This document shows, one piece after another, positions 1 to 64,000 of a DNA stretch of 64,000 nt. The notes under the pieces are model-generated. The model did no database searches and was not told where the DNA came from. It saw only the letters and a list, made by a program, of their open reading frames with translations. The stretch's first letter is position 1. Each line of letters starts with the position of its first letter. Made by a program: the position numbers and the translations under genes. The stretch spans positions 744,001-808,000 of the forward strand of contig NZ_CP032757.1 of the NCBI RefSeq assembly GCF_003641185.1, given 5' to 3'. The DNA is from Lactiplantibacillus pentosus. GTDB taxonomy: Bacteria; Bacillota; Bacilli; Lactobacillales; Lactobacillaceae.

Positions 1-679
1 ACAAGTCTAGGCAGAGTGAACGTGCATTGTCGACGGTTTGTGCCAAGGTCGATTGCTTGGCAATAATGAAGGCAAAGCCCGGAACCCCCTGAACACATTT
101 GTTCGCGCTACTGATGAGGTAATCACAGTCGAGTTCATCCACATTGATTGGAACGCCGCCTAAGCTAGACATCGCATCGATAATCGTTACGATGCCGTGT
201 GCATGCATAATTGGCATCAATGCTTCGATCGGATTTAGAATCCCAGTCGTCGTTTCGCTGTGGACCGTGGCAAAATGCGTGATTTCTGGATGCGCAGTCA
301 AGGTCGCTTCGATGCGTGCTGGGTCAACGGCTTCATCTTCATTGAAGACGACGTCAACGTGCGGAATACCGTAATATTCAGCAATTTGGCTGATTCGTTG
401 CCCATACGCCCCGTTGATGGCAATCATCAAAGTGGCTTTGGTGCGTGGTACGGCAGTTCCAATCGTTGCTTCGACGCCAAAACTACCACTCCCTTGTAGG
501 AGCACCGTCGTGTACGTCTCAGCATCGGCTTGAGCCATGGCCAGAATCTGCTGGCGAATCGTTTCAGTGACCTGGCGATAATCACTATCCCACGTGCAGT
601 AGTCGATTTGCATGGCATCCTTAACACTCGCCGTAGTACTGAGTGGGCCAGGTGTTAAGAGTAAATAAGGTTGTTTCAT
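1..679 (-). CDS. phnW: 2-aminoethylphosphonate--pyruvate transaminase (C-terminus cut by window edge)
   Basis: PLP-dependent aminotransferase of phosphonate catabolism; it moves the amino group of 2-aminoethylphosphonate to pyruvate, giving phosphonoacetaldehyde and alanine. Translating the minus strand from the ATG at 677-679 gives an N-terminus MKQPYLLLTPGPLSTT, typical of PhnW, followed by VDAMSSLGG and the PLP-lysine region SANKCVQGVPGF. The frame stays open to base 1, so about 226 residues are seen and the rest lies outside the window. A GGAG ribosome site sits about 9 nt upstream of the start. It is the last gene seen of the phn operon, 21 bp after phnX, whose product uses the PhnW product. 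Confidence 0.93.
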   Translation of the reverse strand, partial: MKQPYLLLTPGPLSTTASVKDAMQIDYCTWDSDYRQVTETIRQQILAMAQADAETYTTVLLQGSGSFGVEATIGTAVPRTKATLMIAINGAYGQRISQIAEYYGIPHVDVVFNEDEAVDPARIEATLTAHPEITHFATVHSETTTGILNPIEALMPIMHAHGIVTIIDAMSSLGGVPINVDELDCDYLISSANKCVQGVPGFAFIIAKQSTLAQTVDNARSLCLDL

Positions 680-700
680 TATGATTGTGCTCCTTGCTTG

Positions 701-1498
701 CTAATGATCAGTGGCAACGGGTTGATTGATTTGCGCGATTAACGCTGGTAGTTCCGCCATCGATTGCAGAATGTAGTCCGCACCCGCACGTTGGTATTCA
801 GCGGTCACTTGGGCCCGGCGTTCAGCTTGTTCGGCAGAACTGAGGGCGTTAAAGGCAATTTCAGAGAGCCCCATAATATTGCTGCCATCAATGATACCGA
901 CACTCACCGCATTGGCGTTGTTACCTTCCAGAATGTCATTGACCGAATCGCCAACTTTCATGACCGTCGTTGGGTCAGTAATGTTGAGTTGTTCAGCAGC
1001 CAAGGCCAACATATCTGGGGCGGGCCGACCGACCCCGTTGGTTTGTTCAGAAGTAATGTTGACCGCTGGTTGGTAGCCTTGACGGGCGGCGATTGGCAAG
1101 ACCAGTGCCAGCATTTCGGCATCGTAGCCAGTCGTCGTCCCATAGCTGATATGGTGCGTGTTCAAATAGTCAATCATCTCAGACATACCAGGCTTCAACT
1201 GACCAAATTCTGTCAATGAACTCAGTAAGATGGCCTTGAAGTCACTGAAAATTTGATTGCAGTCATCTTCAGTAGGTAAGACTTGAAAGCGTGCTTGCCA
1301 GTCGTTTTGAACGGCAGGTAAGTCCATGATTTTATGGATATGCGTGTACTTGTCGAGGCCCATATCTTGACGAATCTCGGCTTCAGAGATTTGAATACCA
1401 ACATTTTCAAAGGCCTTTTGAAAGGCAACGATTGGTGCGCGGCTACCATAATCAATCGTGGTACCAGCCCAATCAAAAATTACTGCGTTAATTGTCAT
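701..1498 (-). CDS. phnX: Phosphonoacetaldehyde hydrolase (phosphonatase)
   Basis: HAD-superfamily enzyme that splits the C-P bond of phosphonoacetaldehyde to acetaldehyde and phosphate. The 265 aa product has the nucleophile motif FDWAGTT (Asp9), the cap-domain Schiff-base lysine in MGLDKYTH (Lys50), and the acidic motif KVGDSVNDILEG near residue 185. Length and motif order match PhnX. An AAAGGAG site precedes the ATG. It lies between the transporter genes and phnW, so the operon covers import, transamination and C-P cleavage. Together PhnW and PhnX turn 2-aminoethylphosphonate into alanine, acetaldehyde and usable phosphate. Confidence 0.96.
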   Translation of the reverse strand: MTINAVIFDWAGTTIDYGSRAPIVAFQKAFENVGIQISEAEIRQDMGLDKYTHIHKIMDLPAVQNDWQARFQVLPTEDDCNQIFSDFKAILLSSLTEFGQLKPGMSEMIDYLNTHHISYGTTTGYDAEMLALVLPIAARQGYQPAVNITSEQTNGVGRPAPDMLALAAEQLNITDPTTVMKVGDSVNDILEGNNANAVSVGIIDGSNIMGLSEIAFNALSSAEQAERRAQVTAEYQRAGADYILQSMAELPALIAQINQPVATDH

Positions 1499-1521
1499 TC
1501 GAGATAACTCCTTTGAGTAAC

Positions 1522-2376
1522 TTAATTTTGCTTCAGATAGTGTCCGCGTAACCGCATAGAAACCAATTCGAGTACGATTGCGACACCTAAGAGTAGGTAG
1601 ACAATCAAACCAACCTCATGGAAGTCGAAGTAGAAACTGCCCGCCATGAAGAGGAAGTAGCCGATATCATCAGCCCCAGCCGCAGCACCAACTGCGACGG
1701 CATTTGCAAAGTTGATTTCAAACCGGATAAACGTCCAGCTGAGCAGTGCCGGAATAATTGAAGGCAAGATTGCCTGAAAAACGATTGGCCAGAAGCCAAC
1801 CCCGCTGGCCTTGAGGGCTTCGATGGTATCTGCTGAAGTTTCCTCAATACTTTCAGAGTAAGCCTTGACCAGGTAAGCGACACTGTGGAACGTGAGCCCA
1901 ACCACCGCAGCGCTGGCGCCAAGACCCATCACAACTGAATAAATCAGGACCCACAAAATCGTGGGAATCGCGCGGATGAAGGCCATGACTGCTTTGATAC
2001 TGGTTGCAAGCCAGCTCGGGGCTAAGTTACGTGCAGCTCCGAGTGCGATGAAAAAGGCAATCAGTGCACCTAGTAAGGTGGTTAACATTGCGAGTGAAAC
2101 ACTGGTTAGTAGGGCCCGTAAGAGCTGCGACCAAGTATCTTGACCAATGCTTGGATGCAAGAACATGGCGTTCAGATTAAGGCCTAAACTGTGTAATGCA
2201 TCGCTAATCGCTAAGTTCGCCGTGTTGAGCGTGACTAGTGAATAGATGGTGATCAGTGCCAAACTCAGCATGACGCCGCGCAGAATTTTACGGGGCTTCG
2301 TCACTAGCGAAATTCGATTAGTGGGTGGCGCTGACGGGTGGAGCACTTGTGGTTTTGGTTGACTATTTTCAATCAT
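1522..2376 (-). CDS. phnE2: Phosphonate ABC transporter permease (second PhnE)
   Basis: Integral membrane subunit of the phosphonate importer, 284 aa. It has a cytosolic N-terminus of about 30 residues, then roughly six hydrophobic segments, with the binding-protein-dependent permease (EAA) loop in EALKASGVGFWPIVFQAILPSIIPALLSW split by a GxxxxxxxxLP pattern around residues 187-210. Its start codon overlaps the stop of the upstream permease gene (ATGA), so translation is probably coupled. A GGAGGG site lies just upstream. It should pair with the neighbouring permease as a heterodimer, as is common in Gram-positive phn operons. Confidence 0.92.
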   Translation of the reverse strand: MIENSQPKPQVLHPSAPPTNRISLVTKPRKILRGVMLSLALITIYSLVTLNTANLAISDALHSLGLNLNAMFLHPSIGQDTWSQLLRALLTSVSLAMLTTLLGALIAFFIALGAARNLAPSWLATSIKAVMAFIRAIPTILWVLIYSVVMGLGASAAVVGLTFHSVAYLVKAYSESIEETSADTIEALKASGVGFWPIVFQAILPSIIPALLSWTFIRFEINFANAVAVGAAAGADDIGYFLFMAGSFYFDFHEVGLIVYLLLGVAIVLELVSMRLRGHYLKQN

Positions 2377-3176
2377 GCAATCGCCCTCCGAATTCGATTA
2401 GAAGTTAATTCTAAGACAATGACTAAGATCGCAATTAACAAAACAATCAGGCCGGCCGCATCGTAACGAAAGGCCTTGAAATAGTAGTCAAACAGGAACC
2501 CGACTCCCGTTCCAGTCAGTAAGCCAACTAAAGTCGCATCTCGCAAATTGTTTTCAATCATGTAGAGCACCCAGCTGGTCAAGGTACTAGCAGCTTCGGG
2601 CAACACGCCGCAAAAAACGCATTGAAAATAATTGGCGCCAACGGCTTGGAGTGCTTGCAGCTTTTCAGCGTCCAGGTCTTCAATCGTTTCCGTAAAGGCC
2701 CGGGTCAAGTAACCCAATGTCATGAAGAAGAGGGCTAAAAAGCCGGTGAAGTCACTCTGCTTGAACGAAAATAAGAGAATCATCGCCCAAGCGACCACTG
2801 GGATATTCCGCAATAGGGAAGCACCGAAGCGAATGCCCCAGCGGAGCGCTGGCGTCGGAGTCGTCGTCTTCGCACCCAGAATGGCAAATACCAGGGCGAA
2901 TAGACTGGCGACCATTGTTGATGAAATTGCCACAAGCAAGGTCCGCCACAGCTGATAGAGAATCGGTCCTAAATAAGAAATCGAGCGACTCGTCGGAATA
3001 AAGTTCGTAAACAACCACATTAATCCGGCTGGAATTTTACTGATCGATGCCCAGGCCTGAAAATTGACCAATGCCATCGAGATAACGTAAATCCCAATCA
3101 AGATGAGTAGGACGACGGATAGGCGTAGACGCCGTTGCCGGAAAAACCGTTCCGGAGTCATTGGATTAGTTTTCAT
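2373..3176 (-). CDS. phnE1: Phosphonate ABC transporter permease (first PhnE)
   Basis: Membrane permease of 267 aa, paralogous to the next gene. Hydrophobic segments occupy most of the protein, and the EAA-type loop is seen in LQALQAVGANYFQCVFCGVLPEAAS around residues 168-192, where the transporter contacts the ATPase. The gene overlaps phnC by 11 bp at its start and the second permease gene by 4 bp at its end, so the three genes are tightly packed. A substrate range beyond phosphonate (for example phosphite) cannot be excluded from sequence alone. Confidence 0.92.
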   Translation of the reverse strand: MKTNPMTPERFFRQRRLRLSVVLLILIGIYVISMALVNFQAWASISKIPAGLMWLFTNFIPTSRSISYLGPILYQLWRTLLVAISSTMVASLFALVFAILGAKTTTPTPALRWGIRFGASLLRNIPVVAWAMILLFSFKQSDFTGFLALFFMTLGYLTRAFTETIEDLDAEKLQALQAVGANYFQCVFCGVLPEAASTLTSWVLYMIENNLRDATLVGLLTGTGVGFLFDYYFKAFRYDAAGLIVLLIAILVIVLELTSNRIRRAIA

Positions 3177-3936
3177 TGGCAGTCACCGTCGCTGGTTGAT
3201 CCGACTGGCGATAAATCGCTTGTAAGACGGCGTCGTCAACGTCCTTCGTAGCGCCTTCAAAGACGATGGCGCCGCTGTTGATGCCAACAATGTGATCCGT
3301 GTAAGCCATCGCAATATCAACTTGATGCAAATTAATGAGAATAATGAGTTGTTTTTCCTTCGCTAAACGCCGCAAAATATCCATTACGATAGTCGTGGAC
3401 TTCGGATCAAGTGACGCGATCGGTTCGTCACACAGAATCATTTTCGGATGCTGCATGAGTGCACGCGCAATCCCGACCCGTTGTTGTTGACCACCACTTA
3501 ATTGGTCGCAACGTTGATAAGCATATTCTTTCAAACCAACTTCATCGAGTAGTTGTAGGGCTTCCTGCTTTTCGGCAGGACTGTACAAGCCGAGCATGCC
3601 AGCAACCGTTGACTTAGCGCCCAAACGGCCATGTAAGACGTTTTCTAAGGCCGTTAATGGACTGATCAAATTGTAATTTTGGAAAATCATGCCAATGTGG
3701 TGACGAATCTTCCGCAACTCGGACTTGTTGGCCTGGCGAATGTCCGTATCATCGAGCAAAATCTGACCACTGTCATCGCGAATTAATTGATTGATACTCC
3801 GTAAAATCGTCGTCTTACCAGCACCGGATGGCCCAATGATGGCAGTCACTTCACCGGGTTTAGCCGTGAAGTTGACGGCTTTGAGCGAGTGCTTATTGGA
3901 ACCGTAAGTTTTATCTAGCTGAATAACCTTGAGCAT
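3166..3936 (-). CDS. phnC: Phosphonate ABC transporter ATP-binding protein
   Basis: Cytosolic ATPase subunit that powers phosphonate import, 256 aa from the chosen ATG. Walker A GPSGAGKTT, Q-loop region IFQNYNLISPLTALENV, signature [15 protein letters not shown] and Walker B ILCDEPIASLDP are all present. An upstream TTG at 3942 is in frame, but the AAAGGA site is only 1 nt from it and 7 nt from the ATG at 3934-3936, so the ATG is preferred. It lies 37 bp downstream of phnD and overlaps phnE1. Confidence 0.95.
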   Translation of the reverse strand: MLKVIQLDKTYGSNKHSLKAVNFTAKPGEVTAIIGPSGAGKTTILRSINQLIRDDSGQILLDDTDIRQANKSELRKIRHHIGMIFQNYNLISPLTALENVLHGRLGAKSTVAGMLGLYSPAEKQEALQLLDEVGLKEYAYQRCDQLSGGQQQRVGIARALMQHPKMILCDEPIASLDPKSTTIVMDILRRLAKEKQLIILINLHQVDIAMAYTDHIVGINSGAIVFEGATKDVDDAVLQAIYRQSDQPATVTANEN

Positions 3937-3973
3937 GGGCAAATCCTTTCATTGTGAACTAATGGTACGTGGT

Positions 3974-5026
3974 TTAGTAACCCACTAACTTGTGTGTTGG
4001 CGCGTACCATTTGTCGGTAACTTTAACTAATTTAGACTTGTCAGACTTCTTAGGGAACATCATTGGTGTCTTGGCGTTTGGTTCTGAGAAGATCTGCTTG
4101 TTTTGTGCAAATGATTTTGATGTAAATTCAGTAGCGATCTTCTTTTGGTCGTCCTTGCTGAGTGCCTTGGTGTTGTATACCCATGGGCCTTGTTGAACTG
4201 GCATCATCGCGATGTTGACAACGGACTTGCCAGTTAAGCTCGTGAATGGTGCGTCGGCATTGTCTTTGACCGTGAACGTTGAACCAACTTTGTCCCATGA
4301 GCCCTTAGTGACTTTCAAATATGGCATCAAGTCAGCGTCATCGAAGGCGGCAACGTCTGCGTCACCCTTGATCAAGTTAACGGCTGAGCCTTGGTGTGAA
4401 CCACCGTAAAGTACTTTGCTGAAGAATTGGCCGCTTTGCGTCAACTTATCTTGGTCGGATGTCTTAATATTAAATTCACGGGAGATTTCAGCCGTTGGCA
4501 CTAAGAAACCAGAAGTGGAACTGTTTGAAACGTAGGACATTTTCTTGCCCTTAACATTCTTAATACTGTACTTACCGTTTTCTTCATACTTTTTGGCGTC
4601 TTTTTGTTGTACCATTAAGTATGAGTTATAGGTTGCGTCTTTCAACGTCCCCTTAGCATCAGATTGTGCGGCGAATGGCACAACATCTTTGCTCTTGTGA
4701 TGTGCTTGGATATAACCGTTGGCCCCCATGTAAGCGACTTGCGCTTTACCTGAAGCAATCGCTTGAATCGCAACGTTGTAATCCGTGGTCGTTTGTAGCT
4801 TGACCGTCTTGCCAGTGGCTTTTTCAACGGCTTTCTTGATTGCTGTCCGTGAGCCGGCAAAACTCTTGGCCGATTCGTTTGGATAGAAGACGACCGTAAT
4901 CGTTTTGCTCTTATCCGAACTGTCGCTACCGGATTGTGCGCTGGTTCCGCTGGCACAACCTGCAAGACCCAAACCTAAAACTGAAATGAACGAAAGACCT
5001 AATAAAGACTTACTTACTTTTGACAT
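3974..5026 (-). CDS. phnD: Phosphonate-binding lipoprotein
   Basis: Substrate-binding component of the phosphonate ABC importer, 350 aa, anchored to the outer face of the membrane. It has a lipoprotein signal peptide ending in the lipobox LAGC (Cys24), then a Ser/Lys-rich linker and a PhnD-type domain (ITVVFYPNESAKSFAGSR near residue 40). A TTG in frame at 5035 is too close to the GGAGGT site, so the ATG at 5024-5026 is chosen. It is the first gene of the operon, and its promoter carries five TTTACA-like units in an 11 bp register, predicting induction by PhoP during phosphate starvation. Confidence 0.94.
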   Translation of the reverse strand: MSKVSKSLLGLSFISVLGLGLAGCASGTSAQSGSDSSDKSKTITVVFYPNESAKSFAGSRTAIKKAVEKATGKTVKLQTTTDYNVAIQAIASGKAQVAYMGANGYIQAHHKSKDVVPFAAQSDAKGTLKDATYNSYLMVQQKDAKKYEENGKYSIKNVKGKKMSYVSNSSTSGFLVPTAEISREFNIKTSDQDKLTQSGQFFSKVLYGGSHQGSAVNLIKGDADVAAFDDADLMPYLKVTKGSWDKVGSTFTVKDNADAPFTSLTGKSVVNIAMMPVQQGPWVYNTKALSKDDQKKIATEFTSKSFAQNKQIFSEPNAKTPMMFPKKSDKSKLVKVTDKWYAPTHKLVGY

Positions 5027-5065
5027 AGTTTCCAATTACCTCCAAGTAATTTTAGTTACTTGTGT

Positions 5066-5142
5066 AGCATAACAAGGTATTGTAAATGTGTTGACAAGGA
5101 TACGTGAAGTATATGTATAAGTTATGTAAATGATATTTACAT
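5066..5142 (-). promoter_or_regulatory. phnD promoter with PHO-box array
   Basis: Read on the minus strand, five six-base units TTTACA, TATACA, TTCACG, TTGTCA and TTTACA start exactly 11 bp apart (plus-strand 5125-5130, 5114-5119, 5103-5108, 5092-5097, 5081-5086). The -10 hexamer TATGCT (5066-5071) starts 15 bp after the start of the last unit. This spacing is the same as at both pstS promoters here. A perfect 8-3-8 palindrome at 5124-5142 overlaps the distal unit. An alternative sigma-A reading is TTGTCA (5092-5097), 17 bp, TGTTAT (5069-5074). Confidence 0.75.
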
Positions 5143-5303
5143 TGTGCTTACAATTTAACAATTGGTAAGGATGACAGGAAACTATCGAGGTGAGTCATCA
5201 ATTGTTTGAAAATTGAATTGGTTGGTTGCACCCGTAAAGCTTTAAAAGTAAGCAAATTATGATAAGATATGTGAAGTAATTCAAAATGAGGAGTTTTAAT
5301 ATT

Positions 5304-6029
5304 ATGAAGTTGTTGGCGATTGATACTTCAAATCGGCCCTTAAGTGTCGCCGTACTAGACGATACCCAGATTTTGGCCACAACGACCACGAACGTTGGCC
5401 GAAATCATAGTAGTACATTATTACCAATCATCGAACAGGCGATGGCCCAAGCCAAGGTGAAGCCAGAAGAACTCGAACGGGTCGTCGTGGCGGCCGGACC
5501 GGGATCCTACACGGGATTGCGAATTGGCGTCACGACTGCAAAGACGCTGGCCTTTACATTAAACAAGGCGTTAGTCGGCGTTTCAAGTCTCGCTGTGTTG
5601 GCTGGCAATGTCGTTACGGAAGGACAACTCGTTGCGCCACTATTTGATGCGCGGCGTGACAACGTCTTTGCCGGACTCTATCGCATTGAAAACCAGCGCC
5701 CAGTGAACATCATCGCCGACCAACATGTGAGTGTTGCAGCCTGGGGGGAACAATTAGCGGCTTATAATGAACCGATTATCTTTATTGGTAGTGACGTAGA
5801 TAAATACGCTGCACCATTACAGCAACAGTTAACGACCCAATTTGTCCGGGCCCAACCGCAATTGGATCTGCCGCAAGCAGCCGTTTTGGGCTTGATGGGA
5901 CGGACGATGACCCCTGTCAGTGAAATTCATAATTTTGTGCCGAACTACTTGCGGTTAACGCAAGCCGAACGTGATTGGCAAGCCAAGCACCCAGAAAAGG
6001 AACATGCGCCCTATGTTGAAAAAATTTAA
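5304..6029 (+). CDS. tsaB: tRNA threonylcarbamoyladenosine biosynthesis protein TsaB
   Basis: Inactive ASKHA-fold partner of TsaD, needed with TsaE and TsaC to make t6A37 on ANN-decoding tRNAs. The 241 aa product opens with LLAIDTSNRPLSVAV and has the family motif AGPGSYTGLRIG around residue 70. An upstream in-frame ATG at 5286 lies before the AGGAG site (5288-5292), so the ATG at 5304 is used. The next gene starts inside its 3' end, and tsaD follows two genes later, a standard Firmicutes cluster. Confidence 0.95.
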   Translation: MKLLAIDTSNRPLSVAVLDDTQILATTTTNVGRNHSSTLLPIIEQAMAQAKVKPEELERVVVAAGPGSYTGLRIGVTTAKTLAFTLNKALVGVSSLAVLAGNVVTEGQLVAPLFDARRDNVFAGLYRIENQRPVNIIADQHVSVAAWGEQLAAYNEPIIFIGSDVDKYAAPLQQQLTTQFVRAQPQLDLPQAAVLGLMGRTMTPVSEIHNFVPNYLRLTQAERDWQAKHPEKEHAPYVEKI

Positions 6030-6591
6030 GGAGTACTTTCAGAAAATCAGAACTGGTGGCAACCAACGACGTCAACGCGTCCTCGCCATCCAAAATCATA
6101 TCGTCCAAGTTGGTGCAACGAACTACTATGTGTCACGCGCGTTAATTACGGATGTGCCTGAAATGTTGGCGATTGAACGAGCGGTGTATGCCGGGCAAAC
6201 GCCGTGGGACGAGAATGCGTTTAAGACCGAGTTACGACGGCAAAGTGGTCGCTTTTATATTGTGATGCGCCATGAAGACCGACTCGTTGCATTTTGTGGC
6301 TGTGTCTTCGATGACCGGCGCCAAGATGCCCATATCACTAATATTGCCGTTCATCCGGACGTACAAGGTCGCGGCCTTGGGCATTTTATGATGCAGGTGA
6401 TGATGAAACGTGCTCGGAAACTAAATTATCAAACCGTCACGTTAGAAGTTCGTTACAGTAATACGACGGCGCAGCAACTCTATCAGGACCTCGGTTTTGA
6501 AAAGACTGGCATTAAAAAGCGCTACTATTTTGGCGACCACGAAGATGCCATCGATATGACGTATCGAATTCCGGTTGCGGCCAATGACTGA
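6013..6591 (+). CDS. rimI: GNAT acetyltransferase, RimI type (with N-terminal extension)
   Basis: Likely N-alpha-acetyltransferase of the RimI group, named for ribosomal protein bS18 Ala acetylation. The 192 aa product has a basic N-terminal extension of about 40 residues before the GNAT core; the acetyl-CoA site is in NIAVHPDVQGRGLGHFMM (QGRGLG) and the end is YQDLGFEKTGIKKRYYF. The start at 6013 is chosen because an AAGGA site (5997-6001) lies 11 nt upstream; an ATG at 6004 is too close to it. It overlaps the tsaB stop by 17 bp and the next gene by 8 bp. The true substrate is unknown. Confidence 0.85.
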   Translation: MLKKFKEYFQKIRTGGNQRRQRVLAIQNHIVQVGATNYYVSRALITDVPEMLAIERAVYAGQTPWDENAFKTELRRQSGRFYIVMRHEDRLVAFCGCVFDDRRQDAHITNIAVHPDVQGRGLGHFMMQVMMKRARKLNYQTVTLEVRYSNTTAQQLYQDLGFEKTGIKKRYYFGDHEDAIDMTYRIPVAAND

Positions 6592-7039
6592 ACGGCAGTT
6601 GGTGACGGCATCTGACTTGCCGGCTGAACAGGTTGCTCAGATTTGTTACCAACTAGCGACCAAGGCGTACGCCCAGGGTTCGCCGTGGCGACAGGCGACT
6701 TTTGCCAGTGATGTGGCGCTACCAACTGCCCATTACGCGTTATTGCGATGGCAGGGGGCGTTCGTTGGCTTCATCAGCCGTTCGACGGTGCTCGATGAGA
6801 CGGAGATTACGAATGTTGCAATCGATCCGGCGTATCAGCGTCAAGGACACGCCCGGTGGTTGTTAACGCAATGCTTAGCGCAATTGTCAGCCGGCACGGT
6901 ATTTTTAGAAGTGCGCGCACATAATATTGCTGCGCAGCGCTTGTATCAACAAGTGGGCTTTGAGCAGATCGCCACGCGCAAGGCCTACTATCAGAATCCC
7001 GATGAAGATGCGTGGATCATGCGAAAAATTATCGATTAA
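6584..7039 (+). CDS. Second RimI-type GNAT acetyltransferase
   Basis: A 151 aa GNAT protein without the N-terminal extension of its neighbour. The acetyl-CoA loop is in [18 protein letters not shown] (QRQGHA), and the C-terminal strand [26 protein letters not shown] matches RimI. The ATG at 6584 lies inside the end of the previous gene (ATGACTGA overlap) with no clear ribosome site of its own, so coupling is likely; a TTG at 6575 is less likely. It could be a duplicate of the preceding gene that now has another target. Confidence 0.85.
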
Positions 7040-7053
7040 AAAGGATGGAAACC

Positions 7054-8091
7054 GTGGAAAAACAAAACTTGATATTAGCGTTTGAGTCTAGTTGTGATGA
7101 GACGAGTGTGGCGGTCATCAAGGACGGCCACGAGATCTTATCAAATGTGATTGCAACGCAGATTAATAGTCATAAGCGGTTTGGCGGCGTCGTTCCCGAA
7201 GTTGCCAGCCGTCATCATATTGAACAAATTACGATTTGTATTGAAGCAGCTTTGGAAGAAGCACACGTGGGCTACGACGATTTGGATGCCGTTGCTGTAA
7301 CCTATGGCCCAGGACTTGTCGGGGCCTTATTAGTAGGCGTTAATGCAGCCAAGACAGTCGCTTACGCTCACCATTTACCATTGATTCCAGTTAACCATAT
7401 GGCCGGCCATATCTACGCGGCCCGGTTTGTGGAACCGTTCGAATTCCCGTTAATGGCACTGCTCGTGTCTGGCGGCCATACCGAACTGGTTTACATGCAG
7501 GCGGATGGTCAATTTGAAATCATTGGTGAGACGCGAGACGATGCGGCTGGAGAAGCTTACGATAAAATCGGTCGTGTGCTGGGTGTTCCTTATCCAGCGG
7601 GGAAAGTCATTGATGAGATGGCCCATCAAGGTCACGATACCTTCAACTTCCCCCGGGCAATGATTGATGAAGATAACTACGATTTCAGCTTTAGCGGGCT
7701 GAAGAGTGCCTTCATCAATACAGTTCATCATGCTGACCAGATTGGTGAAACGCTTGATAAGAATGATTTAGCGGCTAGTTTCCAAGCCAGCGTTGTCGAC
7801 GTTTTGATGAGCAAGACGTTGCGGGTCTTAAAGCAATACCCGGTCAAACAACTCGTCTTGGCAGGAGGCGTTGCGGCTAATCACGGCTTACGTGAACGCC
7901 TCCAACGTGATTTGCCAGCGGCGTTTCCAGACACCAAACTCATTTTGGCACCATTGAAACTCTGTGGTGATAACGGTGCGATGATTGGTGCTGCCGGCTA
8001 TGTGCAATATCAACACCACCAATTCGGTGATGCGACCCTCAATGCTGACCCCAGTCTGGAGTTTGACTGGATGCCAGGAATGTTGAAATAA
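7054..8091 (+). CDS. tsaD: tRNA N6-adenosine threonylcarbamoyltransferase TsaD
   Basis: Catalytic subunit that transfers threonylcarbamoyl from TC-AMP to A37 of tRNA. The 345 aa product starts near [16 protein letters not shown]; the metal-binding motif is [11 protein letters not shown] (two His about residue 111-115), and [10 protein letters not shown] and [13 protein letters not shown] mark the ASKHA fold. GTG at 7054 is chosen because AAGGA (7041-7045) is 8 nt upstream; the ATG at 7045 and GTG at 7012 have no usable site. It closes the tsaB-rimI-rimI2-tsaD operon and is followed by a strong terminator. Confidence 0.95.
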
Positions 8092-8094
8092 ATC

Positions 8095-8138
8095 AAAAAT
8101 TGGCAGTCAGTCCAAATTAAGGATGACTGCCAATTTTT
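8095..8138 (+). terminator. Rho-independent terminator after tsaD
   Basis: A perfect 15 bp inverted repeat, AAAAATTGGCAGTCA and its complement, with a 14 nt loop. It starts 3 nt after the tsaD stop and ends in a T run. Confidence 0.9.
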
Positions 8139-8214
8139 AGTTGGTTCTGTTGAAACAGGATAGCCGGAAACAAAACTTGCTCACTGTCACAATGCTGCTG
8201 ATTTGCGCCAAACT

Positions 8215-8265
8215 AAAATAGTCGCCGCAAGCTTCCATAATGGAAAGACTTGTGGCGACTATTTT
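8215..8265. terminator. Bidirectional hairpin between tsaD and the ABC-F gene
   Basis: AAAATAGTCGCC and CAAG pair with CTTG and GGCGACTATTTT around an inner TTCCAT/ATGGAA hairpin. The A and T tracts on the two sides would let it stop transcription from either strand. It most likely terminates the leftward ABC-F gene ending at 8312. The flanking bases 8140-8310 hold nothing else I recognise. Confidence 0.7.
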
Positions 8266-8311
8266 GACTTCTCGGATAACCGAATTTTAGTGAGAAAGCT
8301 ATAAAAACGGC

Positions 8312-10294
8312 CTAATCAAAGGCTTCCAGAGCCTCAGCTTGTTCAGTCCATTCCGTTTCAACTTGCTCTTGTTGCGCGCTGATTTCATCTAATTCTTTTT
8401 GTAGATCCGTTAAGCGGCCAACATCCGCTGAGACTTCAGGTTGGGCCATTTCAGTTTGGATTTTGGTGGCTTGCTCATCGAGCGTGGTCATTTGTTCTTC
8501 CAGCGCTGCCACGGTTCGTTCCAATTTACGCTTTTCACGTTGCTGTTGCTTGCTAGCTTGATAATCTTGCTGGCCCTTTGAGCGGGGTGCAGCGTTTTCA
8601 GCAGAACTTGGCTCTGCGGCGTTAGCGCTAGCTGCTGACTCAGCGGCCTGACTAGCTGCGGCGGCTGCCATTTCAGCTTGTTCCTGTTTTTTATCAATAT
8701 AATAATCGTAATCGCCAAGGAAGAGTTCGGTTCCTTCTGGCGAGACTTCTACGACGCTGGTTGCCACTTGGTTGATGAAGTAGCGGTCATGAGAAACGAA
8801 GAGGAGGGTACCATCAAAATCATTGAGGGCCACTTCCAACACTTCGCGACTGTCGATGTCCAAGTGATTGGTCGGTTCGTCCAAAATCAAAAAGTTATCG
8901 TTTTGCATCGCGAGTTTCGTCAGCAATAGCCGCGCCCGTTCACCACCAGATAGGGCGTGAACCGGTTTGTCGACATCGGCACCCGTGAAGAGGAAACTTC
9001 CCAAAATCGTCCGAATATCCTTTTCAGGCGTGGTGGGATGTTCGTCCCAGAGTTCACTTAAGACGGTCTTTTTGTCATTTAAGTTGCGTTGCTCTTGGTC
9101 ATAGTAACCCGTAACGACGCCGGTACCGAAGACGGCCTGGCCTTTGATGAACGGAATCTGGCCGAGGATACTCTTGAGAAAAGTCGACTTACCGATTCCG
9201 TTTGGACCCACGATGGCAATGGCTTCGTGCTTCTTAACGTTTAAGTTATCCGGTTCCGACAGAATATGCCCGTCGTAACCAACTGCGGCATCCTTGACGG
9301 TCAAAACGATGTTGCCGCTTTGCTTCGCAGCGTGAAAACCGAAGTGGGCCGTTTTTTCATCACTATCAGGACGGTCGATCCGGTCCATCTTGGCCAACTG
9401 TTTCCGCCGCGCTTGAGCTCGTTTGGTCGTCGAGGCCCGCACGATATTCCGGTTGACAAAGTCTTCAAGCTTGCTAATCTCGGCTTGTTGCTTTTCGTAA
9501 TGTTTCCATTGAGCCTGAATCCGAGCGGCCTTTTCTTGTACAAACTGGTCGTAGTTCCCGGTATAGTGCACCATTTCGTGATGTGACAGGTCGTACACTT
9601 CATTGACGACGCGGTCTAGGAAGTAACGGTCATGGCTGACGATCAGTAGGGCACCGGAATAGGATTGTAAGTAACTTTCCAGCCACGTCAACGTTTCGAC
9701 GTCCAAGTGGTTGGTCGGTTCGTCCAGAATCAGTAAATCGCGCTTTTCTAGTAGTAGCTTTGCTAAGGCCAATTGAGTTTTTTGCCCACCGGAAAGTTCG
9801 GTGACCGACTTGTCATAAACGTCCGCATCGAACTGAAAACCGTGTAGGACACCACGGATTTCGGCCTGGTAGCCATAGCCATTTTTCTGTTGAAATTCTG
9901 TCTGAACTTGGTCGTAAGTTTTTAAGGTTTGCTGGTAGGCCTGGTCATCGTTCATGATGGCGGGGTCGCTGAGCTGATTTTCAAGCGCATGCATCCGCTT
10001 TTCAATAGCGTGTAGTTCAGCAAACACGCTGCTCATTTCTTCCCAGATCGTATTTTGACTATCCAATCCTTGGTCTTGAGCTAAGTAACCGATCGTTAGA
10101 CCCTTGCGCATCGAGATTTGGCCTTCGTCAGGCACGGTCTCGCCGGCAATCATTTTAAGTAAGGTTGATTTACCAGCACCGTTGCGGCCGACTAAGGCAA
10201 CGCGGGCGTGTTCTTGGATGTCCATTTGTACGTTATCGAACAAGACATCGGCGCCAAAACGCCGCATAACTTGCTGTACTTGTAGTAAAATCAC
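8312..10294 (-). CDS. ABC-F family ATPase (YdiF-like)
   Basis: Soluble twin-ATPase protein of 660 aa with no membrane domain; ABC-F proteins act on the ribosome. The first domain has GRNGAGKST, LSGGQ and LLILDEPTNHLD; the second has GPNGIGKST, LSGGERARL and LILDEPTNHLD. Between them lies the helical linker (residues about 240-300, YEKQQAEISKLEDFVNRN) that reaches the peptidyl-transferase centre. An Ala/Ser-rich spacer (about 545-575) leads to a C-terminal coiled coil as in YdiF/Uup. The start is GTG at 10292-10294 with AAAGGAG 11 nt away. Whether it gives antibiotic resistance cannot be told; a housekeeping role is more likely. Confidence 0.9.
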   Translation of the reverse strand: MILLQVQQVMRRFGADVLFDNVQMDIQEHARVALVGRNGAGKSTLLKMIAGETVPDEGQISMRKGLTIGYLAQDQGLDSQNTIWEEMSSVFAELHAIEKRMHALENQLSDPAIMNDDQAYQQTLKTYDQVQTEFQQKNGYGYQAEIRGVLHGFQFDADVYDKSVTELSGGQKTQLALAKLLLEKRDLLILDEPTNHLDVETLTWLESYLQSYSGALLIVSHDRYFLDRVVNEVYDLSHHEMVHYTGNYDQFVQEKAARIQAQWKHYEKQQAEISKLEDFVNRNIVRASTTKRAQARRKQLAKMDRIDRPDSDEKTAHFGFHAAKQSGNIVLTVKDAAVGYDGHILSEPDNLNVKKHEAIAIVGPNGIGKSTFLKSILGQIPFIKGQAVFGTGVVTGYYDQEQRNLNDKKTVLSELWDEHPTTPEKDIRTILGSFLFTGADVDKPVHALSGGERARLLLTKLAMQNDNFLILDEPTNHLDIDSREVLEVALNDFDGTLLFVSHDRYFINQVATSVVEVSPEGTELFLGDYDYYIDKKQEQAEMAAAAASQAAESAASANAAEPSSAENAAPRSKGQQDYQASKQQQREKRKLERTVAALEEQMTTLDEQATKIQTEMAQPEVSADVGRLTDLQKELDEISAQQEQVETEWTEQAEALEAFD

Positions 10295-10332
10295 GCTTTT
10301 TTAAGCTCCTTTCACATTTGATTCGTGAGATA

Positions 10333-10417
10333 ATTGTAGCATATTGTTACGGTTCGACCCAATTATTCGGAATAATAAGTAATTATTATTTCACAAAGTC
10401 GCAGGTTATGCTAGAAT
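10333..10417. promoter_or_regulatory. Divergent promoters for the ABC-F gene and rex
   Basis: Minus strand: -35 TTGGGT (10357-10362), 18 bp spacer, extended -10 TGC-TACAAT (10333-10338). Plus strand: -35 TTCACA (10390-10395), 16 bp spacer, extended -10 TG-C-TAGAAT (10409-10417). The plus-strand -35 overlaps TTTCACAAA, a half of the Rex operator consensus, but a matching other half is not seen. Confidence 0.6.
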
Positions 10418-10462
10418 AGTGTCAGCAAATTCACAAACTTTTGATTGGGAGGAAACGTCCGA

Positions 10463-11140
10463 ATGGCAGAGACAAAGATTCCACGGGCAACGGCAAAACG
10501 ATTACCAATTTATTATCGCTATTTGAATATCTTACTAGACGCAGATAAGAAACGGGTATCGTCAACTGAATTGTCCGAGGCGGTTAAAGTAGATTCAGCA
10601 ACGATTCGGCGTGATTTTTCGTATTTTGGGGCCCTCGGTAAACGCGGGTATGGATACGATGTTGAAACGCTGCTGGCATTTTTCAAAAAAATTCTAAATC
10701 AGGACACGCTAACCAACGTCGCGCTGATTGGGGTCGGTAATTTAGGCCACGCCCTGTTGAATTTTAATTTCCATAAAAATAGTAATGTCCGGATCTCAGC
10801 GGCTTTTGATGTTAATGAAGCCATTGCAAATACGGTCCAGAGTGGGGTTCCCGTCTATCCAATGACGGAACTCAAAAAGCAATTGATCGAACAACAGATT
10901 GAAATTGCCATCTTAACGGTGCCAACAACGGTTGTTCAAAAGATTACCGATGAGTTAGTTGATGCGAATGTTAAAGGCATCATGAACTTTACCCCATTGC
11001 GGATTTCAGTTCCAGAAACAGTGCGGGTTCAAAACGTTGATTTAACCAATGAATTACAGACCTTAATTTACTTTATTGAACATTATGGTCAACAATTGGG
11101 TGACAACGGTCAAGATGAACCAGACGAAGATGAAGATTAG
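10463..11140 (+). CDS. rex: Redox-sensing transcriptional repressor Rex
   Basis: Dimeric repressor that leaves DNA when NADH is high and so controls fermentation and NADH-reoxidation genes. The 225 aa product has an N-terminal winged helix ([23 protein letters not shown], then [12 protein letters not shown] around residues 45-56) and a Rossmann domain with the dinucleotide motif [11 protein letters not shown] near residue 90. The ATG at 10463 follows GGGAGG (10447-10452); the TTG at 10445 precedes that site. It is monocistronic, with its own promoter and terminator. Confidence 0.96.
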
Positions 11141-11170
11141 TCTGCGCATGCATCTCAAGATTATGATACC

Positions 11171-11210
11171 AAAAAGCTTCTCTGAAATAAATTTTCGGAG
11201 AAGCTTTTTT
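11171..11210. terminator. Terminator between rex and the CPBP gene
   Basis: AAAAAGCTTCTCTGA pairs with TCGGAGAAGCTTTTTT around a short AT-rich loop. A and T tracts on both sides suggest it serves rex (+) and the convergent CPBP gene (-). Confidence 0.88.
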
Positions 11211-11251
11211 GAACGTCTAAATTAATGCCACGAATGAATAAGAGACGCAAT

Positions 11252-11896
11252 CTAATGAAGTGCAGTCAAGAGCGTCGGCACAACGACCGCAGCGTTCATC
11301 AAAATATGAGACGTCATCGAAGTCTGAATTCGGCCGGTATGTTGATAAAGCCAGCAGAACAGCAATCCAACAAAGGCGTAGAGAATTAGATGACCGTCCG
11401 CGTGGGCGAGGCTGAAGAGAAAGCTCGAAATCAAGGCAGCCCCGATTTTGCCGGTCACCGCACTCAAGTTACCAAAGATGACCTTGCGGAAGACGATTTC
11501 TTCCATAATTGGGGCACCCACGATAATTGCTAGGAAAAATACGGGGTACTGTTGCCCAACGGTGAGTAGGGTCGACGTATTGTTGGAAGCCGTCGATTGC
11601 CCCAACATCGCGGTTATTTTAAGAATCAGGACTTGGCCGACAATGACTAGGACGAGCCCAATCAGGCCCCATAGAATGGCGATCAGCCAGTTACTGCGCT
11701 GCTGCTCAACGGCATTTTTGGCTGTCATTCGGCGTGCTAGCCACAGCAATAACAGTGCGCCGACCAAGTAGTCGACCGTTTGAATCAAGAAGACTTGGGA
11801 CCCCAGTTGATGAAAGGCGGCCACTAAGACGCTTGGTAGCGCATAAACAATAAAATAAATAATCAGAATTAAGATTGATTGGCGGCGATTAACCAT
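11252..11896 (-). CDS. CPBP-family intramembrane metalloprotease
   Basis: Polytopic membrane protein of 214 aa. About six hydrophobic segments are seen. The family motifs are PIMEEIVFRKVIFG (EExxxR, residues about 130-143), the FLFSLAHADGH histidine motif (about 162-172) and the final TSHILMNAAVV (about 195-205). CPBP proteins include eukaryotic CAAX prenyl endopeptidases and bacteriocin self-immunity proteins; no bacteriocin gene is nearby, so the role is unknown. Its upstream region runs into repeat copy A, whose left inverted terminus begins about 65 bp before the start codon. Confidence 0.85.
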   Translation of the reverse strand: MVNRRQSILILIIYFIVYALPSVLVAAFHQLGSQVFLIQTVDYLVGALLLLWLARRMTAKNAVEQQRSNWLIAILWGLIGLVLVIVGQVLILKITAMLGQSTASNNTSTLLTVGQQYPVFFLAIIVGAPIMEEIVFRKVIFGNLSAVTGKIGAALISSFLFSLAHADGHLILYAFVGLLFCWLYQHTGRIQTSMTSHILMNAAVVVPTLLTALH

Positions 11897-11961
11897 CAGC
11901 TCACGTCCTTTTTGAAAGTTTGTTTGATTTTTTCATTAACACACGCATTGTGTTCGTTAAT

Positions 11962-12796
11962 TTATCATGAATCATGATTAAATCATGGTGTTTTCTGAGT
12001 TCAAGCCCGCCAGCTGAGACCCGCTGGAAACAGTGCGAATTTGCGTAAACCTGCTGTTGTGGATGCTTCCTACGCCGGCTTTCAGGTATTTCTGACAACG
12101 CTGGAACGCGATGGACACAGATTTAAGCCGACAAACCACGTCTTAAATACTGATCTTCCACTAACCAAGCACACAACGCTTGCTAAGTGGAATTTCATCG
12201 CTGAGCATTGTCAGAAACACCTTCCAGCCGGGGATGGTATTCGAAAGGCAGACATGTGCGGCCCCAACATTTTGTTGGATTAGTCGTTGATTCCCTGGTA
12301 CAGGGCCATTTTGACTTTAACTGTCAGACCGACTCCAACATATAGCAATACTTTTTACCAATGCTTTAAGGTTCCTGACAAACAGCTTCACTTAGCTTGT
12401 CAGAATCTTCTTTAGTCGTTTGAGATAGCAAAGTTTCGAATTATACACAAAGGCTATTTTATCGACTAAATTCAAAACTAGTGTCTGTTGAAATTAGTGA
12501 ATCATATCCAAGTAATCTGATCAGTACTAAAATGCCATAAAACAGCATCAATACTGATCAAAAAGTTTGCCTGAAGGGCCGGTCACTTAATATCCAGTGG
12601 TCAATTGTACCAAGATAGCTGGGCGTTCATCCGTCATTCGAGCGGTTTCCCGACCGGAGGGGCTGGCTGACAATGCTCAAATCGATGTCCGCCCTGTTCC
12701 AGCGTTGTCAGCCAGCCCCGGAGGTCGGAATCGGACGCGCATCGGCTGACGAACAGGAATCCACCAACTGGCACATTTTAATCATCATGAATGCAA
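11962..12796. repeat. Structured intergenic repeat, copy A (835 bp)
   Basis: First of four related elements (others at 30642, 48790 and 62850). Its ends carry inverted termini of the type ATGATTAAAA-ygtgcca. The 5' domain (12075-12231) folds back through CCGGCT...AGCCGG, CTGACAA (12092-12098) with TTGTCAG (12208-12214), and GCGATG (12108-12113) with CATCGC (12196-12201). The 3' domain (about 12645-12745) has GGGGCTGGCTGACAA with its complement, but the two inner hairpins present in copies B-D are missing at 12675-12685. No open frame is conserved among the copies. It fills the gap between the CPBP gene and groES. Confidence 0.8.
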
Positions 12797-12847
12797 AATA
12801 ATAACAAGCACAACACATATTAACACGATAATACCCATTATAGTCGA

Positions 12848-12947
12848 TTTGACATTCTTTGACTAATAATTGACAAATCACTTGCAATCTCAAATTAAAA
12901 TGATATAGTTGACAATGTAATTAGCACTTGAGGTTCAGGAGTGCTAA
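12848..12947 (+). promoter_or_regulatory. groES promoter with CtsR-like box and CIRCE operator
   Basis: CIRCE: TTAGCACTT (12921-12929), 9 bp, GAGTGCTAA (12939-12947), one mismatch from perfect; it binds HrcA. The promoter just upstream is TTGCAA (12882-12887), 16 bp, extended -10 TGA-TATAGT (12904-12909). Further upstream TTTGACATTCTTTGACT (12848-12864) matches the reverse complement of the CtsR heptad repeat with one mismatch. This implies both heat-shock repressors act here. Confidence 0.85.
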
Positions 12948-12971
12948 AAAAGAATAAATGGAGGGATTCAC

Positions 12972-13256
12972 GTGTTAAAACCATTAGGAGATCGCGTTAT
13001 CTTGCAACAACAAGAAGAAGAAGAACAAACCATTGGCGGTATTGTTATCGCCAATAACGCTAAGGAAAAGCCCCAAAGCGGCAAGGTTGTTGCCGTCAAT
13101 GACGGTCGTGTTTTAGATAACGGGACAAAAGTTGACCCCAGCGTGAAGGTCGGCGATCAAGTCTTATTTGACAAGTATGCCGGTACTGAAGTGAAGTACC
13201 AAGGTGATAAGTACTTGGTATTGCACGAAAAAGATATCGTTGCAATCGAAGACTAA
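12972..13256 (+). CDS. groES: Co-chaperonin GroES
   Basis: Seven-subunit lid of the GroEL folding chamber, 94 aa. It starts with [13 protein letters not shown], has the mobile loop [21 protein letters not shown] (about residues 15-35) and ends [12 protein letters not shown], all standard. The start is GTG at 12972, with a GGAGGG site 7 nt upstream. It is the first gene of the groES-groEL operon, 55 bp before groEL, under the CIRCE and CtsR-like sites. Confidence 0.98.
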
Positions 13257-13302
13257 TCCATTTAAAGGACGCAATTTAAAATAAACTAAATTCATGAGGT
13301 GA

Positions 13303-14937
<1,635 letters not shown>

Positions 14938-14952
14938 ACAAATCGTAACATT

Positions 14953-14984
14953 AAGCACTTACTCGGCTGAGTAAGTGCTTTTTT
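14953..14984 (+). terminator. Terminator after groEL
   Basis: AAGCACTTACTC and GAGTAAGTGCTT form a perfect 12 bp stem with a 4 nt loop and a T6 tail. Confidence 0.92.
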
Positions 14985-15021
14985 AATGCTGTTGGGGTGC
15001 AAATCAACTAAAATATGGGTA

Positions 15022-15188
15022 TTGATTTATCCATAATGGAGCGGTAGGATTAGTCGTTAACGCAAAACAGGGGTACCTGGTCGTGCCCGGTAGTTTTAAC
15101 TGGTAGTATTAATCAAGCTAAAGTAGTAGAATCTACTTTGACTTAGCTTACTTGGGATAATTATTTTGGACATAAAGGAGTTATTATC
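15022..15188 (+). promoter_or_regulatory. Promoter and structured 5' leader of the kimA-like gene
   Basis: TTGATT (15022-15027), 17 bp, TAGGAT (15045-15050) is a plausible promoter, leaving a leader of about 130 nt. The leader contains AAGCT-AAAGTAG-loop-CTACTTT-gactt-AGCTT (about 15115-15149), a nested hairpin with no T tract, and a GGTACC-containing segment near 15074. Bacillus kimA is controlled by a c-di-AMP riboswitch, but I could not fit this leader to that consensus. Confidence 0.45.
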
Positions 15189-17024
15189 ATGTGGCGTTAT
15201 TTAAAACGGTTAGTTATTGGGAAACCGTTAAAAACCATGGACGAGGGTGGGCAAGCGCTCACTAAGTTCAAGGCCCTGGCGCTGCTGTCGTCAGATGCGC
15301 TATCATCAGTGGCTTATGGTACTGAACAGATTACGACGGTCTTAATTACACTTTCAGCGGCTGCTTTGATGTATCAATTGTATGTCGCGGCGTTAGTGCT
15401 GGTCCTACTGTTTGCCATCACGATGTCGTACCGGCAAATTATCCGGGCTTATCCATCTGGCGGGGGCGCCTACGTGGTTGCTAGTACTAACTGGGGTCGT
15501 CCAGCTGGACTAGTGGCTGGGGGCTCGCTGCTTGTCGACTACATGCTGACGGTGGCGGTTTCGGTGACTTCAGGTACTGAAGCCATTACGTCGGCAGTTC
15601 CGGCGTTAGCCAATTACCAAGTGCTGATTGCGGTACTGATCGTGATCGCAATTATGGCGCTGAATCTGCGTGGAATGCGTGAATCCGCATCATTCTTAAC
15701 GTTCCCCGTATACTTTTTCATTATTATGATTATTGGCATGATTCTGTGGGGCATTATGAATATTGCGAGTGGTAACTTAACTTACCATGCATCCGCCGCT
15801 GTTGGGGCGCCCGTACAAGGTATGACGCTAGTACTGTTCCTGCGAGCCTTCTCCTCTGGGTCGTCATCACTGACCGGGGTTGAAGCCATCAGTAACGCGG
15901 TGCCAAACTTTAAACGGCCTAAGCGTAAAAATGCGGCCAATACGCTTGCCATTATGTCGCTCGTGTTGGCAGTATTCTTTGGTGGAATCACTTATTTGAG
16001 TTACTACTTGGGAATCAAACCGCAAGCAGACAATACCGTGCTGTCACAAATTGCGACGGCGGTCTTTGGTCACGGCTTGTTCTACTACTTGCTCCAATTA
16101 GCTACTGCCTTGATTTTAGCGGTTGCCGCTAACACCGGTTTTTCCGCGTTTCCAATCTTGGCGTACAACTTGGCGAAGGATAAATTCCTGCCACATGCTT
16201 ACATGGACCGGGGCGACCGGCTAGGCTACTCTAATGGGATTATCTCGTTAGCCGTCGGGGCGATCGCGCTCATCTTTATTTTCCATGGTAAGACGACGCT
16301 CTTGATTCCGTTATACGCGGTCGGGGTGTTCGTGCCGTTTACGTTATCTCAATCCGGGATGATCGTGCACTGGTTGCGCGAACGTGGTCAATGGTGGTGG
16401 ATGAAAGCCGCTGTTAACTTCCTCGGTGCCTTGATTTCGTTAGGACTAGTGGTCTTCTTATTCTTGCTCCACTTCGGCAACGTTTGGCCATACCTAATCG
16501 TGATGCCACTGTTGCTTTACATGTTCTTCCGGATTCACGTGCATTATAAACGAGTAGCTGCCCAGTTGCGGGTAGTCGCAAAGGAAAAGGCCGCTATTCA
16601 TGATTATGATGGGGCCACGGTGATCGTGCTCGTCTCAAATGTCACGCGGGTAACGGCCCAAGCGGTCAACTATGCGCGTTCGATTGGGGATTACGTGATT
16701 GCGATGCACGTGTCTTTCGATGAAAATCCTGAAAAGGAACATAAAACGGCCGCGGAATTCAAAGAAACCTTCCCGGATGTTCGGTTCGTCGATATTCATT
16801 CGTCGTATCGTTCGATTGCCACGCCAACGTTACGCTTCTGTGATGTGATTGCCAAACGGGCGGCGGAACGGAACTTCTCTACTACCGTTTTAGTCCCACA
16901 ATTTGTGCCTAAAAAGCCTTGGCAGAATATTCTGCATAACCAGACCAGCTTACGGCTGCGCGCGGTATTAAATTCGCGTGAAAATATTATTGTGTCGACT
17001 TATAACTACCATTTAAAAGAATAG
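15189..17024 (+). CDS. KimA/YdaO-like potassium importer (APC/KUP superfamily)
   Basis: Membrane protein of 611 aa with about 12 transmembrane segments followed by a soluble C-terminal domain of some 150 residues (from about 460). The N-terminus KRLVIGKPLKT...LSSDALSSVAYGTEQI and the motifs YPSGGGAYVVAS, GGSLLVDYMLTVAVS and GVEAISNAVPNF closely resemble my recollection of B. subtilis KimA (YdaO), a proton-coupled potassium importer inhibited by c-di-AMP. Annotation pipelines often call such proteins amino-acid permeases. Monocistronic, with AAGGAG ahead of the ATG and a terminator behind. Confidence 0.82.
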   Translation: MWRYLKRLVIGKPLKTMDEGGQALTKFKALALLSSDALSSVAYGTEQITTVLITLSAAALMYQLYVAALVLVLLFAITMSYRQIIRAYPSGGGAYVVASTNWGRPAGLVAGGSLLVDYMLTVAVSVTSGTEAITSAVPALANYQVLIAVLIVIAIMALNLRGMRESASFLTFPVYFFIIMIIGMILWGIMNIASGNLTYHASAAVGAPVQGMTLVLFLRAFSSGSSSLTGVEAISNAVPNFKRPKRKNAANTLAIMSLVLAVFFGGITYLSYYLGIKPQADNTVLSQIATAVFGHGLFYYLLQLATALILAVAANTGFSAFPILAYNLAKDKFLPHAYMDRGDRLGYSNGIISLAVGAIALIFIFHGKTTLLIPLYAVGVFVPFTLSQSGMIVHWLRERGQWWWMKAAVNFLGALISLGLVVFLFLLHFGNVWPYLIVMPLLLYMFFRIHVHYKRVAAQLRVVAKEKAAIHDYDGATVIVLVSNVTRVTAQAVNYARSIGDYVIAMHVSFDENPEKEHKTAAEFKETFPDVRFVDIHSSYRSIATPTLRFCDVIAKRAAERNFSTTVLVPQFVPKKPWQNILHNQTSLRLRAVLNSRENIIVSTYNYHLKE

Positions 17025-17038
17025 TAACTTGATATTGA

Positions 17039-17063
17039 AACCCGGTATAACTGCCGGGTTTTT
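17039..17063 (+). terminator. Terminator after the kimA-like gene
   Basis: AACCCGG and CCGGGTT stem with an 8 nt loop and T5 tail. Confidence 0.88.
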
Positions 17064-17240
17064 AATTTTGTGTCATAATATGAGTAACGATGGTTATAAT
17101 TTAAGGGTTTGATTAGCACGTGACGGTTCAAATGTGAACGAATTGTGTTGCCTTTCCTAAGTTTTGGTGAAGCAAGTTGTCAAGCGTCATTGGGATTTGT
17201 ATAATTATCATAATAAGAGTGAGAAGGGGGTTGCGCACAA

Positions 17241-18338
17241 ATGATCAGGTTTGAAATTTTAGTATGCCTAGTGGCGACCATGATAGTTTCTGCAATCTTG
17301 ACGCCGTTTGTGCGGAAGCTCGCATTTAAAATCGGGGCGGTGGACAAACCGAATGTCCGGCGGGTCAATAAAATACCGATGCCAACAATGGGTGGCTTAG
17401 CGATTTTTATTTCCTATACCGTCGGGACAACTGTCCTCTATCTGATGCACCAATTTCCTAGTCGCATCTTTTTCGCGCTATTAGGTGGCGAGCTGATTAT
17501 TATTGCGACTGGAATTATCGACGATATTTATGAACTGAAACCCCGTCAGAAGATGTTGGGTATCACATTAGCGGCACTTGAAGTTTACTTTATCGGTGGC
17601 ATCCGAATGACGACCTTTACCTTTCCGTTGCTGGGATTGATTCATTTCCAATGGTTAAGTTTGCCGGTGACGCTGTTATGGATTTTAGCCATCACCAATG
17701 CGGTGAACCTAATTGATGGTCTGGACGGCTTAGCGACCGGAGTCTCAATCATTTCACTCACGACGATGGGGATCATCGGGTTATTCTTCTTGAATGCGAA
17801 TATGTTTGTCTCGTTGCTGATTTTTACCCTAGTTGCAGCGATGATGGGCTTCCTGCCGTACAATTTCTTCCCAGCAAGAATTTATCTGGGGGATACGGGT
17901 TCCTTGTTCATCGGTTTCATGACGGCGGTGTTCTCGTTGTTTGGCCTCAAAAACGTGACGTTGATTTCCGTTGGGATTCCAGTGATGATTTTAGGCGTGC
18001 CAATCACGGATACGGTCTACGCGATGATTCGCCGGATCTTGAATAAAAAGCCGATTTCGCAGGCGGATAAACATCACCTGCACCACCGGCTGATGCAATT
18101 AGGATTGACCCATCGACAAACCGTCATGGTCATTTACGGGATTGCATTGATTTTTTCGTTCATTTCATTGCTTTACCCGATTTCATCGATCTGGGGTTCA
18201 GTTCTCCTGACGATTGGCTTGTTACTGGGACTGGAACTCTTCGTTGAAGCAATTGGCTTAGCTGGCGATAATCGTCAGCCGTTACTCGATTGGATCAAAC
18301 GAACCGTTGCCCGGCTGACGTCCAAGACTAATCATTAA
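17241..18338 (+). CDS. tagO: Undecaprenyl-phosphate GlcNAc-1-phosphate transferase (TagO/WecA family)
   Basis: Membrane enzyme that starts wall teichoic acid and related glycans by moving GlcNAc-1-P from UDP-GlcNAc to undecaprenyl phosphate. The 365 aa product has about 10-11 membrane segments and the family motifs IIDDIYELKPRQK (catalytic DD, about residue 93), NAVNLIDGLDGLATG (about 153), PARIYLGDTGSLFIG (about 213) and HHLHHRL (about 275). A GAAGGGGG site precedes the ATG. It stands alone in this window; the polymer genes it serves lie elsewhere. Confidence 0.93.
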   Translation: MIRFEILVCLVATMIVSAILTPFVRKLAFKIGAVDKPNVRRVNKIPMPTMGGLAIFISYTVGTTVLYLMHQFPSRIFFALLGGELIIIATGIIDDIYELKPRQKMLGITLAALEVYFIGGIRMTTFTFPLLGLIHFQWLSLPVTLLWILAITNAVNLIDGLDGLATGVSIISLTTMGIIGLFFLNANMFVSLLIFTLVAAMMGFLPYNFFPARIYLGDTGSLFIGFMTAVFSLFGLKNVTLISVGIPVMILGVPITDTVYAMIRRILNKKPISQADKHHLHHRLMQLGLTHRQTVMVIYGIALIFSFISLLYPISSIWGSVLLTIGLLLGLELFVEAIGLAGDNRQPLLDWIKRTVARLTSKTNH

Positions 18339-18628
18339 AAGTTAAGTCAACAAATCAGTTGAATGTAAGGCCCTCTGATATTGTGATTGGTGGCGACGTC
18401 ATCAGTACGCGTTAGTTAGTGGTCTAACTTGCTGCCAGTTCTGAGTGAGTCCACCGTGTTAGTTTGGCTGCCAGATTGATGGCCTCGCGCTTAAGACAAT
18501 GGTCACTGCTGATATCATTCAAATGAAAATACACTTTAAATTATTACAGGCATCCGCCACGTCAATCGTGCGGGTGCCTGTTTTTCGTTATCGCTGCTTG
18601 CGTTCATCAACCTCGACTTTACCAAAAC
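18339..18628. other. Gene-free stretch between tagO and the pstS1 promoter
   Basis: Apart from the hairpin at 18546-18585 I see no gene. The one open frame, from 18499, spans the hairpin and the PHO boxes and has no ribosome site. Confidence 0.5.
18546..18585 (+). terminator. Terminator 208 bp downstream of tagO
   Basis: ACAGGCATCCGC pairs with GCGGGTGCCTGT (one bulge) and ends in T5. The long gap from tagO could mean a long 3' UTR or a small RNA ending here. Confidence 0.85.
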
Positions 18629-18682
18629 TATACAAGCATTTTACACAATCGTCATTCACAATTTACAAACGATCAGTAATAT
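18629..18682 (+). promoter_or_regulatory. pstS1 promoter with PHO-box array
   Basis: Units TATACA (18629), TTTACA (18640), GTCATT (18651, degenerate) and TTTACA (18662) start 11 bp apart. The -10 TAATAT starts at 18677, 15 bp after the start of the last unit. The array replaces a normal -35, as in PhoP-activated promoters. Confidence 0.78.
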
Positions 18683-18833
18683 TAAGCATGTTCCAAGCAA
18701 TCAACGAAGTGTAACCGTCGAGTGGTGATGCTGCTCCATCACCAGCAACAATACTCCTACCCAGTTATGCGATGACGGTTATCATGTTGGTTGCTTCATT
18801 TTGATAGTCAATTGAAGAAGGGGAGTTTCAATT

Positions 18834-19739
18834 ATGAAAAAAGCACTGACACTCGGCGCATTGGCAGTAACGATGACCGTTTTACTAGCCGGTTGCGGCA
18901 GTAGCTCAGCTACGAGCACGAAGAACACGAGTAGTAGTGGTAGTGGCAGCTCAAAAACAACCAAGATTGTGGCAACCGGATCAACCGCGTTACAACCACT
19001 GGTCGAACAAGCTGGCCAAGCTTACCAAAATGAACATGCCAACGTGACGATCAACGTTCAAGGTGGTGGTTCCGGTGCCGGCCTTAGCCAAGTTGCTAAG
19101 GGCTCAGTTAATATTGGAAACTCAGACTTATTTGCACAAGAACAAAAAGGGTTAGACGCCAAAGGGTTAGTTGATCATAAAGTGGCCGTTGTGGGGATGG
19201 CACCTGTCGTTAATAAGGATGCCGGGGTCACGAATGTTTCTAAGCAAGAATTAGTTAAGATTTTCCAAGGCAAGATTACCAACTGGAAAGATGTCGGTGG
19301 TAAGGACGAAAAGATCACCGTTGTCAACCGGGCACAAGGTAGTGGGACGCGGGCAACGTTTGAAAAATGGGGCTTAGATAATGCCAAAGTGGCAACGAGC
19401 CAAGAACAAGATTCAAACGGGACGGTTCAAAAAATCGTCAGCACCACACCGGGGGCAATCAGTTACTTAGCGTTCTCATACGTTAAGTCTGATGTTCAAG
19501 CCTTAGCCATTGACAATGTTAAACCAACTGAAGCCAACGTTGCCACTAACAAGTGGAAGATCTGGGCATACGAACACATGTATACTAAGGGTCAACCAAC
19601 TGGCGAATTAAAGAACTTCTTGACGTACATGACGTCCAAGTCAGTTCAAGGCAGTTTGGTTAAGAAATTAGGTTACATTCCGTTGACTTCAATGAAAGTT
19701 GACCGGGGCCAATCAGGTGCCATTACTGATTTGAAATAA
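18834..19739 (+). CDS. pstS1: Phosphate-binding lipoprotein PstS (lone copy)
   Basis: High-affinity phosphate receptor of the Pst importer, 301 aa. Signal peptide with lipobox LLAGC (Cys21), a Ser/Thr/Gly-rich linker to residue 40, then the PstS domain: VATGSTALQPLV, NVQGGGSGAGLSQV and NRAQGSGTRATFEKW hold the phosphate-binding residues. It has its own PHO-box promoter and terminator and lies 13 kb from the pst transporter genes, which have a second pstS. A GAAGGGGAG site precedes the ATG at 18834. Confidence 0.94.
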   Translation: MKKALTLGALAVTMTVLLAGCGSSSATSTKNTSSSGSGSSKTTKIVATGSTALQPLVEQAGQAYQNEHANVTINVQGGGSGAGLSQVAKGSVNIGNSDLFAQEQKGLDAKGLVDHKVAVVGMAPVVNKDAGVTNVSKQELVKIFQGKITNWKDVGGKDEKITVVNRAQGSGTRATFEKWGLDNAKVATSQEQDSNGTVQKIVSTTPGAISYLAFSYVKSDVQALAIDNVKPTEANVATNKWKIWAYEHMYTKGQPTGELKNFLTYMTSKSVQGSLVKKLGYIPLTSMKVDRGQSGAITDLK

Positions 19740-19743
19740 CCGC

Positions 19744-19775
19744 AAAAAAGTCGAGCAAGTTGTGCTCGGCTTTTT
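19744..19775. terminator. Terminator after pstS1
   Basis: AAAAAGTCGAGC pairs with GCTCGGCTTTTT around a 7 nt loop. It could also stop the convergent gene ending at 19819. Confidence 0.88.
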
Positions 19776-19818
19776 GTGTATCCTAAATATGATCTAGCAG
19801 AACTACCGGTAATCCAGC

Positions 19819-20460
19819 TTAATCCTGAGATACCGGTACTTCCGCAAACTGTTCACCCTGTTCAGTGAAGGTCACTTGACCACTCAATAAATTAGTGATG
19901 GCCGTTTGCACCGCGGCTAACTCTGCTGCACTCACTGCGATCGTCTGGGTGACTTGAACGCCGTAATCGGTATTTAGTATGACCAGTTGGTTTTGCTGCA
20001 AGTAATAGTTCAACGCGTCGACGTTGCGGTAATCAAGAGCAATCGCCAGCCGCATCTGTAAAACCCGTTCGACTTTGCCACACGCTTCGATTGCAGCGGC
20101 CGGGGTCCCGTTGTAGGCGCGAATTAGGCCGCCAGCCCCCAGCTTGATCCCGCCAAAGTAGCGTGTCACGACCGCCAAAACATCGTGAACGTCGTTGGCT
20201 TTAAGGACTTCCAGAATTGGGGAGCCGGCCGTTCCTGAGGGTTCACCGTCATCACTCATCCGTTGAATGTGGTCGTCGTCGCCTAGCATGTAGGCAAAGC
20301 AATTATGGTTCGCCTTCGGGTTGGCAGCGCGGACCGCGGCAATTTTAGCCTGGGCGTCCTCCTCACTGGTAATGCGGTAAAGGTGTGCGATGAAGCGCGA
20401 TTTCTTGATGGTCTGTTCAAAGACCGTGTCTTGGGTAATGGTGTAATAGGGTTTCGTCAA
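19819..20460 (-). CDS. YigZ/IMPACT (UPF0029) family protein
   Basis: A 213 aa protein of the YigZ/YvyE family, related to the regulatory domain of eukaryotic IMPACT. The diagnostic segment ANHNCFAYMLGDDDHIQRMSDDGEPSGTAGSPIL runs from about residue 50 to 85, followed by VVTRYFGGIKLGAGGLIRAY (about 97-116). Roles proposed elsewhere concern translation; none is certain. It is divergent from comFA, an arrangement common in Bacilli, and the two share a 65 bp promoter region. Confidence 0.92.
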   Translation of the reverse strand: MTKPYYTITQDTVFEQTIKKSRFIAHLYRITSEEDAQAKIAAVRAANPKANHNCFAYMLGDDDHIQRMSDDGEPSGTAGSPILEVLKANDVHDVLAVVTRYFGGIKLGAGGLIRAYNGTPAAAIEACGKVERVLQMRLAIALDYRNVDALNYYLQQNQLVILNTDYGVQVTQTIAVSAAELAAVQTAITNLLSGQVTFTEQGEQFAEVPVSQD

Positions 20461-20525
20461 AATTATCGATTCCTTTCGTGGATTTCAGCATGATTTGCGT
20501 ATGTAATCTATAAAGGGGTGAAGAC

Positions 20526-21878
20526 GTGCAAGCACAAGAACTATATGGTCGGCAGTTAGCCTTATCCGCCGAGGCCGCGCGTGACTTACCGGCTGGCTGT
20601 CAAGTTTTGCCAGCGATGCAAGTGACGGCGACCCAGGTCCAGTGTCAACGCTGTGGCAGTCAGCTGGACCGCCAGCGCGCGCAATTACCGAACGAACAGT
20701 ATTATTGTTACCAATGTCTGAATCTAGGTCGTATCAGCACCCTCGTTAAACTCTATCATATGTCAGAACCGAATGCTTTTGCAACGGTCCCGACCTGTAC
20801 TTGGACTGGTCAGCTAACGGCTCAACAAGCCGCGTGTGCACAAATGATTCAAGAAAAGTTTGCCGCACGAGAACGACAATTATTGTGGGCGGTGACCGGT
20901 GCAGGGAAAACGGAAATGCTGTTTCCCGGGATCACTTGGGCCTTAGCACAACGGTGGCGCGTGGCCATTGCGTCACCGCGAGTCGATGTTTGTTTGGAAC
21001 TGGCGCCCCGATTGCGAGCAGCATTTGCGGATGCGCCAATTGCCGTGCTGCATGGCCGTGACCCGGAACCGTATCAATATACGCAACTGACGATTTGTAC
21101 GACCCATCAATTGTTACGTTTTCGCCACGCCTTTGATGTCCTGATTATTGATGAAGTTGACGCTTTTCCATTCGCAGCTAATCCGCGCTTGGCATTTGCA
21201 GTCAAGCAAGCGCTCAAACCAGATGGCGCACTACTGTATTTAACGGCGACCCCTAGTCCGGCGCTGTTACGGCAAGTTCGACGAGGACAGTTAGCGATTA
21301 GTTATTTGCCATTACGGTTTCATCAACACTTACTGCCGACGATTACGGTGCGATTGCAGCCCAACTGGCCCCAGTTACTAGCACACGGCAAGTTGCCGCG
21401 GTGCCTAATTCAACGGTTACGGCAGTATCAGACGCGGCACCAACGCTTTTTGTTATTTGTGGCGCGAATCGAACAGTTGGCGCCCGTGCATCATCTGCTC
21501 CAACAGTTATTTCCGCAAATGGCGGGGCAGACGGTACATTCGGCGGACCCAGACCGGTTGACGAAGGTCCAGCAGATGCGAGATAAAGCCGTTCAATACT
21601 TAATTACGACAACGATTCTGGAGCGCGGCGTGACACTGCCGGGAATCGATGTCATTGTCTTAGGTGCGGATGATGCCGTGTTTTCGACGGCGGCGCTGGT
21701 GCAGATTGCGGGCCGGGTCGGTCGTAGCAAGGCACAACCAACTGGACTAGTCTGGTTTATTTGTCAGCAGCATGGCCGTAACATTAAGCAAGCACAGCGT
21801 CAGATTCGTACCGTCAATCGAAAGGGGCGAGCATTGCGTGCCAGCATGCCTATTGTGTCAAAGTCAGATTCAGATTAA
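20526..21878 (+). CDS. comFA: Competence DNA helicase/translocase ComFA
   Basis: Superfamily-2 ATPase that helps pull single-stranded DNA into the cell during transformation. The 450 aa product has a four-cysteine zinc finger (QCQRCGSQ...YYCYQCLNLG, about residues 37-65), Walker A AVTGAGKTEM, Walker B IIDEVDAF, motif III LTATPS and motif VI QIAGRVGRS. The start is GTG at 20526 behind AAAGGGG. The downstream comFC frame begins within its last 41 bp. The gene looks intact, although lactobacilli are not usually seen to be competent. Confidence 0.94.
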   Translation: MQAQELYGRQLALSAEAARDLPAGCQVLPAMQVTATQVQCQRCGSQLDRQRAQLPNEQYYCYQCLNLGRISTLVKLYHMSEPNAFATVPTCTWTGQLTAQQAACAQMIQEKFAARERQLLWAVTGAGKTEMLFPGITWALAQRWRVAIASPRVDVCLELAPRLRAAFADAPIAVLHGRDPEPYQYTQLTICTTHQLLRFRHAFDVLIIDEVDAFPFAANPRLAFAVKQALKPDGALLYLTATPSPALLRQVRRGQLAISYLPLRFHQHLLPTITVRLQPNWPQLLAHGKLPRCLIQRLRQYQTRHQRFLLFVARIEQLAPVHHLLQQLFPQMAGQTVHSADPDRLTKVQQMRDKAVQYLITTTILERGVTLPGIDVIVLGADDAVFSTAALVQIAGRVGRSKAQPTGLVWFICQQHGRNIKQAQRQIRTVNRKGRALRASMPIVSKSDSD

Positions 21879-22524
21879 GTTAACCTTGCCGTGGTTATTA
21901 AGCTGGCAACCCATGCGCCGCCCAGTGGTTTGTGACCGTTGCTGGCAACGCTTTGAGTCGATCAAGCGTCTCCATGCTTGTCCAGGTTGTGGGCGCGCAC
22001 AAGACCAACCGACGCAATGTCTCGATTGTGCCCGCTGGCCGACATTAGCTGGTTTTCATAACGAAGCCCTATTTCGTTACAATGAGGCGATGCAAACTTA
22101 TTTTCATCAGTATAAATTCAGCGGCGACTATCAATTGCGACAGGTGTTTGCGACGGTGTTTCAACAAGCTGTTTGCCAGCGCATCGCCCACACCGCAGCA
22201 ATAGTTGTGACGATTCCTGTCACGCTCGCGACGATGCAGACCCGGGGATTCAACCAAGTGAGTGGGTGGATACCCACGATTGAAACGGCGGCAGTACTGA
22301 CGACTCAAGCGACGACTAAGTTAGTGCCGCAGTCCAAAAAAGACCGGCACGCGCGGTTGCTGACGCCCCAACCGTTTAAATTAACCACGCCGACAGATAT
22401 TACCGGTCAGTCGATTTTAATTGTCGATGATATTTATACGACGGGCCGCACGATTCGGCATGCGGCCAGCCTGCTTTTAGAAAACGGTGCCAAGAGCGTG
22501 ACAGGGCTGACCCTCGCCCGTTAA
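21838..22524 (+). CDS. comFC: ComF-family phosphoribosyltransferase-like protein ComFC
   Basis: Partner of ComFA in late DNA uptake. The 228 aa product has an N-terminal zinc-finger region (CLLC...CDRCW...CPGCGRA...CLDC, residues about 4-60) and a C-terminal phosphoribosyltransferase-like domain with the PRPP loop ILIVDDIYTTGRTIRHA (about 193-209). GTG at 21838 is chosen: an AAGGGG site lies about 10 nt upstream and the product then begins just before the first CxxC. It overlaps comFA by 41 bp, so coupling is likely. Confidence 0.9.
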   Translation: MPACLLCQSQIQIKLTLPWLLSWQPMRRPVVCDRCWQRFESIKRLHACPGCGRAQDQPTQCLDCARWPTLAGFHNEALFRYNEAMQTYFHQYKFSGDYQLRQVFATVFQQAVCQRIAHTAAIVVTIPVTLATMQTRGFNQVSGWIPTIETAAVLTTQATTKLVPQSKKDRHARLLTPQPFKLTTPTDITGQSILIVDDIYTTGRTIRHAASLLLENGAKSVTGLTLAR

Positions 22525-22548
22525 TTTCGGTGGAAAGTGCCGTTTGGA

Positions 22549-22657
22549 TTGTTTATTGTAGCGCTTTCTATTATAATGAAATTAAGCAAAGTAATTAGAG
22601 AGTGGTCCTTTAATTACTTTGGGTACACAGTAATGTGTGTGAAGGGAGAGAAGATCT
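22549..22657 (+). promoter_or_regulatory. hpf promoter with cre-like site and leader hairpin
   Basis: TTGTTT (22549-22554), 17 bp, TATAAT (22572-22577). Between the hexamers lies TGTAGCGCTTTCTA (22557-22570), which resembles a catabolite-responsive element but is imperfect on the left. The leader has AAAGTAATTA (22588-22597) paired with TAATTACTTT (22611-22620), a 10 bp hairpin with no T tail. Confidence 0.6.
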
Positions 22658-23224
22658 ATGCTAAATTTTAATATTCGCGGTGAAAATATCGAAGTGACCC
22701 AAGCAATTCGGGACTACGTTCAAAAACGGGTGGGCAAGTTACAGAAGTACTTTGACAATAATGTTGACTCAATTGCCCATGTCAACTTAAAAGTTCACCC
22801 AGACAAGACGGCTAAAGTCGAAGTCACTATTCCACTTCCCTATTTAGTTCTCCGGGCAGAAGAAACTTCTCCTGATATGTATGCGAGCGTTGATTTGGTG
22901 ACCGACAAGTTGGAACGCCAAATCCGTAAGTATAAAACTAAGGTCAACCGTAAGTCCCGTGAAAAGGGCTACAAAGCGATTGACTTTGCAGCGACTGATG
23001 AAACAGTTGCCGCTGCCGACAATGATCAGGACGATAAGTTAGACGTTGTACGCACGAAACGCGTGGCTTTAAAGCCAATGGATAATGAAGAAGCAATTCT
23101 GCAAATGGATATGCTCGGCCATGACTTCTTTATCTACGAAGATGCGGAAACCGACGCAATTAATATCGTCTATCGGCGTAACGATGGCCGTTATGGTTTG
23201 ATTGAAACCGACGACAATCACTAA
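22658..23224 (+). CDS. hpf: Long-form ribosome hibernation promoting factor
   Basis: Binds idle 30S subunits and drives 100S dimer formation in stationary phase or stress. The 188 aa product has the S30AE domain (MLNFNIRGENIEVTQAIRDYV to about residue 105) and a C-terminal dimerisation domain (VVRTKRVALKPMDNEEAILQMDMLGHDFFIY, about 128-160), so it is the long form usual in Firmicutes. GAAGGGAGAG precedes the ATG. Monocistronic, with a sigma-A promoter that may be catabolite-controlled. Confidence 0.96.
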   Translation: MLNFNIRGENIEVTQAIRDYVQKRVGKLQKYFDNNVDSIAHVNLKVHPDKTAKVEVTIPLPYLVLRAEETSPDMYASVDLVTDKLERQIRKYKTKVNRKSREKGYKAIDFAATDETVAAADNDQDDKLDVVRTKRVALKPMDNEEAILQMDMLGHDFFIYEDAETDAINIVYRRNDGRYGLIETDDNH

Positions 23225-23245
23225 ATTTTGAAACGTAACTAACGA

Positions 23246-23276
23246 GGACTGGTCAGTTGACCAGTTCTTTATTTTT
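23246..23276 (+). terminator. Terminator after hpf
   Basis: GGACTGGTCA and TGACCAGTTC form a near-perfect stem with a 2 nt loop, followed by TTTATTTTT. Confidence 0.85.
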
Positions 23277-23540
23277 GACCATGGAAGTCAGTTAGGGGCA
23301 GATGTTCGGTTAAGAAATGCTGTCCGACTGAATTAAAGAACCCGGGTCAGCGATTGGGAATATGGGGTTAAAGACTAATATTTAGTTAAGGATGTAAATA
23401 AAACGGCTGACGGTATCGGTTACATAGGGGCCCGTGGTTTTCATTACTAGTAAATAATGGTAAAATGACAGATGGTATTTTATTTTGAAATGGACAATTG
23501 AAATTAAAATTTAGATTAATTATTTGGAGAGGATACGTAA
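23277..23540 (+). other. Leader region upstream of secA
   Basis: No gene seen. A weak promoter candidate is TTTTCA (23438-23443), 17 bp, TAAAAT (23461-23466). A GGAGAGG site lies just ahead of the secA start. Confidence 0.4.
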
Positions 23541-25904
23541 ATGGCCAACATTTTAAAACGCTGGGTTGAAAGCGACAAGCGGACTATTCGGCGTCTGGAT
23601 AAGATTGCTAATAAAGTTGAAGCTTATGCTGACGAATACGCCAAGTTAAGTGATGCTGACTTGCAAGCGAAGACCCCAGAATTTCGTGAACGTTACAAGG
23701 AGGGCGAATCGTTAGACGATTTGTTGCCAGAAGCATTTGCTACGGCGCGTGAAGGTGCTAAACGGGTGCTGGGACTTTACCCGTTCCACGTTCAAATCCT
23801 CGGTGGGATCGTGTTGCATCAAGGTGACATTGCCGAAATGAAGACTGGTGAAGGGAAGACCTTAACGGCCACCATGCCAGTCTATTTGAACGCCATCTCT
23901 GGTAAAGGGGTGCACGTTGTTACGGTTAACGAATATTTGTCAGCTCGTGACGCGACCGAAATGGGTGAGCTCTATAACTGGTTAGGCATGAGTGTCGGCA
24001 TTAACGGTGCTGAAAAGTCACCAGAAGAAAAGCGGGCTGCCTATAACGCAGACATTACTTATTCAACCAATGGTGAAATCGGGTTTGATTACTTACGTGA
24101 TAACATGGTGGTTTACCGTGAAGACATGGTACAACGCCCATTGAACTTCGCGATTATTGATGAAGTTGACTCCATCCTGATCGATGAGGCGCGGACGCCG
24201 TTGATTATTTCTGGTCAGTCAGAAGGGACGACTGGGATGTACAAACGGGCGGACCGGTTTGCCAAGACGTTGACTAAGGATGAAGATTACAAAGTCGACC
24301 TCGAATCCAAGACGGTTGCGTTATTGGACGAAGGGATTCGAAAAGCAGAAAAGTATTTCGGTTTAAAGAACTTGTATGATACTGACAACACGGCTTTGAA
24401 CCATTACTTGGACGAAGCCTTACGGGCCAACTACATCATGCTCAAGGATAAGGACTACGTGATTTCTGACGGTGAAGCGTTAATCGTTGATTCCTTTACG
24501 GGTCGGATCATGGATGGTCGGCGTTTCTCTGACGGGTTACACCAAGCGATTGAAGCGAAGGAACACGTTGAGATTCAAGAAGAGACCAAGACCATGGCCA
24601 ACATCACTTATCAAAACTTATTCCGGATGTACAAGAAGCTTTCCGGGATGACTGGGACGGCCAAGACGGAACAAGAAGAATTCCGTGAAATTTACAACAT
24701 GGAAGTTATTACGATTCCAACAAACCGGCCAATGATTCGTGATGACCGTTCTGATTTACTGTACCCAACGTTACAAAGTAAATTTAACGCGGTTGTTAAA
24801 GAAATCAAGGAACTCCACGAAAAGGGCCAACCAATGCTAATTGGGACCGTTGCCGTGGAAACATCAGAATATTTATCACACCGTTTGGATGAAGAAAATA
24901 TTCCGCACGTGGTCTTGAACGCCAAGAACCATGCCAAGGAAGCCGATATCGTTGCCAATGCCGGTCAACGCGGCGCCGTCACGATTGCCACCAACATGGC
25001 TGGTCGTGGGACGGATATCAAGTTAGGACCGGGTGTCAAAGAAGTCGGTGGGTTAGCCGTTATTGGGACCGAACGTCATGAATCACGGCGGATCGATAAC
25101 CAATTACGGGGCCGTGCCGGTCGTCAAGGTGATCCTGGGATGTCACAATTCTACCTATCACTTGAAGATGATTTGATGTTGCGGTTCGGTTCTGAACGAA
25201 TCAAGAACTTCTTGCAACGGATGAACGTGGAAGATGACGACGCTGTGATCCAGTCACGGATGATTACGCGTCAAGTTGAATCTGCGCAGAAACGGGTCGA
25301 AGGGAACAACTACGACTCACGTAAAAACGTGCTGCAATATGATGACGTCATGCGGGCCCAACGTGAAGTGATTTACGGGGAACGTCAACAAGTGATCATG
25401 GAAGAAAAATCCTTGAAGCCAGTGATTATGCCAATGATCAAACGGACCGTCGAACGCACTGTTCAATTGCATATGCAAGGCGATGAAAAGGATTGGGACC
25501 TTGGTGCCGTGGTTGACTTTGCACAAGCGGCCATGGTCAAGGAAGATTCCATCAGCGTCGATGACCTGAAAGGCAAGTCACCAGCTGAAGTTGAGGATTA
25601 CTTGATGAAGCGGGTCGACGAAGTTTACGATGCTAAGACGAAGCAATTATATGATGCTGGTCAAATGCTTGAATTTGAAAAGGTCGTTTTATTACGAGTG
25701 GTCGATTCACATTGGACAGATCATATTGATTCAATGGACCAATTACGGCAATCAATTGGGTTGCGTGGTTACGGTCAGTTGAACCCATTAGTTGAATACC
25801 AACGTGACGGTTATCAGATGTTTGAAGAAATGGTCGCCGATATTGATTACGATACGACACGTCTCTTCATGAAGTCAGAAATTCGCCAAAATATTCAGCG
25901 TTAA
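23541..25904 (+). CDS. secA: Preprotein translocase ATPase SecA
   Basis: Motor that pushes secreted proteins through SecYEG. The 787 aa product has Walker [13 protein letters not shown] (about residues 100-111), Walker [18 protein letters not shown] (about 206-222), the preprotein cross-linking domain, [11 protein letters not shown] and [11 protein letters not shown] of the second ATPase half. It ends at SEIRQNIQR without the C-terminal cysteine-rich zinc segment found in many SecA proteins, a shortening I believe is usual in lactobacilli. prfB follows 104 bp later, the usual order in Firmicutes. Confidence 0.98.
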
Positions 25905-25921
25905 GATTAAGGTTAACGAAA

Positions 25922-25954
25922 GCGAGTCTGAGACTGAGGTCTTGGGCTCGTTTT
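25922..25954 (+). terminator. Probable weak terminator between secA and prfB
   Basis: GCGAGTCTGAGAC can pair with GTCTTGGGCTCG using several G-T pairs, followed by T4. Some read-through into prfB is likely. Confidence 0.55.
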
Positions 25955-26008
25955 ACGATTGCAAACGATATTAAATAAATAATAAATAAGTTGAAAGAAG
26001 GGTTCTTT

Positions 26009-27125
26009 GTGGAATTAAGTGAATATAAACACCTGATCACGGAAATGCAAAGTGCTGTCGACGACTTTAGGGGGTCGCTTTGACTTAGATGCGTTGAACG
26101 AAAGCATCCAAGAAAACGAAGCCCGAATGGCCGAACCAGGGTTTTGGGATGACCAGGCTGCGGCGCAAAAAGTCATTGACGATAATAATGCGTTAAAGAG
26201 TAAGTATGAGACGTTCAAACAATTGTCTGATGAGGTCGGCGACTTAGCGGTGGCGTACGAGTTACTTAGCGAGGAGCCAGATGCTGAGATGCAAGCTGAG
26301 TTCGAAACGGACTTCAAGCATGCCGAACATGATTTACAACAGTACCGCCTCAGTTTGCTATTAGATGGCCCGTATGACCGTAATAATGCAATTCTGGAAA
26401 TCCATCCCGGTGCTGGTGGAACGGAATCACAGGACTGGGGATCGATGTTGCTGCGGATGTACACGCGTTGGGCCGCTAGTCATGATTTCAAAGTCGAAAC
26501 GGTCGATTATCAAGCGGGTGATGAAGCTGGTATCAAGAGTGTCACGTTACTCATTAGTGGACATAATGCGTACGGTTATTTGCGCTCCGAAAAAGGCGTG
26601 CACCGGTTAGTCCGGATCTCGCCGTTTGACGCAGCTGGACGGCGGCATACGTCCTTTGCCAGTGTCGACGTGATGCCGGAACTAGACGATACGGTCGATA
26701 TCGATGTGCGGCCAGAAGATCTGAAAATCGACGTTTATCGGGCGAGCGGGGCTGGGGGTCAGCACGTTAACAAGACCTCTTCAGCCGTTCGAATCACGCA
26801 TATTCCGACTGGAATCGTGGTGGCTAGTCAGGCACAACGGTCTCAATTGCAGAACCGGCAAACGGCCCTTAATATGTTGCGGGCCAAGTTGTATGAGCGT
26901 GAAGAAGAGAAGAAAGCCAAAGAACGCGCAGCGATTCAGGGTGAACAGATGGACATTGGTTGGGGCTCACAGATTCGCTCCTACGTCTTCCATCCGTACA
27001 CCATGGTGAAAGACCACCGGACCAATTACGAGTCCCATGATGGTCAAGCCGTGATGGATGGCGACCTTGATCCGTTCATGGACGCCTATTTACAATGGAA
27101 ATTAGCGCAACGGAACCCCCAATAA
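26009..27125 (+). CDS. prfB: Peptide chain release factor 2 (programmed +1 frameshift)
   Basis: Releases peptides at UGA and UAA codons. Translation starts at GTG 26009 and runs 24 codons to CTT, then meets an in-frame TGA at 26081-26083. A +1 slip continues as GAC TTA GAT to the stop at 27125, giving 371 aa. The slip site has the standard parts: internal Shine-Dalgarno AGGGGG (26069-26074), 3 nt, CTT-TGA-C. The main frame carries the RF2 domains, with the GGQ motif in [13 protein letters not shown]. This is the normal autoregulatory arrangement, so the gene is not broken. Confidence 0.97.
26069..26084 (+). promoter_or_regulatory. prfB programmed frameshift signal
   Basis: AGGGGG, TCG, CTT, TGA, C: internal Shine-Dalgarno, slippery CTT in the P site and a slowly read UGA. 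Low RF2 favours the +1 shift. Confidence 0.95.
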
Positions 27126-27134
27126 TGATGGGGT

Positions 27135-27181
27135 AATACTAAGGTGACCTATCGTTGTGTAGGTCGTCTTAGTATTTTTTT
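27135..27181 (+). terminator. Terminator after prfB
   Basis: AATACTAAG-GT-GACCTA pairs with TAGGTC-GT-CTTAGTATT around an 8 nt loop, with a T7 tail. Confidence 0.9.
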
Positions 27182-27248
27182 GGCTAAAAGTCTTATAATA
27201 TAGAAATATTAATGCGGTAATAGCAAGGCTGACCAGTTTGAAACGGCG

Positions 27249-27277
27249 TTGGTCTACACCGGTAAAAATGCTATACT
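27249..27277 (+). promoter_or_regulatory. Promoter of the PDZ-phoP-phoR operon
   Basis: TTGGTC (27249-27254), 17 bp, extended -10 TGC-TATACT (27272-27277). No TTTACA array is seen here. Confidence 0.65.
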
Positions 27278-27309
27278 AACTTCAGAGTTTAACGTTAGGG
27301 GTCACGCAC

Positions 27310-28485
27310 ATGCAGGTATTGAAGATATTCGAATTGTTCCTTTTACAGCCACTCGTTTGGATTGGTTTACTGCGCAGCTATTTAACCGCCAAACGCCGAG
27401 TCACCTATGAACGCCAAAATTTTCATAGCGCCATCAATTCACAATTGGTCGAGGTCCGGCACTTTTTCATGGACGGCTGCTTATTGGGAATTTTAATGAC
27501 CATCATTAGTTTGGCACTCGGGTTAGTGGTCTCACCAGTCTGGGTCGTCCTGTATGAGGCACTTGCGACCATTAGTCTGATTATTCTGCCGGGAATGCTA
27601 GTTCCGGTGACGGTCTTTGGCTTGAGTTGGTTGGGATACTGGCTCATGAGCCCCCAATTGACAACAGTTGGTGGAATTTTGCAACAGCACGGCATTTCAA
27701 CGACGAGCATGAGTGGCAACTTGGTCGTTAATGGCTTGATGTTATTAGCCGTTGTTTTGGGGACGACGGCATTACTGCTACGTTGGCATGACCATCAAGG
27801 CCGCTCACCGAAGTTGCAGCCGGATCAGCGTGGTAAACGGCTGGTTCGTTACCAATGGCAGCAACTATTAGTCTTACCGGTTGGTGTGTTGATTCCAGGA
27901 GATTGGATTCATGCGACGCTTAGCTGGTGGCCGGTATTCACGGTTGGCGAGCGGTCATTTAGTATTATATTATTGCCATTATTAGTAGGTGCCAGTGCGC
28001 GGGTTTACAAGCAGTTGCCCCAAATTGCGTGGCGCCAACTCGCGACCCGCTTGGGGGGTGTCGCGGTGGTCAGCGTGATTCTCGCCATTGTGGCCCGCTT
28101 TGCAGTACTCAGTCCACAGTGGTTGCTGGGGCTATTAGCATTCGTAGTCGTGTTGACTTGGGTTGTGATGATTCAACATCGATTTGATGATCGGCATCAG
28201 CAATTGCGTTTCTCTGATACTGAACAGGGCGTGCGTGTGATTGGTCTCAGACCGAATACACCTGCAGATAAGTTGAATCTAGACTTAGGCGACGTGATTC
28301 TGGAATGTAATCGCCAACCGGTCAACACAGAAGCGGAGTTTTATGCTGCGCTATTGAAAAGCCCAACCTATGTCCATTTAAAAGTACGTAACCGACAACA
28401 AGAATTGATTATTACCGAAACGGCGATTTATAATGGCGCCCCACACGAGTTAGGAATTGTGTTATTCACTGATCAGGAGGATTAA
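27310..28485 (+). CDS. Multi-pass membrane protein with C-terminal PDZ domain
   Basis: A 391 aa protein with about eight hydrophobic segments in residues 50-295, then a cytosolic or surface PDZ domain (RVIGLRPNTPADKLNLDLGDVILECNRQPV, about 312-342). The layout recalls B. subtilis MinJ/SwrAB, which lies near the secA-prfB-ftsEX region there and recruits division proteins; ftsEX are absent here. Its stop codon shares a base with the phoP start (TAATG), so it is made together with the PhoPR sensor system, and it might instead modulate PhoR. Function is inferred, not shown. Confidence 0.75.
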   Translation: MQVLKIFELFLLQPLVWIGLLRSYLTAKRRVTYERQNFHSAINSQLVEVRHFFMDGCLLGILMTIISLALGLVVSPVWVVLYEALATISLIILPGMLVPVTVFGLSWLGYWLMSPQLTTVGGILQQHGISTTSMSGNLVVNGLMLLAVVLGTTALLLRWHDHQGRSPKLQPDQRGKRLVRYQWQQLLVLPVGVLIPGDWIHATLSWWPVFTVGERSFSIILLPLLVGASARVYKQLPQIAWRQLATRLGGVAVVSVILAIVARFAVLSPQWLLGLLAFVVVLTWVVMIQHRFDDRHQQLRFSDTEQGVRVIGLRPNTPADKLNLDLGDVILECNRQPVNTEAEFYAALLKSPTYVHLKVRNRQQELIITETAIYNGAPHELGIVLFTDQED

Positions 28486-29213
28486 TGACCATGGATAAGA
28501 TTTTAGTGGTAGACGATGAACCGGCAATCGTAACGTTATTGTCATACAACTTAAAACAGGCGGGATACGAGGTCGTGACGGCGACGAATGGTGCGGACGC
28601 GTTGTCACTAGGTCTGGAACAATCGTTTACATGTATTTTGTTAGATTTAATGTTGCCGAAATTAGATGGAATGGAAGTCACTAAAAAGTTACGGCAAGAA
28701 AAGATTCAGACGCCGATTATTATTGTGACAGCTAAAAATGATGAATTCGATAAGGTCTTTGGATTAGAACTTGGTGCGGATGACTATATCACCAAGCCGT
28801 TTTCACCCCGGGAGGTCTTGGCGCGAATCAAAGCGGTGATTCGGCGGACAACCCCTGATGAACCGGTGACGCCACCAACACCAATCGCACCCGCTAATCG
28901 TTCCGTGATGCTAGTCGGGGATTTGCAGATTGACCAGAATAAATATCGGGTCGCACGCAACGGTGAAAATATCAGTTTGACGCCAAAAGAGTTCGAACTA
29001 CTGATTTATTTTGTCGAACGTGAAGGTCGGGTGCTCAGTCGTGATGCGATTTTAAACCATGTCTGGGGCTATGATTATGCCAGTGAGACACGCATCGTGG
29101 ATATTCACATTTCACATTTACGAGAAAAAATCGAAGCAGACCCAAAACATCCGCGCCTGATTCGGACGGTCCGGGGCTTCGGCTACGAATTCGTGGGTGA
29201 CAGTCATGCATAA
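28485..29213 (+). CDS. phoP: OmpR-family response regulator PhoP
   Basis: DNA-binding regulator of the phosphate-starvation response, 242 aa. Receiver domain: acidic pair DDEP (about residues 10-13), phospho-acceptor Asp in LLDLMLP (about 54), Lys in ITKPF (about 105). The C-terminal winged helix has SLTPKEFELL, RVLSRDAIL and RIVDIHISHLREKI. An AGGAGG site precedes the ATG at 28485. The sensor kinase gene overlaps its 3' end. The name is inferred from the pst cluster downstream and the PHO-box promoters in the window. Confidence 0.9.
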   Translation: MTMDKILVVDDEPAIVTLLSYNLKQAGYEVVTATNGADALSLGLEQSFTCILLDLMLPKLDGMEVTKKLRQEKIQTPIIIVTAKNDEFDKVFGLELGADDYITKPFSPREVLARIKAVIRRTTPDEPVTPPTPIAPANRSVMLVGDLQIDQNKYRVARNGENISLTPKEFELLIYFVEREGRVLSRDAILNHVWGYDYASETRIVDIHISHLREKIEADPKHPRLIRTVRGFGYEFVGDSHA

Positions 29214-30606
29214 TCGCTGGCAACAGACGACCAGAATCTTAGTCATGGAAAATGTCCTGATTACATTGATTGTCCTGGTCGTGTTGCAGCATTTTTCACC
29301 AATCAAGTGGTCGTGGGGATTAGTGCTGAGCCTCTGCTGCGGGCTCATTGGCTTAGCAATTATTGAAGGCGTCATCACCTGGCATCAGCAATATAATCGC
29401 CAAAAAACGATCGACCGGATGGAAGCCAAACTGCGCCAGATGAGCAGTCAGCAGTTTCCACCCCACATTTTACTGCCACAGTCAGACCCGTTATATAGTC
29501 TGGCCCAGGCTGTCAATCAATTAGAAAGCTTTCAAAAGCATCAAACGCGGCGTGCGGAGTTACAAGAAAAAGAACTGATGATGATCATGCGCTATTTACC
29601 CGTTGGGGTGATGGTAATTGACCATCGCCGACAAGTACAACTGTCCAATCCAACGATGAGTGAGTTGTTACAGGTTTCCGTTAACTCTGTTGCCCACATT
29701 TATACGAAGGACATCCAACTGTACGCGTTGACCAAGTTGATTGAAGATACGATTACTAGTGGTGACAATCAACGGGCGACGATCACATTGACGCCGGCAC
29801 CTAATACGCAAGTGGTGGAAGCTTCCACTGTTTACATTCAAGGGAACCGCGGCCAGTTTCAAATCGTCTTGATTCTGTATGATATTACTGAGGTCTATAT
29901 GATTGAACAGATGCAGGATGATTTTGTTAGCAATGCCAGTCATGAATTGAAGACGCCGATTACGGCGATTGCGGGGTTCACTGAGACGTTACTAGGTGGG
30001 GCAAAGGATGATCCAGAAACGCTCGACCAATTTTTGCACATTATTGCGGATGAGAGTCAGCGGCTGATCGATTTGATTCAAGACGTGCTCTCGTTGTCAC
30101 GCATTCGAGCTCAGAACACGACCAAGTTAACCTTGTCGTCAGTTGCGGTGCGACCGTTGATTACGCAAGAACTAGCGGTCGTTCAGCAGGCCACCGACCG
30201 GCAACACTTGACGATTAATAATCAAGTTGATCCGGATTTGACCGTGACCAGTGATGCTCAAAAACTCAATCAAATCGTCAAAAACTTGCTGACGAACGCG
30301 ATTAAATATAATCGACCACAGGGGAGTGTGACGATTGCGACCTTGGTCGGTGAACAATCTTGGTCGTTGATTATTAAAGATACTGGGATTGGGATCAGTG
30401 CCGACGACCAGCAACGGATTTTTGAACGCTTCTATCGCGCCAGCCCATCCCGCTCACAGCAACTCGTGAGCGGCACGGGACTCGGACTAGCCATCGTCCA
30501 GGAACTCGTGAATGCGATGCAAGGCACGATCGAAGTGGTCAGTCAGCGAGGCGTCGGCACAACAATGACGGTGACGTTACCATTGATTGCGCCGGAATCA
30601 GATTAA
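29206..30606 (+). CDS. phoR: Sensor histidine kinase PhoR
   Basis: Membrane kinase partner of PhoP, 466 aa from the ATG at 29206 (GTG at 29197 is the alternative). Two N-terminal membrane segments (about residues 10-30 and 35-55) enclose almost no external loop, so sensing is probably through the membrane or Pst/PhoU. A PAS-like region (about 120-235) precedes the H-box FVSNASHELKTPITAI, N-box KNLLTNAIKYNR, G1 DTGIGIS and G2 GTGLGLAIV. No terminator follows directly; repeat copy B intervenes and a terminator appears at 31653. Confidence 0.92.
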   Translation: MHNRWQQTTRILVMENVLITLIVLVVLQHFSPIKWSWGLVLSLCCGLIGLAIIEGVITWHQQYNRQKTIDRMEAKLRQMSSQQFPPHILLPQSDPLYSLAQAVNQLESFQKHQTRRAELQEKELMMIMRYLPVGVMVIDHRRQVQLSNPTMSELLQVSVNSVAHIYTKDIQLYALTKLIEDTITSGDNQRATITLTPAPNTQVVEASTVYIQGNRGQFQIVLILYDITEVYMIEQMQDDFVSNASHELKTPITAIAGFTETLLGGAKDDPETLDQFLHIIADESQRLIDLIQDVLSLSRIRAQNTTKLTLSSVAVRPLITQELAVVQQATDRQHLTINNQVDPDLTVTSDAQKLNQIVKNLLTNAIKYNRPQGSVTIATLVGEQSWSLIIKDTGIGISADDQQRIFERFYRASPSRSQQLVSGTGLGLAIVQELVNAMQGTIEVVSQRGVGTTMTVTLPLIAPESD

Positions 30607-30641
30607 CTAACCGGTGATACGCATTGTAGGCGTTATTCTTT

Positions 30642-31580
30642 AGCATTAAAGATAATTAAAACGTGCTATTTTCTAAGTTCAAGAGCCGCCAGCTGAGACC
30701 CGCTGGAACAGTGCGAGTTAGCGTAAACTTGCTGTCGTGGAGACGTCCTAGGCCGGCTTCCAGGCATTCTGGGCAATGGCCGGAACGTGGTGGACACAGA
30801 TTTAAGACGACAGCCCACGTCTTAAATACTGGTCTTCCACTAACCAAGCCAAAAACGCTTGCTAAGTGGAATTTCACCACTGGGCCTTGCCCAGAATACC
30901 TTCCAGCCGGGATGGTATTCGAAAGGCAGACATGTGTGGACCCAACATTTTATTGGATTAGTCTTTGATTCCTTGGTACACGGGGACTTTGATATTGAAC
31001 TTTCAGATCAGTTTCTAACAATCGTTAAACTTTCTTACCCAATGTTTTAGCTTTTCGAATCAGCGACTCCACGGTACTTGTCAGAACTTTTCCTAGTTGT
31101 CTGAGATAGCAAAATCTTGGATTCTCAACGAAGATAATCCTATCGATTAAGTCCAAGACCAGTTGCTATTGAAGTTGGTGGCATTAAGATGGGTGAATAA
31201 TATTTGCTAATCTTCTCAGCAGTTAAATGCCATGAGTCATCATCAATACCGATTAAGAGCTTTCTTGAAGGGCAAGCCAACTAATATTCAGGGGTCAATT
31301 GCACCCAAATAGGTGGACGTTCATCCGCCATTCGAGCGGCTTCCCGACTGGAGGGGCTGGCTGACAATGCTCAAGGGCGAAATTCTTCTTGTCCGGGCGG
31401 GTTCTCCGGGCTAGAAGAAGACTCGTATTTGAAATTGCGCAGTGGTTCTCTGCGTGAGTTCAAATCGATGTCCGCCCTGTTCCAGCGTTGTCAGCCAGCC
31501 CCGGAAGTCGGATTAGGAAGCGCATTGGCTGACGCACAGGACGCCAACTTGGCACGTTTTAATCATGATTCATGATAAAT
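30642..31580. repeat. Structured intergenic repeat, copy B (about 940 bp)
   Basis: The most complete copy, plus orientation, between phoR and its likely terminator. Left end: ATTAAAACGTGCTA near 30655. Right end (complement): ATGATTAAAACGTGCCA ending near 31573. 5' domain: CTGGGCAA (30769-30776) pairs with TTGCCCAG (30887-30894), GTGGTG (30787-30792) with CACCAC (30875-30880), enclosing two hairpins. 3' domain: GGGGCTGGCTGACAA (31353-31367) pairs with its complement (31488-31502) around two hairpins, one built on CTTCTT/AAGAAG and one on ATTTGAA/TTCAAAT. A central core of about 400 bp separates them. No coding capacity is conserved. Confidence 0.82.
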
Positions 31581-31652
31581 CAACTAACACATTGTGTCCG
31601 TGATATTAATGGCGCCCACTGACAAGTCACCATTAAAAATGATTCAAAACAT

Positions 31653-31696
31653 AACGATTTTCAAAGTGAAATGTAAACTTTGAAAATCGTTTTTTT
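31653..31696 (+). terminator. Terminator downstream of repeat copy B
   Basis: AACGATTTTCAAAGT and its perfect complement form a 15 bp stem with a 9 nt loop and a T run. It most likely ends the phoPR transcript, meaning the repeat sits between phoR and its terminator. Confidence 0.88.
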
Positions 31697-31765
31697 GTGC
31701 ACCTTTCTCATGTTCTTGCCATTTTAGGGCGGATAAATCGTCAAATCCTTAAAAATAATTCGACG

Positions 31766-31819
31766 TTTACACAATCTTTACAAAACTCATATAAAGCATT
31801 TACACAAACTTTGTATTAT
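31766..31819 (+). promoter_or_regulatory. pst operon promoter with PHO-box array
   Basis: TTTACA (31766), TTTACA (31777), CATATA (31788, degenerate) and TTTACA (31799) start 11 bp apart. The -10 TATTAT begins at 31814, again 15 bp after the start of the last unit. Confidence 0.82.
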
Positions 31820-31852
31820 TGATATTGAGCAATGGGTAGGAGGTATACATTT

Positions 31853-32728
31853 ATGAAAAAAAGTCGGGTCATCCAATTAATTGGGTTGGTCGTGATTATT
31901 GGATTGGTCGGGTTGGCGTATGTGCGTCGTGACCGGACCAGTGCCAGTGAATCGATCACAGCAGTTGGATCAACGGCCTTACAGCCACTAGTTGAAGCTG
32001 CCGGTGAACAATATAGTAGTACCCACACCGGGGTATTCATCAATGTGCAGGGTGGTGGTTCTGGAACGGGGCTGAGTCAAATTCAGTCGGGCGCTGTCGC
32101 TATTGGTAACTCAGATATTTTTGCAGAAGAACAATCGGGTATCACCGCTAGTAAGTTGATTGACCATCGGGTTGCCGTGGTCGGCATCGCACCAATCGTC
32201 AACAAACGCGCGGGTGTCACTAATTTGACGCAACAACAGCTCATCCAGATTTTCACGGGTAAAGTGAAGAACTGGCGTGAAGTCGGTGGACGGGACTTAC
32301 CAATCACACTGATCAACCGCGCACAGGGCTCTGGAACACGTAAAACCTTTGAGCGGTATGCCTTAAAGGGTCATGAAAGTATTGAATCCCAGGAACAGGA
32401 TTCTTCCGGATTGGCACGCTCAATCGTTGCCAGTACGCCAGGTGCCATCAGCTACGTGGCATTTTCATATTTAGACAAATCTGTTCAGACCGTCAAAGTT
32501 GACGGTGTTCGACCAACAGAGCAAAATGTGCGGAATAATCGCTGGTACATTTGGTCGTATGAACACTTATATACCGGGAAAAATCCCAACCAATTAACTA
32601 AAAAATTTATTGATTACATTTTATCAACCGCTGTTCAACAAAAGTTAGTCAAGCAGTTAGGTTATATTTCGGTCCATGACATGCAAGTTCAGCGGAATGC
32701 GGCCGGTAAAGTTTCAGTTGTGAAATGA
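31853..32728 (+). CDS. pstS2: Phosphate-binding protein PstS (membrane-anchored, no lipobox)
   Basis: Phosphate receptor of 291 aa at the head of the pst operon. The PstS domain is clear: VGSTALQPLV, NVQGGGSGTGLSQI, NRAQGSGTRKTFE. Unlike pstS1 there is no cysteine in the N-terminal hydrophobic segment (residues 7-24), which is followed directly by RRDR, so it should be tethered by an uncleaved anchor. The ATG at 31853 follows TAGGAGGT; the ATG at 31832 precedes that site. Residues 36 onward share about half their positions with PstS1 by eye. Confidence 0.93.
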   Translation: MKKSRVIQLIGLVVIIGLVGLAYVRRDRTSASESITAVGSTALQPLVEAAGEQYSSTHTGVFINVQGGGSGTGLSQIQSGAVAIGNSDIFAEEQSGITASKLIDHRVAVVGIAPIVNKRAGVTNLTQQQLIQIFTGKVKNWREVGGRDLPITLINRAQGSGTRKTFERYALKGHESIESQEQDSSGLARSIVASTPGAISYVAFSYLDKSVQTVKVDGVRPTEQNVRNNRWYIWSYEHLYTGKNPNQLTKKFIDYILSTAVQQKLVKQLGYISVHDMQVQRNAAGKVSVVK

Positions 32729-32738
32729 GGGAGAGCGC

Positions 32739-33668
32739 ATGGATAAAATTAGAGAGAGTTTATTGAAGAAATCAGTTGCTAGCAAGATCGAACGACGTGG
32801 TAAAGCCATTAGTTTGCTCTGCCTAGCTTTAATTGTTGGCGTCGTTTTTTTGATTTTTTACTTTGTGGCGTCACGGGGACTCGCAACGTTCTTCGAAAAT
32901 CACATTAATATTTGGCAATTCTTGAGCGGCACACAATGGAATCCTGGCACGATTGGCAGTAATGGTCAACCGGCCGTGGGCGCCCTACCAATGATTGTCG
33001 GGTCGTTCTTGATTACGATTCTTTCCGCATTGGTCGCAACGCCCTTTGCCATCGGAACTGCCGTCTTTATGACTGAAATCTCACCTCGTCGCGGGGCACA
33101 AATCTTGCGGCCGGTTACTGAGTTATTAGTCGGAATTCCGTCAGTTGTTTATGGGTTTATCGGTTTACAAGTTGTTGTACCATTCGTTCGTAATACGTTT
33201 GGTGGTAGTGGTTATGGGATCTTATCAGGGACGTTCGTGCTGTTTGTCATGATTTTACCGACTGTGACGTCCATGACGGCCGATGCGTTGAACGCGGTCC
33301 CTCGTTATTACCGAGAGGCGTCCTTAGCTTTGGGTGCAACGCGTTGGCAAACGATTTATAAAGTCGTGTTACGTGCGGCGATTCCTGGTATGCTGACGGC
33401 GGTCGTCTTCGGGATGGCCCGGGCGTTTGGGGAAGCCCTCGCGGTACAGATGGTCATCGGGAATGCGACGCTGTTACCACACAACTTAGTCTCACCAGCA
33501 GCAACCTTGACGAGTATCCTGACGATGGGAATTGGGAACACGGTCATGGGGTCATTACAAAATAATGCACTCTGGTCATTAGCAATGATCTTGTTACTGA
33601 TGTCCTTAGTCTTCAACCTAGTTATCCGCTACATTGGGCGAAAGGGGAAATTAAACCATGAACGCTAA
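32739..33668 (+). CDS. pstC: Phosphate ABC transporter permease PstC
   Basis: Membrane channel subunit of 309 aa. About six to seven hydrophobic segments; the EAA loop is REASLALGATRWQTIYKVVLRAAIPGML around residues 188-215, and ELLVGIPSVVYGFIG matches PstC. It starts 11 bp after pstS2 and overlaps pstA by 11 bp. It pairs with PstA to form the phosphate channel. Confidence 0.96.
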   Translation: MDKIRESLLKKSVASKIERRGKAISLLCLALIVGVVFLIFYFVASRGLATFFENHINIWQFLSGTQWNPGTIGSNGQPAVGALPMIVGSFLITILSALVATPFAIGTAVFMTEISPRRGAQILRPVTELLVGIPSVVYGFIGLQVVVPFVRNTFGGSGYGILSGTFVLFVMILPTVTSMTADALNAVPRYYREASLALGATRWQTIYKVVLRAAIPGMLTAVVFGMARAFGEALAVQMVIGNATLLPHNLVSPAATLTSILTMGIGNTVMGSLQNNALWSLAMILLLMSLVFNLVIRYIGRKGKLNHER

Positions 33669-34542
33669 ACGAACTGATAAAATGGCGACCGGGATTCTCT
33701 ACGGCGTCGCGGCCTTCGTGGTCATTATTCTAGTCGCCCTGTTAGGGTACATTTTGATTCAAGGGGTGCCCAAGATTTCTTGGCACTTCTTAACATCACC
33801 AGCGTTAGCCTTTGAAGCTGGTGGGGGGATTGGGATTCAATTGTTCAACTCCTTCTACCTGTTATTTTTAGCCTTACTGATTTCGCTTCCAATCTCGCTG
33901 GGTGCCGGAATTTATTTAAATGAATACGCGCCACAAAATACGGTCACTGGTTTGATTCGGACGACCATCGAAATTTTGAGTTCTTTACCTTCCGTGGTCG
34001 TGGGGTTGTTCGGTTATTTATTCTTCGTGGTTCAGTTCAAGTTAGGCTTTTCGATTCTGTCTGGGGCGTTTGCACTGACTGTTTTCAACTTACCGATTTT
34101 GACGCGGAGTATTGAAGAAGCCTTAGCCAATATTTCAGATAATCAGCGAGAGGCGGGTTACGCCCTTGGATTATCACGCTGGGAGACGGTGACCAAAATC
34201 GTCGTTCCCGCTGCGTTACCAAGTATCATTACGGGGGTCGTCCTCAGTGCCGGCCGAATCTTTGGGGAAGCCGCAGCCTTGATCTACACGGCGGGCCAAA
34301 GTGCACCAGCGTTGGACTTTACCAACTGGAATCCGTTTGACATTAGTAGTCCGTTGAGCCCCTTACGACCAGCCGAAACGTTGGCGGTCCACATTTGGAA
34401 GATCAACTCTGAAGGGATCATGCCGGATGCCAAAGCTGTTTCAGCAGGTGCTTCAGCCGTGCTGATTATTGCGGTCTTACTCTTCAACTTCTTGGCTCGT
34501 TGGCTCGGCAAACGCTTGTACAAACACTTAACCGCTGAATAA
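33658..34542 (+). CDS. pstA: Phosphate ABC transporter permease PstA
   Basis: Second channel subunit, 294 aa, six or so hydrophobic segments. EILSSLPSVVVGLFGYLFFV and the EAA loop REAGYALGLSRWETVTKIVVPAALPSIITG (about residues 163-192) are typical. It overlaps pstC at the start, and pstB1 follows 14 bp later. Confidence 0.96.
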   Translation: MNAKRTDKMATGILYGVAAFVVIILVALLGYILIQGVPKISWHFLTSPALAFEAGGGIGIQLFNSFYLLFLALLISLPISLGAGIYLNEYAPQNTVTGLIRTTIEILSSLPSVVVGLFGYLFFVVQFKLGFSILSGAFALTVFNLPILTRSIEEALANISDNQREAGYALGLSRWETVTKIVVPAALPSIITGVVLSAGRIFGEAAALIYTAGQSAPALDFTNWNPFDISSPLSPLRPAETLAVHIWKINSEGIMPDAKAVSAGASAVLIIAVLLFNFLARWLGKRLYKHLTAE

Positions 34543-34556
34543 AGGAGGCCGTTTTG

Positions 34557-35366
34557 ATGGCAGATAACACAATGATGACAACGCAACGAAATATTATGAC
34601 GTTTGATCCTAAAGACCACGAAATCGCGCTTTCTACCGAAGACTTACACGTCTTTTACGGGAATTCGGAAGCCATTTCGGAAGGTGATTTGCAATTCGAA
34701 CGGTATAAAATCAGTGCGTTAATTGGCCCTTCTGGTTCCGGGAAGTCGACCTACTTGCGGTCTTTAAACCGGATGAATGACCGGATTGCGACTGTAAAGG
34801 GTAAAATTATGTATCGTGGCTTGGATATTAATAGTAATGACATTGATGTCTATGAAATGCGTCGGCACATTGGGATGGTGTTCCAACGGCCGAACCCGTT
34901 TGCAAAGTCGATTTATGAGAACATTGCCTTTGCATTGCGGCAGCGTGGGTTGAACAATAAACAACAGTTGGATGAAATCGTTGAACGTTCACTCCGTCAA
35001 GCTGCGATGTGGGACCAAGTTAAGGACGATTTGAATAAGAGTGCGTTAGCGCTATCCGGTGGGCAACAGCAACGGCTCTGCATCGCGCGGGCAATTGCGG
35101 TCAAGCCTGATATCTTATTACTGGATGAACCGGCGAGTGCCCTCGATCCAGTCTCGACTAGTCAAATCGAAGATACCTTACTAGAATTAAAGCAAAACTA
35201 CACGATTATTATCGTGACTCATAACATGCAACAAGCGTCACGGATTAGCGATTACACGGCGTTCTTTAACCTTGGAAAGGTCTTGGAATACTCAGAAACT
35301 GGTGAGATTTTTACGAATCCGCAAGTTGACCTGACAAACGACTACATTTCCGGGAACTTTGGATAG
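34557..35366 (+). CDS. pstB1: Phosphate ABC transporter ATP-binding protein PstB (first copy)
   Basis: ATPase of the Pst importer, 269 aa. A 25-residue N-terminal tail precedes the ABC domain: [56 protein letters not shown] and [14 protein letters not shown]. The ATG at 34557 follows AAAGGAGG with 8 nt spacing. A second PstB follows directly. The two may form a mixed ATPase pair or serve different conditions; tandem pstB genes are common in Firmicutes. Confidence 0.95.
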
Positions 35367-35377
35367 GAGGATCGTTC

Positions 35378-36133
35378 ATGAGTACAATTTTAACGACTGA
35401 GAACTTATCATTATTTTATGGTAAAAAAGAAGCTCTGAAAGGTGTTAACCTAGACTTTGAGGACCGCGGGATCACTGCGTTGATTGGCCCTTCCGGTTGT
35501 GGGAAATCCACTTTTCTGCGCTGCCTGAACCGCATGAATGATCTGATTCCAAACGTCACGATTACTGGTGAAGTTAATTTTAACCAGCATAATATTTACG
35601 CTCCGACGATGGATACGGTACAATTACGGAAAGAAATTGGGATGGTATTCCAACAACCCAATCCTTTTCCGTTCTCAATCTATGAGAACGTGGTCTATGG
35701 GCTACGTTTAGCTGGTGTCCATGATAAGGAACGTTTAGATGCGGCCGTTGAAAAGAGTTTGAAGCAAGCGGCAATTTGGGATGAAGTTAAGGACCGCTTG
35801 CACGCCAATGCGTTATCACTGTCTGGTGGGCAACAACAACGGGTCTGCATCGCACGGGTGCTTGCTGTGGAACCCGATATCATTCTCCTAGATGAAGCAA
35901 CCAGTGCGCTGGATCCCATCTCTAGTCGAATGATTGAAGAGACCCTATTGAATTTACGTCAAGATTACTCTATCATAACTGTTACGCATAACATGCAGCA
36001 GGCTTCACGAATTTCTGACCGCACGGCGTTCTTCTTGAATGGTGAATTGATTGAAGTGAACGATACCAAGCAGATTTTCATGAATCCGGTTAGACAAGAA
36101 ACCAATGACTATATTTCGGGACGATTTGGTTAG
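35378..36133 (+). CDS. pstB2: Phosphate ABC transporter ATP-binding protein PstB (second copy)
   Basis: Second PstB ATPase, 251 aa, without the N-terminal tail of the first. Motifs: [57 protein letters not shown] and [15 protein letters not shown]; note DEA in place of DEP. Located 11 bp after pstB1 and 11 bp before phoU, with TAGGAGG before the ATG. Confidence 0.95.
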
Positions 36134-36144
36134 GAGGAAAAAAC

Positions 36145-36819
36145 ATGCGACGACTTTTTGATGATGAACTAAATGATATTGATGCAAACTTCACTGAGAT
36201 GGGAATGATGGTCAGCGAAACGATCGAAAAGGCGGTTAAAGCCTTTATTGACCATGACCGCGATTTGGCCCAAGAAATCATTGATAATGATAAAAAAATC
36301 AATCAACGTGAAGTGGAACTAGAACAAAAATCGTTTGAAATGATTGCGTTATACCAGCCCGTGACTTCCGATTTACGGGAAATTGTCACCATCTTGAAAG
36401 CCGTTTCTGAATTGGAACGTATGGCTGACTACGCGCGTAACATTGCCCACGCCACGATTCGGGTCAAGGGTAACGTTCGTGTTCCTGAAATCGAAGCCGC
36501 GTTATCCGAAATGGGTAACCGGGTTCGGAAGATGGTAGAAGACATGTTAGCCGCCTACGTGAAGAGCGATGACCAAGAGGCGCGCCGCGTTGCCGCTAAG
36601 GATGCCAAAGTCGGTGAGATGTACGACAAGATCAACGCTAAGGGCATCTCTAAGATGGAACGGCACCCAGAGACGGTAATCGGGTCGACGGATTATTTAA
36701 ATGTGGCGACTTACCTGATGCGGATTGGGGCCTTAGTAACGAATATCGGCGAATGGATCGTTTATTTGAACACGGGCGAAATCATCGAACTGAATCCAGA
36801 AAGCTCCAACTTAGTCTAG
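36145..36819 (+). CDS. phoU: Phosphate transport regulator PhoU
   Basis: All-helical peripheral protein of 224 aa that links Pst activity to PhoR and damps phosphate uptake. Two PhoU repeats are visible, each with the E/DxxxD metal-binding style pattern: DRDLAQEIIDNDKKINQRE (about 34-52) and SDDQEARRVAAKDAKVGEMYDKI (about 140-162), and ELERMADYARNIAHATI between. It is the last gene of the pst operon and is followed by a terminator. Confidence 0.95.
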   Translation: MRRLFDDELNDIDANFTEMGMMVSETIEKAVKAFIDHDRDLAQEIIDNDKKINQREVELEQKSFEMIALYQPVTSDLREIVTILKAVSELERMADYARNIAHATIRVKGNVRVPEIEAALSEMGNRVRKMVEDMLAAYVKSDDQEARRVAAKDAKVGEMYDKINAKGISKMERHPETVIGSTDYLNVATYLMRIGALVTNIGEWIVYLNTGEIIELNPESSNLV

Positions 36820-36838
36820 TTAATCATAAATAATTCTT

Positions 36839-36871
36839 TAAAGCCGGTCGTCTCGTTTGCAACCGGCTTTT
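36839..36871 (+). terminator. Terminator of the pst operon
   Basis: AAAGCCGGT and ACCGGCTTTT stem, loop of about 14 nt, T4 tail. Confidence 0.88.
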
Positions 36872-36919
36872 ATAATTAGTAAGATAAAGTTAGACCAGAC
36901 TTATAAGGAGTGGCTAACG

Positions 36920-37237
36920 ATGAAATCAAATACAAAACAAAAATTAACTAAATCCAATAATCGCGTTTTTGCCGGAGTCTTGGGCGGAATTGCTGAATAT
37001 TTAAATTGGAATGCAAATGTATTACGAGTCTTATATGTTATTTTGACCTTAATTACCCATGGCTTTGGTCTTTTGGTATACTTATTACTAATGACAATTA
37101 TCCCAAGTAAGCCAGAAAATACCGGCTTCTTCGAACAGATGCGGCAGAGTGCTGGCCAACCAGCACAACCAACCAAACATGGACGAAAAGAAATTCATAA
37201 TGTTCATGAGGAGGATGAGCCGCGTCACCAAGATTAA
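36920..37237 (+). CDS. PspC-domain envelope stress protein
   Basis: Small membrane protein of 105 aa. The PspC domain (NRVFAGVLGGIAEYLNWNANVLRVLYVILTL, about residues 12-42) is followed by a second hydrophobic stretch (LLVYLLLMTIIPSKP) and a polar tail rich in His and Glu. The ATG at 36920 follows AAGGAG; an ATG at 36857 lies within the preceding terminator and is rejected. The next gene is 15 bp away, so the two probably form one small membrane-stress unit. Confidence 0.9.
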   Translation: MKSNTKQKLTKSNNRVFAGVLGGIAEYLNWNANVLRVLYVILTLITHGFGLLVYLLLMTIIPSKPENTGFFEQMRQSAGQPAQPTKHGRKEIHNVHEEDEPRHQD

Positions 37238-37252
37238 TGGAGTGATAAAAAA

Positions 37253-37618
37253 GTGGGTTTTGTGAAACGAATTTTAATCAATACGATCCTATTTATTGCG
37301 ATTGCAGGCTTCTTTCAGAGTAGCTTTCACGTTGCCAATGTGTGGATGGCATTACTAGCAAGCTTAGTGTTGGCGTTCCTGAACGCTGCTATTAAGCCGC
37401 TATTGATCATCCTTTCATTGCCAATTACGTTAATCACGTTAGGGCTGTTTAGTATTGTCATCAACGGGTTTATGCTCCAAATGACCTCGTTTGTCGTTGG
37501 CAAGAATAACTTTGGCTTTTCGAGTTTTGGCATGGCGATTCTTGTCTCCGTCCTGATGTCGATTGCCAATGTGATCGTATCCAATTTTTTCGCAAAAGAC
37601 AGCATTGATGGTGAATAA
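37253..37618 (+). CDS. YvlD-like small membrane protein (phage holin 4_2 family)
   Basis: A 121 aa protein with four hydrophobic segments, matching the YvlD/holin-like family (FLNAAIKPLLIILSLPITLITLGLFSIVIN is its signature stretch, about residues 44-73). Despite the family name it is chromosomal and not phage-linked. PspC plus YvlD neighbours are typical of LiaR/psp-type envelope stress operons in Bacilli. Start GTG at 37253 with GGAGTGA upstream. Confidence 0.85.
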   Translation: MGFVKRILINTILFIAIAGFFQSSFHVANVWMALLASLVLAFLNAAIKPLLIILSLPITLITLGLFSIVINGFMLQMTSFVVGKNNFGFSSFGMAILVSVLMSIANVIVSNFFAKDSIDGE

Positions 37619-37670
37619 AGCGCTTTAAAGTGCTAAAATTAGCAGATAGGGATAATCCGTTTTCAGTCAT

Positions 37671-37735
37671 AAAAGTGTGGCCGCTTGAAAAGGTAGCGTA
37701 ATAGCGCGACTGGACAACGCCGGTCACACTTTTTT
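37671..37735 (+). terminator. Hairpin between the YvlD-like gene and hprK
   Basis: AAAAGTGTGGCCG pairs with CGGTCACACTTTTT across a loop of about 38 nt. It may end the pspC operon. An extended -10 TGC-TAAAAT at about 37631-37639 lies upstream, so the hairpin could instead be in an hprK leader. Confidence 0.7.
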
Positions 37736-37763
37736 ATTAACGGAACGATTTGGAGGGATTCAT

Positions 37764-38714
37764 TTGGCAGAGAGTGTAACCGTTGCCGATTTGGTTAAAA
37801 ATACGCGTCTGGACGTTTACCATGGCGCTGATTTATTAGATAAAAAAGACATTACGACTAGTGATATTTCACGCCCGGGACTCGCGTTGACCGGTTACTT
37901 CAACTACTATCCACGTGAACGGGTTCAATTATTAGGTAAAACTGAAACCGCTTATTCAAAGAACATGAGTCATGATGAACGCTTGATGATTTTTCGTAAA
38001 ATGTGTCAATTAACGACGCCAGCGTTTGTGATTTCAACTGGTTTACCAGTGCCAGAAGAACTGGTTCAAGCTGGTGAAGAGAATGGGGTGCCGATTCTGG
38101 GCACTAAGATGACGTCGTCACGGATCTTGAGTAATATGACCAATTACTTGGAAGGCAAGCTCACTGAACGGCAGTCCGTTCATGGGGTCTTGGTCGATAT
38201 TTATGGCCTCGGGGTCTTGATCACTGGTGACTCCGGTGTTGGGAAGAGTGAAACCGCGTTGGAATTAGTCAAACGGGGCCATCGTTTGATTGCCGATGAC
38301 CGGGTCGATGTTTATCAACAAGATGAACAAACACTGGTTGGTGAAGCGCCTGCAATTTTGAACCACCTGTTGGAGATTCGCGGTATCGGAATCATTGATG
38401 TCATGAACCTCTTCGGGGCTGGTGCGGTCCGTCAAGATACTGACATCGACCTCATCGTCCACTTAGAGAATTGGACGCCTGATAAGCAATTTGATAGACT
38501 AGGGAATGGAGAACAGAATCGGAAATTCTTTGATGTTGAAGTTCCAGAAATCTCAATTCCAGTCAAGACCGGGCGTAACCTTGCCATTATTATTGAGGCG
38601 GCGGCCATGAACTTCCGTGCCGAAAGTATGGGATATGACGCAACCAAGGTATTTGATGATAACTTGAACAAGCTGATCAAAACGAATTCCGTCCACGATT
38701 CTCACAAGGCATAA
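37764..38714 (+). CDS. hprK: HPr kinase/phosphorylase
   Basis: Bifunctional enzyme that phosphorylates HPr on Ser46 and removes that phosphate, setting carbon catabolite control with CcpA. The 316 aa product has the Walker A GDSGVGKSETALELVKRGH (about residues 154-172) and the signature EIRGIGIIDVMNLFGAGAVR (about 205-224). The start is TTG at 37764, with GGAGGG 6 nt upstream and no nearby ATG that fits. It heads the hprK-lgt-gpsA-galU cluster. Confidence 0.97.
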   Translation: MAESVTVADLVKNTRLDVYHGADLLDKKDITTSDISRPGLALTGYFNYYPRERVQLLGKTETAYSKNMSHDERLMIFRKMCQLTTPAFVISTGLPVPEELVQAGEENGVPILGTKMTSSRILSNMTNYLEGKLTERQSVHGVLVDIYGLGVLITGDSGVGKSETALELVKRGHRLIADDRVDVYQQDEQTLVGEAPAILNHLLEIRGIGIIDVMNLFGAGAVRQDTDIDLIVHLENWTPDKQFDRLGNGEQNRKFFDVEVPEISIPVKTGRNLAIIIEAAAMNFRAESMGYDATKVFDDNLNKLIKTNSVHDSHKA

Positions 38715-38729
38715 GGAGATGGCAGTAGC

Positions 38730-39578
38730 GTGAATACCGTTTTAGGGGCACTTAACCCGATTGCACTACGGTTGGGACCAATTCAGGTCCATTGGTACGG
38801 CGTCATTATTGCGAGCGCCGTCGTGATTGCGGTGGCACTCGCGGTACGTGAAGGTCAGAAGCGGGGCATTCGTCCCGATGATATTTACGACATGATTTTA
38901 TGGGCACTCCCATTTACGTTGATTGCGGCGCGGACGTATTACGTCATCTTTCAGTGGTCGTATTATAGTCAACACCCGAGCGAGATTATTCGTATCTGGG
39001 ATGGTGGGATTGCCATATACGGTGGCTTGATTGGTGCCGGAATTGTGGTCGTCCTATTCTGTCGGTCGCGGTTCATTCCCACCTGGTTAATGTTGGACGT
39101 TGCGGCGCCCACGGTGATCATGGGCCAAGGAATTGGCCGCTGGGGTAATTTTATGAACCAGGAAGCCTTTGGGCGCGTCACGAGTCTGAGCTTCTTGCAA
39201 GGGCTTCATTTGCCCGAATGGCTCATCAATCAGATGTATATCCAAGGCGCGTATCGCCAACCGACTTTTTTGTATGAATCAGTCTGGGATTTATTGGGGT
39301 TTGTGATGTTGATGGTGACCCGCCATCGAACGAATTGGTACAAGCAAGGTGAGGTCTTCTTGACGTACGTTGCTTGGTACGCCTTTGGTCGCTTCTTTAC
39401 GGAAGGGATGCGTACTGATTCGTTAATGTTATTTAACGTCATTCGAGTCTCACAAGCATTATCAGTCGTGCTCTTCTTCGGGAGTATCGGCCTGATGATC
39501 TGGCGGCGGCGACGTCATCCAGAGAATCGCTGGTATTTAGCTGGTTCAGGGCAAAAGATTGCCACAGAAAACAAGTAG
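38730..39578 (+). CDS. lgt: Prolipoprotein diacylglyceryl transferase
   Basis: Membrane enzyme that adds diacylglycerol to the lipobox cysteine of prolipoproteins, including PhnD, PstS1 and the GH8-like protein here. The 282 aa product has about seven membrane segments, the conserved IYGGLIGAG and the signature [13 protein letters not shown] (about residues 135-147). The start is GTG at 38730; AAGGAG lies upstream. It sits 15 bp after hprK. Confidence 0.96.
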
Positions 39579-39594
39579 AGTAGAGGTTATTTAC

Positions 39595-40611
39595 ATGTCA
39601 AAACAAATTGCCGTCTTAGGTGCTGGCTCATGGGGCAGCATCTTGGCAAATTTATTAGATGAAAATGGTCATTCCGTTCGTTTATGGTCGTACGCACCTG
39701 CACAGGTCGCTGAACTCAACGAACACCACACGAATCAGCGCTATGTGCCTGATTTTCACTATTCAGAAACATTGACGGCTTATTCAGATTTAGCAACCGC
39801 AATCGACGGTGCCAACGTGATTTTATTCGTCGTTCCAACCAAGGCAATTCGAAGCGTCGCACACCAAGTTGCCGACGTGTTAGCGAAAACGAATGCCCAC
39901 CCAATCATTGTTCACGCAAGTAAAGGGTTGGAACAAGAGACCCATAAACGGTTGTCGCAAGTCTTGGCTGAAGAAATTCCGTCTGCGCAACGTGAAGCAA
40001 TCGTCGTATTATCAGGGCCAAGTCACGCTGAAGAAGTCGCACGGAAAGATATTACGCTGATTACTGCGGCGAGTGATAATGAGGCGGCGGCCGAAACGGT
40101 ACAACAACTCTTCATGAACGATTACTTCCGAATTTATACGAATACGGACGTGGTCGGTGTTGAACTGGGCGCTGCGCTCAAAAACATTATCGCGTTGGGT
40201 GCTGGTGCGTTACATGGCTTAGGCTATGGTGACGATGCCAAAGCAGCCTTGATGACGCGGGGACTAGCTGAAATCAGTCGGTTAGGTGTTGCGCTAGGGG
40301 CGAACCCATTAACGTTTATCGGCCTTTCTGGTGTCGGCGATTTAATCGTTACTGCGACGAGTGTGCATTCACGTAACTGGCGTGCTGGTAACGAGCTCGG
40401 CTCCGGTCAAGATTTGAAGACGGTCATCGATACGATGGGTATGGTTATTGAAGGTATTCCGTCAACTAAAGCGGCTTATGAATTAGCTCAGCAACAAAAT
40501 ATCGAAATGCCCATCACGGAAGCGATTTATGATGTATTATATAAGAGTGCTGATATTAAGGAAGTCATTCCACAATTAATGCGGCGCGAGGGGAAACCTG
40601 AGATTCAGTAG
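39595..40611 (+). CDS. gpsA: NAD(P)H-dependent glycerol-3-phosphate dehydrogenase
   Basis: Makes sn-glycerol-3-phosphate from DHAP for phospholipids and teichoic acids. The 338 aa product has the N-terminal nucleotide motif [12 protein letters not shown], then [12 protein letters not shown], the catalytic lysine region [15 protein letters not shown] and [14 protein letters not shown]. The ATG at 39595 follows AGAGG; the in-frame ATG-like start at 39559 lies inside lgt. Confidence 0.97.
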
Positions 40612-40653
40612 GAGTTTCCAAACTAATTTCACTATTTTTAGGAGGATTATCAC

Positions 40654-41577
40654 ATGTCAAAAGTTAGAAAAGCCGTTATCCCAGCGGCCGGTTTAGGGAC
40701 CCGGTTCTTACCTGCTACTAAGGCGATGCCTAAGGAAATGTTACCAATCGTTGATAAGCCAACGATTCAGTTCATTGTTGATGAAGCACGCAAATCTGGT
40801 ATCGAAGATATTGTTATCGTTACTGGTAAGAGTAAGCGGAGTATTGAAGATTACTACGATTCTAATCCAGAACTTGAAGATAATTTACGGGCCAAGCACA
40901 AGGAAGAAATGCTGAAGCTGGTTCAAGAAACGACCGATATTAACTTATACTTCATTCGTCAATCACACCCACGTGGCTTAGGGGATGCGGTCTTAACGGC
41001 CAAAGCGTTCGTTGGTGACGAACCATTCGTTGTCATGCTTGGTGATGACTTGATGGAAGATAAAGTGCCATTAACGAAGCAATTGATGAATAGTTACGAT
41101 AAGACACATGCTTCAACCTTGGCCGTTATGAAGGTTCCTCACGAGGAAGTTTCGAAGTATGGGGTCATCAATCCTGAAAGTGAAAAGGAACCTGGCTTGT
41201 ACAACGTTAACAACTTTGTTGAAAAGCCATCACCTGAAGATGCACCTAGTGATTTAGCCATCATTGGTCGTTACTTACTAACACCAGAAATTTTTGATGT
41301 TCTAGAACATCAAAAACCTGGTAAGGGTGACGAAATTCAATTGACCGATGCCATTGATACGTTGAACAAGACGCAACGCGTTTTCGCCCACGAATTCAAA
41401 GGTACGCGGCATGATGTTGGTTACAAGTTCGGTTACTTGAAGACGACCATCGAATACGGGTTGACCCATCCAGATGTTAAGGACGACTTACGGACTTACA
41501 TCAAGGACTTAGGTGCCCAATTAACCAAAGAAGATAGCACAACGGCACCAAAGACCACTAAAAAAACAACCAAATAA
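40654..41577 (+). CDS. galU: UTP--glucose-1-phosphate uridylyltransferase
   Basis: Makes UDP-glucose from glucose-1-phosphate and UTP. The 307 aa product has the nucleotidyltransferase motif [22 protein letters not shown] (first residues 12-21), [21 protein letters not shown] and a Lys/Thr-rich tail. TAGGAGG precedes the ATG. UDP-glucose would feed the glucan-type EPS cluster that begins 3 kb downstream and, with pgm at 56532, completes glucose-6-P to UDP-glucose. Confidence 0.97.
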
Positions 41578-41625
41578 GCGCCACTGATCAAGTTGAGCAT
41601 CGTCTTAACTTGATTGACGAGCGAG

Positions 41626-41667
41626 AATCGGCAGCCATTCCAATCTGGGGTGACTGCCGATTTTTTT
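41626..41667 (+). terminator. Terminator after galU
   Basis: AATCGGCAG pairs with CTGCCGATT, loop of about 18 nt, T7 tail. Confidence 0.87.
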
Positions 41668-41753
41668 GCGGTGGTCAAATGAGGTGAGGCGTAGTTGGGT
41701 GGCTCCGTTCAGAAACACCAATCAATGAACTGGCCGGCTACGGTATGCTGCAT

Positions 41754-41789
41754 AAAAAAGCCATGAAATCTGGGTAAGATTTCATGGCT
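41754..41789 (-). terminator. Terminator of the first EAL gene
   Basis: On the minus strand AGCCATGAAATC and GATTTCATGGCT form a 12 bp stem followed by T6. Confidence 0.87.
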
Positions 41790-41849
41790 GTGATCCAGGA
41801 CAATCGCACGTCGTTATCAGTGTGAGGCCCAATTAATGATGAATAATAG

Positions 41850-42530
41850 CTAATGGTCGGCCTTTAATTTGAATAAATGTGGTTTGCCGTAATAGTAACC
41901 TTGGCGTAATGCGATATTTAAGTCGTCCGCCATCTGGTCTTCAACGTCATTTTCGACGCCTTCTAGAATCAGGCGAATATCATGCTTTAAAGCGATGTCG
42001 CGCCAAAATTTCAGTTGAATTGGAATCTCGTTTTCGCGATCTTCCGCGCGAAAGTTTTGCATCGCAAACTTGATTTCTTCAGCTGATTCTAACAATGGTT
42101 TGATGTGATCATACACGTTGATGCCAGTCCCAACATCATCAAGACTGAATTGTAAACCGCTGGCCTTGTACTTGGCAATTTGTTGTTGCATGGCCGCCAA
42201 CGTATAGGTGTCTTCACCTGGTTCTTCGGTGACTTCAACGATGACGTGAACCGGGAATAATTTCTTCTGCGCGTCAATGACGGCGTTGGCGATGTCATCG
42301 TTCAGAAATTGTTTGCGGTTGAAATTAATCGACACCGAGCCAATTTTAAGTGCTAGTTCACTGGCCGTAGCCTTTAGTAAGCTGACTTGTACATCGATTG
42401 GAATATTATCGAAGCTCTCCGGTAATGTCCAGCGGTCCTGATCAGTTTCACGATAGCGAATCAGCATTTCGTAACCAATCAGTGAATTATTAAATTTATT
42501 TAACTGAGGCTGAATAAAGTAACGGTACAT
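41850..42530 (-). CDS. EAL-domain protein, probable c-di-GMP phosphodiesterase (first copy)
   Basis: A stand-alone EAL domain of 226 aa with no membrane segment or sensor domain. Expected active-site positions look intact: E21 in GYEMLIR (the EAL motif as EML), N69 in SINFN, E99/E102 in VEVTE, D131-D132 in LDDVGTG, K154 in EIKF, E190 in LILEGVE and Q210 in RQGYYYGKP. It should hydrolyse c-di-GMP to pGpG. It is divergent from an oxidoreductase gene that leads the EPS cluster. A close paralogue at 58437 has the same arrangement. AAAGGAG precedes the ATG. Confidence 0.88.
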   Translation of the reverse strand: MYRYFIQPQLNKFNNSLIGYEMLIRYRETDQDRWTLPESFDNIPIDVQVSLLKATASELALKIGSVSINFNRKQFLNDDIANAVIDAQKKLFPVHVIVEVTEEPGEDTYTLAAMQQQIAKYKASGLQFSLDDVGTGINVYDHIKPLLESAEEIKFAMQNFRAEDRENEIPIQLKFWRDIALKHDIRLILEGVENDVEDQMADDLNIALRQGYYYGKPHLFKLKADH

Positions 42531-43079
42531 GAGCTGGCTCCTTTGATTGGATTAAAACGTTGAACCTTTCACTAATACATACTATACCAAATAACGACTT
42601 AGGGAAACTGTTTGTCACTGACTTTTTTGCATTGTGTTGAATGTCAATTGGGATAATGATAATTGTGCTCAATCAACTAGTTGGCCAGTTAAGTGCTCAC
42701 AGTCGTTGATAAGCGGCAGAAATTAAACGAGTTCAGGTCCCACATCGCAGTTTGTCATTCGGGGGTTTGGTGGTTACGGACGGGTGATATGTCTCGTGCA
42801 GCGTCAGCATAATTTGTGGTGGTCTTAATTCGCGACGAGATGAGTATGAGATTGCACGACCGAGTCAGTTGAATACTTGCTGTTTTTAGGGCGACTAAGC
42901 TGTTCAAGAAGACTGGTTTCAATTCGGCCGTAACAACCGTCAGCCAACCCTGACCATAACGACGGTTATCAGGTTATCAATAACTGTGTCAATTGTTGAT
43001 TAAGTAATGTAAATTTAGAGAGAAGCAGTTATAATTGATTATGTTTAAATAAATCAAATTAATAATGGGAGTAAATGAA
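42531..43079. other. Long divergent intergenic region between EAL gene 1 and oxidoreductase gene 1
   Basis: 549 bp with no convincing gene. A minus-strand -10 TATAGT (42591-42596) may serve the EAL gene and a plus-strand TATAAT near 43030 the oxidoreductase gene, both without good -35 boxes. AACCGTC and GACGGTT (42935-42966) form an inverted repeat without a T tail. It is not related to repeats A-D. Confidence 0.45.
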
Positions 43080-44492
43080 ATGAAAATCGTAATTGTTGGG
43101 TGTACCCATGCTGGGACTGCCGCTGCAGCCCAAATTTTGAAAAGTCATCCTGAAGCCACAGTTCGAATCTATGAGCGTGATGATAATATCTCCTTTCTAT
43201 CCTGTGGGATTTACTTGTACTTGGGGGGCAAAGTCAATCACCTAGAGGACATGTTTTATTCTTCACCAGAGGCCTTAGCCAAGCTGGGAGCGTGTGTTAA
43301 AACACAGCATAACGTGCTCAAAATTGACGCGCAGGCTAAAACGTTGCAAGTCGTCGATATGCAGACGGGGAAAGTCTTCGATGATACCTACGATAAGCTG
43401 ATTATGACGACGGGGTCAAACGTGGCCGTGCCACCGATTTTTGGGATTGATGAATCCAAAGTGTTGCTCTGCAAGACTTATCAGCAAGCCCAAGAAATTT
43501 ACGAGACTGCCAAGGACAATCAGCGCATTGCCATCATTGGGGCGGGCTACATTGGCACGGAACTATCCGAAAGCTATGCTAATACGAATCATGACGTCAC
43601 CTTGTTCCAATCACATGACCAGATTTTGAATAACTACATTAGTCCGGATATGTCCGATCAGGCGGTGCAATTGTTGAAAGCGCACGGCGTCAACGTGTTG
43701 CTGAACCATCAAGTGACGGCCTTTACTGGTGGGGATGATGGCGAACTCGTTATCGAAACCAATCAGGGCGATTTTACGGCTGATTTGGCAATCGTCGGGA
43801 CCGGGTTTGTGCCGAATACGGAATTGTTGCGGGGACAGGTCGAGATGGATAAACACGGTGCCATCATTATCAATGACTATGTTCAGACCTCGAATCCTGA
43901 TATTTACGCTGCCGGGGACTCGTGCGTCGTCAACTTTAATCCGACGGGGGCGTCAGCCTATACGCCACTAGCGACTAATGCCGTTCGTCAAGGTGCCTTG
44001 GCGGGGTTAAACGTCTTTGGCAATCAGCAACGCTACATGGGGACACAAGCGACGTCCGCGATGCAACTCTTTAACCACACACTGGCAACGACCGGTTTAA
44101 CGCTGAAAATGGCCCAGCAAAGTCATATTCCAGCCGAACGGGTCACGTTTGACGGCACGTGGCGGCCTAGCTATATGCCAAGCACCGATAAACTCACGAT
44201 CGAACTCATCTATAATCCGGATAATCGTAAAATTTTGGGTGCCCAATTCTTGAGTGCCCATGAGGTCGCCCAGTCCGCGAACGCAATCTCGATTGCGATT
44301 CAAAATGGGAATACGATTGACGACCTATCCTTTGTCGACATGTTATTCTCGCCTAATTTTGATGACCCGTTTAACTACCTGAACTTGGTCGCACAACAAG
44401 CCGTTGAACAGGAACGTCAGGCCGGACGCGATAACCCCCGTATCACGGCCTATGGCGATTGGGCAAAACAAAATGACCGTGACTTACAGTAA
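43080..44492 (+). CDS. NADH peroxidase/oxidase-type flavoprotein (first copy)
   Basis: FAD- and NADH-dependent disulfide-reductase-fold protein, 470 aa, of the Npr/Nox group that reduces peroxide or oxygen. FAD site GCTHAGTAAAAQIL includes the active His near position 10, and SFLSCGIYLYLGG holds the redox Cys near position 42; IIGAGYIGTELSE binds NADH and YAAGDSC is the second FAD motif. Product choice (water or peroxide) cannot be read from sequence. ATG at 43080 follows GGGAG; the ATG at 43065 does not. Its 3' end overlaps the next gene by 20 bp, tying it to the EPS genes. Confidence 0.88.
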   Translation: MKIVIVGCTHAGTAAAAQILKSHPEATVRIYERDDNISFLSCGIYLYLGGKVNHLEDMFYSSPEALAKLGACVKTQHNVLKIDAQAKTLQVVDMQTGKVFDDTYDKLIMTTGSNVAVPPIFGIDESKVLLCKTYQQAQEIYETAKDNQRIAIIGAGYIGTELSESYANTNHDVTLFQSHDQILNNYISPDMSDQAVQLLKAHGVNVLLNHQVTAFTGGDDGELVIETNQGDFTADLAIVGTGFVPNTELLRGQVEMDKHGAIIINDYVQTSNPDIYAAGDSCVVNFNPTGASAYTPLATNAVRQGALAGLNVFGNQQRYMGTQATSAMQLFNHTLATTGLTLKMAQQSHIPAERVTFDGTWRPSYMPSTDKLTIELIYNPDNRKILGAQFLSAHEVAQSANAISIAIQNGNTIDDLSFVDMLFSPNFDDPFNYLNLVAQQAVEQERQAGRDNPRITAYGDWAKQNDRDLQ

Positions 44493-45624
44493 GCCGTTAC
44501 GTCGATATTGGTGGTTAATCGGCCTGCTGATAGCGTTGATGGGACTGAGTGGGTGTCGACAGCAGACGACCGTAAAGCCGCCCAAACAAGCGCCCAGTGG
44601 CTTTGTCGTGACTACAAATTATGCGGCTGATTCTAAGCAGCAACGCCAACGCTTGGCGAATTTTATTAAGCGCGGCTTGTTGACCAAGCAGGGCCTATAC
44701 ACGAATTATTTGGATACGGCCAAACGGACCACGGCGACTGCAAGCGGCCACGAGATGCTGAGCGAATCTTCCGGGATGTGGCTACAGTATCTGGCTACCA
44801 CGCATCAGTGGGCGCAGTTTCGGCAATTTTACCGGCAGACTAAGACGACTTTTGATGAAAAGGGGTTGTTCAGCTATCGCTATGATCCGCGGACGAAGAA
44901 ACGCTACAGTGTCAATGCGACGCTGGATGATTTACGGGTCATCCGAGCATTATTAACTTACGATGAAGCCCGCCAGACGACGCATTATCGGCAAGAAGCG
45001 GCCCAACGCTACCAGACCTTAGCCCAGACGACGATCAAGAATGGACACTTAGTCGATTATTATGATGTTCAGTCGCATAAAGCGGCGACGACCGCCAGCT
45101 TAGCCTATTTTGATATGCAGACACTCAAGTATTTTGAGCAGGAGACCAAAAGTGACCGGCAAGCTTATCATAAACAACTGATCGTGCTCAAAGGCGGCTA
45201 CTTAGGCGACGTCTTTCCATTGTATGCCAAAAGCTATCAATGGACGACGGCGACTTATAGTTCGGGCAACTTGAATACCTCTGAAGCGCTGGAGACACTG
45301 TTGCACTTAGCCGAAATTAAGCAACTCAAAGCAACCAGTCGACGATGGCTGATTCAACGGGTCACTAAGCGCGACTTGGCAAATGGCTATACGACGTCCG
45401 GGACCGTCAGTGTTGGTGGTGAATCGGCCGCCAACTATGCCTTAGCCGCGGCGATTTTTGCTCAGCTACATGACCGTAAACACTATCAGCTCGCGATGAA
45501 GAACGTGTGGCGTCTGCAAGTTGATCAAGCTGATTCGGCCATTGACGGGGGTATTGGTGATGCCAAGACCAAGCAAGTCTATTCGTATAGCAATCTGACG
45601 GCGCTTAACGCAGCGTTTTATTAA
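44473..45624 (+). CDS. Lipoprotein with GH8-like glycosyl hydrolase domain
   Basis: A 383 aa surface lipoprotein: signal segment and lipobox LSGC (Cys28), then an alpha/alpha-barrel-like domain. SESSGMWLQYL (about residue 98) resembles the GH8 catalytic motif SEG-GM, and ATLDDLRVIRALL (about 150) the second acidic motif. GH8 enzymes of the BcsZ type trim cellulose in cellulose-synthesis operons, fitting the BcsB-like and GT2 genes downstream. The ATG at 44473 lies in the end of the oxidoreductase gene (20 bp overlap). Confidence 0.75.
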   Translation: MTVTYSKPLRRYWWLIGLLIALMGLSGCRQQTTVKPPKQAPSGFVVTTNYAADSKQQRQRLANFIKRGLLTKQGLYTNYLDTAKRTTATASGHEMLSESSGMWLQYLATTHQWAQFRQFYRQTKTTFDEKGLFSYRYDPRTKKRYSVNATLDDLRVIRALLTYDEARQTTHYRQEAAQRYQTLAQTTIKNGHLVDYYDVQSHKAATTASLAYFDMQTLKYFEQETKSDRQAYHKQLIVLKGGYLGDVFPLYAKSYQWTTATYSSGNLNTSEALETLLHLAEIKQLKATSRRWLIQRVTKRDLANGYTTSGTVSVGGESAANYALAAAIFAQLHDRKHYQLAMKNVWRLQVDQADSAIDGGIGDAKTKQVYSYSNLTALNAAFY

Positions 45625-45640
45625 AGGGGGGCTCAGCACG

Positions 45641-47137
45641 GTGACGATAGTTAAACAACGACTGCAAAGCGGATTGCGCTGGTTGCAACGCTTACTGCCG
45701 CCCCCGCTGTTAGCGACCCTGATTTGTGCCGGGCTAGCGGCTTACGTTGCCTTGGTGCCACCGATTAACGGGTTAGCCGACAATGGTGATTTTTATCGCG
45801 CAATGTATTCGAATGGCATCTATAAGTTATTAGGAAGCCACTACAATTATTTTGATTTTGTGACGCAAAAATTTGGCTTGATGAAATATTACAACGATTA
45901 TCAAGCCGTTAATTTTTCATCACAACCTTTGTTTGTCAAACTCGCAATTGGTTTAAACAAGCTATTTTATAGTCGCACCGTCTTTGATATCCGATTTATG
46001 GCGCTCGTCAACATCGGCTTGTACCTAATCGGAATTTACTTACTGACGGATGCCCTGACGTTTCCGTCTAAACGCTGGCGTAATTATGTGATTGCTGGAT
46101 TGGTCGTCTTCGTGTTTGGCGACTCGTCATTTACCTTGTACTTCAATTCGTTTTTTGCTGAGCCGCAGATGCTTGGGTTAACGCTAATTGCATTCGGCTC
46201 GTTCTTATTACTTGCTCGTCAACGCTACCGACGACGGTGGCCGTTAATTCTGCTGTACTTTCTCAGCAGTGGCCTCCTGATTACCAACAAGTCGCAAAAT
46301 GCCCCGTTGGCCTTGAGTTTTGTGGTCATTACGATTGGCCTGCTGTTCTTGCCCCGCGCACGTGCCATGCGTGTCTATCTATTGCTGGGCATGGGCGCGT
46401 TACTGATAACGGGTGGGCTGACCTACAAATTAATCGGGCAGGACTTCGTCGATATCAATACCTATCAAACGTTTTCACATGGTGTGTTGACGCAGACGAC
46501 TGACCCGAGTAAGGACTTAGCCAAAAGTGGCATCGATGAGCAGTACGCCTTGATGCAGTCGCAGGATTACTATGCGAAGCAATTCGCGACGATTCAGGCT
46601 TCGGGACCGTACGTCAAAAAGAACCTGATTGCTAAGCTAGGTGTCGGTTGGGTCGTGAAATATTATGCGACTCACCTTAAACAGTTCGGTAAACTGATGG
46701 ATCTGGCTGCGGCGGATGTCATGATTACGCAGGTCAAGGCGGTTGGTGATTACACGAAGGCTTCCGGCGCACCTGCCGGTAAACAACTGACATTTTTTAC
46801 GACCTATAGTCAGCTCGCAGGGGCCTTCTTCCCGCAAAAATTTGCTTTCAACTGCTTATTAGCCGTCGCGTTGGTCATCGTCTACTTGGTCGGCTTTTAT
46901 AATGACATACGGCAACAGCGCATTGAGGGTGTTTTACGGTTCTTTCTAGTTCTTGGCTTACTGACGATATTTATTTTTGTGCCAGTTATTTCGCTGATTG
47001 GTGACGGCGATGCTGACCTTGCCAAACACTTATTCATGGTGCCAGTCAGTATTGATTTGATTTTCTTATTATTTATCTCAGATATTTTGAATCATCGTCT
47101 ATGGCATGCTTATCGAGAGGAGGCGTCGGATGCGTAA
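45641..47137 (+). CDS. Polytopic membrane protein, putative glycan hexosyltransferase (WsfD-like)
   Basis: A 498 aa protein with about 10-12 hydrophobic segments. An external loop after the first segment carries NGLADNGDFYRAMYSNGIY, an acidic motif of the kind used by lipid-sugar-dependent membrane glycosyltransferases, and resembles WsfD-type proteins as I recall them. GTG at 45641 follows AAGGGGGG. It lies between the GH8-like and DUF2334-like genes, so a role in decorating or exporting the EPS is likely, but the reaction is unknown. Confidence 0.6.
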   Translation: MTIVKQRLQSGLRWLQRLLPPPLLATLICAGLAAYVALVPPINGLADNGDFYRAMYSNGIYKLLGSHYNYFDFVTQKFGLMKYYNDYQAVNFSSQPLFVKLAIGLNKLFYSRTVFDIRFMALVNIGLYLIGIYLLTDALTFPSKRWRNYVIAGLVVFVFGDSSFTLYFNSFFAEPQMLGLTLIAFGSFLLLARQRYRRRWPLILLYFLSSGLLITNKSQNAPLALSFVVITIGLLFLPRARAMRVYLLLGMGALLITGGLTYKLIGQDFVDINTYQTFSHGVLTQTTDPSKDLAKSGIDEQYALMQSQDYYAKQFATIQASGPYVKKNLIAKLGVGWVVKYYATHLKQFGKLMDLAAADVMITQVKAVGDYTKASGAPAGKQLTFFTTYSQLAGAFFPQKFAFNCLLAVALVIVYLVGFYNDIRQQRIEGVLRFFLVLGLLTIFIFVPVISLIGDGDADLAKHLFMVPVSIDLIFLLFISDILNHRLWHAYREEASDA

Positions 47138-48707
47138 AGCAAGTTGGTGGCTGGTACTCGCCAGTTTGGTTATGACGATGATGGTCGTGACCATCCCTAA
47201 AACCGTTCAGGCGGCCGAAAATTCCAAGCAAGTCTTGCTCGTATACGACTCTCAGAATGTGGCTGATCATGGGCAGGCAAAGATTGCGGCGGTCCAGCGG
47301 ATTTTGACCGGACTGCATGTGCGGGTGACGACGATGGCGGCTGAGGACTACCGTGCTGGTGAATTAGCCGATTATTCAGGTGTGGTGACGCTAATCAATT
47401 GGCCTCAGACGAAGCTCGATAACGCAGCGTTTGTGCGTGACCGCAATCGATTTAACAGTCCGCAGCTACACATTGGGATGAATCTGACAGCTACGGAGGC
47501 ACAACGGCTTCACGCGCACCGAACGAATCTTTATCAACAGCAGTTTAGTTTACAGGCCGCGCACCAAGGCGTGCAGCAATTATTGCCGTTCAAAACGTCG
47601 CTGACAACGCTGACGGATTTGCCAACCGATGCCACGACGATCGGCTGGTTGAAACCACAGTCGTTGAGTGACCGACGTTACCCCTATGGAACGATCGTTG
47701 GTCACTATGGGTATTTGCCGTTTCTGTCGACGGGCGGCTACGCATTCATGTTGGCAACGCAAACCATCGCGACCCTATTCGGTACTAGTGGTCACTATCA
47801 ACCACTGTTGACGATTGCCAAGGTGACGCCGTATTCCAATCTCGAATTGCTCGACCAACTCAGCGCCTGGTTATATGCACAAGGTATTCCATTTGCCGTA
47901 AGTACGACGACGGTTGGTGACAATGGCAGTTTTAAAGCCTATCAACGTTTTGCGAAAGTGTTACGGCGCGTGGAAAACCGGGGCGGCGTTATTTTCCTGA
48001 AAACGCCGGTTGTTGGTGGCGTCACGGCTAGTAGTGGTCCGGGACTCAATAAGTTGATGAATAGCTATTTGATTCAGTTTGCGCAAAACCAAGTCTACCC
48101 AGTGGGCATTAGTAGTTCAGCTTACTGGAATCAAGATCGCGTTTATCGGACGAATTCCTTGGCGAAAGCGAACCAAGTCCTCTTGCTTCCTAATCCGGCA
48201 ACGACGACTTATGCCCATCAGGACAATCAGGCAACCATTTTTAAGCAGGCGTTTTATGGCATCAGTGCGACATCGTTTGAATCAGTCAAACAAGGCGCGA
48301 ATTTGAGCCGCTCAGGATTGGATTTTGCGATTCCAACGGCCCTAACGATGACGATGCCGAATCGTCAGGCGAGTTTGGAAGACGTTACGCGTCGTATCCA
48401 CCGCATGAATTATCAATGGTATGATCCAACCCAGCAGATGCCGCAAACGCTCATCAAGGCAGGCACTGCGACGATTGGTTATCACCAGGGGACTTATTTC
48501 TTAAATGGTGCAGCGACGCAAGTGACCAATGAAGCGCCGAAGACCCAGACCCTGGCACCCGTTAAACCAGCGCAAAGTTGGATGAACCGCTTCTTCAAAA
48601 CGCAAGGGGTCGTGTTGCTAGTCTTCTTTTCACTGACTTTAGGCATCTTTGGGTTGTTCATTGTCATCGGCCGTCGCGTTTATCTCAATATGTTTAAACC
48701 AAAGTAG
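47130..48707 (+). CDS. DUF2334-like secreted/membrane protein of EPS cluster
   Basis: A 525 aa protein with a signal segment ending near VQAAE (about residue 30), a large extracellular part and a C-terminal membrane segment (about 495-518). VTPYSNLELLDQLSAWLYAQGIPFAVS (about 240-266) resembles DUF2334, a divergent polysaccharide-deacetylase-like fold; the usual His-His-Asp metal site is not obvious. The ATG at 47130 follows GAGGAGG and overlaps the previous gene by 8 bp. It may modify or help export the polymer. The next gene lies beyond repeat copy C. Confidence 0.62.
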   Translation: MRKASWWLVLASLVMTMMVVTIPKTVQAAENSKQVLLVYDSQNVADHGQAKIAAVQRILTGLHVRVTTMAAEDYRAGELADYSGVVTLINWPQTKLDNAAFVRDRNRFNSPQLHIGMNLTATEAQRLHAHRTNLYQQQFSLQAAHQGVQQLLPFKTSLTTLTDLPTDATTIGWLKPQSLSDRRYPYGTIVGHYGYLPFLSTGGYAFMLATQTIATLFGTSGHYQPLLTIAKVTPYSNLELLDQLSAWLYAQGIPFAVSTTTVGDNGSFKAYQRFAKVLRRVENRGGVIFLKTPVVGGVTASSGPGLNKLMNSYLIQFAQNQVYPVGISSSAYWNQDRVYRTNSLAKANQVLLLPNPATTTYAHQDNQATIFKQAFYGISATSFESVKQGANLSRSGLDFAIPTALTMTMPNRQASLEDVTRRIHRMNYQWYDPTQQMPQTLIKAGTATIGYHQGTYFLNGAATQVTNEAPKTQTLAPVKPAQSWMNRFFKTQGVVLLVFFSLTLGIFGLFIVIGRRVYLNMFKPK

Positions 48708-48789
48708 GGTTGCATTCAGTCACTGAAGGGCTGACTGACGAGCAACAAGTCAGCTCATACAACTAGTACGCGTTGTGCTGGCTATGATT

Positions 48790-49832
48790 GAGCATCAAAG
48801 ATGATTGAAGCATGCTATTTTCTAAGTTTAAGGGCTCCCAGCTGAGACCCGCTGGAAAAAGTGCGAGTTATCGTAAACTTGCTGTGGTGGATGCTTCCTA
48901 GTCCGGCTTCCAGGTATTTCTGACAACGCTGGAACGCGATGGACACAGATTTAAGCCGAAAGCCCACGTCTTAAATACTGGTCTTCCACGTTAGCTGCAG
49001 TATAGATGAAATGTGTTCGGGTCAGACTGGGACTTCCGGTTAGCTACGCCAGAACGCCAAGCGGAAATGCACCGCTTAACGCTCTAGCTAGGCTAATCCT
49101 CAGTCCCAACCCGTCTGAACCTCACACTCTAAAAGCCGCTGAGCATTGTCAGAAATACCTTCCAGCCGGGATGGTATTCGAAAGGCAGACATGTGCGGGT
49201 CAACATTTTGTTGGATTTGTCGTTGGTTACTTGGTACACAGTCACTTTGATATTCAACTGTCAGATTAGTCTTTAATGATAACTAAGGTTCCTTACTTAT
49301 ACTGTCAGACAAGCGACCTCACTGAACTTGTCAGAATCTTCTTCAGTCGTTTGGGATAACAAAATCTCCGATTATAAGCGAAGGTAATTTTATCGACTAA
49401 ATTCAAGACTAGTTACCATTGAAATTTGAGGCATTGAGATGAGTGAGCAATATCTGGATAATCCTCTCAGTACTCAAATGCCACAAAGCATCACCGATAC
49501 CGATTGAAAGTTTGCCTGAAGGTCCAGTCACTAAATATTCAGTGGTCAATTGCACCAAGTTAGGTGGCCGTTCATCTGCCATTCGAGCGGGTTCCCGACT
49601 GTAGGGGCCGGCTGACAATGCTCAAGGGCGAAGTTCTTCTTGTCCGGGTGGTCTTCCCGGGCTAGAAGAAGACTCGTATTTGAAATTGCGCAGTGATTTT
49701 CTGCGTGAGTTCAAATCGATGTCCGCCCTGTTCCAGCGTTGTCAGCCGGCCCCGGAAGTCGGAATAAGGAGATCACCGGCTGACGAACAACAATCCAAAC
49801 AATTAGCATGCTTTAATCATTATCCATGACAA
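48790..49832. repeat. Structured intergenic repeat, copy C (about 1.04 kb)
   Basis: The longest copy, plus orientation, inside the EPS cluster. Its termini read TGATTGAAGCATGCTA (left, near 48803) and, complemented, TGATTAAAGCATGCTA (right, near 49818), so both ends carry GCATGC where copies B and D carry ACGTGC. 5' domain: AGGTATTTCTGACAA pairs with TTGTCAGAAATACCT. Its third arm (48990-49135) is a different, longer hairpin segment shared in part with copy D. 3' domain: GGGGCCGGCTGACAA (49604-49618) pairs with its complement (49739-49753); copy B has GGGGCTGG/CCAGCCCC instead. Confidence 0.82.
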
Positions 49833-51133
49833 TTAACGAGTTGGTACAGATAACCATGATGGATGAGGGGGAACGCATCATTAGTGTTTTAGATTATTTT
49901 TTGTTTTTAGCGGTGTTGTCGATTTGGGGCATCCTCGTCGTGAACGTGATTTTGACGATTGCGGGTTATGTTAATTATTTACAAAAGGTGCGGCAGCCTA
50001 AGCCGCAATTGCCAGCGCAGGTCCCGTTCGTTTCAATCATGGTGCCGGCCCATAATGAGGGCATCGTCATTGTTAAAACGTTACAAGCCTTACTGAACTT
50101 CGACTATCCCAAGGACCGCTATGAAATTATTATTATCAACGATAATTCGGATGATAACTCAGCTGAATTACTAGCTGAGGTGCAGTCGCTCTATCCGCAT
50201 CGCAATCTCAAGGTTATCAATACCGATAAGACTAACGGTGGTAAGGGCAAGTCGAACGCACTGAATATTGGGCTCAAGCAGGCGCGGGGCACGTTGATTT
50301 CAATCTATGATGCCGACAATACGCCTCAGCGCAGTGCGTTGCGATACTTAGTGGCTGAGTTAATGCAGGACTCCCAGTTGGCCGCGGTCATTGGTAAATT
50401 TCGGACTCGGAATAAGAACGCGTCACTGCTGACAAGGTTTATTAATATCGAGACATTATCTTTTCAATGGATGGCGCAAGCGGGGCGCGAGAAGTTGTTC
50501 AAACTCTGTACGATTCCCGGTACGAATTATGTGATTCGCCGCGATATTTTGGAAGAAATTGGCGGCTGGGACGTTAAGGCCTTGGCGGAGGATACCGAAA
50601 TCAGCTTTCGCGTTTACCGAATGGGGTATCGGATCCGGTTTCAACCGCTCGCCGTCACGTGGGAACAGGAACCACAGACGCTGGATGTCTGGTTTCACCA
50701 ACGGACGCGCTGGGTCAAAGGCAACATTTACGTGATTTTAAAAAATGCGCGACTGTTGTTTACCAAATCGGGGCGACCGATTCGATTTGATTTGCTGTAT
50801 TTTTTGGCCATCTATTTCTTACTGATGACATCACTAATTTTGTCCGATAGCATGTTTGTGCTTTCGGTTGCTGGCATCGCACACTCGAACTTAGTCGGGT
50901 TCAGTAATGCACTGTGGGTAATGGCCGTTATCACGTTTGTCATTAGCACCTTTGTCACGATTACGACGGAAAAGGGTGAAATGACGCTGGCCAATTTACT
51001 CATTATTATTTTTATGTACGTTGTTTATAGTCAAATGTGGCTCGCGGTAGCCGCACATGGAATGGTGGGGTATGTTCGTGAACAAGTTTTTCATCAACAA
51101 GCAAAATGGTATAAGACCAAACGCTATCAATAG
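49826..51133 (+). CDS. Processive family-2 glycosyltransferase (EPS synthase, BcsA/PgaC-like)
   Basis: Membrane glycosyltransferase of up to 435 aa. Two N-terminal membrane segments, then the GT-A domain with VPAHNEG, INDNSDD, YDADNTP (DxD), LAEDTE (TED) and HQRTRW (QxxRW), and three to four C-terminal segments. These motifs mark a processive beta-glycan synthase; there is no PilZ domain. With BcsB-like and GH8-like neighbours a cellulose-like glucan is likeliest; PNAG is the alternative. The start is unsure: ATG 49826 lies in the repeat C terminus without a ribosome site, and ATG 49856/49859 also lack one. Confidence 0.88.
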   Translation: MTINELVQITMMDEGERIISVLDYFLFLAVLSIWGILVVNVILTIAGYVNYLQKVRQPKPQLPAQVPFVSIMVPAHNEGIVIVKTLQALLNFDYPKDRYEIIIINDNSDDNSAELLAEVQSLYPHRNLKVINTDKTNGGKGKSNALNIGLKQARGTLISIYDADNTPQRSALRYLVAELMQDSQLAAVIGKFRTRNKNASLLTRFINIETLSFQWMAQAGREKLFKLCTIPGTNYVIRRDILEEIGGWDVKALAEDTEISFRVYRMGYRIRFQPLAVTWEQEPQTLDVWFHQRTRWVKGNIYVILKNARLLFTKSGRPIRFDLLYFLAIYFLLMTSLILSDSMFVLSVAGIAHSNLVGFSNALWVMAVITFVISTFVTITTEKGEMTLANLLIIIFMYVVYSQMWLAVAAHGMVGYVREQVFHQQAKWYKTKRYQ

Positions 51134-53216
51134 CTGGCTGCTGTGGGGAATAGTCGTATTGGCGTTACTGGGCGGCAGTGGTTGGACACTTGCCCATCCG
51201 TTGATTGGTCAAGCGGCTGATAAGACTCAGACCTACACGCAATCGTTTCAAAACACAACGACGACGCTATCTGGTGACGCGGTCGAAGCTAATATGTACT
51301 TCATTAAGATGGACTACTGGCAAGTCAAAAAAGTGACCATCAACCTGAATTTCCAAGTCTCTCAATTAACGAATCGAGAAACTTCAGATATCACGTTGTC
51401 GCTCAATGGCACCAAGTTTGAGTCTTTTCGACCGCGCAACCAGACTGGCCTGCAGACGAAAACAGTGAACGTGCCATTGCGCTTGTTACAAGGTGAGAAC
51501 CAGCTTAAAATTAGTGGCCAAATCGTCACTAAAGCCGGTGACAAAGGCAGTCAACGCATTCAGACACCAGCAAATTGGTTGACGATTTATTCTGGCGCCA
51601 ACGCGAATTTTACTTATCAATTAAAAGCGCCGACGACTGCTATCAAGTCGTTTTACGCCCATTTTTCGGGGACGGATACGATTGCTAACGCTAACTCAGT
51701 GATCATTTTGCCAGCACAAGCGACGAATGGTGAGTTGACGGCTGGCATGTACGCCTTGACGGGTGAAGCACGGACGATTACGACCGAAAATAACCAAATT
51801 CCAGTCACGACTGCCGATACGACGGCAGCAAAAAATGCGGATTATCGGCTGGTCATCGCCACTTATGCGCACTTGCCTAAGTCGTTGAAACGCCAGATTA
51901 AGCCCTCAGAACTAGCGCAACGGGCAGTCATTAAGACGGTTTATCATGATGGCCACCACGCCTTAATTGTTACTGCGCGCACCGCCCAACTGTTACAAAA
52001 AGCGAGTCGCTTCATTGCCAATCAGGAGTTGATGCAGGAAACGACTGCCAGCACGAAAACGATTAGTGCTCAGACGGCCACGTACACTTCGGAGGTTCGA
52101 AATGGCGGCACAACACAACTGACGACGAGTGACGATTATTTGACGGGTGCTAACCACCAATCGAGTACCTACTTTGTCAGTTTGCCAGTCGATCGGACCA
52201 ACGCCAATGGCTCTAAAATTAGGATCCATTTCAGATATGCCAAGAACTTGGACTTTAAACGGTCATTAGTGACCGTTTACGTCAATGATAAGGCCCTGGG
52301 AAGTAAACGGTTGACTGCAGCCAACGCGGACGACGACGAACTGACCGTTAGTTTGCCTAAGGGTCAGGCGTTGGGGCATGATTTTACGATTCGAGTGGCC
52401 TTCGACTTGGAACTCCCTGGAAAAACTGCGACCAACAATGCACAGACACCTTGGGCCCTGATTCGCTCGAATTCTGAGGCGACCATCAAATCGCAACCGG
52501 TCGCTGACTTATTGTTGACGAATTATCCGTATTTGTTTCTGAAAAATGACACCTTCAATCAGTTGGCCGTCGTTCGGCCGAGTCGGTTGAACGCGGATGA
52601 TTATCAGACGCTGACCAACATCTTCAATCTGATTGGGACCTATGCCAAAAGCAATACCGGACAGATCAAATTTTATACGCATCGGCCAAGTTCAACGGTG
52701 TTGAAAAATAGTAACGTCATCGCGTTTGGAACGCCCCAGCAGAATGCGTTCATCCGCGCGCTCAATTCCAAGCTGTATTTTAAATACAATCGCCATTTTA
52801 CGGGCTTCGTGTCGAATGAAAAATTGAGTATCGAAAAGACGTATGGCCAAAATATCGGCACGGTCCAGCTACTACGCTCGCCGTACAATTCGCATTCTGG
52901 CCTGTTGGTGGTGACCGCTGCCAAATCCAGTGACGTCTATCGTGCGTCGACACAAATCAACTTTCAACGCAATATTGCGCAATACCAGGGCGATGCAATT
53001 GTGGTCGACCATGATAATAACCACAACGATTATCGCTTTAAGAAGCACGCGACGGTTAAAAATCAGACAACGGTCAAAACGGTGGTGCAGAAAAATTCGA
53101 AGCTGGTGCTTTATCTGGGCATCGCCGTGCTGATCATGGTGCTGATTTTGATTGCCGGTTTTCTGATTATTCGTAAGAATGGGTTGCTAGAACGGAGGGA
53201 TGACCATCATGAATGA
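51078..53216 (+). CDS. BcsB-like EPS synthase accessory protein
   Basis: A 712 aa protein with an N-terminal membrane/signal segment, a large extracellular beta-rich region and a C-terminal membrane anchor (about residues 680-703). The segment VKKVTINLNFQVSQLTNRETSDITLSLNG...VPLRLLQGENQLKI resembles the cellulose synthase subunit BcsB, whose C-terminal helix contacts the synthase. It overlaps the GT2 gene by 56 bp. Start choice is uncertain: GTG 51078 has a better-spaced GGTGGGG site than ATG 51072. Confidence 0.8.
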   Translation: MNKFFINKQNGIRPNAINSWLLWGIVVLALLGGSGWTLAHPLIGQAADKTQTYTQSFQNTTTTLSGDAVEANMYFIKMDYWQVKKVTINLNFQVSQLTNRETSDITLSLNGTKFESFRPRNQTGLQTKTVNVPLRLLQGENQLKISGQIVTKAGDKGSQRIQTPANWLTIYSGANANFTYQLKAPTTAIKSFYAHFSGTDTIANANSVIILPAQATNGELTAGMYALTGEARTITTENNQIPVTTADTTAAKNADYRLVIATYAHLPKSLKRQIKPSELAQRAVIKTVYHDGHHALIVTARTAQLLQKASRFIANQELMQETTASTKTISAQTATYTSEVRNGGTTQLTTSDDYLTGANHQSSTYFVSLPVDRTNANGSKIRIHFRYAKNLDFKRSLVTVYVNDKALGSKRLTAANADDDELTVSLPKGQALGHDFTIRVAFDLELPGKTATNNAQTPWALIRSNSEATIKSQPVADLLLTNYPYLFLKNDTFNQLAVVRPSRLNADDYQTLTNIFNLIGTYAKSNTGQIKFYTHRPSSTVLKNSNVIAFGTPQQNAFIRALNSKLYFKYNRHFTGFVSNEKLSIEKTYGQNIGTVQLLRSPYNSHSGLLVVTAAKSSDVYRASTQINFQRNIAQYQGDAIVVDHDNNHNDYRFKKHATVKNQTTVKTVVQKNSKLVLYLGIAVLIMVLILIAGFLIIRKNGLLERRDDHHE

Positions 53217-54066
53217 TGACCAACGCGCGTCACTGCTCGCTGACATCTATTTGCTGCTGTTTTTAGCGTTGATTTGTACGATGGCGGTACTCATGGCCCT
53301 GACGCCCAATTTGACGTTAAACACGCTTTATTTGGGCGTGACGGTCGTCATGATCTTGATGACCTACTTCTTTGGCGTCATCGTCGGTTTGATGGCGAAC
53401 CTCGCCTTTATCTTCGTGCAGGCGGTCGTCATGATCTATCTCAACACGACTCAGCACGCGATGTTTTCACTGATGATGATTTTTTGGCTGATCATGCCCT
53501 TGTTGTTGTCAGTGACGTTCTATGGGATGACGCGGCGTCTGACCCAGTTGCAGGCCGCTAACGCCAAACTACGCGCAGATATGATGAAACGTGGGGCTTT
53601 TGATGAGCAGACCAATCTGCGGACGACCGTCGCCTATATTCAGGATGCCCGCGTTTTCATTGAAACCAATCGACGTTTTCAACTGCCAGTCACGACGGTA
53701 ATTATTCGGGTGCGCTATTATAATGAGATTCGGCGGATGATGAGTGAACAACAAGCGCGTGATTTGTTACGCCTCGTTTCGGATACGATCACGTCCGCGA
53801 CTCGCGATAACGACATCACGTATTCGCTGGACCAGGACAACCCGACCTGGGCGATTCTGCTGTTTTCAAATCAACCTGGGGCCCAGATTGCGGCTGACCG
53901 AATCAAAACGAATTTTGCGAAGAATTTGCAACGGTCGACCAGTTTGAATGCCTTAGAAATTTTATTGGTCGTCGGAATCGCCAGTTGGGATGCCGATAAA
54001 ATGCAGAGCCCGTATGACTTTATGAATACAGGCATCAAGGAGACGGAATACGATGTGGCGCGTTGA
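53209..54066 (+). CDS. Membrane protein with degenerate GGDEF domain, probable c-di-GMP receptor
   Basis: A 285 aa protein: about four membrane segments (residues 12-105), a short coiled segment (108-125) and a GGDEF-fold domain (DEQTNLRTTVAYIQD, from about 131). At the expected GGDEF place the sequence is LDQDN (207-211), so cyclase activity is unlikely. R199-D200-N201-D202 lies four residues before it, where the RxxD inhibitory site that binds c-di-GMP belongs. Listeria PssE is a precedent as I recall it: inactive GGDEF, I-site receptor, in a BcsB/GT2 EPS operon. The ATG at 53209 follows GGAGGG with 9 nt spacing. Confidence 0.78.
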   Translation: MNDDQRASLLADIYLLLFLALICTMAVLMALTPNLTLNTLYLGVTVVMILMTYFFGVIVGLMANLAFIFVQAVVMIYLNTTQHAMFSLMMIFWLIMPLLLSVTFYGMTRRLTQLQAANAKLRADMMKRGAFDEQTNLRTTVAYIQDARVFIETNRRFQLPVTTVIIRVRYYNEIRRMMSEQQARDLLRLVSDTITSATRDNDITYSLDQDNPTWAILLFSNQPGAQIAADRIKTNFAKNLQRSTSLNALEILLVVGIASWDADKMQSPYDFMNTGIKETEYDVAR

Positions 54067-54158
54067 TTTCGGTTGTGTGCAAACAAGATAGTCGACAAAT
54101 GTAAATTTTGGGGGTATATTAGGCGTCATAGTAATTTAAGTGGAAGGGGTCTTTAGAA

Positions 54159-55097
54159 ATGGCAAAGAGTTACGACGTGATTATTATTGGTGCGGGGCCT
54201 GCCGGCATGACAGCCGCCCTCTATGCTTCACGGGCCAATCTATCAGTACTGCTATTAGATCGCGGAATCTATGGTGGACAAATGAATAATACCGCCGCAA
54301 TTGAAAATTATCCTGGTTTTAAATCAATTTTAGGACCGGATTTGGCTAAAGACATGTATGAATCAGCGACCCAATTTGGGGCTGAATATGCTTATGGTAG
54401 TGTTGAATCTGTTGAGGATCGTGGCGATGTCAAAATCGTGACGACCGACAGTGATACGTTCGAAACGAAGGCCCTCGTCATTGGGACCGGTTCTGAATAT
54501 CGTAAGTTAGGCGTTCCTGGCGAAGATACGTATGGTGGCCGGGGTGTCTCATACTGTGCCGTTTGTGACGGTGCGTTCTTCCGCAACAAGCACGTGGTCG
54601 TTGTCGGTGGTGGCGATTCCGCAATCGAAGAAGGCACGTACTTGACGCAACTCGCTGATAAGGTCACGGTGATCCATCGTCGGGACCAATTGCGGGCACA
54701 ACAAATCTTACAAGACCGGGCATTCGCAAACCCTAAGATTGAATTTGTCTGGAACAGCAATGTGACGGAAATCGTCGGTGACGACAAGAAGGTCACTGCG
54801 GTTAAGGTCAATAACAACAAGACGGGCGAAGACAGCGAAATTGCAGTCGATGGTGTGTTTATTTATGTTGGGATCAACCCAATTACCAAGCCATTCAGTA
54901 ATCTTGGCATTACCGATGAAAATGGCTGGATTGAAACCAATGATCACATGGAGACCAAGGTTCCTGGTATCTTTGCAATCGGCGACGTTCGTAAGAAGGA
55001 CTTACGTCAAGTTGCCACAGCCGTTGGTGAAGGTGGGACTGCCGGACAAGGCGTCTACAACTACATCACTGCGTTAGGTGACAAGGTCAAAAACTAA
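54159..55097 (+). CDS. trxB: Thioredoxin reductase
   Basis: NADPH-dependent flavoprotein that reduces thioredoxin, 312 aa. FAD motif IIGAGPAGMTAALYASRA, active-site SYCAVCDGAFF (Cys133 and Cys136), NADPH motif VVGGGDSAIEEGTYL and the second FAD motif FAIGDVRKKDLRQVATAVGEG. It has its own AAGGGG site and terminator, 92 bp after the GGDEF gene, so it is probably a separate transcript. Confidence 0.97.
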   Translation: MAKSYDVIIIGAGPAGMTAALYASRANLSVLLLDRGIYGGQMNNTAAIENYPGFKSILGPDLAKDMYESATQFGAEYAYGSVESVEDRGDVKIVTTDSDTFETKALVIGTGSEYRKLGVPGEDTYGGRGVSYCAVCDGAFFRNKHVVVVGGGDSAIEEGTYLTQLADKVTVIHRRDQLRAQQILQDRAFANPKIEFVWNSNVTEIVGDDKKVTAVKVNNNKTGEDSEIAVDGVFIYVGINPITKPFSNLGITDENGWIETNDHMETKVPGIFAIGDVRKKDLRQVATAVGEGGTAGQGVYNYITALGDKVKN

Positions 55098-55177
55098 ATC
55101 TGATTAAATTCACTGAGACGACCATGGCTGGTGATTAAGTTCGAACTTAATGACTGTCTGGCGTTAAAGTGCAACAC

Positions 55178-55216
55178 AAAATGCGCGACTAACCTGAGAT
55201 TAGCCGCGCATTTTTT
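55178..55216. terminator. Terminator between trxB and the DUF421 gene
   Basis: AAAATGCGCG and CGCGCATTTTTT stem with an inner TAA/TTA pair; works for both convergent genes. Confidence 0.88.
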
Positions 55217-55227
55217 AGTCATTATCC

Positions 55228-55860
55228 TCAATGTTGGTAGGGGAACAGTAACAACTGTTTATTCGTATAAGTTGCGAGGTAGATCTCACTGATTTGATAC
55301 CCCTGTGCCTGCAACTGTGTCAGTAGCCACGTTTCGTCGTGCTCGCTGGTTTCCAGTGCATCAGTGTTGACTTGACCGTCGACGATCAGCGGATATTTGA
55401 CAGTGTCGTCACCGACTTGCGTAATCGTCAGTTGCCCGTTTTGCTCCAGCACGGCGCGTTTGACGTTGCGAATATCGGTAATGCCTTCTGTTCGCAAGCG
55501 GAACGTCAAGTCGTTGGCACTCAAACCGTTTTTAAGTGCGGTACTGACTAATAGCTCACCGTTTTTGATGAGTAGCTGTGGGCGTCCATCAATCATGCGT
55601 TTGACGAAATGATTGTGATTCGTTAAGAACCGTAAGACCAGTACTAACAACGTCCAAATAAGTAAGACCAGAATATACTGCAGCACGGTGACACTGGTGC
55701 TATAAATCATACCACCGACAATTGCACCAAGGACGTAATTCTGCACTTGGTCCAATGCGCTGATTGGGGCTAAGTTACTCTTACCAGAGAGGTTGATTTG
55801 GATGATGATGGTTAATAACCCGAGTGCGAGTTTGATGGTCACATCCCAGTATGAGAACAT
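55228..55860 (-). CDS. DUF421 (YetF-like) membrane protein
   Basis: A 210 aa protein with three N-terminal membrane segments (about 8-28, 45-60, 63-82) and a cytosolic YetF-type domain with KRMIDGRPQLLIKNGELL (about 88-105) and LRTEGITDIRNVKRAVLEQNGQLTI (about 122-146). Such proteins are linked to spore or envelope functions in Bacilli, but the role here is unknown. It follows the DUF3290 gene with the stop and start codons adjacent (TAAATG), a pairing found in many lactobacilli. Confidence 0.88.
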   Translation of the reverse strand: MFSYWDVTIKLALGLLTIIIQINLSGKSNLAPISALDQVQNYVLGAIVGGMIYSTSVTVLQYILVLLIWTLLVLVLRFLTNHNHFVKRMIDGRPQLLIKNGELLVSTALKNGLSANDLTFRLRTEGITDIRNVKRAVLEQNGQLTITQVGDDTVKYPLIVDGQVNTDALETSEHDETWLLTQLQAQGYQISEIYLATYTNKQLLLFPYQH

Positions 55861-56313
55861 TTACTCACCCTCCTTAACGTAATTGATTTTAGACTGAATC
55901 GGGGTCGCTTTGGTCAGGGTATAGCTATTGCCATCCGTATTGACGGTCACGTTGTAGATATGGTCCTGAACTTTGATGAGCATCCCACTGCTGACGGAGC
56001 TCGTGTTGGACCAGACGGCCGTCTTCTTAACGCCCTTTTCCTTGGCCACCCGCTGCATGATTTGGGTGACCTGCGACTTCTGATTGAAGCTGTTTTGCAA
56101 GCTCTCCCATTCATTGTATTGAATACCGACGAGTAACAATAATAAGAGAACCATGATAATGAATAAATCACGGTATTTGAGGTCCGTCTTGTGACGATAC
56201 CAGAGCCAACCGAGCACGGCAATGATTAAAATTGTAATACCGATGATGCCGAGCTGAATTAGCGTATGATTGCTGTTTTGATGGACTAAGTAGTTGTATG
56301 AATAAAAAGTCAT
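55861..56313 (-). CDS. DUF3290 membrane protein
   Basis: A 150 aa protein with two hydrophobic segments (about 22-40 and 50-66) and a C-terminal extracellular or cytosolic domain (SQVTQIMQRVAKEKGVKKTAVWSNTSSVSSG). The ATG at 56311-56313 follows AAGGAGGG 6 nt upstream; an in-frame ATG 60 bp further up lacks a site. Function unknown; co-transcribed with the DUF421 gene. Confidence 0.82.
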   Translation of the reverse strand: MTFYSYNYLVHQNSNHTLIQLGIIGITILIIAVLGWLWYRHKTDLKYRDLFIIMVLLLLLLVGIQYNEWESLQNSFNQKSQVTQIMQRVAKEKGVKKTAVWSNTSSVSSGMLIKVQDHIYNVTVNTDGNSYTLTKATPIQSKINYVKEGE

Positions 56314-56459
56314 GTCGCCCTCCTTATAAGATTCATTATAGCAAGTTTTGCGACTGACTTTACAAACCGACACTTGGTTAGCACCCCTGTACAGCGCTTA
56401 CATTAACGAACTAACCGCGCGAAAGTCGGGGATTAATGGATTTTCTTAGTAAATTTTAC

Positions 56460-56487
56460 TTTGTTAAGCCTAGCAATGTTGTATACT
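56460..56487 (+). promoter_or_regulatory. pgm promoter (tentative)
   Basis: TTTGTT (56460-56465), 16 bp, TATACT (56482-56487). Confidence 0.45.
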
Positions 56488-56531
56488 ATTTTTGTAAGCA
56501 CTAACAAATATCGGAATTGGAGATGGTTTTT

Positions 56532-58259
56532 GTGAGTTGGCAAGATACTTATAATACCTGGAAAAACCAAGCGACACTTGAAACAAGTTTAAAACAAGAA
56601 TTAACGGCGATGGCTGGTGATGATTCAGCCTTAGAAGATGCCTTTTATGAACCAATGGAATTCGGAACTGCCGGCATGCGCGGGGTCCTCGGACCTGGAA
56701 TCAACCGGATGAATATTTATACTGTTCGTCAGGCAACGGAAGGGTTAGCCCGGTTCATGGATACGCTACCCGCCGATGTTAAGGAACGCGGCGTGGCGAT
56801 CAGTTTTGATTCACGGCATCATTCTGAAGACTTTGCCCACGAATCCGCACGGGTCTTGGGGCAACACGGCATCAAGTCATACGTGTTTGAAAGCTTGCGG
56901 CCAACTCCAGAATTGTCCTTCACGGTACGGCATTTACACACCTATGCCGGCATTATGATCACGGCTAGCCACAATCCTAAGCAGTATAACGGCTATAAGA
57001 TCTATGGTGAAGATGGTGGTCAAATGCCACCAAAGGAATCCGATTTGATTACGTCATACATCCGGAAAGTTGACGACGTGTTCGCCATTGCGGTTGCTGA
57101 TGAACAACAATTATTAGCTGACAAGACTGAAACGATTATCGGTGATGACGTCGACCAAGACTACTTGGCAAAGGTCAAGGAAGTCACGATCAACCAAAAA
57201 TTAGTCGATGAAGTTGGCAAAGACATGAAGCTGGTCTTCACGCCACTGCACGGGACTGGTCGGATGCTTGGTGAAAAAGCCTTGAAGAACGCTGGGTTCA
57301 AAAACTTCAGTGTCGTTAAGGAACAAGCAGTCGCTGACCCTGACTTTTCAACGGTCAAGTTCCCGAACCCTGAATTCCCAGAAGCCTTCAAGATGGCGAT
57401 CGATTTAGGGAAAAAGGAAGGTGCCGATGTATTGATTGCGGTCGACCCAGATGCTGACCGGTTGGGGACAGCTGTTCGGCAACCAGATGGCGAATACGTC
57501 TTATTGACTGGGAACCAAATTGCGGCCGTCTTATTACACTACATCTTGCAAGCCAACAAGGATGCAGGGACCTTACCAAAGAACGCTGCCGCGGTCAAAT
57601 CGATCGTTTCCAGCGAATTTGCGACGAAGGTTGCGGCTTCCTATGGTGTTACGATGATCAACGTCTTAACTGGATTTAAGTATATCGCTGAACAAATCGA
57701 ACACTTTGAAGCCACCGGTGAACACACCTACATGTTTGGCTTTGAAGAAAGCTATGGCTATTTGATCAAGCCATTCGTCCATGACAAGGATGCCATCCAA
57801 ACGACGGTCTTATTAGCCGAAGTTGCCGCTTACTACAAGCAACAAGGTAAGAACCTCTATGACGGGCTTCAAGACCTATTTAAGGAATATGGCTACTTCC
57901 GTGAACAGACGACTTCTGAAGAATTTGACGGTGTCGGTGGTAGTGACAAGATTGCAGCCTTAATGACCAAGTTCCGTAGCGAAGCCCCAACGGACTTTGC
58001 TGGTTACGCGGTTCAAGGGACGGAAGACTTCCAGAGCCAAACGGAAAGCTTTGCGGATGGTCACACGGCCCCAATCGATTTACCACAAGCCAATGTTTTG
58101 AAATATCACTTAGAAGACGGCACTTGGATCGCCATTCGGCCTTCTGGGACGGAACCTAAGATCAAGTTCTACATTGGTACCTTGGGCGACACCCTCGATG
58201 AAGCCAATGATAAATTAGCTAAGTTTGAAGCTGCAATTCAAGCGTTTATCAAAGAATAA
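56532..58259 (+). CDS. pgm: Phosphoglucomutase (alpha-D-phosphohexomutase family)
   Basis: Interconverts glucose-6-P and glucose-1-P, the step before GalU. The 575 aa product has the phosphoserine loop ITASHNPKQYNGYK (about residues 139-152), the metal-binding VDPDADRLG (about 298-306), GFEESYGY and the phosphate-binding RPSGTEPKIKFY near the C-terminus. GTG at 56532 is used: GGAG at 56519-56522 is 9 nt upstream, while the in-frame starts at 56517 and 56523 overlap that site. Confidence 0.96.
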   Translation: MSWQDTYNTWKNQATLETSLKQELTAMAGDDSALEDAFYEPMEFGTAGMRGVLGPGINRMNIYTVRQATEGLARFMDTLPADVKERGVAISFDSRHHSEDFAHESARVLGQHGIKSYVFESLRPTPELSFTVRHLHTYAGIMITASHNPKQYNGYKIYGEDGGQMPPKESDLITSYIRKVDDVFAIAVADEQQLLADKTETIIGDDVDQDYLAKVKEVTINQKLVDEVGKDMKLVFTPLHGTGRMLGEKALKNAGFKNFSVVKEQAVADPDFSTVKFPNPEFPEAFKMAIDLGKKEGADVLIAVDPDADRLGTAVRQPDGEYVLLTGNQIAAVLLHYILQANKDAGTLPKNAAAVKSIVSSEFATKVAASYGVTMINVLTGFKYIAEQIEHFEATGEHTYMFGFEESYGYLIKPFVHDKDAIQTTVLLAEVAAYYKQQGKNLYDGLQDLFKEYGYFREQTTSEEFDGVGGSDKIAALMTKFRSEAPTDFAGYAVQGTEDFQSQTESFADGHTAPIDLPQANVLKYHLEDGTWIAIRPSGTEPKIKFYIGTLGDTLDEANDKLAKFEAAIQAFIKE

Positions 58260-58305
58260 CGATTAGCCTGCGCAGGCTACCTGCCTGATTTTAATTAGAG
58301 CCATC

Positions 58306-58358
58306 AAAATAACACCCGCTAGTTTCAGTAACTTGCTGAGACTAACGGGTGTTATTTT
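58306..58358. terminator. Terminator between pgm and the second EAL gene
   Basis: AAAATAACACCCG and CGGGTGTTATTTT form a long stem with an inner TAGT/ACTA and TCAG/CTGA extension. A 16 bp palindrome (58264-58279) lies just after the pgm stop. Confidence 0.88.
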
Positions 58359-58436
58359 GGATTCGATAATAGCAGTTGTTGGAAATCGAGTAAAAAAACT
58401 GGATGACTGACGCAGCTATTTGTGTGGTGGTGACGA

Positions 58437-59150
58437 TTAAGCTTGAGCGAATGGTAATTCAAAGTTGATGGGATCGCCAGGGAGCCGTAATAATTGCGGC
58501 TTGCCATAGTAGTAGCCTTGTCGTAAATTAATGTCAAAATGACTACTTAGGCGGTCGTCATCCTCGTCTTCGATGCCTTCGAGAATTAAACGCAACCCAT
58601 ATTCACTACTGATGGCACGCCAGAAATGTAACTTCTGTTGGATTTTGGGGTCCTTCATATCGCTGCGGAAATTCTGCAAGGCAAACTTTAATTCGGAAGC
58701 TAATGGCAGAATCTCCTGAATGCTCTTGAAATCATTGATCCCGGTGCCCACGTCGTCTAGTGAAAGCTGCATACCATGTTCAATGAACCCCCGTAAGTGT
58801 GGGATCAACTGCGTATCTGGGTACTGCTTAGGCCCGCGTTCCTCAGTCAATTCGACGACGAGCTTGGCAGGGTAGAGTTGGACTTGACTCTGAATAATGG
58901 CTTTAGCGACCGTGGTGTCCATCAGTTGTTCACGACTGATATTGACCGCACAGTAGCGGACCTTGAGTGCCAGAATCTTCGTCGTGGCAATCAATAAGTC
59001 TGAGGTCGTCTTGGAACTAATGGCCGCAAAGGACTCTGGTAGGCGCCAACCATCTGGCGTCAGCTGTTTAATGAGCAGTTCATAACCATAGACGGTATTA
59101 TTCAATAAGTTTAATTGGGGTTGTACGAAGTAGCGGTAAATTGGTTCCAT
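58437..59150 (-). CDS. EAL-domain protein, probable c-di-GMP phosphodiesterase (second copy)
   Basis: Stand-alone EAL domain of 237 aa, clearly paralogous to the gene at 41850. The same active-site positions are kept: E in GYELLIK, N in AVNIS, E in VELTEE, DD in LDDVGTG, K in ELKFALQNF, E in LILEGIE and Q in LRQGYYYGKP. A 10-residue C-terminal tail is extra. ATG at 59150 is preferred because the AAAAGG site is too close to the ATG at 59159. Divergent from the second oxidoreductase gene. The first copy lies 16 kb away across the EPS cluster. Confidence 0.88.
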   Translation of the reverse strand: MEPIYRYFVQPQLNLLNNTVYGYELLIKQLTPDGWRLPESFAAISSKTTSDLLIATTKILALKVRYCAVNISREQLMDTTVAKAIIQSQVQLYPAKLVVELTEERGPKQYPDTQLIPHLRGFIEHGMQLSLDDVGTGINDFKSIQEILPLASELKFALQNFRSDMKDPKIQQKLHFWRAISSEYGLRLILEGIEDEDDDRLSSHFDINLRQGYYYGKPQLLRLPGDPINFELPFAQA

Positions 59151-59215
59151 AAGTTCCATCGCCTTTTATAGTAAGTTTTAAGTCATTGAATCGTTTTAAA
59201 AATAACCAAATCGCT

Positions 59216-59232
59216 GTATACTCTAAGTATAC
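59216..59232. promoter_or_regulatory. Palindrome in the EAL2/oxidoreductase-2 divergent region
   Basis: GTATACT-CTA-AGTATAC, a perfect 7-3-7 palindrome. Each arm contains TATACT, so it offers a -10 hexamer on both strands, or it may be an operator. No good -35 is seen. A second imperfect inverted repeat, TTAACCA/TGGTTTAA, follows at about 59251-59270. Confidence 0.5.
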
Positions 59233-59303
59233 GTCAACCTAAATGAATGTTTAACCATTCTGTGGTTTAATTTTAATATTTTATGAAAGCTGTGGTCGAA
59301 TCA

Positions 59304-60662
59304 ATGAAAGTTGCTATTATCGGCTGTACACATGCGGGGATTGCCGCCATGCGGCAAATTTTGAAATACTATCCAGGCACTGAAATTACCGTGTATGAGC
59401 GGCACGCGACGATTTCGTATATGTCCTGTGGTACTTATCTACACTTAGGGGGAACCATTAAGGATTTGGACCAGGCGCTATACGCTAATCCTGATGAGTT
59501 CAGTAAGCAAGGCGTCCAAATGCGGATGCAACATGATGTGATCAAGGTTGATGCGACAAAACACACCATTTTGGCCCAAAATTTACAAACCAAGACGATG
59601 GAAACGGACCATTATGACAAATTGGTTATGGCGACTGGATCACTGACCGCGATTCCGGCAATTCCAGGTGTCGAGAACCCGAAAGTGATGCTGTGCAAGA
59701 CTTGTGAACAGGCTCAGCAACTTTATGAGGCTGCTCAGCATGCCAAACAAATTGCCATTGTGGGCGGCGGTTATGCCGGGGTGGAGCTTGCTGAGGGCTA
59801 TATCAAGTCTGGGCACGCTGTCACCTTATATCAACGAGGGCCACAGCTCATTGATGAATACTTGGATGCCAATCTGGCGAACAAGGTTGAGACCTTATTG
59901 ACGAGTCACGGCATTGATGTGCGCACCAATGCCCAAGTCACTGGGTTTCAAGATACGCCTGACAATCGCTTGCAAGTGACGACGGCCGATTCTGAAACTA
60001 TCTATGATATGGCCGTCATTTGTCCCGGAGTCATTCCGCAATCAGAATTGCTGGCCGGGCAGGTCAACCGCACGAAGCAGGGTGCCATCGTGACGGACCG
60101 CTACATGGGGACTTCGAATCCTGACATTTTTGCGGCCGGTGATGTAACGGAGGTCAAATTTAACCCCACCAAAGATCACGCCTATATGCCATTAGTTTCG
60201 CACGCGATTCGTCAAGGCGCCTTAGCGGGGATCAATATTTTTGACAAACGGCTCGGTTCGATTGGCACACAGGCGACGACCGGCATGTTGATTTTTGGGC
60301 AGACGATTGCTTGCACCGGGATGACGCTCACGGCAGCCAAAGCCGCCCATTTTGAAGCCAAGACGGCCGTTTATGAAGGCAATTATCGACCAGACTTCAT
60401 GCCAACGACTGCCAAAATCACCATCGAATTGGTGTATGATCAGCAAACCCGTAAAGTACTAGGCGGCCAATTGATGAGTGCCCACGAAGTCTCGCAATCA
60501 GCCAACACGTTGTCAGTGATTATTCATAACGGTAACACGATTGATGAGCTGGCCTTTATGGATATGCTCTTCTCACCGAATTTCGATGAACCGTTCAATT
60601 ATCTGAACTTGGCGGCTCAGGCCGCAGTCGATCAGGAACATGGGTATCGACGGAATAATTAA
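59304..60662 (+). CDS. NADH peroxidase/oxidase-type flavoprotein (second copy)
   Basis: FAD/NADH flavoprotein of 452 aa, paralogous to the one at 43080. GCTHAGIAAMRQIL keeps the His of the active site, SYMSCGTYLHLGG the redox Cys, IVGGGYAGVELAEGY the NADH fold and FAAGDVTEV the second FAD motif; the ends FNYLNLAAQAAVDQEH align with those of the first copy. The start at 59304 matches the other copy; the ATG at 59283 is possible, and neither has a strong ribosome site. It forms its own transcript, ending at a strong terminator. Confidence 0.88.
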   Translation: MKVAIIGCTHAGIAAMRQILKYYPGTEITVYERHATISYMSCGTYLHLGGTIKDLDQALYANPDEFSKQGVQMRMQHDVIKVDATKHTILAQNLQTKTMETDHYDKLVMATGSLTAIPAIPGVENPKVMLCKTCEQAQQLYEAAQHAKQIAIVGGGYAGVELAEGYIKSGHAVTLYQRGPQLIDEYLDANLANKVETLLTSHGIDVRTNAQVTGFQDTPDNRLQVTTADSETIYDMAVICPGVIPQSELLAGQVNRTKQGAIVTDRYMGTSNPDIFAAGDVTEVKFNPTKDHAYMPLVSHAIRQGALAGINIFDKRLGSIGTQATTGMLIFGQTIACTGMTLTAAKAAHFEAKTAVYEGNYRPDFMPTTAKITIELVYDQQTRKVLGGQLMSAHEVSQSANTLSVIIHNGNTIDELAFMDMLFSPNFDEPFNYLNLAAQAAVDQEHGYRRNN

Positions 60663-60690
60663 GGCCGTCTTGATTTAGATGATCGTATTT

Positions 60691-60724
60691 AAAAAAGTTC
60701 ACGTCGCGTTGACGTGAACTTTTT
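60691..60724. terminator. Bidirectional terminator after oxidoreductase 2
   Basis: AAAAAAGTTCACGTC and GACGTGAACTTTT form a perfect stem with a 5 nt loop, between convergent genes. Confidence 0.92.
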
Positions 60725-60728
60725 GTGG

Positions 60729-61286
60729 TTAAGCATAATCGTTGGGGTCGGCTGCTAAGGGCTGGTACGCGTCCATGTCTGCGTCTCGATAGTCCCACCA
60801 TTCGTTAACGTAGCCGACAAAGCCAGCGGCGCGCATCGCTTCGTCTAAACGTTGATAATACTGGTCTTGTTCAGCCGTCCGTGGTGCATCACGGTGTGCG
60901 CGAGCGGTAAAATCATCAAAGGGCGTTGGCATCGGTAGGTCACTGCCGTCTGCGTTGACTAGGGTCAAATCGAGCGTGACGCCTTTTTGATGGCTAAAAT
61001 TCGGATTTGGGCGCGCAACGAATTCGGGGTCAGGGTAGACTTCAAACAAACGTTTTTGCGCACTAACGGGGCGGTAGGCATCCCAGATTTTGAGCCGGTA
61101 ACCTTCCTGTTTGACGATGGCACTGGCCTGCGCGAGTTTGTGAGCAGTGCCAGTCCGAACGATTGCCGTCGTAAAGTCGTAAATAACTTGATGCGTGAAA
61201 TTGTCAGTGGTGGCGTAGCGTAGGTCAACAAGGATATCGGGGTCTAAACGTTGGACATTGGTAAAACCGGTGAATGCTTGCTCCAT
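60729..61286 (-). CDS. aad: VanX-like D-Ala-D-Ala dipeptidase (Aad)
   Basis: M15-family zinc dipeptidase of 185 aa. L. plantarum has a described VanX-like enzyme, Aad, that removes D-Ala-D-Ala so that peptidoglycan precursors end in D-lactate; this is very probably that gene. DAYRP (Arg72), FSHQKGVTLDLTL (His99 and Asp106 as zinc ligands) and NEWWDY (Glu162 base) line up with VanX. The third ligand, His in the usual EWWH, reads Asp165 here (codon GAC). Monocistronic, minus strand. Confidence 0.88.
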   Translation of the reverse strand: MEQAFTGFTNVQRLDPDILVDLRYATTDNFTHQVIYDFTTAIVRTGTAHKLAQASAIVKQEGYRLKIWDAYRPVSAQKRLFEVYPDPEFVARPNPNFSHQKGVTLDLTLVNADGSDLPMPTPFDDFTARAHRDAPRTAEQDQYYQRLDEAMRAAGFVGYVNEWWDYRDADMDAYQPLAADPNDYA

Positions 61287-61642
61287 GGTGTGGCCTCCTC
61301 ATATAAGTTACCGTTATTGTAGCTGATTTCGCTGCTTTTTACTGGAAAAAGGATTGTCGGTTTGACCACAAACTTTTAACTAGCTTTCGACAGGGCGCCC
61401 TGATAAGATGTAAAGCGGTGTGTATTTATGATTATTTTTGTATAACGTAATTTGACATCGTTATGAAGCAACCTTAAATGCAGTCAGTTGTACTTAGCTG
61501 AGGACCGCTCGAAGCCGAACAAACTAGTGGCCATAGTGGTCGACGTGCATACGCTAGTTGCCAGTTGAAACGGCACGTATCCAGGCTAATTAACAACAAT
61601 TCAAACGATGCCAGCGATAATTAACAGAAGAGGTGAGGGCAT
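61287..61642. other. Intergenic region between aad and the MFS gene
   Basis: 356 bp with no convincing gene or terminator. It must hold the divergent promoters, but I see only AT-rich stretches (61420-61455) without good hexamers. The end holds the ribosome site AGAGGTG at 61628-61634. Confidence 0.4.
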
Positions 61643-62839
61643 ATCGATCGACAAACACGACGAGCCATCTTAATTTTAGTATTTAGTGAATTTTTAGTCT
61701 GCTTAGGGATTAGTTTAGTGATTCCAGTGATGCCGTTTATTAAAAACGAGCTGCATTTAACCGCAACGGATATGGGGATCATGAACGCGTTATTTGCGTT
61801 GGCACAGTTTGTGGCTTCGCCGATTATCGGGCGGGTGTCTGATAAACTCGGTCGTAAGCCGGTTCTGGCCACGGGACTTTTTCTATACATGGTGTCAGAA
61901 GTGTTGTTTGCGTTAACCAATCAACTGTGGGTGTTCAACATTTCGCGGATCGTCGGTGGCCTGTCAGCTGCGATGGTCGTACCGACCGCAATGGCGCTTG
62001 CTTCAGATATCACGACCAAACGGCAACGGGCCCGCGTGATTGGCTGGTTGTCAGCGGCGTTCAGTGGTGGCTTGATCCTAGGCCCTGGGATTGGTGGTAT
62101 TTTGGCGGGAATCAGTTACAAAACCCCATTTTGGGTCGCGGGTGCGCTCGGCTTATTAAGCGCGATTGTGCTGATCATTCTATTGCCAGCTGACCGGCAA
62201 ATCGACCCAGACCGTGAAGCCAAATCGGCTGCCGCAACGCCTGAACATCATCCGATGACGCGGGCGTTCTGGACGGTGCCAATTATTATTTTGTTCACGA
62301 TGATATTAGTGTCATCCTTTGGTCTGCAAGGGTTTGAAAGTATCTATAGTATCTACGTCAACGAAGTCTTTCACTTTAGTCTGAGCAACATTGCGTTAGT
62401 GCTGACGCTCAACGGGCTGATTTCGTTGTTCCTGCAAGTCGCACTTTTCGACACGTTCGTGCAGCGCTGGGGCGAACGGCGCGTCATCCGGGTATGTTTT
62501 GCAGCCGCGGCGATTTGCACGATTTGGATCACTCAAGCCCATTCCAAACTCGCGGTGATGATTGCCACACTCGTCATCTTCTCAGCCTTCGACTTGCTAC
62601 GGCCCGCCATAACGACGCTGCTGACGAAAGCTAGTGAAACGAATCAGGGCCTGATCAACGGACTGAACATGTCTTTGACGAGTATTGGTAACGTGGTAGG
62701 ACCAATCATGTCTGGAATGCTATTAGATATGAATTACCACTATCCATACCTAGTCGTTGCGGGATTCTTGATTGTGTCTTATCTGATGGCCTTCATGTTG
62801 CGCTTACCAGGACAGGTGCAGTCCCATCAGCACGTCTAG
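61643..62839 (+). CDS. MFS drug-efflux-type transporter, probable ATC start
   Basis: Twelve-segment major facilitator of 398 aa if read from ATC 61643. NELHLTATDMGIMNALFALAQFVASPIIGRVSDKLGRKPVL contains motif A (GRVSDKLGRKP), and LILGPGIGGILAG is motif C of drug antiporters. The first usual start codon, GTG at 61718, would remove most of the first membrane segment (RRAILILVFSEFLVCLGISLVIP). The frame is open upstream to ATC GAT CGA CAA, and AGAGGTG (61628-61634) lies 8 nt before that ATC. So either ATC is the start, or the start was lost by mutation. Substrate unknown. Confidence 0.85.
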   Translation: MDRQTRRAILILVFSEFLVCLGISLVIPVMPFIKNELHLTATDMGIMNALFALAQFVASPIIGRVSDKLGRKPVLATGLFLYMVSEVLFALTNQLWVFNISRIVGGLSAAMVVPTAMALASDITTKRQRARVIGWLSAAFSGGLILGPGIGGILAGISYKTPFWVAGALGLLSAIVLIILLPADRQIDPDREAKSAAATPEHHPMTRAFWTVPIIILFTMILVSSFGLQGFESIYSIYVNEVFHFSLSNIALVLTLNGLISLFLQVALFDTFVQRWGERRVIRVCFAAAAICTIWITQAHSKLAVMIATLVIFSAFDLLRPAITTLLTKASETNQGLINGLNMSLTSIGNVVGPIMSGMLLDMNYHYPYLVVAGFLIVSYLMAFMLRLPGQVQSHQHV

Positions 62840-62849
62840 AACTCGAATT

Positions 62850-63640
62850 TGTCATGAATTATGATTAACACGTGCCAAGTTGGCGTCCTGTTCGTCAGCC
62901 AATGCGCTTCCTAATCCGACTTCCAGGGCTGGCTGACAACGCTGGAACAGGGCGGACATCGATTTGAACTCACGCAGAAACCCACTGCGCAATTTCAAAT
63001 ACGCGTCTTCTTCTAGCCCGGGAAACCCGCCCGGACAAGAAGAATTTCGCCCTTGAGCATTTGTCAGCCAACCCCTCCAGTCGGGAAGCCGTTCGAATGG
63101 CGGATGAACGGCCACCTAACTTGGTGCAATTGACCACTGAATGTTAGGGCCTTGTCCTTCAAGCAAGCTTTGAATTGGTATCGCTGATGCTTTATGACAT
63201 TTGAGTACTGAGAAGATTACTGAATATAATTCACTAATATCAACGGACACTAGTCTTGCATTTAGTCGATAAAACGACCTTCGCTTATAATTCAAGATTT
63301 TGCTATCTCAGACGACTAGATAAAATTCTGGCAAGTTCAGTAAAGTCGCTTGTCAGAGACCTTAAAACATGAGTAAGAAAGGTTAGTGATTGTTAGAAAA
63401 CAGTCTGACCCGAACACGTTTCGTCCATATCGCAGGCAACGTGAAAGACCAGTATTTAAGACGTGGGCTGTCGGCTTAAATCTGTGTCCACCACGTCACG
63501 GCCATTGCCCAGAATGCCTGGAAGCCGGCATAGGACGTCGCCACAACAGCAGTTTTACGTAAATTCGCACTGTTTCCAGCGGGTCTCAGCTGGCGGTTCT
63601 TGAACTTAAAAAATGGCACGTTTTAATCATTTTTGATGCT
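62850..63640 (-). repeat. Structured intergenic repeat, copy D (about 790 bp, inverted)
   Basis: Same family as A-C but in minus orientation. Termini: ATGATTAACACGTGCCA (62860-62876, its right end) and, complemented, ATGATTAAAACGTGCCA (near 63615-63631, its left end). The 3' domain is complete, with both inner hairpins (62930-63075); its outer stem uses G-T pairs (GGGGTTGG with CCAGCCCT). The 5' domain has the first half only: its third arm starts like that of copy C (63401-63443) and then joins the core directly, so the closing strand is deleted. It lies between the MFS gene and a terminator at 63721. Confidence 0.82.
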
Positions 63641-63720
63641 AAATAATAATTAGCACGCGTGCTACCTCTTAAAAAATGTGTGATCAATAGATTTTAAGAA
63701 TCGTTACAATAATTCTGATC

Positions 63721-63756
63721 AAAAGCGCCCCAAATTTGCGTCACTGGGGCGCTTTT
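63721..63756 (+). terminator. Terminator downstream of repeat copy D
   Basis: AAAAGCGCCCC and GGGGCGCTTTT form a perfect 11 bp stem with a 14 nt loop. The only plus-strand gene upstream is the MFS gene, 880 bp away, so repeat D appears to separate the gene from its terminator. Confidence 0.85.
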
Positions 63757-63796
63757 GGTACACTTAGGCCAAATTAGATTAAGGATGGTGGCTGCA

Positions 63797-64000
63797 ATGG
63801 GAATGCATCAATATTTTCAAAGTTTGAGTAATTTAGAAACGATTCAACGCGCGCCGGGCTTCTTTAAGTATCAAAATCATTCAGTTGCGGCCCATTCGTT
63901 TAAGGTGGCGGAAGTGGCCCAGTTTTTAGGCGATGTGGAAGAAAATGCGGGTCAAACGGTGGACTGGCGGGCTTTATACGAGAAGGCCCTTAATCACGAT
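63797..64000 (+). CDS. HD-domain nucleotidase-like protein (YfbR type; C-terminus cut by window edge)
   Basis: Translation from ATG 63797 stays open to the window end (68 codons). The start MGMHQYFQSLSNLETIQRAPGFFKYQNHSVAAHSFKV resembles HD-domain 5'-nucleotidases of the YfbR group, with the first metal His in HSVAAHS and the HD pair appearing as NHD at the very last codons. AAGGATGG lies upstream. An ATG at 63803 is a possible alternative start. Confidence 0.8.
   Translation, partial: MGMHQYFQSLSNLETIQRAPGFFKYQNHSVAAHSFKVAEVAQFLGDVEENAGQTVDWRALYEKALNHD

What the first reader, a model, noticed from the sequence alone, without database searches (positions are those of the whole stretch)
11962..63640. 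A family of four large structured intergenic repeats (A-D) with no recognised identity
Copies at 11962-12796, 30642-31580, 48790-49832 and 62850-63640 (inverted) share long stretches such as AGCTGAGACCCGCTGGAA, GTCTTAAATACTG and ATGTCCGCCCTGTTCCAGCG. They have terminal inverted repeats (ATGATTAAAACGTGCCA type), no conserved reading frame and no transposase. They total about 3.6 kb, or 5.6 percent of the window. Options: a large non-autonomous mobile element, a family of large structured RNAs, or nucleoid or recombination sites.
Basis: partly seen in the sequence, partly recalled or inferred. Interest (0 to 1): 0.85.

Follow-up and report, generated by a model that had tools for sequence, protein, structure and literature searches.

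The report
Invertible structured repeats in lactobacilli
About 150 copies of a one-kilobase non-coding element, carrying two mirror-image folded segments between transposon-like ends, sit between the genes of this lactobacillus; they resemble a little-studied repeat reported in 2009, but their mobility, flipping in place and spread across the family look new.

Summary
In detail: A-D are four copies of one ~970-bp non-coding family with about 150 copies or fragments in this 3.67-Mb genome. It is probably not unnamed: Cousin et al. 2017 (PMC5643018, passages seen) describe 'L. plantarum supermotifs' (Wels et al. 2009, not held) of 800-1000 nt, many copies, intergenic, transcribed, cruciform. No supermotif sequence was available, so identity rests on description.
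Beyond those passages: (1) the ends are IS982-type inverted repeats with 8-bp target duplications, so this is an oversized non-autonomous transposon; no IS982 transposase in this genome passes the family cut-off. (2) The cargo is an inverted pair of a ~150-nt three-way-junction unit with very strong covariation and a wobble-pair bias that gives it a strand (RNA or single-stranded DNA). (3) A model of the unit hits 66 of 350 Lactobacillaceae genomes (11 of 40 genera) but only the own genome of 398 in the class; no Rfam match. (4) At 37 sites shared with strain EGD-AQ4, 14 cassettes lie inverted, six of them (window copy B included) clear flips with breakpoints inside the terminal repeats; some have changed content. 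(5) Conserved columns change less (2.2%) than the flanks (6.8%) or the ends (14.4%).
Function is unknown; structure acting in read-through transcripts is my best guess.

The parts
11943..12818 (+). copy A; lacks most of the two arms of the 3' three-way junction (70 nt of that unit remain); present at the same site in EGD-AQ4 in the same orientation; site empty in 18 of 19 other species of the genus
11935..11942 (.). left target-site duplication of copy A (ATTAACAC)
12819..12826 (.). right target-site duplication of copy A (ATTAACAC)
30619..31597 (+). copy B, full length; lies inverted at the same site in EGD-AQ4 (L205, 91% identical once turned)
30742..30907 (-). copy B, 5' structured unit (sense on the minus strand; placed by alignment columns)
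   Evidence: same arrangement found by the model in L268
31349..31507 (+). copy B, 3' structured unit (three-way junction, sense on the plus strand)
30619..30666 (+). copy B, left terminal inverted repeat (outer part IS982-type)
31549..31597 (-). copy B, right terminal inverted repeat
48768..49854 (+). copy C, long form with a ~110-bp longer segment after the 5' unit; right end decayed, limit approximate
49600..49758 (+). copy C, 3' structured unit
62832..63660 (-). copy D; lacks part of the middle (consensus positions about 223-385)
62920..63079 (-). copy D, 3' structured unit (one of the 45 sequences of covariance model R1)

Best explanation
A-D are copies of an oversized non-autonomous transposon, very probably of the L. 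plantarum 'supermotif' type. SHOWN from sequence: ends of IS982 type and 8-bp target duplications; a non-coding cargo made of two copies of one ~150-nt three-way-junction unit in opposite orientation, each with its sense strand reading outward; at least six cassettes turned round in place relative to a related strain, with breakpoints inside the terminal repeats; content exchanged at other shared sites; fewer substitutions in the conserved columns than in the flanks, and more in the ends. INFERRED: an IS982 transposase moved the cassette in the past; the unit works as RNA in transcripts that read across the intergenic gap, and because the units are mirror images a read-through transcript from either side carries one correctly folded unit near its end, so flipping does no harm; the unit, not transposition, is what selection now keeps.
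For: IS982 ends: nine IS982 elements of the genus were looked at; two, L169 (G004) and L174 (G016), match the 17-bp end pattern with 0 mismatches at both ends, share 19-20 bp with the repeats and show no significant internal similarity; both have a stop in the transposase frame. Elements with open frames (L167, L168, L170, L171) have 1-2 mismatches per end. In the own genome the best of 11 sub-threshold IS982 matches is a transposase C-terminus on the second contig, ending at such a repeat. Target duplications: of 45 copies (of 115) with both ends recognisable, 8 match at >=7 of 8 bases allowing a shift of up to 2, 0.19 expected from shuffled flanks; L338 of G011 has an 8-bp pair. Empty site of copy A: 18 of 19 species other than G000 and G016 have the flanks within 100 bp of each other. 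Structure: 57-pair three-way junction, 13 pairs with double changes among 45 own copies; over 89 model matches 97.2% of cells pair, 67.7% shuffled, 34-44% slid, 56 of 57 pairs with changes on both sides. Strand: 3' unit G-U 440 / A-C 20 on its sense strand (102 sequences), 121/94 in the other strand's own fold; the 5' unit folds better on the opposite strand. Inversion: 14 of 37 shared sites inverted, 21 not, 2 unclear; in the six inverted pairs at 91-95% identity 11 of 12 outer ends stay with their flank. Constraint: with columns classed from 74 copies outside the pairs, 105 of 4846 conserved positions differ (2.2%) in 17 pairs whose flanks differ by 6.8%; lower than the flanks in 16 of 17, and in 34 of 36 when all alignable pairs are taken. 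Transcription and stability of supermotifs: reported second-hand (PMC5643018).
Against: No expression data here. No recurrent promoter-like site: at most 3 of 109 copies share one, with a simple consensus scan. No strand bias relative to flanking ORFs (in element orientation 26 ++, 31 --, 26 convergent, 11 divergent; 38 of 132 not scored), which does not favour a dedicated RNA gene. G-U bias could also arise for a single-stranded DNA hairpin, and it is weaker elsewhere: 188 G-U to 46 A-C across genera, 849 to 541 in the Watson-Crick-majority pairs of the whole element, with one A-C-majority mismatch site, 293-718. Taken whole, the 3' unit differs at 4.6% and the 5' unit at 6.5% in the 17 pairs, so the 5' unit is no slower than the flanks (6.8%); the constraint shows in the conserved columns only. 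Variable columns (13.9%) exceed the flanks, so conversion between copies contributes. Only 45 of 115 copies keep both ends well enough for the duplication test. Eight of the 14 inverted pairs are only 80-85% alike, close to random copies, and may be replacements. EGD-AQ4 is a draft, so some inversions or content swaps could be assembly errors, though exact inverted repeats in the terminal 80 bp of the six clear pairs are 11-28 bp.
Confidence: 0.6

Rival explanations
1. A family of dedicated large RNA genes (as the supermotif description implies): each copy has its own promoter and makes a ~900-nt trans-acting RNA; the transposon ends are only the way it spread.
For: Whole-element fold of 230 pairs over 109 copies, with pairs between the two halves; supermotifs described as transcribed, stable RNAs.
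Against: No recurrent promoter-like site in 109 copies; the two units are sense on opposite strands, so one RNA cannot carry both in the favoured sense; many relatives in other species are single units with about 130-200 nt of similarity.
Confidence: 0.15
2. The unit is a single-stranded DNA hairpin, a substrate for a recombinase or HUH-type transposase (as REP units are for theirs; recalled), and inverted pairs and inversions follow from that.
For: Inverted doublets and singlets in several genera; inversion at shared sites; no orientation rule relative to genes; strand-specific folding also fits one DNA strand.
Against: No recurrent neighbouring recombinase gene seen around 298 loci (judged by eye); in the plantarum group ends and duplications are those of an IS982-type IS; supermotifs are reported as transcribed.
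Confidence: 0.15
3. Dead MITE-like elements; structure and identity are kept by gene conversion and by template-switch repair of palindromes, without any function.
For: Copies exchange content: 27 of 37 orthologous partners are not the top match in EGD-AQ4 and 10 rank below fifth, by summed bit score, which is confounded by duplicate loci and truncated partners; double changes with few G-U intermediates across genera; units taken whole are not clearly slower than flanks.
Against: Conserved columns change at 2.2% against 6.8% in flanks; a 22:1 G-U to A-C ratio in the 3' unit is not expected of DNA palindrome repair; unpaired motifs look fixed across genera (by eye).
Confidence: 0.1

Closest known systems
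L. plantarum supermotifs (LPSMs; Wels et al. 2009, J Bacteriol 191:3420; not held, known here only through passages of PMC5643018)
   Same: 800-1000 nt, many copies, intergenic, cruciform-like, non-coding, L. plantarum
   Different: Said not to occur in other Lactobacillus species; here the structured unit is found in 11 of 40 Lactobacillaceae genera sampled. IS982-type ends, target duplications, in-place inversion and the inverted-pair make-up are not in the passages seen; whether the 2009 paper has them is unknown.
IS982-family insertion sequences, e.g. ISLpl4 of L. plantarum (PMC7335449, passages seen: ~1 kb, AC ends; ISLpl4 985 bp, 8-bp duplication)
   Same: Outer ~20 bp of the inverted repeats; AC ends; 8-bp duplications; total length
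   Different: No transposase gene and no significant internal similarity
Type II MITEs of bacteria (review PMC10969869, passages seen: 50-500 bp)
   Same: Similarity to an IS confined to the ends; no gene; intergenic; transcript predicted to fold
   Different: Twice the usual size; cargo conserved and covarying; cargo also exists without these ends
REP/REPIN and BIME elements (recalled, no call)
   Same: Inverted pairs of a structured unit, dispersed between genes, singlets and doublets
   Different: Unit is ~150 nt and branched, not a short hairpin; no associated transposase gene seen beside it
Large ornate bacterial RNAs (GOLLD, ROOL, OLE, HEARO; names from PMC5643018 and search listings)
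   Same: Large folded non-coding segments, some in lactobacilli
   Different: No Rfam match for the window or copy B; high copy number; paired inverted units

Membership tests
L. plantarum supermotif (LPSM) | 800-1000 nt, intergenic, many copies | tested here: met
   consensus 973 bp, about 150 copies or fragments, between ORFs
L. plantarum supermotif (LPSM) | cruciform-like secondary structure | tested here: met
L. plantarum supermotif (LPSM) | sequence match to a published supermotif | not testable with these tools
   Wels 2009 not held; no sequence available
L. plantarum supermotif (LPSM) | transcribed | not testable with these tools
   no expression data
L. plantarum supermotif (LPSM) | restricted to L. 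plantarum | tested here: not met
   structured unit in 66 of 350 Lactobacillaceae genomes; elements with the outer ends seen clearly in G000, G016 and G011, in 0 of 77 loci from other species
MITE mobilised by an IS982-type IS | terminal inverted repeats shared with an IS982 element | tested here: met
MITE mobilised by an IS982-type IS | target-site duplication of the right length | tested here: met
   8 of 45 copies >=7/8, 0.19 expected; four of nine IS copies show 7, 8, 8 and 9 bp by eye, the rest unclear
MITE mobilised by an IS982-type IS | small size (50-500 bp) | tested here: not met
   106 of 115 near-complete copies are 809-1119 bp; a few ~310-bp derivatives exist (L139, L144)
IS982 insertion sequence | own transposase gene | tested here: not met
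   own genome has 0 matches over the NF033520 cut-off
Known Rfam RNA family | match at gathering score | tested here: not met
REPIN/BIME | linked to a REP-associated tyrosine transposase | tested here: inconclusive
   no recurrent neighbouring gene, but no genome-wide search for such transposases was made

The most novel reading that the evidence does not exclude
A Lactobacillaceae-wide class of dispersed folded units (RNA or single-stranded DNA) that in the plantarum group has captured IS982 ends as mirror-image doublets, forming some 150 invertible cassettes per genome that flip at short terminal sites, swap content and are kept by selection on the folded unit: a new kind of invertible, RNA-bearing mobile repeat.
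Probability: 0.35. Interest if true: 0.85.

Novelty: new variant of a known kind. Interest (0 to 1): 0.62.

Why it matters
If right, an estimated 3-4% of a food-bacterium genome (copy number times typical length) is a mobile, invertible, structure-conserved repeat whose function I found no account of. The unit has a very clear covariation signal, has no Rfam match, and comes with a ready model; its spread over many genera and its flipping in place make function and mechanism directly testable.

Tried and rejected
Autonomous partner inside the family: none found; of 22 listed places with a terminal repeat outside known copies 20 were fetched: 16 held copies or fragments, two only an end, two nothing. 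Shared accessory gene: all-against-all comparison of ORFs around 298 loci gave, judged by eye, ordinary genes and spurious ORFs inside the element. Nucleoid or chi-like site: not tested. Phage origin: no match in 50,697 phage records for copy B or for a G287 unit, no exact 27-mer in viral contigs. Plasmids: pieces in 26 records for copy B, Lactiplantibacillus 19 and Ligilactobacillus 7; 10 records for an own-genome locus; none for the G287 and G225 units; two for the G338 unit. Inner terminal repeat as an old feature: seen in L278 and L288 of another genus, but these look like recent transfers of a G015-type segment, so dropped; both inner repeats occur in 2 of 77 loci from other species, both outer repeats in 0 of 77; in the own genome, at the same limit of 3 mismatches, 42 and 33 of 132 copies keep both. 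Insertion footprint of the single units in other genera: not resolved. Promoters. First constraint test (2.1% against 15.0%) classed columns on the same copies it scored; it was redone with columns from 74 other copies, with nearly the same result.

Paper searches (10 used): terms on MITE/IS982/Lactobacillus, repeats, REP, structured RNA, supermotif; only the listings were seen, except passages of PMC7335449, PMC5643018 and PMC10969869. That inversion, IS982 ends and wider spread are not in print is claimed only for these searches, which miss most subscription journals and the 2009 paper itself.

Rows dropped before counts: one search used 45 of 115 copies; one search reports 37 of 132 copies (the others lacked two flanks on one EGD-AQ4 locus; only EGD-AQ4 loci holding an exact 27-mer, or ten, had been fetched, so unshared sites cannot be counted); searches used 17 of these 37 (identity >=0.89), one search also 36; one search left out 38 of 132 and 4 of 60; one search kept 71 and 102 of 109; the 51 copies were picked by eye. 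A few of the 89 matches are the reverse strand of a unit already counted.
Full report
OBSERVATION. The window lies at 744001-808000 of a 3.62-Mb chromosome with one 49-kb contig besides. Genome-wide there are about 150 copies or fragments: 132 from two patterns with zero hits for the reversed control patterns, 16 more among 20 loci fetched for their terminal repeats, two more listed. The consensus is 973 bp; 106 of the 115 near-complete copies are 809-1119 bp, with block differences such as a longer segment after position 223 or loss of 747-833 as in copy A. In 60 random pairs the median identity is 79%.

MOBILITY. Both ends carry an imperfect ~48-bp inverted repeat, beginning ACGCNTTGTGCTAGTTA. 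In 45 of 115 copies both ends are recognisable; 8 of them have flanking 8-mers that agree at 7 or 8 positions, against 0.19 expected from shuffled flanks; copy A has a perfect ATTAACAC pair. The same outer bases end IS982-family insertion sequences of other species: of nine looked at, L169 and L174 match the 17-bp pattern exactly at both ends and share 19-20 bp, without significant internal similarity; both have a stop in the transposase frame; elements with open frames (L167, L168, L170, L171) differ at 1-2 positions per end. Four of the nine show duplications of 7, 8, 8 and 9 bp by eye. The own genome has no IS982 transposase over the family cut-off; the best of 11 weak matches is a C-terminal remnant on the second contig, ending at such a repeat. 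For copy A, 18 of 19 species other than G000 and G016 have both flanks within 100 bp of each other, i.e. an empty site (coordinates). An 8-bp duplication is also seen in G011 (L338). In the genus a 29-mer of the 3' unit (up to 3 mismatches) occurs 88 times in this genome and 71 times in G016 and in none of the 19 others; the covariance model below finds related units in 15 genomes of the genus.

STRUCTURE. Folding 109 copies together gives 230 pairs. The 3' unit (positions 720-878) is a three-way junction; among 45 diverse copies 13 of 57 pairs show double compensatory changes, in two subtypes. A covariance model from these 45 (R1) finds the same unit a second time in the element, on the opposite strand in the 5' half (L268: plus strand 1501-1659, 192 bits; minus strand 914-1061, 118 bits). 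So the element is a mirror-image pair, each unit reading outward. The strand is set by wobble pairs: 3' unit, sense-strand fold -140.8 with G-U 440 and A-C 20; other strand -124.8 with 121 and 94; 5' unit better on the opposite strand (-125.7, 121/28, against -115.1, 86/47). The bias is weaker across genera (188/46) and over the whole element (849/541 in Watson-Crick-majority pairs; 14 G-U-majority pairs against one A-C-majority mismatch site). Double-stranded cruciforms would show no such asymmetry; RNA or one strand of DNA would.

DISTRIBUTION. R1 at E <= 1e-5 hits 66 of 350 Lactobacillaceae genomes (11 of 40 genera), the own genome included, with at most eight candidates scored per genome and strict filters. 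In a sample of 398 genomes of the class at E <= 1e-4 only the own genome matches. In 62 loci searched again 89 matches were aligned; 56 of 57 pairs vary on both sides, 97.2% of cells pair, against 67.7% after shuffling and 34-44% when slid. In other species and genera the unit occurs singly or as inverted doublets, without both IS982-type ends (0 of 77 loci at up to 3 mismatches). The alignment is fitted to the model's structure, which favours pairing; the MAFFT alignment is not.

INVERSION AND EXCHANGE. EGD-AQ4 loci holding an exact core 27-mer, plus ten, were compared with this genome by flanks. Of 37 copies with both flanks on one EGD-AQ4 locus, 21 have the element in the same orientation, 14 inverted, 2 unclear. 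Six inverted pairs are 91-95% identical once turned (L035, L099, L111, L114, L130 and window copy B); in them 11 of 12 outer 24-bp ends still match the end on the same side, so the breakpoints lie inside the terminal repeats. For copy B the junctions can be read directly: the change falls in the inner repeat, around ATGATTAAAnCRTGC. The longest exact inverted repeat within the terminal 80 bp of these pairs is 11-28 bp, short for homologous recombination (recalled), which leaves site-specific or replication-linked inversion open. The other eight inverted pairs are 80-85% alike, and so are several pairs in the same orientation, little more than random copies; 10 of 37 orthologous partners rank below fifth among EGD-AQ4 loci (a ranking confounded by duplicate loci and truncation), so content is exchanged at some sites. 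At one site in another genus (G287 against G363) a single unit is also turned round.

SELECTION. Columns were classed by conservation in 74 copies that belong to none of the 37 pairs. In the 17 pairs of identity >= 0.89, conserved columns (>=95%) differ at 105 of 4846 positions (2.2%), intermediate at 9.3%, variable (<75%) at 546 of 3935 (13.9%); flanks differ by 6.8%. Conserved columns changed less than the flanks in 16 of 17 pairs, and in 34 of 36 when all alignable pairs are taken (one search gave much the same with columns classed on the scored copies). By region the ends differ at 14.4%, the 3' unit at 4.6%, the 5' unit at 6.5% and the rest at 8.3%, so a whole unit is at best modestly slower than the flanks and the constraint lies in its conserved columns. 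Conversion brings in variation at variable columns, so the fair comparison is with the flanks. Among 51 copies picked by eye for having both ends, departure from the majority base is 0.157 in the outer repeat, 0.180 in the inner, 0.207 in the middle, 0.099 in the 5' unit and 0.064 in the 3' unit. The folded units are thus better kept than the ends that transposition needs.

CONTEXT AND FUNCTION. Elements lie between ORFs: of 94 scored, 57 between co-directional, 26 between convergent and 11 between divergent ones, with no strand preference (ORFs of 90 codons or more, not annotated genes). No promoter-like site recurs (at most 3 of 109 copies). A mirror-image pair gives a sense unit to a read-through transcript from either side, which fits these facts; this is inference. 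The nearest published thing is the L. plantarum supermotif, described second-hand as stable, transcribed, intergenic, cruciform, 800-1000 nt, in many copies, and not found in other lactobacilli (PMC5643018). Membership is likely but untested by sequence.

CALIBRATION. Confident: family, copy number, structure, IS982-type ends. Fairly confident: inversion in place (one draft genome compared, six clear cases). Open: RNA or single-stranded DNA, what the unit does, what moves it outside the plantarum group.

Noticed in passing
L146 2330-2560 (second contig C2 of the own genome, about 21.8-22.1 kb): C-terminal remnant of an IS982 transposase ending at a terminal repeat of the family's type, near two other transposase-like ORFs (IS30- and IS3-like by eye).
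   Followed up: partly
window 49826-51133 and copy C: The listed ORF starts inside the right terminal repeat of copy C; the true start may be just behind the element, so copy C may lie directly at the 5' end of this gene.
   Followed up: no
L132, L133 (Ligilactobacillus salivarius plasmids): A ~430-bp piece of the element (consensus 495-936, 83-84% identical) lies just upstream of an ABC transporter gene, outside the genus.
   Followed up: partly
L135, L414-L417 (L. plantarum and L. paraplantarum plasmids): Five plasmids looked at carry the same 5' fragment of the element in one gene neighbourhood (a P-type ATPase gene beside it in the four records not cut there), apparently one insertion spread with the plasmid segment.
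   Followed up: partly
L278, L288: Two loci of another genus carry a copy with flanks like those of a G015 locus, apparently a recent transfer of a chromosomal segment.
   Followed up: partly
L139, L144: Deletion derivatives of about 310 bp that keep terminal repeats, i.e. ordinary-sized MITE forms of the same family.
   Followed up: no
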